DNA of 34,038 nucleotides from positions 1 through 34,038 of the forward strand of contig DAHWOF010000099.1 in assembly GCA_027335345.1 (NCBI GenBank), read 5' to 3'. Positions within the stretch are counted from its first letter, which is position 1; each line of letters begins with the position of its first letter. Position numbers and translations under genes: made by a program. The notes beneath the pieces were generated by a model. The model was not told where the DNA came from. It did no database searches and worked only from the letters and a program-made list of their open reading frames with translations. The stretch is from Granulicella sp. Lineage in GTDB: Bacteria > Acidobacteriota > Terriglobia > Terriglobales > Acidobacteriaceae. Positions 1 to 34,038 of the stretch are shown piece after piece.

Positions 1-2
1 TC

Positions 3-176
3 GCCATTCATGATTGCGGGGATCACGTGGCAGGCATGCTGGTCGGAGCGGTGTCCCAACGCGGTCTTCCCGCAGAGGGATTTTTCGGGGACAGGCGAGG
101 CTGGACGCATGTTGCCAGAAGTATGCCGCTTCCCAAGCGAAGGGGGGGCGCCCCTCGCTGCGTGCGGCGGTAGATC
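3..176 (+). CDS. Possible 3' end of an unidentified gene cut by the left edge
   Basis: Reading from base 3, one plus-strand frame stays open until a TAG at 174-176, giving about 57 codons with plausible codon use. The translated piece contains DCGDHVAGMLVGAV and later RRGWTHVARSM. I do not recognise a family. It would be convergent with the response regulator gene that ends at 227. The stretch is short and GC-rich, so an open frame of this length could arise by chance, and no start is visible inside the window. Confidence 0.2.
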
Positions 177-226
177 CGCCAGCCGCACGCTCGAAATTCC
201 TGGGCTTCCAAACCGCGCGAATGGCG

Positions 227-1753
227 CTACTCTTTGCTGCGCTTCTTCAGCGTAATATCCAGGCGCTTGATCTTCTGATTGAGCGTGGAGAGCGGAATTC
301 TGAAGTACTCTGACGTCTCCGTCTGGTTCCAGTTGCATCGCTCCAGCCGGTCGGAGATGATGCGCCGTTCGATCTCTTCCATCACATCGAAGAGCGATGC
401 ATCCGGCTTCTGCTCCAGCAAGGCGGTGGAGAAAGTATTGCCGCGCAACTGAGACGGAAGCAGGTCCGGCGTCAACATGGGGCCGTTGGCCAGCACCACG
501 CCGCGCTCCATGGCATTCTCCAGTTCGCGCACGTTGCCCGGCCAGTCGTAGTCCATCATCAGCCGCAGTGACTCCGGCGCCAGCACGGGCGGGGTAAATC
601 CGTTTTCCTCGGCATAAAACTTCAGGTAATGGTTGGCCAGCAGAGGAATGTCTTCTTTGCGATTGCGCAGAGGCGGCAACTCGAGAGAGATGACGTTGAG
701 CCGGTAGAAGAGGTCCTCACGGAAGCGGCCTTCTTTCACCGCCTGCTCAAGGTTTACGTTGGTGGCAGCAAGAATGCGGATGTCTACCTGGATCTCCTTG
801 GTTCCACCTACATGCATGAAGCGGCGGTCCTGCAGAACGCGCAGGATCTTGGCCTGCATGTCCATGCGCATGGTGCCGATCTCATCCAGAAACAGCGTTC
901 CTCCATCGGCTACCTCGAAGAGCCCCTTTTTGGCTGCTACGGCTGAGGTGAAGGCGCCGCGCTCATGGCCAAACAGCGTGGACTCCAGCAGGTCCGAGGG
1001 TACCGCTCCCGTGTTGACCGGAATGAAGGGCTTATCGCGGCGCGGGGAGTGGGCGTGAATTGCCTTGGCGATCAACTCCTTCCCGGTTCCGCTCTCTCCT
1101 TGAATCAAGACTGTGGAGCGGCTGGGCGAGACCTGCGCGATAAGATCGAACAACTGCAGCATCGCCTCGCTCTTGCCCACGATGTTCTCAAAAGAGACGC
1201 GTTGCCTGAGCGTGCGTTTGAGGTGGACCACCTCTTGCTCAGCGCGATTCTTGCCGATCGCGACGCGGATATCTGCCAACAGTTTTTCGTTGTCCCAGGG
1301 CTTCTGGATGAAGTTGCAGGCGCCAGCCCGGATTGCATCCACCACATTCCCGACGGTGCCGTAGGCGGTGATCATGATCACCGGAAGCTCCGGAACGAGC
1401 GCGTGGATCTGCGGCAGCAGATCGATGCCGCTCTGCCCGGGCAGGGCAAGGTCCAGGAGCATCAGGTCATAGACGTTGCGCGACAACTGTTCCAGCCCGG
1501 CGGCGCCATCCGCGGCCAGGTCCACACGGAAGCCCTCCAGCGTCAGCAGGGTCTCGAGAGAGTCCCGGATTCCCGCCTCGTCGTCGACGATGAGAATCCT
1601 CTGTCCGGCGGGATGAGCCGCAAAGGCTGGTCTCTCCGTTTGATCGCCGAGAACCGCCTCCGGGCGATCGCCTTCAGTTCTTGGAAGATCGTGCATGGCT
1701 GGTTCCTGATGGCTTGAGGTTGCTTCCCGATGGCTCAGGGTTGCTCTAGACAT
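227..1753 (-). CDS. Sigma-54-dependent response regulator, NtrC family
   Basis: This 508-residue protein has the three NtrC-family domains in order. The receiver domain spans about residues 52-165, with the acidic pair D57/D58 and phospho-acceptor D101. The AAA+ sigma-54 activation domain spans about 190-430, with Walker A GESGTGKE at 219-226 and Walker B GTLFLDEIG at 285-293. A Fis-type helix-turn-helix lies at about 476-498. Activators of this family use ATP to remodel RNA polymerase holding sigma-54 at -24/-12 promoters. The sigma-54-contacting loop reads GAFTSA (266-271) rather than the canonical GAFTGA. The start ATG follows an AAGG-type ribosome site and lies inside the last 8 nt of the kinase gene, so the two genes form an operon and the kinase is the likely phosphodonor. 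A 50-residue N-terminal extension precedes the receiver, so an internal start at M20 is possible. Target genes are unknown. Confidence 0.93.
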   Translation of the reverse strand: MSRATLSHREATSSHQEPAMHDLPRTEGDRPEAVLGDQTERPAFAAHPAGQRILIVDDEAGIRDSLETLLTLEGFRVDLAADGAAGLEQLSRNVYDLMLLDLALPGQSGIDLLPQIHALVPELPVIMITAYGTVGNVVDAIRAGACNFIQKPWDNEKLLADIRVAIGKNRAEQEVVHLKRTLRQRVSFENIVGKSEAMLQLFDLIAQVSPSRSTVLIQGESGTGKELIAKAIHAHSPRRDKPFIPVNTGAVPSDLLESTLFGHERGAFTSAVAAKKGLFEVADGGTLFLDEIGTMRMDMQAKILRVLQDRRFMHVGGTKEIQVDIRILAATNVNLEQAVKEGRFREDLFYRLNVISLELPPLRNRKEDIPLLANHYLKFYAEENGFTPPVLAPESLRLMMDYDWPGNVRELENAMERGVVLANGPMLTPDLLPSQLRGNTFSTALLEQKPDASLFDVMEEIERRIISDRLERCNWNQTETSEYFRIPLSTLNQKIKRLDITLKKRSKE

Positions 1754-4748
1754 GGACTACCTTTCCTTCTCCTGTTGCCGGCTGACTCCCAAAGGACTCT
1801 TCGGACGTGGCTCCTGGTTGGCGATCAGCGTGGACTCTGGCCGAGTTTTTTGCTCCCGCCACGTCTGCCGCAGGAAGTTCAAGTCGGAAGATGGTGCCTT
1901 CGCCAGGAGTGCTGCTCACTTCGATCGTGCCGGCGTGCTCCTGGATGATTCCATAGGTTACGGCCAGTCCCAGCCCGGTTCCCTTCCGCTGTCCCTCTTT
2001 CGGATTGCTCTTGGTGGTGAAAAAAGGATCGTAGATCTTGCGCAAAACCTCGGGCGACATGCCAACGCCGTTGTCTTCCACGCGCAGCTCCACTCCTTTG
2101 GATGTCTTGGTGGTCAGAATGCGTACGCTGCCACTGCCCTTTTCCAGCAGCGCATCCTTGGCATTGAGCACCAGATTCACCAGTACCTGCTGCAGTTTGC
2201 CGCGGTTGCCTGCAACCATGGGCAGATTCTCATCCAGGTCGACCGACACCACAACTCCTCCGGAACGCATCTGGTGTTCCAGCAGCAGGATCGTATCGTG
2301 CACCATCAGGTTCACATCCACACGCCCGAAGTCCACACTGCCCATGCGCGAGAAGTTCAATAATCCATTGACGATCTCCGAGGCACGGAAGGTCTGCTGG
2401 GTAATCTTTTCCAGCACGGGCTGCAGGCGCGCGTGGGTGGCCTCGTCAGAGCGTAGTTGCTTGCCCAGCATCTGGGCGTAGCTGGAGATGACCGCCAGCG
2501 GTGTATTCACCTCATGGGCAACGCCGGCCGCCAGCAGGCCGATGGAAGAGAGCTTTTCGGTCTGCGTCAGTTGCGTCTCCATGTTGATGCGGTCGGTGAT
2601 GTCATCCACAATCACGATTCTTCCCACAGCCTGGAGGTCGCGGTTGAGCAGCGGTGCTATGGTGATGTTGGCAATGCGCGCCTCGCCGGAGGGCGTAGGC
2701 AGACGAAACTTGTACAGCGTGCTGACTCCCTGTTCTCCCCGCAGCCGGTCGAACTCCTGCAGAAACTCCGTCGGAAAGACCTCATGCAAGGGGCGGCGCA
2801 GCGCCTCCCCGCGGAGGGTCGCGTACATCACCTCCATCCGCGCATTCCAGCTCTCGATGCGGTCGTCCAGGTCAACGGCGAAGACGCCGATATTGATCGA
2901 CTCCACAATGTTCTCGTTGAAGTCGCGCAGACGTTCAAAATCCTGAATCTTCTGCTCCAGCCGGTGGTACAGCAGCGCGTTTTGAATGGCGATTCCGATA
3001 TATCCGGCCAGCGATTCCAACAGCTCCATGTCTTCACTGGAGAGGAAATCCCCGGACCCGGTCCGGCCCAGACCGAGCACCGCAATGGTGCTGTGTCCAG
3101 AGCCCTCGTGTCGGGCCGCCCGGCAGGGGACGTAGTAGTTCAAATCCAGAGCCGCCGCTGTCCGACGCTCTGCATCCGGAAGTCGCAGCACCGCATTGGG
3201 AGTCTCGAAGAAGAGGTGGGTGGTGCTGTCCCGATGGTCAAAGTCCAGAAACCCGAGCGCCAGCGAGTCGGCGCCGGCCAGCACTTGAGCAGAGAGACCG
3301 TGGGAGGCTGCCAGCGAGAATGAGCTGGTTTGCCCATCGGTCTCCTCTTTGGCCAGAAAGACCGCAACCCGCGTTACCAGCAGGGTCTCCGGAAGGCGCT
3401 CCACAATCGAATTCATCAGCTCGCTCAGGTTCGTCTGCGCATTCAATTCACTGCCGAACTCGACCAGCGTCTCACGATAATCGATGCTCTTTTGGTCAAA
3501 GACCCGATCGAGCTGCCCCTGAATGACGCGTTTGAGTGGATCAAAGACCAATCCGGTGACGATCACCGCAGCCACCAGGCCCCACTCTCCCAGATGCTCG
3601 AAGCGCTGATGCACGAACTCCGCGCTGAGCGCGATGACGCCAAAGTAGATGCCCACCAGCGCCGCGGTAGCCAGGGTATAGGATGCGCCGCGCTTGAAGA
3701 TCAGATCCACATCCATCAGCCGATAGCGCACAATCGCCCAACTGAAGGTCAACGGCAGCAGAATCAGCGATAGCAGCGCTACCCGAGTGAGAGCGCTGGG
3801 TACATAATCGTCAAACAGGTAAGGAATCACGTACAGGGCGGTGAAGGGAACTACTGTCAGGGCCGTACCGCGCGATAGCCACTTGAGCTGCTGACGCTGC
3901 AGCGGCTGCTCTTCTTCCCGGTACCGCACTCCGAAGACCACTCCCGCCAGAATGTAATAGCTGGCCAGGTAGATGTAGTTGAACTTGTTCAACCGCAACT
4001 GCAGTTGTCCGGTCGACTCCCAGTAGGTGTAGGACAGGTAGTGCAGGATGCCCAGAACCGCACCCGGGAAATAGAGCAGCGGATACAACAACCGATTGCG
4101 GCGCCGCGAGATTTCGTCGGTAAAACTGACGGCGAAGTGCAGGAACAGCGCCGGTTGCATCTCGGAAGCAATGATGTTTCCGGTGAGAATGGTGATGTCT
4201 AAACCATCCAACACGCCCGTATATCGAAAAGCGTACAGGATGAAAGAGACCAGACAGAAAACATAGAAGTGGGTTGACTTGGGCGCCGTCCAGCGCCGGA
4301 ACAGAACAAAGAGACCAATCGCAAGGTAGACCAGCGCCAGCAACCGCTCCACCTGAAAGTTGGTTCGGTCCAAAGGTTCCAGATACACCCACACCGGGAT
4401 CTCAACTGGCTTGGCATTATCGTTGGCGCGGCGCAGCAAGGTGTACTTCACCTTGGACCAGACGCCGTTAACGTAGATCTGGCGGCTCAGGGTCGCAAGC
4501 GTCGGCGTGGGCACATCGTTTACTGAGGTGAGAACGTCTCCGGTTCGCACCCCGGCGCGGTAGGCGGCTGTGTCAGGCGGAACCAGATAAGCGCGCAGCC
4601 CTCCCGTCGCCTCGATCCAGCGTGCGCCGTCGGTCGCAGGAGTGTAGCTGCTCTCCTGGTTGACGTTCGCAATCGCCAGTCCAAGTGCGGCGAGAGTAAA
4701 AACCGCCAGCACAATCGCCAACAGCCGGGTTTGGGCGCCGCTCTTCAC
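1746..4748 (-). CDS. Membrane sensor histidine kinase with PDZ, GAF and PAS domains
   Basis: This 1000-residue kinase begins at a GTG. A membrane segment at about 10-28 is followed by a PDZ-like domain (about 45-110, with AGVRTGDVLTSVND). Several hydrophobic segments lie between about 135 and 400. A GAF-like domain covers about 420-590, a coiled linker 595-610, and a PAS domain about 612-720. The dimerisation domain carries phospho-acceptor H745 in HEVNTPL. The ATPase domain shows the N box near 858-867, DNGVGM (892-897), DPFFTTK and GTGLGL. The family autophosphorylates on His and passes the phosphate to a receiver, here almost certainly the overlapping NtrC-type regulator. PDZ domains bind protein C-termini, so the sensor may read envelope proteins, but that is inference. 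No good Shine-Dalgarno site precedes the GTG; a TATTTT hexamer lies only 4 nt upstream. The exact signal cannot be read from the sequence. Confidence 0.93.
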   Translation of the reverse strand: MKSGAQTRLLAIVLAVFTLAALGLAIANVNQESSYTPATDGARWIEATGGLRAYLVPPDTAAYRAGVRTGDVLTSVNDVPTPTLATLSRQIYVNGVWSKVKYTLLRRANDNAKPVEIPVWVYLEPLDRTNFQVERLLALVYLAIGLFVLFRRWTAPKSTHFYVFCLVSFILYAFRYTGVLDGLDITILTGNIIASEMQPALFLHFAVSFTDEISRRRNRLLYPLLYFPGAVLGILHYLSYTYWESTGQLQLRLNKFNYIYLASYYILAGVVFGVRYREEEQPLQRQQLKWLSRGTALTVVPFTALYVIPYLFDDYVPSALTRVALLSLILLPLTFSWAIVRYRLMDVDLIFKRGASYTLATAALVGIYFGVIALSAEFVHQRFEHLGEWGLVAAVIVTGLVFDPLKRVIQGQLDRVFDQKSIDYRETLVEFGSELNAQTNLSELMNSIVERLPETLLVTRVAVFLAKEETDGQTSSFSLAASHGLSAQVLAGADSLALGFLDFDHRDSTTHLFFETPNAVLRLPDAERRTAAALDLNYYVPCRAARHEGSGHSTIAVLGLGRTGSGDFLSSEDMELLESLAGYIGIAIQNALLYHRLEQKIQDFERLRDFNENIVESINIGVFAVDLDDRIESWNARMEVMYATLRGEALRRPLHEVFPTEFLQEFDRLRGEQGVSTLYKFRLPTPSGEARIANITIAPLLNRDLQAVGRIVIVDDITDRINMETQLTQTEKLSSIGLLAAGVAHEVNTPLAVISSYAQMLGKQLRSDEATHARLQPVLEKITQQTFRASEIVNGLLNFSRMGSVDFGRVDVNLMVHDTILLLEHQMRSGGVVVSVDLDENLPMVAGNRGKLQQVLVNLVLNAKDALLEKGSGSVRILTTKTSKGVELRVEDNGVGMSPEVLRKIYDPFFTTKSNPKEGQRKGTGLGLAVTYGIIQEHAGTIEVSSTPGEGTIFRLELPAADVAGAKNSARVHADRQPGATSEESFGSQPATGEGKVVHV

Positions 4749-5110
4749 GCGGAAAATACCGTCTTTCCAAAGTCAACTGCTTACGTATGCAAACCACCAT
4801 CCAAAGCCAGATTCTTCAAAACCTCATTTTCTCCTTGAGAATTGAAGAATTGTGCTCATTGGGAAGCGTCTGAATGCACATAATCATAGGGACATACGTA
4901 TTTCGGAATTACTTGGTTCCGTTCTGATCTCTGAGTTGGACGCAACAAGGAGCCGACTCGCTTGGTTTACCCGGAGGAAAGACCCCGGGACTCGATGCTG
5001 ATCTGTCTGTCTCCCCCTGGATCGAGAGAGCCCGACTGAGCTGCCGGGAGCACATGCTTCTCCCAAAGATGCCGGGAGTTGCTATGGCCCCACCGGGCGG
5101 ATTCTCCGCG

Positions 5111-5140
5111 CGGCTCTGACGATGGGTGGGGTCAGAGCTG
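5111..5140. repeat. Strong hairpin in the kinase-hydrolase intergenic region
   Basis: Bases 5111-5120 pair with 5131-5140 over ten positions, with one G-U pair, around a 10-nt loop. The stem reads CGGCTCTGAC against GTCAGAGCTG. No T-tract follows on either strand, so this is not a typical intrinsic terminator. It may be part of a structured RNA or a protein-binding palindrome. Confidence 0.5.
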
Positions 5141-5221
5141 GTGGGAGGCTGGTCGCGCAGCGGTCAGCCATCGGTCGACCTGCCCCTGACAGGCTTCGGA
5201 TCCGTTGGCCTTCGTCGCTGC

Positions 5222-5375
5222 CATGGCAGCCCGGCTGATGCTCGGTCGGAAATGTTAAATCTATCGCCAGGTGAGTCTCCAGACGGCGATTTTCACGTAT
5301 GGTTAACAACGGCGCGGACGAGCCCGTCGGCGAGTCCCTGGTTCAGCCCGGCCAGATTCGCGGCGGGCTGCCATG
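5222..5375. repeat. 12-bp inverted repeat (arms 5222-5233 and 5364-5375)
   Basis: CATGGCAGCCCG at 5222-5233 is the exact reverse complement of CGGGCTGCCATG at 5364-5375, with a 130-nt spacer. It lies upstream of the hydrolase promoter. It could be a pair of binding sites or the closing stem of a longer folded RNA; the sequence alone does not decide. Confidence 0.45.
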
Positions 5376-5412
5376 TCAGCCCGTTCTGACTCAACTGCAA
5401 TCTCTTATCTGA

Positions 5413-5440
5413 TTGATTAAAAATGATTTTCCTTTATAAG
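5413..5440 (+). promoter_or_regulatory. Putative housekeeping promoter for the hydrolase gene
   Basis: TTGATT (5413-5418) and TATAAG (5435-5440) are separated by 16 nt in an unusually AT-rich patch. Transcription would begin near 5447, giving a leader of about 30 nt before the ATG at 5479. Confidence 0.45.
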
Positions 5441-5478
5441 TGCGGATTTGAATTCAGCTTGGATCGGGTTCAGATACG

Positions 5479-6585
5479 ATGATGGTTCGTCGTCAGATTG
5501 GCGTAGGCGGTCTTCGCCTCTCCTATCTTGAGAGGGGCGGCGCGGCCAGAGACCAGCCCTCGCTTGTTCTCCTCCATGGCCTGATGGGCTGCGCGGAGAC
5601 ATTCCTCCCGCTCATGGACCACCTCCGTCCTGATCTGCACATCGTGGCGCTCGACCTTCCCGGGGCCGGTGAGTCCGAGCGGCGTCAGGACATCAATCCC
5701 CGCCTGGCTTTCACAGGGAAGTACGTCGGACGGGTTCTTGTGCAACTCGGTCTCCACCGGCCGATGGTTCTGGGGCACTCCTACGGTGGAGCGATTGCGC
5801 TCAGCCTGGCGGCGCAGCAGCGCCATGCGGTAAGCTCCCTGGTGCTGCTCGCGCCTGCCCACCCCTACTTCGACGAGAGCGATTCCGTCATCCGCTTCTA
5901 TCTCTCCAGGCCGGGCGAACTCTTTGCTTACCTGATGCCCTGGCTGCCAGAGTGGCTGCAGATGATTGGTTTGCGGCGTATGGCCGGCCCGCAGCGCGTG
6001 GACACCCCAGAGAGTCTGCGCCCTTACCGCAACAACCTGCGCACGCCAGGCACCATTCTGCATTTGTTGCGTCTGCTGCGCACCTGGGATAAAGATATGT
6101 CCGGCCTGAGGCGCGCTCTGCGCCGTTCCCTCCAGATCCCGACCCTCATGCTATGGGGCGAGTGCGATCGGGCTGTGCCGATCCATTCAGCGCCCAAGCT
6201 TTGCGAGCGCTTCTCTGACGCGCGGCTGGTAACGCTGCCGGGGGTGGGCCACCGTCCCGCCGAGGAGGCGCCGGAAAAGGTGGCCGGGTATATTCACTCC
6301 TGGTTGGAGAGGCAAGCCTGTCCCACCTCGGTCACCTATTGCAAGAAGGTCTCGGTCAGCCAGGCGCGCACAGCGCCGGTCATCCCGTCCAGCTTCGAGG
6401 CAGGCGATGACGGCCCGGCCTCGGCGCTGGCGAAGAAGTGGTCAGCACCCGCAATCCACACAACCCTCTTGGGTTCCGGAGCCTGCACCAGCGTGGACTC
6501 CAGCACCCCTTGCGGGCAGAAGGCGTCATGGTCCCCGCTCACAAACAGCTTGGGGACCTCTCCACAGGCGGGTAGAAATCGATAG
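5479..6585 (+). CDS. Alpha/beta hydrolase with an unusual C-terminal tail
   Basis: The first 280 residues form a complete alpha/beta hydrolase: LLHG oxyanion region near 31-34, nucleophile S101 in GHSYGG, acid D230 in WGECD, and base H258 in GVGHRP. Family members are esterases, lipases, peptidases or C-C hydrolases, and the substrate cannot be read here. The fold normally ends near residue 280. The frame nevertheless continues for about 88 more residues of low-complexity sequence that is antisense to the next gene, overlapping it by 250 nt (6336-6585). The tail is probably read-through after loss of an earlier stop. Two ATG codons stand in tandem at the start, and no clear Shine-Dalgarno site precedes them. 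The cytoplasm is the likely location because no signal peptide is seen. Confidence 0.82.
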   Translation: MMVRRQIGVGGLRLSYLERGGAARDQPSLVLLHGLMGCAETFLPLMDHLRPDLHIVALDLPGAGESERRQDINPRLAFTGKYVGRVLVQLGLHRPMVLGHSYGGAIALSLAAQQRHAVSSLVLLAPAHPYFDESDSVIRFYLSRPGELFAYLMPWLPEWLQMIGLRRMAGPQRVDTPESLRPYRNNLRTPGTILHLLRLLRTWDKDMSGLRRALRRSLQIPTLMLWGECDRAVPIHSAPKLCERFSDARLVTLPGVGHRPAEEAPEKVAGYIHSWLERQACPTSVTYCKKVSVSQARTAPVIPSSFEAGDDGPASALAKKWSAPAIHTTLLGSGACTSVDSSTPCGQKASWSPLTNSLGTSPQAGRNR

Positions 6586-7151
6586 CTGAACGTTCTCTTG
6601 GGCGCCCTTGCTCCGGTTTCGGCGCCGCTGTGCCCTGCCAGGCTGCTATCTGGGGGCAACTCCCTACCCGAAAGCCCATCTTGCAGTCCCATGGCTGCGG
6701 AGAAGACGGTTTCGGGCTGCACCAAAGGCAGGCCCAGCGCAATCAATCCTCGTACCCGGGCGTCCCCGCAGCAGGCGCGCAGTCCCACGTTCGCTCCAAA
6801 GGAGAAGCCGGCAAACAGGACGGGCCGTCCAAAGGTTGCCGTCAGCCAGTTCAGGGCGGAGCGAACGTCATCCACCTCTCCGTATCCGTTGTCATGTCTA
6901 CCCTGGCTTAGCCCTGTGCCGCGAAAGTTGAAGCGCAATACAGGAAGTCCAAAACTGGAAAAGACCTTGGCTGCGTGGTACACCACCTTGTGATGCATCG
7001 TGCCTCCGCTGGGCGGATGGGGATGGGTCACCAGAGCCGAGTAGGGGGCGTCCGCCCGACCGGTGTTTAGAATCGCCTCCAACTTGCCAGCGGTTCCGCG
7101 CAGATCGTCTATGCTCTTGATGCTGGATTGAAACGGGGTGGAATTGCTCAC
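6336..7151 (-). CDS. Alpha/beta hydrolase, dienelactone-hydrolase/KANL3-Tex30-like
   Basis: This 271-residue protein resembles the small cytoplasmic hydrolases annotated as alpha/beta hydrolase or dienelactone hydrolase family. HPHP at 43-46 and the segment LRFNFRGTGLSQG (72-84) are typical of the group. The nucleophile is S117 in GFSFGA, a candidate acid is D207 or D209 in SGDHDAF, and the base is H238 in GADHFF. Residues 155-190 form a Gly/Ser/Pro-rich insert without obvious structure. The start is GTG at 7151; TACACT lies 6 nt upstream and no Shine-Dalgarno site is present, suggesting a leaderless transcript. The 3' end overlaps the convergent hydrolase gene by 250 nt. The 5' end is divergent from the M20 peptidase. 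The substrate is unknown. Confidence 0.8.
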   Translation of the reverse strand: MSNSTPFQSSIKSIDDLRGTAGKLEAILNTGRADAPYSALVTHPHPPSGGTMHHKVVYHAAKVFSSFGLPVLRFNFRGTGLSQGRHDNGYGEVDDVRSALNWLTATFGRPVLFAGFSFGANVGLRACCGDARVRGLIALGLPLVQPETVFSAAMGLQDGLSGRELPPDSSLAGHSGAETGARAPKRTFSYRFLPACGEVPKLFVSGDHDAFCPQGVLESTLVQAPEPKRVVWIAGADHFFASAEAGPSSPASKLDGMTGAVRAWLTETFLQ

Positions 7152-7163
7152 CTGTTCAGTGTA
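7058..7163 (-). promoter_or_regulatory. Leaderless-type -10 site before the 7151 hydrolase (hexamer 7158-7163)
   Basis: On the minus strand TACACT occupies 7163-7158, followed by six bases and the GTG at 7151-7149. That spacing puts the expected transcription start at or next to the start codon. No Shine-Dalgarno sequence lies between. The span given includes the first codons; the hexamer itself is 7158-7163. Confidence 0.5.
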
Positions 7164-7210
7164 GGGCTTGTTCTTTGGTATGGAAGCTCAGCTTGCGGAC
7201 GGCCTTCGGT

Positions 7211-7223
7211 TATCCTTGGCTTA
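7211..7223 (+). promoter_or_regulatory. Leaderless-type -10 site before the M20 peptidase
   Basis: TATCCT at 7211-7216 is followed by seven bases and the ATG at 7224. No Shine-Dalgarno sequence is present. The site is back to back with the similar hexamer of the divergent hydrolase, only 47 nt away. Confidence 0.4.
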
Positions 7224-8261
7224 ATGCCTATAGACCCCATCCAACTCACCAGGCAACTGGTCGACATTGAATCCACCACCTATCATGAGGCCTGTGTGGG
7301 CGAGTTTCTGGCCGGCTACCTGGCTCAGCAGGGCTATGTGGTCGAGCGCCAGAGTGTGCCGCAGCCCGATCCGGCACGAAATCCCGATGCCGGCTCGGGT
7401 CCGCGCTTCAACATCTATGCCTCGATGCCCGGCGTTACGCCGGATCTGGTCCTCTCCTCGCACATGGATACGGTTCCTCCGTTCCTGGGTCCCTGTCGGG
7501 AGGACGCGGAGTTTCTCTATGGCCGCGGGGCCTGTGACGCCAAAGGCATCATCGCCGCACAGATAGCCGCCGCGGAGAAGCTCATCGCTGCCGGTAGGCG
7601 GATTGCCTTGCTCTATGTGGTTGGCGAGGAGCGCGACTCTGCCGGCGCTCTAGTTGCCAACCAGACGCCCCGTGGATCGCGTTTTCTCATCAATGGAGAG
7701 CCCACCGAAAACCGTCTGGCGCTGGCTTCCAAGGGCTGCCTGCGGGTTGAACTGCGGGCACGCGGCAAGATGGCGCACTCGGCCTATCCGGAGCTGGGCG
7801 AATCGGCCATCGACAAGCTGCTGGCTGTGCTCCACGACATCCAGGCCCTGCCGCTGCCGGTCGTCGAGGGCATTGGAGACAGCACCCTGAACATCGGCGT
7901 TCTGCGCGGCGGCATCGCCCCCAACGTCATTCCAGATAACGCCGAAGCCCTCATCCTGATTCGCCTGGTCGGTCCCCCGGAAGAGATCCAGGAGGCGATC
8001 CTCCGTGCCGCCGCCGGCCGCTGCGAGGTTCACTTCACCTTGAAGCTTCCCTACATGCATATGCGCGCGGTCCCCGGCTTTGAGACTACGATTGCCAAGT
8101 TCACCACCGACATCCCTTCACTCACCGCCTGGGGCGAGCCCTTTTTGCTGGGCCCGGGCAGCATCCTGGTGGCCCACACTCCCGACGAGCATATCCGCAA
8201 ATCGGAGCTGCTGGAGTGCGTGGACCTCTACGTCAAGCTCGCCGACAGTCTGCTCGGGTGA
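7224..8261 (+). CDS. M20-family metallopeptidase/deacylase (ArgE/DapE/LysK type)
   Basis: The 345-residue protein shows the M20 dinuclear zinc motifs in order: SHMDTVPPF, GRGACDAKG, GEERDSAGA with the catalytic Glu pair, EPTEN, HSAYPELG in the dimerisation lid, and HTPDEH near the end. Enzymes of the family remove acyl groups from amino acids or succinyl-diaminopimelate, or cleave dipeptides. The short length and the sequence near GEERDSAGA fit the ArgE/DapE/LysK branch, but the substrate is not certain. I chose the ATG at 7224 because homology begins directly after it; an upstream in-frame ATG at 7128 would overlap the divergent hydrolase gene. No membrane segment is seen. The next gene downstream, plsC-like, is 105 nt away on the same strand. 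Confidence 0.87.
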   Translation: MPIDPIQLTRQLVDIESTTYHEACVGEFLAGYLAQQGYVVERQSVPQPDPARNPDAGSGPRFNIYASMPGVTPDLVLSSHMDTVPPFLGPCREDAEFLYGRGACDAKGIIAAQIAAAEKLIAAGRRIALLYVVGEERDSAGALVANQTPRGSRFLINGEPTENRLALASKGCLRVELRARGKMAHSAYPELGESAIDKLLAVLHDIQALPLPVVEGIGDSTLNIGVLRGGIAPNVIPDNAEALILIRLVGPPEEIQEAILRAAAGRCEVHFTLKLPYMHMRAVPGFETTIAKFTTDIPSLTAWGEPFLLGPGSILVAHTPDEHIRKSELLECVDLYVKLADSLLG

Positions 8262-8366
8262 ACTCTTCCCGGGCTGCTCGGCTGCTGCGCCAGAGCACGG
8301 GCGCCTCCACCCGTCTTCGCCGGAGCGGCGTGATACTCCTGCTCTCACACAGTACTTGGAATCGAC

Positions 8367-9068
8367 ATGTTCTCCGCGCTACGAATGGCTTTCGTCTTTG
8401 CTCTTTTCGGCATTCCCTCGGCCCTGCTTGGCATCCCCCTGTCGCTGCTGCGCGGCAATATACGCACCATGTATCGCTGGGCCATGTTCTCCATGCGGGC
8501 CGGCATCTGGGTTGCCGGCATTCGCGTTCGCATTCTGGGGGTGGAGAACATTCCCGCGGGCGAGGCGTGCATCTTCCTCAGCAATCACGTCTCGAACCTG
8601 GATCCGCCCATTCTCCTGCCCGCGATTCCCGGTATGTGCAGCGTCTTCCTGAAGAAGTCTTTGATGAAGGTTCCGCTGATCGGCACGGCCATGCGCATGG
8701 GCAAGTATGTTCCGGTGGCGCGCGGCCACTCGCGGATGGAGGCCGAGCAGAGCGTAGCTCTTGCGGGTGAGGCCCTGCGCAGCGGCATGCACATCTTCAT
8801 CTTCCCGGAGGGGACTCGCTCGCTGGATGGCAATCTTCTTCCTTTCAAGAAGGGCGCCTTCTTTCTTGCCGCCGATACCAACGCCCCTCTGGTCCCCATC
8901 ATCATCCAAGGCACGGCCAGGATGATGCGCAAAGGAAGCATGAAGGTCTATCCGGGGTTGGCGACGGTGCGTTTTTTGCCCGCACTTCGTCCCCAGGACT
9001 TCTCCTCCCGCGAAGAGCTGATGGAGACTGTCAGCCGGGAGATGCAGACGGCTCTCAGCCAGAGCTGA
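8367..9068 (+). CDS. 1-acyl-sn-glycerol-3-phosphate acyltransferase (PlsC-like)
   Basis: The 233-residue protein has the acyltransferase catalytic motif HX4D (H74 and D79 in NHVSNLD) and the glycerophosphate-binding motif FPEGTRS at 146-152, followed by PLVPIII. Hydrophobic segments at about 6-28 and 38-52 should anchor it in the inner membrane. PlsC converts lysophosphatidic acid to phosphatidic acid in phospholipid synthesis; a role as a related lyso-lipid acyltransferase is possible. A GGA lies 9 nt before the ATG. The 3' end converges on the SPOR gene with a 20-nt gap, and a 9-bp hairpin overlaps the stop codon. Confidence 0.9.
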   Translation: MFSALRMAFVFALFGIPSALLGIPLSLLRGNIRTMYRWAMFSMRAGIWVAGIRVRILGVENIPAGEACIFLSNHVSNLDPPILLPAIPGMCSVFLKKSLMKVPLIGTAMRMGKYVPVARGHSRMEAEQSVALAGEALRSGMHIFIFPEGTRSLDGNLLPFKKGAFFLAADTNAPLVPIIIQGTARMMRKGSMKVYPGLATVRFLPALRPQDFSSREELMETVSREMQTALSQS

Positions 9069-9072
9069 GAGC
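9051..9072. terminator. Hairpin overlapping the plsC-like stop codon
   Basis: GCTCTCAGC (9051-9059) pairs perfectly with GCTGAGAGC (9064-9072) around CAGA. The TGA of the acyltransferase (9066-9068) is inside the right arm. The symmetric hairpin sits between convergent genes and may terminate both, although there is no T-tract. Confidence 0.45.
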
Positions 9073-9088
9073 GCCAGCCCCGGATCGA

Positions 9089-9766
9089 TTACTTGATGAT
9101 CGGCTGGTACCCGTCCGCCAGCAGCCGCTGCTTGGCCGCATTGGCATCTTGGAGGCTGGGAAACGGACCCACCTGAATATGGAAGAACTTGTCCTGGGGC
9201 ACGGTATGAGCACTCACCGGATATCCCTTGGCGCGCAGCGCGCTCACCAGCAACTCAGCATCCTCCTGATGGGAGACAGCCGCTACCTGCACGATAAACT
9301 GTCCTGCGGCCACGGGCGCCTCCGGGGCGGTGACGGCGGAGGGCGACGAAGATCCCGAGGCAGAAGTTGAAGTGTTGCCCGGGGCTGTTGCCGCCGGATT
9401 TGCCGCTGTCAGCGGCCCTGCTGCCGGGCTGCCCGCGGAGCCGGCTGGGGTGGCAGACGGAGAGAGCCCTCCGGGGCCAGGTTCAGAGCCCTCCGCGCCG
9501 GCCTGATTCGCTTCCGCCGGGGACCCCGCCGCCGGCTTGAAGCTGTTGAACGGATCACTCCCCGGCTGAGACTCTCCCGAACCGGAGGAGCCAGCCACGG
9601 GAACTGTCTTGACGCTGCGGCTGCCCAGCCTGTAGCCGAAGCCAAAGAATCCTCCACACAAAAGCACCAAGGCCAGAAACATTCCCAACAAGGTTCCGGC
9701 GCCCAGCGTCAGTTCACGCTCCGGCCGGCGCAGCTTCTGATCGTCTTCATCGAGCATTCGAGTCAT
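9089..9766 (-). CDS. SPOR-domain inner-membrane protein
   Basis: This 225-residue protein has a short cytoplasmic N-terminus, one membrane segment at about 22-46, and a long Pro/Ala/Gly/Ser-rich linker at about 55-148. A SPOR domain fills the last 75 residues (from QFIVQVAAVS to the C-terminus). SPOR domains bind glycan strands lacking stem peptides and often bring proteins to the division site, so a periplasmic, septal role is likely. The GGGAG ten bases before the ATG is a reasonable ribosome site. The gene lies in a minus-strand run that also contains murA and murQ, consistent with an envelope theme. It is not FtsN by clear sequence, so I give no symbol. Confidence 0.88.
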   Translation of the reverse strand: MTRMLDEDDQKLRRPERELTLGAGTLLGMFLALVLLCGGFFGFGYRLGSRSVKTVPVAGSSGSGESQPGSDPFNSFKPAAGSPAEANQAGAEGSEPGPGGLSPSATPAGSAGSPAAGPLTAANPAATAPGNTSTSASGSSSPSAVTAPEAPVAAGQFIVQVAAVSHQEDAELLVSALRAKGYPVSAHTVPQDKFFHIQVGPFPSLQDANAAKQRLLADGYQPIIK

Positions 9767-9807
9767 TGCGAAAGGCTCCCGTCCCGCAGGGAATCGTTCA
9801 AAGGGTG

Positions 9808-9834
9808 GTTATAACAGACCCGGGGCCCAAGCAA
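9808..9834 (-). promoter_or_regulatory. Putative promoter of the SPOR gene
   Basis: On the minus strand TTGCTT (9834-9829) is followed after 15 nt by TATAAC (9813-9808). The start codon lies about 40 nt downstream. The spacer is short, so this is a tentative call. Confidence 0.35.
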
Positions 9835-9918
9835 CCTTCGCACGATGAGCTCGCAGCTCTGCTGTCGAGGACTGGCTGGCTGCGTCTGCACCCCCGGAAG
9901 CCTTGGTCCAGCCCGATC

Positions 9919-10635
9919 TTAATAGCGAAAGTAGAAGCCGGCGGTCGGCTCATAGGTGGTGGTGTGCTTGAGAATAAGGAAGTAATTTTGTCCAAAATCA
10001 GGGGCCAGGAAGAACAACTGGCGGTAACCGAAGGACAGACCGAATTTATGACTGACGTCCTTCTGAAAAGACATCGAGTAATAGTAGGTCATTCGGGCTT
10101 TTTCCTGCTGTTCTTCGCCTCCCAGGGGTGTGGGCTTGAAGGCCATCGGTCCAAATCCTGCTGAAAAGATCGGTTGCAGGCCGTCGATGGTATACGGGAT
10201 CTCTACCAGATAGCCCAAAGTGTACTCCTCCACATCGGCCTGCACCGGGTAGTCGGTCGTCGGCGCGGCGCCGGCGTTTTGGGTCGCATCGAAATTCGCG
10301 ACTGCGGGTCCTTCAAAGTTCTCGTCGTAGCGAGAGAAGCCGTAGTTGAACTGCACACCGAAGTAGGGCGTTGCAGGGAAGTCAATCGACATCACCATAC
10401 CGAAGGTGTTGGAAGGATGCTCGGTCAGGCTCAGACCTTGGTCGGGGGCGGATAGCCCTGGAAGTACATTTCCGGTGACGTTGCTGTTATAGATGCCGGC
10501 GCCCTGAAACGAGGCTTCAAACTTCCGAAGTTGTCTTTGGAGTGTGGTGGGTGGAGGCGTCGTCTGTGCGGATGCCGCCTGGGTGACGCTGGCGAACAGG
10601 AGCAGGGCAAGAAGTGAAAAGGCTTTGCGAATCAA
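9919..10635 (-). CDS. Outer-membrane beta-barrel protein of unknown function
   Basis: A 238-residue protein with a signal peptide (Arg-Lys, then a hydrophobic run ending at about VTQAASAQ). The mature part is rich in alternating aromatic and small residues with long loops. The C-terminus ends in GFYFRY, an alternating aromatic pattern with a terminal aromatic residue typical of BAM substrates. It therefore looks like a small outer-membrane barrel of the OmpA/opacity type, but I do not recognise a specific family. The start is a TTG at 10635 with GGAG ten bases upstream. It follows the NfeD-like gene after 36 nt and may be co-transcribed. Confidence 0.65.
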   Translation of the reverse strand: MIRKAFSLLALLLFASVTQAASAQTTPPPTTLQRQLRKFEASFQGAGIYNSNVTGNVLPGLSAPDQGLSLTEHPSNTFGMVMSIDFPATPYFGVQFNYGFSRYDENFEGPAVANFDATQNAGAAPTTDYPVQADVEEYTLGYLVEIPYTIDGLQPIFSAGFGPMAFKPTPLGGEEQQEKARMTYYYSMSFQKDVSHKFGLSFGYRQLFFLAPDFGQNYFLILKHTTTYEPTAGFYFRY

Positions 10636-10671
10636 GTCGTGAAGGCTCCGGGCGCGAGATAGCGCTCCACT

Positions 10672-11106
10672 TTAGTCTAAACCCTTGTTGGTTCGGGCGC
10701 GGTGCGCGATTCGGGTAAGAAGGGAGGTTCCCGCGCCGAGCGCCAGGCCGCATCCTGTGGCGGTGGCCGTGTGGACCGTCTCGTCCGCTGGAGCCAGCAC
10801 CAGGTGCAGGAATCCAAAGACGATCGCCAGTGTTGCCACCAACAGCACCGTGGCCTGGAGGGGCCGCAGCAGATTCAACAGCAACAGTGCGATCGCCACC
10901 AACACCAAACCGAGGGCTGCCGGGTTCAACTCCCGTTGGCCCAGCGCAGCCGACCCGAACAGCACGGCCAGAACACCTGCGGCCAAGCTCCAGATCCATC
11001 CCGGGCGGTTCAACTCCAGATAGATCAGAAGCACTCCCAAGGTCACCAGCAGCAGAGCCACATCGGGAGAAAGGTGGTGTATCCGATCTAGCCAGAGATG
11101 AGCCAT
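10672..11106 (-). CDS. Small multi-pass membrane protein, NfeD-like
   Basis: The 144-residue protein is almost entirely hydrophobic, with three or four membrane segments. The motif LELNRPGWIWSLAAGVLAVLF (about 30-50) resembles the membrane part of NfeD proteins, where LELxxPGFG precedes the second helix. The soluble OB-fold that ends full NfeD proteins is absent; the last 20 residues are short and basic. NfeD proteins act with stomatin-like partners or membrane proteases, but no partner is encoded nearby. A GGAAG site precedes the ATG, and the gene is 19 nt downstream of the TPR gene, so the two are probably one operon. Confidence 0.6.
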   Translation of the reverse strand: MAHLWLDRIHHLSPDVALLLVTLGVLLIYLELNRPGWIWSLAAGVLAVLFGSAALGQRELNPAALGLVLVAIALLLLNLLRPLQATVLLVATLAIVFGFLHLVLAPADETVHTATATGCGLALGAGTSLLTRIAHRARTNKGLD

Positions 11107-11125
11107 AGTGTGCTTCCGCAGACTC

Positions 11126-12889
11126 CTACTGCTGTACTGGGGGAACCGGTTGCCCGCGCTGCTGAAGCACCAGCTTCAAGGCAATCGCCTGGGAGTCCGT
11201 CGGGTTCAGTCGCAGCGCCTGGTCGATGTCCGCCGCGCAGGCCGCCCACTGCTGTTGCGCCAGATCCAGCCGCGCCAGCACCAAAAGCGCCACCGAGTTC
11301 GGCTTCAAAATCAGGGATGTCCGCGCCTCATCGCGGGCCCCGGCGTCATCCCCGCTGGCCTCGCGCAGTTGCGCCATTCCGGCATGGGCATCGGCTGAGT
11401 TCGGATTAGCCTGCACCGCCAACTGAAACTGCTTCTCCGCCTCCGGAAGCAACCCCTCGGAGAGATATTCGCGGCCGGCCCGGGTGTACTCCACTGCTTG
11501 CCTGTCGGCAGGCAATAGCGCCAGACGAACGGCGCGCATCTGGTCTAGCTGAAACTCCTCCTGCCGGAAGCTTGTCTCCGAGTACGTTCTCTCAATCCTC
11601 TCCAGCGGGCTGAAGCCGTTATCGATCGCCCCGGTACTTGTTGAAGACTCCTGCCCAGACTGCTGCCCAGACTGCTGCCCGGACTTCTGTCCAGACTCCG
11701 CAGTCTCCCCAATATCCTCTGTAAGCCGCGTTCCGGGCGCCACTTCTTTCAACTCCGCCGCGAGTTCCTGGGCCTCCTGGTCGTCCGGCTTCAGGCTCAG
11801 CGCCGCCTGTACTTGGCTCTCGGCGTTGGCGGTATCGCCGCGCCGGAAGAGCGCGATGGCCAGGTTGTAGTGGTAGTTCTCATCGGAGGGGTCCAGGCTG
11901 GATGCCTTCTCGAACAGGGCTACGCCGTCCTTGCCCTGCCGGCTGATTGCAACAGCCTCGTTGTTCACCACTTCGGGCAGTGGCAGCCGGCTGGCTACAA
12001 AAGCGAACGCTTCCTGTGCTCTGGCATAGTTCGCGGAGTTGAACTCAGCGAGCCCCAGATAGAAGTTGGCCTCCAGAGCGATTCGTTTGGATGGGGGAAC
12101 CTTGGCCAGCGTGGCGGCTGCTGCCTCGAAGTCGCGTTGCGCGTACTGTTCTTTGCCCAACTCCAGCAAAGCTGCCGCGTAGTTTGGCTCCAGCGCAACC
12201 GCATCCTCAAGACGCTTCAGCTTCTCCGCATCCGTGGAGGCGTTGATCCCGCGGATATAGTCTTCAAACGCCGGCAGCGGCACTGCGCCCGGAGCCGCCA
12301 GAAAAGTTTGCTCCGAGACGAGCAACTGGGGATCCAGACGCTCCGCAACCTTCCACGCAATCGCGTTCTCCGCATCAAACAGACGCATCAGCGCGGATGA
12401 GTCATCCACGGGCGGCCAGAGCTGCAGTTGATCGATGGACAACACGCTGGCCTGAATGGTGATAGATCTGTTGGCTGGGCCCTTGGCGGTCTCCCCTGCC
12501 GGGGTGCTCCCGGAGTCCGTCCGCACATCGTAGCTGCCGAGGATCACATAGTCCGCATCCAGTTGCTGGGCAATGCGAATCGTGGTGGCGCGCGTCGGTC
12601 GAAAGTCAGCAGGCAGCCCCAAATGCTCATAGGCAAAGACGCGGTCATCGTGAGAGATTGTCAGGAAGCCGGCCGAGTTCAGCCGTTTGTTCAGCGTATC
12701 CGGAATCGAGTCGCCAATCCAGTTCAGGGATTCGTCGCCGGAGTGGTTGTCGAAGGGAAGCACCAGAACCACGCGGCCGCTGGGAGCCGCGGGCGTCTGT
12801 GCGGGTGTCTGCGCCACCGTTGCTGCGCTCGATGCCACGATCGCCAGAAGAGCGGGGAGTAGGACGCAGGCTTTCGGCAGAGACAGCAT
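11126..12889 (-). CDS. Exported TPR protein with TolB/FlgO-like N-terminal domain
   Basis: From the ATG at 12889 the product is 587 residues with a signal peptide (MLSLPKACVLLPALLAIVAS, cleavage near ATVAQ). Residues about 38-150 resemble the FlgO/TolB-like domain that begins RVVLVLPFDNHSG and predicts a nucleotide- or partner-binding sandwich. At least six degenerate tetratricopeptide repeats follow, with ANPNSADAHAGMAQL a clear one. Residues about 398-413 are a Ser-Gly-Gln repeat encoded by four 12-bp units. TPR arrays bind proteins, so it probably scaffolds a periplasmic complex. I rejected an in-frame upstream ATG at 12913 because it precedes both the signal peptide and the TATAAT 7 nt before 12889. 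Confidence 0.8.
   Translation of the reverse strand: MLSLPKACVLLPALLAIVASSAATVAQTPAQTPAAPSGRVVLVLPFDNHSGDESLNWIGDSIPDTLNKRLNSAGFLTISHDDRVFAYEHLGLPADFRPTRATTIRIAQQLDADYVILGSYDVRTDSGSTPAGETAKGPANRSITIQASVLSIDQLQLWPPVDDSSALMRLFDAENAIAWKVAERLDPQLLVSEQTFLAAPGAVPLPAFEDYIRGINASTDAEKLKRLEDAVALEPNYAAALLELGKEQYAQRDFEAAAATLAKVPPSKRIALEANFYLGLAEFNSANYARAQEAFAFVASRLPLPEVVNNEAVAISRQGKDGVALFEKASSLDPSDENYHYNLAIALFRRGDTANAESQVQAALSLKPDDQEAQELAAELKEVAPGTRLTEDIGETAESGQKSGQQSGQQSGQESSTSTGAIDNGFSPLERIERTYSETSFRQEEFQLDQMRAVRLALLPADRQAVEYTRAGREYLSEGLLPEAEKQFQLAVQANPNSADAHAGMAQLREASGDDAGARDEARTSLILKPNSVALLVLARLDLAQQQWAACAADIDQALRLNPTDSQAIALKLVLQQRGQPVPPVQQ
11651..11698 (-). repeat. Four tandem 12-bp units encoding a Ser-Gly-Gln repeat
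   Basis: Two identical units CTGCCCAGACTG (11651-11662, 11663-11674) are followed by two near-copies (11675-11686, 11687-11698). They encode four residues each in the linker between two TPR blocks. In-frame slippage would change the linker length without breaking the frame. Confidence 0.85.
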
Positions 12890-12902
12890 CCCCTCGATTA
12901 TA
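12890..12902 (-). promoter_or_regulatory. Perfect TATAAT 7 nt before the TPR start codon
   Basis: On the minus strand TATAAT occupies 12902-12897, then CGAGGGG, then the ATG at 12889. The purine run touches the start codon, so it is badly placed for a Shine-Dalgarno site. The predicted transcript would begin at the start codon or one base before it. Confidence 0.5.
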
Positions 12903-12974
12903 GGCGGTCGCACTCAGTCCCACAGGGCCGATCGGCTGTAGCACGGCGTCCTCGCGCATCCGGTTCCTGGGATC

Positions 12975-14255
12975 TCATCGTCTGGCAAAGACCTCGCCCA
13001 TGCGGCGAATCTGGGCTCCGGCGCCGCGCAGCTTCTCTTCCAGGTGTTCATATCCGCGGTCGATGTGATAGACGCGGTCCAGGATGCTCTCTCCGTCGGC
13101 CACTAGCGCGGCCAGCACCAGAGCCGCCGATGCGCGCAGGTCTGAGCACATCACCGCCGCCGACTGCAGCCTGGCTCCTCCGCGCACTGTGGCCGTCCGG
13201 CCTTGCACGGTGATGTTCGCGCCCATCCGGTTCAACTCGCCCACATGCATGAACCGGTTCTCGAAGATGTTCTCCGTCACAAGGGAGGTTCCGTTGGCCT
13301 GGGTCGCCAGCGCCATGAACTGCGCCTGCATGTCGGTGGGGAAGCCTGGATACTCCTCGGTGGTGATATCGCTCGCCAGCAGCCGGTCGCCGGCGCGGGC
13401 CCGTACACTCTCCTTGCCCACCTCCAGTTTCACGCCGCACTGTTCCAGCTTTCCGATCACCGCTCCCAGATGCGCGGGGTTGCAGCCTTCCACATGCAGG
13501 TCGCCCCCTGTGATGGCTCCTGCGATCAAATAGGTTCCAGCCTCGATGCGGTCCGGGTTGATCCTGTGCCGGGCGCCGTGCAACCTGGCTACGCCTCGCA
13601 CACGAATCGTCGAGGTCCCCGCGCCCTCGATTTTGGCGCCCATGGCGCGGAGCAGAGCCGCCAGGTCCACCACCTCCGGTTCCCGCGCACAGTTCTCAAA
13701 CAGGGACTCCCCATCGGCCAGCGCTGCGGCCATCAGCAAGTCTTCGGTGCCTGTCACGGTAATCTTGTCAAAGACGATATGGGCGCCCTTCAAGCGGTTT
13801 GCCCGCGCCTCCAAATAGCCATGCTCCTGGAGAATGGTGGCGCCCATCGCCTCCAGGCCCTTGATGTGCAGATCGATGGGCCGGCCCCCGATGGCGCAGC
13901 CCCCCGGCATCGCTACTCGCGCCATGCCGGTGCGCGCAATCAGGGGTCCCAGCACCAGCGAGCTGGCGCGCATGGTCTTCACGATCTCATACTTCGCAAC
14001 CGGATCGCTGAGCACGGCGCAGCGGATCGAGGTACGATGCTGAGCGCGGCCATATCCCAGCTCTACCTCAGCGCCCATGGACTCCAGCAGTCTGCGCTCG
14101 GTCTCAATATCCCGTACCTGCGGAACGTTCTCAAGGATCACTTCGTCTTCGGTCAGAATCGCCGCGGCCATGCAGGGCAGGGCAGAGTTCTTTGCCCCTG
14201 AGATCTTGATGCTGCCCTGCAGCGGGTTGCCCCCGCGAATCACAAACTTGTCCAT
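12975..14255 (-). CDS. murA: UDP-N-acetylglucosamine 1-carboxyvinyltransferase
   Basis: MurA catalyses the first committed step of peptidoglycan synthesis, moving enolpyruvate from phosphoenolpyruvate to UDP-GlcNAc in the cytoplasm. The 426-residue length is standard. KISGAKNS carries K22, and the active-site Cys is C120 in AMPGGCAIGGRPIDLH. ASAALVLAALVADGES near the C-terminus is also typical. The retained Cys is the residue that fosfomycin alkylates, so the enzyme is expected to be of the sensitive type. TACACT lies 6 nt before the ATG with no clear Shine-Dalgarno site. MurQ is encoded upstream on the same strand after a 335-nt gap, so the two are unlikely to be one operon. Confidence 0.97.
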   Translation of the reverse strand: MDKFVIRGGNPLQGSIKISGAKNSALPCMAAAILTEDEVILENVPQVRDIETERRLLESMGAEVELGYGRAQHRTSIRCAVLSDPVAKYEIVKTMRASSLVLGPLIARTGMARVAMPGGCAIGGRPIDLHIKGLEAMGATILQEHGYLEARANRLKGAHIVFDKITVTGTEDLLMAAALADGESLFENCAREPEVVDLAALLRAMGAKIEGAGTSTIRVRGVARLHGARHRINPDRIEAGTYLIAGAITGGDLHVEGCNPAHLGAVIGKLEQCGVKLEVGKESVRARAGDRLLASDITTEEYPGFPTDMQAQFMALATQANGTSLVTENIFENRFMHVGELNRMGANITVQGRTATVRGGARLQSAAVMCSDLRASAALVLAALVADGESILDRVYHIDRGYEHLEEKLRGAGAQIRRMGEVFARR

Positions 14256-14267
14256 GGATCCAGTGTA
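14256..14267 (-). promoter_or_regulatory. Leaderless-type -10 site before murA
   Basis: On the minus strand TACACT occupies 14267-14262, followed by GGATCC and the ATG at 14255. The six-base gap puts the transcription start at the start codon. GGAT is a poor and too-close Shine-Dalgarno candidate. Confidence 0.5.
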
Positions 14268-14484
14268 GATGTGCGGTTTACCGGAAAGCTGCGGCGCCGC
14301 TGAGGAAATCGCTCCTCACGAGGCTGGTAGGCCTGTTGTTGTTGTCAGTCCTGTCCGGCCGATGGTCTGAACACGCAGATGCAGAGAGGAGTCTTGCTGG
14401 ACAGAATCCACCGGTATGCTGGTAACCCTGCCTTTACTTCGTAAGGGTGTCGTTCTGCGTGGCCTGCCGGGATGGGAGCGCCTC

Positions 14485-14529
14485 TTCGCTATTCCAGAGC
14501 GCGGTGTTCCAGAGTACCGCATCCCAAAG
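14485..14529. repeat. Degenerate 15-bp tandem repeat, three units
   Basis: The units are 14485-14499, 14500-14514 and 14515-14529. Each ends in a variant of TTCCAGAG (TTCCAGAG, TTCCAGAG, TCCCAAAG). The third unit has diverged. No function is apparent. Confidence 0.55.
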
Positions 14530-14590
14530 CACAGGGACTATGACCTCTCCATCCCTGTGAGCTTTCCACCCGACCAAGTAGGTGCGGGAA

Positions 14591-15556
14591 TCAGAGTTCC
14601 AGCCGTGAATCCTCGATGGCCAGACGCACATTGCCGTCCGACTGTTGCAGCCGCCGCACGGCTTCCATCTTGTCGACGTTGGCTTTCAACATAACCACGG
14701 CGATGGGGATCGATTTTCCCGCCGACTTGATGGTCCGGATCGCCGTTTCGCGGTCGATCCCGCAGACTTTCATCAGCACCCGGATGCCGCGCTCCACCAG
14801 CTTGGCGTTCTTCATGTGAACGTTCACCATCAGGTTGTCGTACACATAGCCCAGCCGGGTCATCGCTCCGGTGGTAATCATGTTCAGAATCATCTTCTGC
14901 GCGGTTGAGGCCTTCATGCGCGTCGACCCGGAGACGATCTCGGGCCCGACCTCTGCACAGATGGTCATGTCCGCCACTTTGGAGAGGTTTGAGTTCGCAT
15001 TGCAGGTGATCGCGGCGGTCTTGGCGCCACAGGAACGGGCATACTCGGTGGCGCCCACAACATAAGGAGTTCGCCCCGAAGCCGACACGCCGATGACGAT
15101 GTCCTTGCGCGTAGGCCGGCGGCGGGCGATATCGCGCTGCCCCAGCTCCGGCTGGTCCTCATTGACATCAGAGGCGCTGGCCAGCGCCTTTGGCCCGCCC
15201 GCCATGATGTACTGCACCTGTTGCGGAGCCGTGGAGAAGGCGGGGGGGCATTCGGAGGCGTCCAATGCGCAGATTCTTCCTGAAGAGCCGGCGCCCACAT
15301 AGATCAGGCGTCCGCCGTCACGCAGGGAGCGCGCGACCGTATCGATCACCTCGGCAATTTCGGGCAGGGCCTTTTTGACGGCCGCTGCAACCTTTGCATC
15401 TTCGTGATTGATGATTCGGGCAATCTCGATTGCGGATTTTGTATCCAGCCCTTCGGATGCCTCATTTTGCCGTTCGGTGGAGAGGTTATCGAGATCGCTC
15501 CCCGTCCCAGCCAAGGTCTCGTCGCTCGGCGTTGAAGACATGGTCATTGTAGCCAT
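14591..15556 (-). CDS. murQ: N-acetylmuramic acid 6-phosphate etherase
   Basis: MurQ cleaves the lactyl ether of MurNAc-6-phosphate to give GlcNAc-6-phosphate and lactate during peptidoglycan recycling in the cytoplasm. The SIS domain shows YVGAGSSGRICALDASECPP, with the catalytic Glu in DASECPP, and later SASGRTPYVVGA and STRMKASTAQK. I chose the ATG at 15556 (321 residues) because GGAG lies 5 nt upstream and a TACACT hexamer lies 15 nt upstream. The ATG at 15583 would lie before that promoter. The usual partners (AnmK, NagZ, MurNAc transport) are not in the window. Confidence 0.95.
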   Translation of the reverse strand: MATMTMSSTPSDETLAGTGSDLDNLSTERQNEASEGLDTKSAIEIARIINHEDAKVAAAVKKALPEIAEVIDTVARSLRDGGRLIYVGAGSSGRICALDASECPPAFSTAPQQVQYIMAGGPKALASASDVNEDQPELGQRDIARRRPTRKDIVIGVSASGRTPYVVGATEYARSCGAKTAAITCNANSNLSKVADMTICAEVGPEIVSGSTRMKASTAQKMILNMITTGAMTRLGYVYDNLMVNVHMKNAKLVERGIRVLMKVCGIDRETAIRTIKSAGKSIPIAVVMLKANVDKMEAVRRLQQSDGNVRLAIEDSRLEL

Positions 15557-15570
15557 AGGATCTCCATCAT

Positions 15571-15577
15571 TAGTGTA
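15571..15577 (-). promoter_or_regulatory. Putative -10 hexamer of murQ
   Basis: CTACACT on the minus strand lies 15 nt before the chosen murQ ATG and leaves room for the GGAG ribosome site. It is the same heptamer seen before murA and the 7151 hydrolase, but here with a short leader. Confidence 0.4.
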
Positions 15578-15617
15578 GCGCATCTAGTTCGGATACGGTT
15601 CCGTTCGCCGTTTTCAT

Positions 15618-15647
15618 CGTGATCCTCCGTGATCCTCCGTGATCCTC
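15618..15647. repeat. Three perfect tandem copies of CGTGATCCTC
   Basis: The 10-bp unit is repeated at 15618-15627, 15628-15637 and 15638-15647, with a further GATC at 15651. It lies between the divergent murQ and beta-lactamase-like genes. One unit equals about one helical turn, so repeated protein contacts on one face of the DNA are possible; slippage-made repetition is the simpler alternative. Confidence 0.85.
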
Positions 15648-15823
15648 TTAGATCAGCCTGCGCCTGAAGTTGAGCTCTCGGTTGGGCAAAGGATCCGCAT
15701 TAGGGAAGAAGCTCTGCTTGTGGCGGGGAAAGCGCGCGGTAAAAGCCTCTCAATTGTTGCCCTTGCTGATACTCTGTTGGTCTACGCCTTTAAGCCTTGG
15801 ATTTCAGTGAGGTACCTGCAGCT

Positions 15824-16921
15824 ATGAGACAAATCTCCCGCTGGACTGCCCATCTTGCCGTCTCCGCTGTCGCGCTGCTCCAGCTTTCATCCAGAGTCTC
15901 CGGTCAGTCCTCGCCGACCGCTGCGTCTGCCTTGGCCGGCCCGCAGGTCGCCCTGCAGCAACGGATCCAGCAGATGATCGATGTTCGCGCAAAGGCCGGA
16001 CTTGGCCATACCGCTCTTTACGCCATTCAACTCAACACAATGAAGACCGTAGGGGTGGACTCTGACCTCCCGGTCGCCACCGCTTCGGTCATCAAGCTCA
16101 GCATTCTGTACCATGCCATGGTCGAGATTCGCCAAGGCAAGGCGCGCTGGAACGAGCCCATTGTTTTGCATCCCCACGAAGCCGTGGGCGGCTCTGGAAT
16201 CCTCACCTTTCTGGATGCCCCCGTCACCCTCACCCTCAAGGATGTCCTGACCCTGATGGTGATCGTCAGTGATAATACGGCCGCCAACCTGGCCATGGAC
16301 CGCTTTGGCATCGAAGCTGTCAATGCGCGCCTGCAGGCTCTGGGCCTTGAGCATACGCACCTTTACAAAAAGGTGATGGTTCCCGCCACGATGCCCATGC
16401 CTGCCGATCAACCCAAGTTCGGCCTGGGCAAGACCACCCCGCGAGAGATGGCCTACCTCATGGAGACCATCGGCCTCTGCCATCTTCACCAGATCGGCAC
16501 GGCCACTCACCCGGGCGATGCCCGCTTTGCCCCGGTTGACAACGCGGATCGGGCCGTCTGCTCCGTCGCTCTGAACATGCTGAAGAACCAGTTCTACCGC
16601 GAGACGATTCCTCGCTATTTGGAAGCCGTTGACACCACGGAAAACGGAACGGCGATCGCCAGCAAGACTGGTTCTCTGGATGCGGTTCGGAACGACGTCG
16701 CCATTGTGATGGGCAAGACCGGTCCGATGATTCTCTCCATCTTCACCTTTGACAATCGCGACCATGGGTGGACGGTGGACAATGAAGGTGAGATGACGAT
16801 CGCACGGCTGGCCAGGGACATTGTCACGGCATGGTCGCCTGCCGGACTCGATGGCAAATACCTCGTCCCTGGGCTGAATCTGCCAGATTCCTCCACGGAG
16901 CCCTGTCCCCCCGCGCCCTGA
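15824..16921 (+). CDS. Class A beta-lactamase-like serine hydrolase
   Basis: From the ATG at 15824 the 365-residue product has a signal peptide (MRQISRW, then a hydrophobic run to about RVSGQ). It has the class A motifs: S88-V-I-K91, S149-D-N151 and K281-T-G283. This points to a periplasmic enzyme acylated by beta-lactams or related substrates. The omega-loop motif ExxLN that carries the deacylating Glu166 is not visible: the equivalent stretch (about 182-200) reads KKVMVPATMPMPADQPKFG. The protein may therefore be a slow hydrolase, a penicillin-binding or sensor protein, or a carboxypeptidase-like enzyme. A TTG at 15797 is an alternative start but would lengthen the signal peptide. GAGGT precedes the ATG. 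The gene is divergent from murQ, linking it to wall turnover. Confidence 0.82.
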   Translation: MRQISRWTAHLAVSAVALLQLSSRVSGQSSPTAASALAGPQVALQQRIQQMIDVRAKAGLGHTALYAIQLNTMKTVGVDSDLPVATASVIKLSILYHAMVEIRQGKARWNEPIVLHPHEAVGGSGILTFLDAPVTLTLKDVLTLMVIVSDNTAANLAMDRFGIEAVNARLQALGLEHTHLYKKVMVPATMPMPADQPKFGLGKTTPREMAYLMETIGLCHLHQIGTATHPGDARFAPVDNADRAVCSVALNMLKNQFYRETIPRYLEAVDTTENGTAIASKTGSLDAVRNDVAIVMGKTGPMILSIFTFDNRDHGWTVDNEGEMTIARLARDIVTAWSPAGLDGKYLVPGLNLPDSSTEPCPPAP

Positions 16922-17018
16922 GTCCCACCATGAGTCTTGGACTTCGTCTAATCTGTATGCTTGAAGATGGCCAATCGCCCGAACTTCCAGCCGAAGAGTC
17001 CTTCCAGACGTGCCTGAA

Positions 17019-17696
17019 ATGAACTCCTTATCAACGCCAGATCCGCTCGACCCCAAACCCCGGTCTTCTCAACCCGCCAACGGCGCGGAAGCAGCCCAGC
17101 ACAGTGCGGCCCCCGTGCCTGAACAACTCGCTGGTGGCCAGGGCGCCGCCGATGGCAACGTAGCGGCTCCGCTTTCCTCCAGAAGACCCGTCCGTTCCGG
17201 TTCATGGACGCGCGACATGTTGGTCTCGCTGGCCATCTCCCTGTTCATCATTCTCTTTCTTTATCAGCCGGTGCGCGAGGAAGGCACCAGCATGCTGCCG
17301 CATCTGGAGGATCAGGACCGGCTATTCATCAACAAATTCGTCTATCACTTTGAGTCCATTCAGCGGGGAGATGTCGTCGTCTTTCTTTATCCCCGCGACC
17401 ATACCAAGAGCTACATCAAGCGGGTGATCGCGCTACCAGGCGACAGGCTCCGCATTGTGCGCGGCATAGTCTATGTCAACGGCCGCAGGCTCAAAGAGCC
17501 TTACGTTCCGGCTCGCTTCCGTGACGACCGCTCCGTGCCGGAGATGACCATTCCGAAGCACGAGTGCTGGGTGATGGGTGACCATCGCAACATCTCCAGC
17601 GACAGCCGCGACTTTGGCCCCATTTCAATCTCGCTGATCTACGGCAAGGCAGCCTTTGTTTACTGGCCGGTGGACCAGGCAGGCGTGGTCCACTAA
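17019..17696 (+). CDS. lepB: Signal peptidase I
   Basis: Type I signal peptidase cleaves signal peptides from exported proteins at the outer face of the inner membrane. The 225-residue protein has a Pro/Ala-rich cytoplasmic tail of about 60 residues, one membrane segment at about 67-83, catalytic S91 in GTSMLPH, and general-base K134 in SYIKRVIALPGD. The box MGDHRNISSDSRDFGPI follows. Only one membrane segment precedes the Ser, as in the Bacillus-like type. A GTG at 17010 is an alternative start three codons upstream, and neither has a good Shine-Dalgarno site. It lies 97 nt after the beta-lactamase-like gene and converges on tpiA. Confidence 0.94.
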   Translation: MNSLSTPDPLDPKPRSSQPANGAEAAQHSAAPVPEQLAGGQGAADGNVAAPLSSRRPVRSGSWTRDMLVSLAISLFIILFLYQPVREEGTSMLPHLEDQDRLFINKFVYHFESIQRGDVVVFLYPRDHTKSYIKRVIALPGDRLRIVRGIVYVNGRRLKEPYVPARFRDDRSVPEMTIPKHECWVMGDHRNISSDSRDFGPISISLIYGKAAFVYWPVDQAGVVH

Positions 17697-17853
17697 AGCC
17701 TTTCCGTGCAGGTGTTACCCGATGCTGCGACCGTTTTGGGCGTCTGCTCCACCGAAGACGCTGCGGCAAGCCTGCTTCGGGAAACTCCTCCACACGGGGA
17801 TTCCGGAGGCGAGCCGCTGGCAGGAATCGCCGCGGAACTCGCAGGCGGCTCCG

Positions 17854-18606
17854 CTACTCGTAGTGCACGATGCTGGCGAAGGTTGCCGGAACCAGACTCG
17901 CGCCGCCCACCAGGGCTCCATCAATCTGCTCCTGGGCCATCAACGCGCTGATGTTTTCAGGTTTGACGGACCCTCCATACAAGATGCGCGTATCCTGGGC
18001 GATTTGGGAGCCGCAACAGTGCGCCAACTCCTGACGAATCATCGCATGAGCTTCGGCGGCGATCTCCGGGGTCGCCGTGGCCCCGGTTCCAATCGCCCAG
18101 ACGGGTTCGTACGCGATCACCAGGCGCTGTGCCTCAGCAGCGGAGACATTGTGGAGCGCTGCTCGCATCTGGGTCCGCAAGACCTCTTCGGTCTGTGAGT
18201 TCTCGCGTTCGGCCAGAAGTTCACCAACACAGACGATCGGTGTCATTCCATGGCTGATCGCCGCCTTCAACTTCAGGTTTACCCGCTCAGAGGTCTCATT
18301 GAAGTACATCCGTTGTTCGGAGTGGCCAAGCAGTACATTCCGGCAGCCAATCGAGAGAAGCATCGTCGGCGACGTCTGTCCCGTATAGGCTCCCTCATTC
18401 AGCCAGTGCATATTCTGCGCCCCGGCTTGAACGTTGGTTCCGGCGACGGCTTCAATCACGGAAGCCAGAGATGTCACCGTGGGAAACAGCAGAATCTCAT
18501 CCCGGTGATGACCCTCCACCAGGGGAAGGAAGTCACTCACAAAGGCGAGCGACTCTTTAGGTGTCTTGTACATCTTCCAATTTCCGGCAATGATCGGCTT
18601 ACGCAT
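17854..18606 (-). CDS. tpiA: Triose-phosphate isomerase
   Basis: TpiA interconverts dihydroxyacetone phosphate and glyceraldehyde 3-phosphate in the cytoplasm. The 250-residue length is standard. Catalytic residues are N9 and K11 in NWKMYK, H95 in LGHSEQR and E167 in AYEPVWAIGTG; the phosphate-binding YGGSVKPEN is also present. The ribosome site GGGAGAAAG directly precedes the ATG at 18606. Pgk is encoded 223 nt upstream on the same strand. The downstream 157 nt, shared with convergent lepB, contain a 6-bp hairpin (17740-17761) without a T-tract. Confidence 0.97.
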   Translation of the reverse strand: MRKPIIAGNWKMYKTPKESLAFVSDFLPLVEGHHRDEILLFPTVTSLASVIEAVAGTNVQAGAQNMHWLNEGAYTGQTSPTMLLSIGCRNVLLGHSEQRMYFNETSERVNLKLKAAISHGMTPIVCVGELLAERENSQTEEVLRTQMRAALHNVSAAEAQRLVIAYEPVWAIGTGATATPEIAAEAHAMIRQELAHCCGSQIAQDTRILYGGSVKPENISALMAQEQIDGALVGGASLVPATFASIVHYE

Positions 18607-18829
18607 CTTTCTCCCTATTTACCTGCGAAGATCTTCTGTGCCAGTGTCATGCGACCGCTGGATCTGCTGAGTGGGCATGCTGAAGGAAGGAGCGGTGGCG
18701 CGCATGCTCCTGGAAGTGGAACGATAGGGAAGATGCCGAGCCGAGGCTGCGCGCGCGACCGGTGCGGGCAAAGCTCCCTGCACCCTTACCGCACACCACG
18801 CCGACGTCTCTTCTCTGGGCTTCATGAAC

Positions 18830-20041
18830 TTACTTGTCGGTCAGGGCAGCCACTCCGGGAAGGACTTTGCCCTCCAGGAACTCCAGGCTTGCTCCCCCGC
18901 CCGTGGAGATGTGGGTGATCTTGTCCGCAACGCCGGAGTGATGCAGTGCCGCTACAGAGTCTCCGCCGCCCACGATGGTGATCGCGTCATTGTTGCGGGC
19001 CAGGGCGTTGGCGATCGCGTTGGTGCCCTTGGCGAAGGCGGGAAGCTCGGCTACTCCCATGGGTCCGTTCCATACCACCGTAGCCGCCTCGGCAATCTCT
19101 TCGGAGAAGAGCTTCACCGTAGCCGGTCCGATGTCCAGGGCCATCCAATCTTCCGGGAAGGGTCCATCACCGCTGAACACCTGGGTCCGCGCGTCCGCGG
19201 CAAACTTGTCCGCAAGCACATGGTCCACCGGCAGCAGGAACTTCACGCCCCGCTCTGCAGCCTTGTCCATGGCCGCCTTGGCCACATTCAGCTTGTCCAT
19301 CTCCACCAAAGACTTGCCTGTGGTCTGCCCATTGGCGTTCAAGAAGGTGTAGGTCATGCCTCCGCCGATCAGCAGGGAATCCACCCGGTCCAGAAGAGCA
19401 TTGATCACTTCAATCTTGTCCGATACTTTGGCTCCGCCGATAATCGCGACAAAGGGACGGAACGGCTCGCTGACCGCTTTACCCAGGTAGTTCAGCTCCT
19501 TCTCCATGAGCATGCCGGCGGCCGATTGCGCTACAAAATGGGTGATTCCCTCGGTGGAGGCGTGGGCTCGATGGGCTGCCCCAAAGGCATCGTTCACATA
19601 CAGGTCGCACAACGCCGCAAGCTTTCTGGCAAACTCCGGATCGTTGGCCTCTTCACCGGAGTGAAAGCGCAGGTTTTCCAGCAGCAGGGTCTGCCCCGGC
19701 TCAAGATTGTTGGACATCTCCTCAGCCACAGGGCCCACGCAATCGGGAGCGAACGCCACATTCTCGTCGGCGTCCAGTACGCCATCCAGCAGCATCCGCA
19801 GCCGCGCCACTACCGGGCGCAGGCTCATCGAATCCACCTTCTTGCCCTTGGGTCTTCCCAAGTGTGCCGCCAGAATGACCTTTGCTTTGCGCCGCAGAGC
19901 ATACTCTATCGTCGGAATCGTCTCGCGAATACGGGTGTCATCCGTTATCGCGCCCTCTTTGGAGAGAGGCACATTGAAGTCCACACGAATCAAGACACGC
20001 TTGGCGGTAAGATCGAGATCGCGAATTGATAGCTTTGCCAT
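18830..20041 (-). CDS. pgk: Phosphoglycerate kinase
   Basis: Pgk transfers a phosphate from 1,3-bisphosphoglycerate to ADP. The 403-residue protein starts with the typical [11 protein letters not shown] and has AAHLGRPKG in the N-domain. The nucleotide-binding end is [13 protein letters not shown] and [15 protein letters not shown]. Transcription is likely from a promoter with TATTCT only 7 nt before the ATG, and no Shine-Dalgarno site lies between. The tpiA gene is downstream on the same strand after 223 nt and has its own ribosome site; co-transcription is possible. Gene order on this strand is gapA, ridA, pgk, tpiA. Confidence 0.97.
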
Positions 20042-20054
20042 TGGTAGAAGAATA
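20042..20054 (-). promoter_or_regulatory. Leaderless-type -10 site before pgk
   Basis: On the minus strand TATTCT occupies 20054-20049, then TCTACCA, then the ATG at 20041. No purine-rich ribosome site is present. A TTGAA-N3-TTCAA palindrome (20072-20084) lies about 20 nt upstream, near the expected -35 region, and could be an operator. Confidence 0.45.
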
Positions 20055-20071
20055 ACTGAACTTGACCGGAG

Positions 20072-20084
20072 TTGAATAGTTCAA
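20072..20084. promoter_or_regulatory. Operator-like palindrome upstream of pgk
   Basis: TTGAA (20072-20076) and TTCAA (20080-20084) form a perfect palindrome around TAG. It lies 18-30 nt upstream of the pgk -10-like hexamer, a position where a regulator could compete with polymerase. No regulator gene for it is in the window. Confidence 0.3.
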
Positions 20085-20281
20085 TTTCCTGCCGTTGCGC
20101 GGAGGCTCTGTGGCGAGAGACACGCCGGCGCCGCGCGGGATTTTGTCTTTCTCCAGTCACCTTCCTTGGCGTGCCCGCTCCGCGCCATCACTCGCCAGGG
20201 TCAGGGGCTTCTCGATGGCGGCGTGCTCAAGCCAGCCGAACGATGCAACCAGCGGCAGAACCGCGGACGGAGGCGCGTCCC

Positions 20282-20298
20282 GGAGGGATCGTCCCTCC
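20282..20298. repeat. Compact 7-bp hairpin downstream of the RidA gene
   Basis: GGAGGGA (20282-20288) pairs with TCCCTCC (20292-20298) around TCG. It lies 135 nt past the RidA stop on the minus strand. There is no T-tract, so a terminator role is only possible. Confidence 0.4.
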
Positions 20299-20432
20299 AA
20301 TGGATCTCCACCCGTCGTCACCTTCCGCTCTCGATCAGGATGCGGCCTAAACACAGCATGAAGTTCGCGCCGGCTTCCTCTCTGGCTTCCAATCGCCATC
20401 GATCCAGGCGTCGCTTCTTTTGCGATCCTTCT

Positions 20433-20804
20433 TCAAGACTCGATGACAGCTTCTGCCTCCATCTCGAGTCTCCACTTGAGATTCAGCAGCGCGGCTACCA
20501 CCATGGTCGAAGCCGGGCGAATCTCGCCGAAGACCTCACCATGGGCGCGCCTTACCTCCTCCCAGTCCTCGGCACGGGCCAGAAAGATCCGCGTCCGCAC
20601 CACATCTTCAAAGCGTGCGCCGGCCTGTGCGAGCGCCTTTCCAATCAGACTCAGCACCACGCGGGTCTGTTCAGCCGTCGACATCTCTTCGGCTCCTACC
20701 GGCCCTGTGCCGGAGACGTGCACCACCCTGCCCACTCGCGCCGCGCGCGAAAATCCAATCACCGGCTCATAAGGGGATGTTCCCGCAATATTTGTCCGTT
20801 CCAT
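20433..20804 (-). CDS. RidA/YjgF/YER057c/UK114-family protein
   Basis: The 123-residue length and the whole sequence fit the RidA family, with VVHVSGTGPVG early, the central FEDVVRTRIFL, and RPASTMVVAALLN and EMEAEAVI late. RidA proteins are trimeric cytoplasmic deaminases that hydrolyse reactive enamine/imine intermediates released by PLP enzymes. The conserved active-site Arg is probably the one in IRPAST. Assignment to RidA itself rather than another subfamily is not certain. AGAGGAAGG lies 5 nt before the ATG, a strong ribosome site. It lies 274 nt downstream of gapA, beyond a terminator, so it probably has its own promoter. Confidence 0.88.
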   Translation of the reverse strand: MERTNIAGTSPYEPVIGFSRAARVGRVVHVSGTGPVGAEEMSTAEQTRVVLSLIGKALAQAGARFEDVVRTRIFLARAEDWEEVRRAHGEVFGEIRPASTMVVAALLNLKWRLEMEAEAVIES

Positions 20805-21015
20805 CTCTGCCTTCCTCTCTGGTTAGCCATGTCAGGCGCCGCATCGTCTCTCCCAAGGGCAAGAGGCTCCACGCCGCCGCATCGTTGCTTCTCTCCAGGG
20901 TACGGCGCTGCCATGCAAGATGGCGTCCTGCCTAATCTTCCACTCCTGCCAGGCTGGTTCTTGAGGGAGTGCGCGGTCATGGTTCGTCGCAGAACAGACA
21001 AGCGAGCTTTGCCAC

Positions 21016-21070
21016 AAAGAGAGAAGGGAACGGAGACCGCGGGGTCGCCGTTCCCTCCCTATCTCTTTTT
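21016..21070 (-). terminator. Intrinsic terminator after gapA
   Basis: AGGGAACGG (21025-21033) pairs with CCGTTCCCT (21048-21056), and an outer stem AAAGAGA/TCTCTTT (21016-21022, 21062-21068) extends it across a small asymmetric bulge. Read on the minus strand, the structure follows the gapA stop directly, has an A-rich left side and ends in TCTCTTT. The symmetry allows termination from the other side as well. Confidence 0.75.
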
Positions 21071-21078
21071 GCGAGTCT

Positions 21079-22083
21079 TTACAGTCCCTTTGTCTTGAGA
21101 AACAGGATCAGATCACGCACCCGGCACGAGTAGCCCCACTCGTTGTCATACCAGCTAATCACCTTGCCGGTGTTGGCGATGACCTTGGTGAGCTTGCTAT
21201 CCACGATGCTGGAGAGCGGATTGCCCCTAAAATCGACGGAGACCAACTCTTCGTCGGTATAGCCGAGGATTCCCTTCATGGCGCCCTCGCTGGCCGCTTT
21301 GAACGCTGCGTTGACGGTCTTGGTATCGATCGGCTTTTCGGTGACAAACGTAAGATCCACCACCGAGACGTTTGGCGTTGGGACGCGAACCGCAAATCCA
21401 TCCAGCTTGCCGTCCATCGCAGGGATCACCAGCTTCAGCGCCTTGGCTGCGCCTGTGGAGCTGGGAATCATGCTCATGCCGGCGGCTCTTGCGCGGCGCA
21501 GATCCTTGTGTGGCGCGTCCAGAACCACCTGATCGTTCGTGTAGCTGTGGATCGTCGTCATGATGCCGGAGGCGATCCCAAAGTTGTCGTGAATGACTTT
21601 GACCACGGGCGCCAAGCAGTTGGTGGTGCAGCTTGCGTTTGAGATCACATGGTGCTTGGCAGCGTCATACTTGTCGTCATTCACGCCCAGAACCACGGTC
21701 AGATCTTCGTTCGAGGCTGGAGCCGAGATAATCACCTTTTTGACGGTGCTGCCCAGATGTGCCTTCGCCTTGGTGGCGTCGGTAAAGAAACCGGTGGATT
21801 CCACAACGATCTCTGCGCCCACGGAAGCCCAGTCCAGCTTGGCCGGGTCGCGCTCCGCAAACACCTTGATTGCCTTGCCATCGATCAGGATCGAGTCCTC
21901 GGTCGCTGAGATGCTGTTCTTCAGATTGCCCAAAATCGAGTCGTGCTTCAGCAGATGCGCCAGCGTCGACGGTGTGGTCAGATCATTGACTGCAACAAAC
22001 TCAATGTCGGTATTGCCGAGTGCGCTGCGTAATACGTTCCGTCCAATGCGTCCGAAGCCATTGATGCCTACCTTGACTGCCAT
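21079..22083 (-). CDS. gapA: Glyceraldehyde-3-phosphate dehydrogenase
   Basis: The enzyme oxidises glyceraldehyde 3-phosphate to 1,3-bisphosphoglycerate with NAD(P). The 334-residue protein has the Rossmann motif NGFGRIGR (8-15), catalytic C152 in SNASCTTNC, and SSTGAAKAL in the phosphate site. D34 in AVNDLT sits where acidic residues favour NAD over NADP. GAGGGATT precedes the ATG, a good ribosome site. A promoter-like pair lies upstream, and a strong terminator follows the stop, so the gene is probably transcribed alone. Confidence 0.97.
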   Translation of the reverse strand: MAVKVGINGFGRIGRNVLRSALGNTDIEFVAVNDLTTPSTLAHLLKHDSILGNLKNSISATEDSILIDGKAIKVFAERDPAKLDWASVGAEIVVESTGFFTDATKAKAHLGSTVKKVIISAPASNEDLTVVLGVNDDKYDAAKHHVISNASCTTNCLAPVVKVIHDNFGIASGIMTTIHSYTNDQVVLDAPHKDLRRARAAGMSMIPSSTGAAKALKLVIPAMDGKLDGFAVRVPTPNVSVVDLTFVTEKPIDTKTVNAAFKAASEGAMKGILGYTDEELVSVDFRGNPLSSIVDSKLTKVIANTGKVISWYDNEWGYSCRVRDLILFLKTKGL

Positions 22084-22118
22084 AATCCCTCATTTCTTCA
22101 GAGTTCTTTCCATTGATC

Positions 22119-22147
22119 AAACTAACAAAGCCCACCCGCAATCGCAA
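22119..22147 (-). promoter_or_regulatory. Putative gapA promoter
   Basis: On the minus strand TTGCGA (22147-22142) and TAGTTT (22124-22119) are 17 nt apart. The predicted leader is about 30 nt and includes the GAGGG ribosome site. Confidence 0.4.
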
Positions 22148-22149
22148 AC

Positions 22150-22173
22150 TGGAGGGCGGCCTGGAGGGCGGCC
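22150..22173. repeat. Two perfect tandem copies of TGGAGGGCGGCC
   Basis: The 12-bp unit is repeated at 22150-22161 and 22162-22173, just upstream of the gapA promoter. GGCCTGG (22158-22164) can pair with CCAGGCC (22172-22178). It may be a binding site or slippage product. Confidence 0.7.
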
Positions 22174-22253
22174 AGGCCCTGACCCGCGCGGAGAGGTTGC
22201 ATCGGTTTGCACTGTTTTTGCGGCAGGGGGGCGGCTTGTGTTACAAACCAGCT

Positions 22254-23129
22254 ATGCGCGAATGGTTGCGCGATATGCTCATGAGAAGACGTTCCAAGCG
22301 TGGTCCGAACGAGTCGGAGTCCACCGGCAAGATTGGTCAGGAACTTCCTGCAAACCAACCTGCACCCCTCCAGCCTTCCTATCCAGCGCCCCTGCCTTCG
22401 GCGGTCGTGCAGACCGAGCCGGCGGAGCCCACCCCGACGCCTGAGCCTGCTCCGTCACCGCAGGCTCCATCGTCTGCGGCAGAGCCCTCCGAGCCGCGTC
22501 TGATTCACGAACTTCAGCCTGACTCCCTGGCCACTCCGCCCGCCAGTCCAGAGGCGGTTCCTTCCAGGAGCCCCCGCGGCTACGTCGTGCTCACCATTGG
22601 CCTCCCGGGTTCGGGCAAGACCACCTGGTACAAGCGTCGCGGCGTCACTCCTCTCTCCAGCGACCTGCTGCGCAATCTTCTCTTCGATGACATCACCGAG
22701 CAGCGTTATCAGGGCCTGGTCTTCAGCACGTTGCGCAGCCTGCTTCGGGCCCGCCTGATCGCCAAGATGCCATGGAACTACGTGGATGCTACCAATCTCA
22801 GTCCTCATGAGCGTCGCCAGTGGATCAAGATGGCGAAGTCCTTCGGCTATGAGGTGCATGCGGTCTTCTTTGATGTTCCCTTGGCCGTGTGCCTGGAGCG
22901 CAACTCGAAGCGCGATCGCCAGGTCACCGACGATGTCATGCACAAGATGGCCGAGCGACTCCGTCCACCGGCCTTCAAAGAGGGTTTCGACAAGATCACT
23001 GTGGTTCGAGTTAAAGGCGCCTCTCCGGCCACCAAAGCGATCGCCGAACAGGGAGGCGCGGCGCCTGCGCCTGAGTCCATTCCTGGGCCAGAGTCCGATG
23101 CAGCGTCAAGTCTCGGAGCTGAGGGCTGA
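22254..23129 (+). CDS. P-loop kinase, polynucleotide-kinase-like, with Pro-rich N-terminal region
   Basis: From the ATG at 22254 the 291-residue protein begins with a basic segment (RRRSKRG). A Pro/Glu/Ala-rich region follows at about 30-108, then an AAA-type P-loop kinase domain. Walker A is GLPGSGKTTW (116-125). LSSDLLRNLLFDD, VDATNLSPHERR, FFDVPLAVCLERN and MAERLRPPAFKEGFDKI follow in the order seen in T4-Pnkp/Cli-type kinases. The family phosphorylates 5'-OH nucleic acid ends or small molecules, and the substrate here is unknown. A GTP/ATP-driven RNA-repair role is possible, but no ligase or phosphatase is nearby. The in-frame ATG at 22113 is rejected because its first 47 codons lack family resemblance. 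No clear ribosome site precedes 22254. Confidence 0.75.
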   Translation: MREWLRDMLMRRRSKRGPNESESTGKIGQELPANQPAPLQPSYPAPLPSAVVQTEPAEPTPTPEPAPSPQAPSSAAEPSEPRLIHELQPDSLATPPASPEAVPSRSPRGYVVLTIGLPGSGKTTWYKRRGVTPLSSDLLRNLLFDDITEQRYQGLVFSTLRSLLRARLIAKMPWNYVDATNLSPHERRQWIKMAKSFGYEVHAVFFDVPLAVCLERNSKRDRQVTDDVMHKMAERLRPPAFKEGFDKITVVRVKGASPATKAIAEQGGAAPAPESIPGPESDAASSLGAEG

Positions 23130-23161
23130 GAGCTTGTTGAAAGGCAACGTTTCGGCCTTCG

Positions 23162-23398
23162 ATGAGGATGTCGACTTCCCCTATTCGGTTAAAGTCAGAA
23201 GAATCAACGAGGCTGGAACTGAGCAGGAGTCACCTTGCCGGCGCCACGGCCGCCCGCCGATGGATCCGTGCCATTGGCGCCATCGGCAACTGCGTGAAGA
23301 ACAATCTGATCGACGAAGACCCAGATACCGGTAGCGAGGCGGCTGGGCTTTGCATTCCGCTTCATCTGGTTCATGATGGAGTGGAGCGAGGTCCCTGA
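23162..23398 (+). CDS. Doubtful small ORF coupled to the DinB-like gene
   Basis: A 78-codon frame fills most of the 268-nt gap between the kinase and DinB-like genes. Its middle (about codons 30-60) has GC-rich third positions like real genes here, and its TGA overlaps the ATG of the next gene (TGATG at 23396-23400). I recognise no family, and the first half has poor codon use and no ribosome site. It is listed at low confidence because no overlapping gene explains it. Confidence 0.2.
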   Translation: MRMSTSPIRLKSEESTRLELSRSHLAGATAARRWIRAIGAIGNCVKNNLIDEDPDTGSEAAGLCIPLHLVHDGVERGP

Positions 23399-23931
23399 TG
23401 CAAAAATCCGCCCTCCCCGAGCCTTGGCTGCGTGGCACCCACAACGACATCGATCCCATCCGTCGCGGCATCCTCCATGCCTTGGATCTCTGCGGCGAAG
23501 ATGCCTCCCACTGGTGCAAGACTTTGCGCGACGACCAGCTCCTTGATCGTCCCGCGGGTCTTCCGCCCATCGTCTTTCATCTGCGCCACATCGTCCGCTC
23601 GCTGGACCGCCTGCTCACGTACGCGGAAGGCAAACAGCTCAGCGCGGCTCAACTGGATGCTCTCAAGAGCGAACTCGATACGAGGGGTCTGCACCCCAGC
23701 TCCATCTCCGAGGTCTTCGACGAGTTTCGCACCGGGCTGAGGAGAGCGGCCGACCGCATCCGCTCCATCTCTCCGGATCGCTTCCATGAATCGGTTCACA
23801 TCGGGAAGAAGCAATTGCCTGCTACGGTTGGCGGTCTTCTGGTCCACTGCGCAGACCACAGTCAGCGGCACATCGGCCAACTCATCACCACGGTCAAGGT
23901 TCTGCAGTTTACGGTGCCAGACAGAGAATAG
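23398..23931 (+). CDS. DinB-like four-helix protein
   Basis: The protein of about 177 residues looks like the DinB/YfiT-like family of four-helix metal-binding proteins. HLRHIVRSLDRLLTYAEG near residue 61 and HCADHSQRHIGQ near residue 150 supply the His residues that typically bind a divalent metal. Characterised relatives include thiol transferases (for example bacillithiol- and mycothiol-dependent enzymes) and DNA-damage-induced proteins of unknown role. The substrate cannot be read here. GAGGT six bases before the ATG is a good ribosome site. The 3' side has a strong hairpin shared with the convergent nitroreductase gene. Confidence 0.78.
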   Translation: MQKSALPEPWLRGTHNDIDPIRRGILHALDLCGEDASHWCKTLRDDQLLDRPAGLPPIVFHLRHIVRSLDRLLTYAEGKQLSAAQLDALKSELDTRGLHPSSISEVFDEFRTGLRRAADRIRSISPDRFHESVHIGKKQLPATVGGLLVHCADHSQRHIGQLITTVKVLQFTVPDRE

Positions 23932-23941
23932 AGGCGGAAGA

Positions 23942-23977
23942 GCATGCAGGTTGGAGCGACCGCTCCAATCTGCATGC
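23942..23977. terminator. 16-bp hairpin between the DinB-like and nitroreductase genes
   Basis: GCATGCAG-G-TTGGAGC (23942-23957) pairs with GCTCCAA-T-CTGCATGC (23962-23977) over 16 positions, with one G-U pair, around GACC. It begins 10 nt after the DinB-like stop codon and sits between convergent genes. There is no T-tract on the plus side and only a mixed pyrimidine run on the minus side. A bidirectional terminator is the best guess; a palindromic repeat element is the alternative. Confidence 0.6.
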
Positions 23978-24076
23978 CCCATGGAGAGACTTCTCCTCGT
24001 CTCTTGAAGCAGCCTGGAGTGCCGAGGCAGGCTCCTGGTGCGCTTGCTGCAAAGCCGCTCTACAGGGGAGTTTGCT

Positions 24077-24682
24077 TCAAACCTCTGCCGGCCGCTCCCA
24101 CTCGGTGAACACAAACTCCCGCAGCGGCTTGCGTGTTCTCGCCGCCTTCTCCATCTCGCGGTAGATCATGGGCAGCGCATCCGGATCGCCCGGATATCCC
24201 AGCGCCCAGGCGGCGCCGACCTCGAACTCCTCGGGGATTGCAAAGTTTTTGCGCGCTCTTTCTTTGTCCACGCCGCCCATGCCGTGCGTTTGCAACCCTA
24301 GCGCCGTTGCTTGCAGGCTCATGTTCGCCGATGCGGCTCCGGTATCGTGCAGGCAGAGCGGGTTGGGATAACCGTTGGCGGAGAAGACCGTCTTGCTTGC
24401 CGACAGGATCAGCACCGGCGCGGTCTTGGCCCACACCTGGTTGAACTCTACCAGGGCATCCAGGATCTTCTCGTAGGTCGTCTCGCCCCTTCGGCCCACC
24501 AGAAATCGCCAGGGCTGCTCGTTGTAGCTCGATGCGGCCCAACCGGCGGCGGTAAAGATCTTGGTCAGATCGGCGTCCGTGACGGGCTGATCGGAAAAGG
24601 ACCGCGGACTCCAGCGCCGGCGGATCACTTCGAGGACTCCATCGTCCACCTGCGCAGACTTCACATCTTCATCGATCGTCAT
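24077..24682 (-). CDS. Nitroreductase-family flavoprotein
   Basis: The 201-residue protein fits the FMN-dependent nitroreductase family. RRRWSPRSFSDQPV is the usual N-terminal FMN-binding region, AAGWAASSYNEQPWRF is the second FMN motif, and GMGGVDKERARKNFAIP lies near the C-terminus. Such enzymes reduce nitro compounds, quinones or flavins using NAD(P)H; the physiological substrate is unknown. GGAGAGAAC before the ATG is a good ribosome site. The ribA gene ends 106 nt upstream on the same strand and makes a flavin precursor. That link is suggestive only. Confidence 0.88.
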   Translation of the reverse strand: MTIDEDVKSAQVDDGVLEVIRRRWSPRSFSDQPVTDADLTKIFTAAGWAASSYNEQPWRFLVGRRGETTYEKILDALVEFNQVWAKTAPVLILSASKTVFSANGYPNPLCLHDTGAASANMSLQATALGLQTHGMGGVDKERARKNFAIPEEFEVGAAWALGYPGDPDALPMIYREMEKAARTRKPLREFVFTEWERPAEV

Positions 24683-24788
24683 GTTCTCTCCTGCCTTTGG
24701 ATTGGACGCGCCACATGCGCCATGGTTGCGTGGTGACGTCCTTTCTAGACCTCTGGCTGCGCATCGGGAGGCATTTGGCAGCCTTCGA

Positions 24789-25406
24789 TTATCCGATCAG
24801 GTGCCCCATCTTGTTGCGCTTGGTCTCCAGGTAGCGCTTGAAGGTTGGCTCCGCAGGAATAATGGCGGGAACTCGTTCCACCACTTGAACTCCAGCATCC
24901 TTCAGCGCTTGTACCTTCTCCGGATTGTTGGTAATCAGCCGAACCGCGGGGATGTGCAGGGCTTTGAGAACCTCAGCCGGCAGTTCAAACTCGCGGTAGT
25001 CGGCGCGAAAGCCCAGCTTCAAGTTGGCCTCGATCGTGTCCAGTCCCTTGTCCTGCAACTCGTAGGCGCGCAACTTGGCCATCAGCCCAATGCCGCGGCC
25101 TTCCTGCTCCTCATACAGCAGCACTCCCGCACCCTCCTTGGCGATCAGTCCCAACGCCATATGGAGCTGATCGTGACAGTCGCAGCGCAGGGAGTGAAAG
25201 ACGTCGCCGGTCAGACACTGGGAGTGGATTCTCACCAGTGGAGGCGCAGCCGAGAGATCCCCCATCGTTAATGCCACCAGACCATCCACATGCTTGAGAG
25301 AAGCGCTGCCGGGCTCGGCCACGCCTTCAAACCCCAGAATGCGAAAGTGTCCCCATCGGGTGGGGAAGTCGGCGCTGGCAACTCTGCGTACCTTGCTATA
25401 CGGCAT
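24789..25406 (-). CDS. ribA: GTP cyclohydrolase II
   Basis: RibA opens GTP to 2,5-diamino-6-ribosylamino-pyrimidinone phosphate, the first step of riboflavin synthesis. The 205-residue length matches the stand-alone enzyme, and no RibB domain is fused. The zinc ligands are C64, C75 and C77 in HSQCLTGDVFHSLRCDCHDQ, and EEQEGRGIGL follows. RLITNNPEKV is a conserved late motif. The start ATG aligns with the usual N-terminus. It lies only 5 nt from a perfect TATAAT, with no room for a ribosome site, so the message is probably leaderless. I see no FMN riboswitch upstream. It is divergent from the LytS-type kinase. Confidence 0.96.
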   Translation of the reverse strand: MPYSKVRRVASADFPTRWGHFRILGFEGVAEPGSASLKHVDGLVALTMGDLSAAPPLVRIHSQCLTGDVFHSLRCDCHDQLHMALGLIAKEGAGVLLYEEQEGRGIGLMAKLRAYELQDKGLDTIEANLKLGFRADYREFELPAEVLKALHIPAVRLITNNPEKVQALKDAGVQVVERVPAIIPAEPTFKRYLETKRNKMGHLIG

Positions 25407-25417
25407 ATACCATTATA
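25407..25417 (-). promoter_or_regulatory. Perfect TATAAT 5 nt before the ribA start codon
   Basis: On the minus strand TATAAT occupies 25417-25412, then GGTAT, then the ATG at 25406. The usual distance from a -10 box to +1 is about six bases, so transcription should begin at the start codon. No alternative Met lies before residue 48, and the -35 region is weak. Confidence 0.6.
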
Positions 25418-25496
25418 GATTCCCGAAATTTGCTCTGGATGCATAGCATCGGGCTCCTCCGCAAGCCGCCTTCAGCCGGGAGCCGGCTTCGGCGAG

Positions 25497-25509
25497 TAGA
25501 GTTAAGGAT
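25497..25509 (+). promoter_or_regulatory. Leaderless-type -10 site before the LytS-type kinase
   Basis: TAGAGT (25497-25502) is followed by seven bases and the GTG at 25510. An AAGGA also lies there but ends only one base before the GTG, too close for normal pairing. The site faces the ribA hexamer across the 103-nt divergent region. Confidence 0.35.
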
Positions 25510-28363
<2,854 letters not shown>

Positions 28364-28382
28364 TCCACGCTGGAACAGGCGC

Positions 28383-28428
28383 GCCACAAGGTGGCCTCGC
28401 GTGGTTCTTCCCATGGAAAGAGCCACGC
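28383..28428 (+). terminator. Two hairpins between eno and gpmI
   Basis: GCCAC (28383-28387) pairs with GTGGC (28391-28395), and directly after it GCGTGGTTCTT (28399-28409) pairs with AAGAGCCACGC (28418-28428) over 11 positions with one G-U pair. The second is stable, but no T-tract follows. It may attenuate read-through or stabilise the eno message end rather than fully terminate. Confidence 0.5.
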
Positions 28429-28523
28429 TTCACGGCGTCTGACAGCGCTTCACAAGGTCCTGCACCCCTCCCTGTGCGATCTTTCCCACTCTTCCCTCAA
28501 CCAAGCCAAGGAGGCTGGCCTTT

Positions 28524-30152
28524 ATGAGAACAACGCCACCGGTGATCCTCACTATTCTCGACGGCTGGGGTCACCGCGCCGAAACCCGCGGCAACGCCAT
28601 CGCTCTGGCGCGCAAGCCAAACTATGACAAGTTGCTGCGCGAGTACCCCAACACGCTGATCCAGGCCAGCGACCATTACGTCGGTCTTCCTGACGGGCAG
28701 ATGGGCAACAGCGAGGTTGGCCATCTCAACATTGGCGCCGGCCGGATCGTGCGCATGGACATCACGCGCATCGATATGGCCATCGACTCAGGCGAGTTCT
28801 TCTCTGACCCGACGCTGCTGGGGGCGATCAAGGTCGCTGAGCAGGGCCATGCTTTGCACCTCATCGGGCTGGTTTCCGACGGCGGCGTCCACTCCCAACA
28901 GCGTCACCTGAATGCGCTTCTGCGCCTGGCCGCGCAGCACAATCTCAAGCGAGTGTATGTTCATGCCTTTCTTGACGGCCGCGATACGCTGCCCACCAGT
29001 GGCGCCGGTTACCTCCAGGAACTGGAGCAGAAGTTCACCGAGTATGGCGTCGGCCAACTGGCCAGCGTCAGTGGCCGCTACTACGCCATGGACCGCGACT
29101 TCCGCTGGGAGAAGATTGCCAAGGCTTTTCGCGCCACGGTTACGGGTGATCCGGCCGGCGGCAAGTACCGCGACCCTGTCAGCCGCGTCAAAGAGAGCTA
29201 CAACAACGGAGTCACCGATGAGTTCGTCGAACCGTTCGTCTGTGTCGACTCCAACGAGCATCCCATCGGCCTGATCGCAGATGGCGATGCGGTGATCTGT
29301 TTCAACTTTCGCGCCGATCGCGCCCGCCAGATCACCCGGGCCCTCACTCGCCGCAGCGGACTCACCGCGGACGCCGGCCTTGGTCTTCCCCGGGCTGCGG
29401 AGCTCAACGAAGAGATTCCGTTGCACAGCGTCCCTGCCAACCTGCACTACGTCATGATGACGCAGTATGATCCCAAGTTCACCCTGCCCATGGTGATTCC
29501 ACCTGAGAGCATGGACAACATCCTGGCCAATGTGATGGCCACGGCTAATCTGCGCAATCTGCGCGTTGCGGAGACGGAGAAGTACGCCCATGTCACGTAC
29601 TTCTTCAACGGTGGCGTTGAAAAGCCCTTTCCCGGAGAAGACCGGGAGCTGATTCCTTCGAAAAAGGTCGCCACCTATGACCTGGCTCCAGAGATGTCAG
29701 CCGAAGGCATCGCCGACGTGGTGGTCAAATCGATCAACGACACGGCCTTCGACGTGATCATCGTGAACTTCGCCAATGCGGACATGGTGGGTCACTCAGG
29801 CAAGATCGAGCCCACGGTCAAGGCGGTGGAGGCCATAGACGTCCAACTCGGGCGGATCTACAAGGCCATTCAGCATCACAACGCCAACTGGATCATCTCC
29901 GCTGATCATGGCAACGCCGAACTACTGATCGACCCGGTCACGGGTGGCCCGCACACCGCCCATACCACCAACCCCGTTCCCTTCATCCTGGTCACCGACC
30001 AGGGCAAGAACTTTGGCCTTCGCTCGGGCGGCTCGCTGCGCGATATCTCACCCACCATCCTTGGTCTGCTGAAGCTGGGTTTGCCCCGGCAGATGACTGG
30101 AGGCGATCTGCGTGTTCCTTTGGCGGAGACCGCCGAGGCAGCGAAGGCATAG
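28524..30152 (+). CDS. gpmI: 2,3-bisphosphoglycerate-independent phosphoglycerate mutase
   Basis: GpmI interconverts 3- and 2-phosphoglycerate using two manganese ions and a phosphoserine. The 542-residue protein has ILDGWGHR (11-18), catalytic S63 in [37 protein letters not shown] and ADHGNAE. It belongs to the alkaline-phosphatase superfamily and needs no cofactor bisphosphoglycerate. AAGGAGG lies 9 nt before the ATG, the strongest ribosome site in the window. The gene follows eno on the same strand. Its 3' side has two hairpins before the convergent DUF218 gene. Confidence 0.98.
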
Positions 30153-30194
30153 AGCATTTCTGCTGTAGGTGTAGCTGGGGTCTCGACACCGATG

Positions 30195-30219
30195 GGCGTT
30201 TTCCACCAAAGAAGACGCC
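30195..30219. terminator. Hairpin downstream of gpmI
   Basis: GGCGTTTTC (30195-30203) pairs with GAAGACGCC (30211-30219) over nine positions with one G-U pair and a 7-nt loop. It lies 43 nt after the gpmI stop. No T-tract follows. Confidence 0.4.
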
Positions 30220-30266
30220 ACGGCACGTCCCTTCCAGGATACCCAGCAACAGGAGAAATACTTTAG

Positions 30267-30288
30267 CCCAGCAGGCTCACCTGCTGGG
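30267..30288. terminator. 9-bp hairpin between convergent gpmI and the DUF218 gene
   Basis: CCCAGCAGG (30267-30275) pairs perfectly with CCTGCTGGG (30280-30288) around CTCA. It sits between convergent genes and could terminate either transcript. On the minus strand it is followed by an A/T-rich stretch (TAAAGTATTT). Confidence 0.5.
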
Positions 30289-30352
30289 GAGGCCAACGGG
30301 GGGAACGCCCATGGAGCTTCTGGTGTTGGGTTACGTCTGCGCTGAAGAGGCG

Positions 30353-31027
30353 CTATCCTGCAGGGTTTTGCCTGTGCAGCCATAGGCGCAGTTGGCTCAC
30401 GTTCAGGTCCAGCCGCTCGAACGTGTAGCTCAGCATCTCGTGGGCAATCCGTTTGGCTGCATCCACTTTGTCGATATGCCCCAACGGTTCGCGTGGACAG
30501 GTGTAGACGCTCAATCCTGCCCGCTTGCACAGTAGTGCGATTCGAAACAGGTGCGTCCCATCGCTGACGACGATGAGGTGGCGAAGATGACGCTCGGCTG
30601 CAATCCTAGCCAGGCTGGCTACCTGTTGCTCGGTATCGAAGGACTTCGTTTCGGCGATGATCTGGCCGTACGGCACGCCGTTGGCCAGCAGATAGTCGCG
30701 TCCCACGCCGCCCTCCGTCTCTCCGGAATCCTTCTCGAAACCGCCCCCCAGCGTGATGACCAGCGGCGCCATCCCTTCGTCGAAGAGGGAGACCGCTTTG
30801 TCCAGCCGGGCGCGCAACACTGGGGAAGGTCTTCCCACGTACTCCGCTGCGCCAAACACGGCAATGGCGTCCGCAGGCCGTGCGTTATCCCGTTCAGCGG
30901 TCGCGAGGATCTGGCGATACACCCAAGTGAACCATCCCGTGGCGGCCAGCAGCAGGGCAAGCACCGCCCAGCGCAGCCAGTGGATTTCTCCCGCTCTGCG
31001 CCGCATAGGACGTATGCCAACTGCCAT
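30353..31027 (-). CDS. DUF218 (ElyC/SanA/YdcF-type) membrane protein
   Basis: From the ATG at 31027 the product is 224 residues, with one membrane segment (about WLRWAVLALLLAATGWFTW) followed by a DUF218 domain. ADAIAVFGAAEYVGRPSPVL, ITLGGGF, ETKSFDTEQQVASLARIA and VVSDGTHLFRIALLCKRAGL are typical. ElyC and SanA relatives affect envelope integrity and lipid-carrier use, but the chemistry is not established. The first catalytic-site block and its acidic residues appear intact. A TTG at 31087 and an ATG at 31006 are alternative starts; I prefer 31027 for the GGAAGAG-like site upstream. The gene converges with gpmI. Confidence 0.75.
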   Translation of the reverse strand: MAVGIRPMRRRAGEIHWLRWAVLALLLAATGWFTWVYRQILATAERDNARPADAIAVFGAAEYVGRPSPVLRARLDKAVSLFDEGMAPLVITLGGGFEKDSGETEGGVGRDYLLANGVPYGQIIAETKSFDTEQQVASLARIAAERHLRHLIVVSDGTHLFRIALLCKRAGLSVYTCPREPLGHIDKVDAAKRIAHEMLSYTFERLDLNVSQLRLWLHRQNPAG

Positions 31028-31171
31028 GTCCACTCTTCCCTGGTTCCCCGGTTTGGCTGCTACGGTATCCATGAGTTGCGCAACCAATCTTCAGTATGCC
31101 GCGATCGGTTGTGTGGAATCCAGTTTCCCGGGCAGAGCTTGCGCCCACCTCACAACCATTTTGGTCTAGCG

Positions 31172-31804
31172 TTAATGCTGCAGGGCGAGGGCCACCTCAT
31201 AGGTTGGAATGGCGCCTTCGCGCAGGATCGTCCAGGAGTTTCCGCCCCCGCTCAGATCCACGATGGTGGTAGCCACCGCCCTTGCGGTCGGCCCGCCATC
31301 CACAATGATGGGAATCTTGTCGCCAAACTGCTCTCGTACACAGGCGGCGTAGGTGCACTCGGCGCGACCGCTCAGATTCGCCGAGGTCGCCGTGATGGGC
31401 AGGCCCAGAGATTGGACCACGTTCCTGCAGATCTGCGCTTCCGGAACCCGCAGGGCCACATTGCCCGTATTCGCCGTGACGCGCAATGGCAGTTTGCTGC
31501 CCGCCTTCACCACAATCGTCAGCGGCCCGGGCCAGAACCTCTCTGCCAGCCTGTCGAAGGTCGTATCGATCTCTCGCGCCAGTTCATAGGCCTGGGCCAC
31601 GTCCGAGAGCAACAAGGAGAGAGGCTTGTGCTTGGCCCGCGTCTTCAGCTCATAGATGCGCTCGACGGCGCGCAGATTCACCGGGTCGACCGCCAATCCG
31701 TAAAATGTGTCTGTAGGCAAAGCCACCACATCGCCGCGCTGCAGTGAAGCAACAACCTGGGAGACCAGGCGTGGTTCCGGTTCGTCTGGATGAATGCGGA
31801 GCAT
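31172..31804 (-). CDS. tsaC: L-threonylcarbamoyladenylate synthase (Sua5/YrdC/TsaC family)
   Basis: The enzyme makes threonylcarbamoyl-AMP from threonine, bicarbonate and ATP for the t6A37 modification of tRNAs that read ANN codons. The 210-residue YrdC domain has VVALPTDTFYGL, KTRAKHKPLSLLLSD, FWPGPLTIVV, ALRVP and TSANLSG, and ends in ILREGAIPT. The C-terminal Sua5 domain is absent, so the short TsaC form is expected. I start at 31804; the open frame extends to 32089 but the extra 95 residues are antisense to the methyltransferase gene. Its partners TsaB, TsaD and TsaE are not in the window. Confidence 0.9.
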   Translation of the reverse strand: MLRIHPDEPEPRLVSQVVASLQRGDVVALPTDTFYGLAVDPVNLRAVERIYELKTRAKHKPLSLLLSDVAQAYELAREIDTTFDRLAERFWPGPLTIVVKAGSKLPLRVTANTGNVALRVPEAQICRNVVQSLGLPITATSANLSGRAECTYAACVREQFGDKIPIIVDGGPTARAVATTIVDLSGGGNSWTILREGAIPTYEVALALQH

Positions 31805-31972
31805 CTCGGCCTTCAAGATAATCTTCCCCAGCAATGACTTTATCCCATATGCCTCCTGCAAAGCGAAGTCTCTGTTTGCACAGTGTTCCTCCAAACAGCG
31901 CTTACACTGGATCTCGGCGATATCCGAACAGCCAGAGAGTGTAGGGGCTTGATTTCGAATCCATCTGTTGCC

Positions 31973-32791
31973 ATGCCCGAACCTTTGCTCATCACCAGCA
32001 AGTCCAACGCCCGCGTCAAAGCCCTCCGCTCCTCGTTCAGCGGAAAGGCTGCGGAGACGGGAGATCGGCTCGGCCTGGAAGGAGAGCATCTCATCGTGGA
32101 GGCGATTCGCTCTGGCCTGGCGATCGAAGCTCTCTTTGTGCGCGAAGGCAGCCAGAGTTTGCTCGATCGCCCGGCGCTGGGCGCAGCTTCGGCGTGCGAC
32201 TGTTTCACGCTCAGCCGCGAGGTGTTCGCCAGCGCAGTCGAGACCACTTCGCCCCAGGGCGTCGCCGCCACTGTACGCATCCCCTTGCTGCCGCTCACCC
32301 AGTTAGCGCCGGAGTCAGTCGTTCTGGTCCTGGAAGCCCTTCAGGACCCCGGCAACCTGGGCACGCTGCTGCGCAGCGCCGAGGCCTTTGGAGTCCAACA
32401 GGTCTACGTTACTCCTGAGAGCGTCAATCACTGGAACCCCAAGGTCGTCCGTGCTTCAGCCGGCTCTGTATTCCGTGTTCCCGTGGCCCGCGCTTCGCTG
32501 GCGCAGATCGCCGAACAGTTGCAAGAGCAGGGAAGCCGCCTCTATGCCGCCGTGGCCAATCCGCTCGGCGCGGCCTCCCTGCTGGATACCGTCTTTGCCC
32601 CGCGAACAGCTCTCTTGATCGGCAATGAGGGATCCGGCCTCTCCGCCCAGGCGCTCCGGCTGGCGCATCATAGAGTATGCATTCCCGTCGCGGTCGAGTC
32701 TCTCAATGCCGCGGTGGCTGGTTCCACGCTGCTGTATGAGGCCATGCGCCAGCGCGCCCACGCTTCCAGCCCTCCACACAGAACTCCATGA
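31973..32791 (+). CDS. SpoU/TrmH-family RNA 2'-O-methyltransferase
   Basis: The protein has an N-terminal RNA-recognition part (ITSKSNARVKALRSS to about residue 90) and a SPOUT methyltransferase domain. The three SpoU motifs are present: DPGNLGTLLRSAEAFG, IGNEGSGLS and SLNAAVAGSTLLYEAMRQR. These proteins form a trefoil knot that binds S-adenosylmethionine and methylate ribose in rRNA or tRNA. The exact nucleotide is not readable from sequence. I start at the ATG at 31973 (272 residues), where homology begins; a TTG at 31949 after GGGG is an alternative. The stop overlaps the next gene as ATGA (32788-32791), so the two genes are co-translated from one message. Confidence 0.88.
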   Translation: MPEPLLITSKSNARVKALRSSFSGKAAETGDRLGLEGEHLIVEAIRSGLAIEALFVREGSQSLLDRPALGAASACDCFTLSREVFASAVETTSPQGVAATVRIPLLPLTQLAPESVVLVLEALQDPGNLGTLLRSAEAFGVQQVYVTPESVNHWNPKVVRASAGSVFRVPVARASLAQIAEQLQEQGSRLYAAVANPLGAASLLDTVFAPRTALLIGNEGSGLSAQALRLAHHRVCIPVAVESLNAAVAGSTLLYEAMRQRAHASSPPHRTP

Positions 32792-34038
32792 GCCTCTTCA
32801 CCCCCAACCCGGATTCAACCCGCTCCGCGGCGCAGCTCATCCCGCTGGCTGAACGCATGCGGCCACGGTCGCTGGAAGAGTTCTTCGGCCAGTCGCATCT
32901 GCTGGCTCCGGGAAGGCCGCTGCGCTTGCAGATCGAGTCCGATGACGCCTCTTCGCTGATCTTCTGGGGTCCGCCGGGGTCGGGCAAGACCTCGCTGGCC
33001 AAGATCATCGCTCTTCGCACGTCCGCTACCTTCATCGAGTTCTCCGCAGTTCTGTCCGGCATCAAGGAGATCAAGCAGGTGATGGCGGATGCGGAGAAGG
33101 CCGCCTCGTTCGGATCCCGCACCATTCTTTTCATCGACGAGATTCATCGCTTCAACAAAGCTCAGCAGGATGCCTTTCTCCCCTACGTGGAGCGCGGCAG
33201 TATTCGCCTGATCGGCGCTACGACTGAGAATCCCAGCTTCGAGATCAACGCGGCCCTGCTCTCCCGCTGCCGTGTCTACACCCTGCGCGCCTTGGAGCAG
33301 CCCGAAATCCTTGCCCTGTTGCAGCGCGCTATAGCGGAGGGCAGCGGCAAATCTCCGCAAGACACGCGGGGGCTGGGCAACCTTCCCCTCAGCGCAGAGA
33401 CGCAAGCTCTGGAGGCCATCGCCAGCTACTCCAGCGGCGACGCGCGCTATGCCCTCAACGCCCTGGAGGTCGCCGCCAGGCTGGTCCAGGAACGGGGTGA
33501 GACGATCCTCACTCTGGACATCGCATCCGATGCTCTTCAGCAGCGCGTTCTGCTGTATGACAAGAAGGGCGAACAGCACTACGACATCATCTCCGCGCTG
33601 CACAAATCGGTTCGCAACTCCGATGCCGATGCCGCGCTCTACTGGCTGGGCCGCATGCTGGCCGCCGGCGAAGACGCTATGTACATCGCTCGTCGCATCG
33701 TTCGCATGGCGGTGGAAGACGTCGGCCTGGCGGCGCCCGAGGCGCTCAACCTCTGCCTGTCAGCCCGCGACGCCATGCACTTTCTCGGCTCTCCGGAGGG
33801 CGAACTGGCGCTCGCCCAGGCCGTTGTCTATCTGGCGCTCGCTCCCAAATCCAACGCTGTTTATAAGGCATATGGCGAGGTTCGCGCCGAGATTGAAGCG
33901 AGCCCTGCCGAACCCGTGCCTCTGCACCTGCGCAACGCTCCCACCCGGTTGATGAAGCAGTTGGAATACGGCAAAGGCTACCAGTACGCGCACGACGTCG
34001 AAGGCAAGGTTGCTGCGATGGCGTGCTTGCCGGGGAGC
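32788..34038 (+). CDS. rarA: Replication-associated recombination protein RarA/MgsA (partial at the right edge)
   Basis: The first 417 codons are present and the frame is open at base 34038; the last few residues are missing. It is a clamp-loader-like AAA+ ATPase with Walker A GPPGSGKTS at about 61-69, Walker B ILFIDEIHRFNKAQQDAF, sensor-1 region GATTENPSFE and the arginine in SRCRVY. The C-terminal part shows AAPEALNLC and NAPTRLMKQLEYGKGYQYAH, typical of the tetramerisation end. The family acts at stalled replication forks with RecA and SSB. The ATG overlaps the methyltransferase stop as ATGA. Confidence 0.95.
   Translation, partial: MSLFTPNPDSTRSAAQLIPLAERMRPRSLEEFFGQSHLLAPGRPLRLQIESDDASSLIFWGPPGSGKTSLAKIIALRTSATFIEFSAVLSGIKEIKQVMADAEKAASFGSRTILFIDEIHRFNKAQQDAFLPYVERGSIRLIGATTENPSFEINAALLSRCRVYTLRALEQPEILALLQRAIAEGSGKSPQDTRGLGNLPLSAETQALEAIASYSSGDARYALNALEVAARLVQERGETILTLDIASDALQQRVLLYDKKGEQHYDIISALHKSVRNSDADAALYWLGRMLAAGEDAMYIARRIVRMAVEDVGLAAPEALNLCLSARDAMHFLGSPEGELALAQAVVYLALAPKSNAVYKAYGEVRAEIEASPAEPVPLHLRNAPTRLMKQLEYGKGYQYAHDVEGKVAAMACLPGS

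Follow-up and report, generated by a model that had tools for sequence, protein, structure and literature searches.

Seven genes in the window, by which we mean the whole 34,038-nt stretch analyzed here and part of a draft genome of 3.65 Mb from the Acidobacteriaceae, carry a -10-like TANNNT hexamer immediately before the start codon. The observations are the motif, its position, its excess over chance, the scarcity of Shine-Dalgarno (SD) sites, the conservation of the box, and no visible -35 element; their best explanation, to which we assign a probability of about 0.9 on sequence grounds, is that these are promoters without a -35 element whose -10 box abuts the ORF and which would produce leaderless mRNAs. 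The pattern is real and conserved, but it is of a kind already reported for Acidobacteria. What appears to be new here is the near-complete gene-by-gene retention of the box within one genus together with no visible -35 element.

Seven -10-like boxes and their genes

Widespread leaderless transcripts had been proposed from the window (the original prediction) on the basis of seven hexamers, and a direct reading of the letters verified 7/7 of them, with their positions and their gaps to the start codon. In the lines below the last figure is the share of start-aligned rows of relatives that have TANNNT at gap 5-9.

7158..7163, minus strand: TACACT, -10-like box, 6 nt before GTG 7151 of the alpha/beta-hydrolase gene (6336-7151, Pfam); 8/8 rows
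7211..7216, plus strand: TATCCT, -10-like box, 7 nt before ATG 7224 of the M20 peptidase gene (7224-8261, Pfam); 21/21 rows
12897..12902, minus strand: TATAAT, -10-like box, 7 nt before ATG 12889 of the TPR-protein gene (11126-12889); 10/10 rows
14262..14267, minus strand: TACACT, -10-like box, 6 nt before ATG 14255 of murA (12975-14255); 30/30 rows
20049..20054, minus strand: TATTCT, -10-like box, 7 nt before ATG 20041 of pgk (18830-20041, PGK Pfam); 28/28 rows
25412..25417, minus strand: TATAAT, -10-like box, 5 nt before ATG 25406 of the GTP cyclohydrolase II gene ribA (24789-25406, Pfam); 25/26 rows
25497..25502, plus strand: TAGAGT, -10-like box, 7 nt before GTG 25510 of the LytS-type histidine kinase gene (25510-26937, His_kinase Pfam); 26/26 rows
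4753..4758, minus strand: TATTTT, candidate eighth box, 4 nt before GTG 4748 of the PDZ/GAF/PAS histidine kinase gene (1746-4748, Pfam)

The candidate eighth box is absent from the original list, has a gap 1 nt under the main range, and is read from the window sequence alone. The name murA is that of the original prediction; its product matches the Pfam family EPSP_synthase, which contains both MurA and AroA. For the TPR gene, the rows of relatives show ATG at 12889, which favors this start over GTG 12913.

Retention in relatives and Shine-Dalgarno signals

Pooled over the seven genes, the box was kept in 148/149 usable start-aligned rows, the sole miss being the ribA row L147. These 149 exclude rows with less than 60% identity or with a match starting after query residue 4, 8 rows with a non-start aligned codon, identical rows, rows with too little upstream DNA, and three rows at 60-62% identity (pgk L037, with an SD and no box, and TPR L118 and L130, with the box); at M20, five rows were excluded because the aligned codon was not a start. 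The constant letters of the box are T1, A2 and T6, and the third letter varies at murA (TACACT/TAAACT/TAGACT). The LytS start codon is GTG in 26/26 rows. At the SD-led neighbors the box was found in 0/62 rows (tpiA 0/28, eno 0/26, gapA 0/8).

Secondary promoters are common in bacteria, and the boxes might be genuine -10 elements that are accompanied by upstream promoters, the mRNA being mostly leadered and the leaderless form minor. We consider this improbable. The DNA upstream of the boxes diverges, with a mean column conservation of 0.46-0.59 in the alignments of the seven genes, and a well-spaced SD is present in only 4/149 rows (4/29 hydrolase and M20 rows have a normally spaced SD 4-mer), so that a leadered message would mostly be without an obvious ribosome site.

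The scarcity of SD sites extends beyond these genes. Outside the window, a normally spaced SD 4-mer precedes 4/59 starts with the box at gap 5-9 (hereafter TA starts) versus 229/519 others (Fisher P = 2e-9), and in the genome sample SD sites are most frequent at genes close behind a same-strand gene. The earlier statement that none of the seven genes has a well-spaced SD is true for all of them; the TPR and LytS genes carry SD-like purine tracts that lie too close. GAGGGG abuts the TPR ATG (SD-like 4-mer at gap 0-2 in 7/10 rows), and AAGGA lies 1 nt before the LytS GTG (SD-like purine 4-mer at gap 0-2 in 18/26 rows). Such purine 4-mers at gap 0-2 also occur in 7/30 murA and 3/26 ribA rows and, in the genome sample, at 8/64 TA starts (4.1 in shuffled sequence) and 39/541 other starts; these tracts sit closer than usual SD sites, and they may have an SD role. 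Among the genes that had been called SD-led, the relatives agree for tpiA (28/28 rows), gapA (8/8) and eno (23/26) but not for murQ, with an SD in only 2/9 rows. The SD before gpmI (ATG 28524), ridA and the nitroreductase gene is visible in the window, the latter two names being those given originally.

Beyond the genus, the murA box was found in 5/22 start-aligned genes sampled across the phylum (P = 0.002). These five represent four families, with two sharing a genus, and in one of them (L255) an SD 4-mer accompanies the box. Within the host's own family, murA lacks the box in one other genus (L241) and carries an SD 4-mer in another (L242), and pgk L037, from another family of the same order, has an SD 4-mer. 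Judging from these genes, the leaderless mode is not constant outside the genus. Acidobacterial pgk genes on plasmids were not found among the matches listed.

Promoter or translation signal

A TTGACA-like hexamer at spacing 15-19 was found at 7/64 TA genes versus 8.4 in shuffled sequence, which is no excess, and the alignments of the seven genes contain no shared -35 block. An excess of TTGACA-like -35 elements is also absent in the samples of G007, a genome of the same genus, and of Deinococcus deserti (1/15 versus 1.9 in the latter). The samples in these tests are small, and weak or divergent -35s would therefore be missed.

With promoters of this kind, the hexamers would be sigma-70-type -10 elements set directly against the reading frame, and RNA polymerase would recognize TANNNT without a recognizable -35 element. 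Transcription would begin on the initial base of the start codon, or no more than about 2 nt away, so that the mRNA would be leaderless, and translation would start from a 5'-terminal AUG or GUG without SD pairing. Judged by the genome sample, roughly one in ten genes may be expressed in this mode. Where transcription starts, which sigma factor acts and how the ribosome binds are what we infer from the letters. The leaderless interpretation put forward originally is supported. Its suggestion that the essential genes murA and pgk use the box gains from the retention of the box in relatives; where transcription of these two genes starts is still a matter that we infer.

The box could instead be a translation signal, namely a non-SD, A/U-rich site for the ribosome or protein S1 within a short leader. 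The constant distance to the start codon and the lack of a shared -35 would fit this explanation, and the scarcity of SD sites is compatible with an alternative ribosome site. Nevertheless, we regard it as very unlikely: the retained letters, T1, A2 and T6, are those of the -10 pattern, with the third letter free at murA; in D. radiodurans this box, located identically, is reported to be a working -10 region (PMC12340547); and boxes are fewest (5/87) where a same-strand gene ends ≤25 nt before the start, the very arrangement that would require a translation signal.

Genome-wide excess of the box

A genome-wide TANNNT peak 5-8 nt before starts, which had been put forward as a check of the leaderless interpretation, was found in 841 kb of the same genome, both with and without the window. 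With starts called signal-free and 500 dinucleotide shuffles as the null model, TANNNT at gap 5-9 precedes 59/578 starts outside the window versus 13.6 ± 3.5 in shuffled sequence (maximum 24). The peak lies at gap 6, which places the first T 12 bp upstream (30/605 starts, about 3 expected), and TA starts make up 10.6% of the 605 starts, chance matches included. Internal in-frame ATG/GTG codons have the box in 134/9757 cases (1.4%). The rise of TANNNT is the largest when compared with six other A/T triplet patterns (65 versus 14.8 per five gaps), the runners-up being ANNNTA (34 versus 14.6) and TNNNAT (43 versus 23.2). The commonest forms of the box in this genome are TAnACT-like or TATCCT, with TACACT at 6/64. 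TTG start codons were found at 0/58 TA starts (gap 5-8) versus 62/543 others (P = 0.002). A coding-phase artefact and A/T-richness as sources of the excess were rejected by tests.

Within the window, about one box had been expected by chance. The background, measured over gaps 15-39 at 578 further starts in the same genome, is 0.48% per gap position; it lowers this expectation to 0.42, and seven boxes are an excess, as had been claimed: at least seven among 29 genes has P = 1.6e-7 at gaps 5-7 and P = 1.4e-5 if gaps 4-9 are allowed, values that depend on the post hoc choice of starts and on the count of 29 genes in the original prediction. One could assume that A/T-rich DNA before starts yields TANNNT by chance and that fitting starts had been picked. 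The starts were chosen by eye, a blind signal-free caller places TANNNT at gap 5-9 before only 5 of its 27 window starts (M20, murA, pgk, ribA and LytS; in the first run listed, the hydrolase gene was uncalled and the TPR start was placed at 12817), and two other A/T patterns rise before starts too. However, the excess outside the window refutes this explanation in the same genome, and the sharpness of the gap-6 peak and the near-complete retention in relatives also leave it with hardly any probability. An origin of the TA in a TAA or TAG stop that ends the upstream gene, suggested by the first two letters of TANNNT, is just as implausible and is refuted by a box rate that is highest at divergent starts (25/164) and lowest close behind same-strand genes.

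The same pipeline found the peak in D. deserti plasmid 1 (15/100 starts versus 2.9) and no peak in E. coli (2/77 versus 6.3 expected). G007 has a broader peak, at gaps 6-13, and Granulicella tundricola plasmid pACIX901 has no excess in the 100 of 476 kb used (2/57 versus 2.1). In a 400 kb sample of G062, from the same phylum, the excess is weak or absent (7/302 versus 3.3 in shuffled sequence, maximum 8). The phylum view consists of murA and this one genome sample, and we therefore make no claim for the whole phylum.

Implications

Selection might hold leaderless expression gene by gene, at murA, pgk, ribA, M20 and LytS versus the SD-led tpiA, gapA and eno; we offer this tentatively, as a suggestion that is rather doubtful on the present alignments. 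If it were true, the recurrence of the murA box outside the genus would point to a function for translating a cell-wall gene from a leaderless message, and not to mere promoter drift. The set includes the core-metabolism genes murA and pgk. Start annotation in these genomes needs a leaderless model: the longest-ORF rule misplaces the starts of the M20 gene (TTG 7128, not 7224) and the TPR gene (GTG 12913, not 12889). Transcription-start mapping for Acidobacteria was not found among the matches listed in the open-licence literature, and our analysis adds same-genome and same-genus evidence to an existing prediction for this phylum.

Comparison with known systems

The comparison with Deinococcus-Thermus and Actinobacteria that had been drawn originally is apt; the host, however, is an acidobacterium, and the nearest precedent, left unmentioned there, comes from the Acidobacteria studied by Zheng et al. 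2011 (PMC3160421), whose Table 2 reports a leaderless class in 3/3 Acidobacteria, with 9.7-19.4% of genes. Their TA-led genes share with the genome studied here a TANNNT whose first T lies about 12 bp upstream, the lack of an SD, an excess over dinucleotide shuffles, and a similar share of genes (10.6% here). Their work differs in the genomes covered and, in the parts cited here, is without gene-by-gene conservation or a treatment of the -35 for Acidobacteria.

In D. radiodurans, the motif is reported to be mostly TACACT, to lie about 6-7 bp before the ORF, and to work as a -10 region in reporters, and the classical -35 is missing at most genes with the motif (PMC12340547). Deinococcus-Thermus has in common with our genome TACACT as the commonest form, the gap of about 6-7 bp, the mostly absent classical -35, and a box conserved among homologs within a genus; it differs in being another phylum, in a share of about 30% of ORFs, and in evidence from reporters there and from sequence alone here (PMC12340547). 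Mycobacterium tuberculosis, from yet another phylum and with mapped starts, has the motif at 73% of its primary starts, a figure that covers leadered transcripts too, and shares with the genome studied here a TANNNT -10 motif that no conserved -35 accompanies, according to the cited part of PMC3898074.

Results

Box-led genes of the window

The original prediction had noted a -10-like hexamer (TANNNT, hereafter the box) shortly before seven start codons of the window, and when the sequence was re-read every hexamer, start codon and gap (the number of nucleotides between box and start codon) proved exact. A draft genome of 3,653,742 bases in 233 contigs includes the window as its contig C221. 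Pfam matches are consistent with the gene names used for all seven genes, with the murA match falling in a family that does not separate MurA from AroA. For the pgk product, identity is 95-97% with three Acidobacteria MAGs, 84% with Granulicella paludicola and 78% with an Acidobacteriaceae MAG, versus 46-56% for the other-phylum loci among the matches listed; the host is therefore a member of the Acidobacteriaceae (Acidobacteriota), not of Deinococcus-Thermus or Actinobacteria.

Box-led genes, with the number of distinct upstream sequences (relatives and own genome) that keep the box at gap 5-9
Gene; start; strand; box kept
Alpha/beta-hydrolase; GTG 7151; -; 8/8
M20; 7224; +; 21/21
TPR; 12889; -; 10/10
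murA; 14255; -; 30/30
pgk; 20041; -; 28/28
ribA; 25406; -; 25/26
LytS; GTG 25510; +; 26/26

Two divergent pairs carry a leaderless-type box on each side: hydrolase/M20 (7151-7224, intergenic region 72 bp) and ribA/LytS (25406-25510, 103 bp). A possible eighth leaderless gene, absent from the original prediction, is the large histidine-kinase gene at 1746-4748, with TATTTT at 4753-4758 (-), 4 nt before GTG 4748. Separately, the alpha/beta-hydrolase ORFs 5479-6585 (+) and 6336-7151 (-) overlap convergently by 250 bp, and one of them may end earlier or contain a frameshift.

The box exceeds chance before start codons

The gene caller used coding potential and start-codon type only, leaving upstream signals unused. 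A first, smaller sample of the genome had the box at gap 5-8 in 44 of 415 starts; in the full sample (60 stretches and the window, 841,114 bases) it stands at gap 5-9 in 64 of 605 (10.6%). Gap 6 alone holds 30 starts, versus 3.0 per gap position further upstream, which is the genome-wide peak that had been proposed as a check. The window was excluded from the main test, so that the data that raised the idea were kept out: the box then precedes 59 of 578 starts, against a mean of 13.6 (sd 3.5, maximum 24) in 500 dinucleotide-shuffled versions of those upstream sequences. The pattern precedes only 134 of 9757 internal in-frame ATG or GTG codons (1.4%). Among six rearranged A/T patterns, ANNNTA (34 versus 14.6) and TNNNAT (43 versus 23.2 per five gaps) show milder rises before starts, and the other four little or none. 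Because the 10.6% contains chance matches (about 2.4%, from a shuffle mean of 14.5) and is diluted by miscalled starts, the counts do not fix the true share.

Features of the box fit a promoter element

Only 4 of 59 box-led starts have an SD 4-mer in the usual position, versus 229 of 519 others (Fisher P = 2e-9). The box is commonest at divergently transcribed genes (25/164) and rarest at genes at most 25 nt behind a same-strand gene (5/87), where SD sites are commonest (60%); a promoter would behave in this way. The 58 genes with a box at gap 5-8 start with ATG (48) or GTG (10) and never with TTG, which opens 62 of 543 other genes (P = 0.002). Their boxes prefer A at the fourth position (48%) and C at the fifth (53%). 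TACACT is the top form in the full sample (6/64); in G007, a genome of the same genus, TACACT, TATCCT and TACAAT are tied (4/36 each).

No -35 element was seen upstream of the box: none of 45 positions lies beyond z = 3.0 in our sample or in G007, and TTGACA-like hexamers at spacing 15-19 are at shuffle level (7/64 versus 8.4, and 4/36 versus 4.9). Leaderless genes of Deinococcus have been studied experimentally, and our D. deserti sample likewise has such a hexamer in 1 of 15 cases versus 1.9 in shuffles; these samples are small, but the absence of a visible -35 is therefore no argument against a promoter.

Some purine tracts fit the leaderless picture imperfectly. SD-like purine 4-mers at gap 0-2, nearer the start codon than usual SD sites, occur before 8 of 64 box-led starts, versus 4.1 when the last nine bases are shuffled, and before 39 of 541 starts lacking the box. 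They recur among relatives of LytS (18/26) and TPR (7/10), less so of murA (7/30) and ribA (3/26), and are not recurrent in those of pgk, M20 or the hydrolase. At two genes they may have a role:
25498-25509, SD-like purine tract adjoining the LytS start codon
12890-12896, SD-like purine tract adjoining the TPR start codon

The box is retained within the genus

Relatives of murA, ribA, M20, pgk and LytS were sought in 28 genomes of the genus; those of the hydrolase and TPR genes are the ones that lay by chance in retrieved loci. Counting distinct upstream sequences that have a start codon in the aligned position and a protein identity of at least 62%, own genome included, the box is kept at gap 5-9 in 148 of 149, which are linked by descent, many as close kin, and are not 149 independent tests. 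In the sole miss, a ribA (L147), a TATAAT stands 25 nt ahead of the aligned ATG. The 30 bases upstream of the box have diverged (mean column conservation 0.46-0.59), so common descent alone does not explain its retention. A few letters just upstream are also kept, such as GAATC at ribA, and the alignments of the seven genes contain no kept block at -35.

Besides the GAATC touching the box, TGAATC lies 20-21 nt before it in 19 of 27 distinct ribA upstream sequences (window 25406-25440); this spacing misfits a -35, so a regulator may bind this motif in the region between the divergent ribA and LytS genes. TTTCC[TA] lies 13-16 nt before the box in 18 of 30 distinct murA upstream sequences.

Comparison genes named as SD-led bore out this description for tpiA (SD in 28/28 sequences), eno (23/26, one from another phylum) and gapA (8/8, five from another family), none of which has the box (0/28, 0/26 and 0/8; identity at least 65%), but not for murQ (14591-15583, -). 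Its ATG at 15583 has neither a box nor an SD at the usual place; relatives differ there, and the true start may lie elsewhere. Within one pathway, pgk is box-led and its neighbours tpiA, gapA and eno are SD-led.

Beyond the genus

Judged from upstream sequences, the expression mode changes beyond the genus. Two other genera of the family have a murA that lacks the box; a pgk from a different family within the order (L037) lacks it as well and carries an SD 4-mer. Among 22 acidobacterial murA genes with an aligned start codon, from 29 other genomes of the phylum, five have the box, above the local-background expectation (P = 0.002); these belong to four families, and one (L255) also has an SD 4-mer. 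Run through the same pipeline, D. deserti plasmid 1 has the box in 15 of 100 starts (2.9 in shuffles; peak gap 6) and G007 in 36 of 320 (11.9, with a broader peak). G062, of the same phylum and 68% G+C, shows no clear excess, with 7 of 302 (shuffle mean 3.3, maximum 8). There is no excess in 100 kb of the 476-kb Granulicella tundricola plasmid pACIX901 (2/57 versus 2.1) or in E. coli K-12 (2/77 versus 6.3).

Discussion

The excess in the host genome and the conservation in the genus uphold both the original observation and, in substance, the reading of these boxes as leaderless-type -10 elements. From the analogous genes of Deinococcus and mycobacteria, we infer that the box-led genes would yield leaderless mRNAs. 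In D. radiodurans, a -10 motif adjoining the ORF at a distance of about 6-7 bp, most commonly TACACT, is reported to act as a -10 region, and a classical -35 is mostly lacking (PMC12340547). In M. tuberculosis, 73% of mapped primary starts are preceded by TANNNT, with no conserved -35 (PMC3898074).

Leaderless genes in acidobacteria have already been reported, and the box-led genes described here are a sound example of that kind; the added details are the near-complete gene-by-gene retention in the genus, the missing -35 and the contrast of box-led pgk with its SD-led pathway neighbours. Among the open-licence matches listed on acidobacterial transcription starts or leaderless genes, only two were judged pertinent by title and abstract beginning. 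One, a 2024 survey, tabulates SD for 45% in Acidobacteriia (PMC10783764), near our 40%. The other, Zheng et al. (2011, PMC3160421), classed upstream signals across 953 bacterial genomes and reports leaderless genes in three of three Acidobacteria genomes (mean 13.3%, range 9.7-19.4). In Actinobacteria and Streptococcaceae, the same study found that switches of mode between orthologs track phylogenetic distance, which agrees with the retention inside the genus and the change outside it that we describe.
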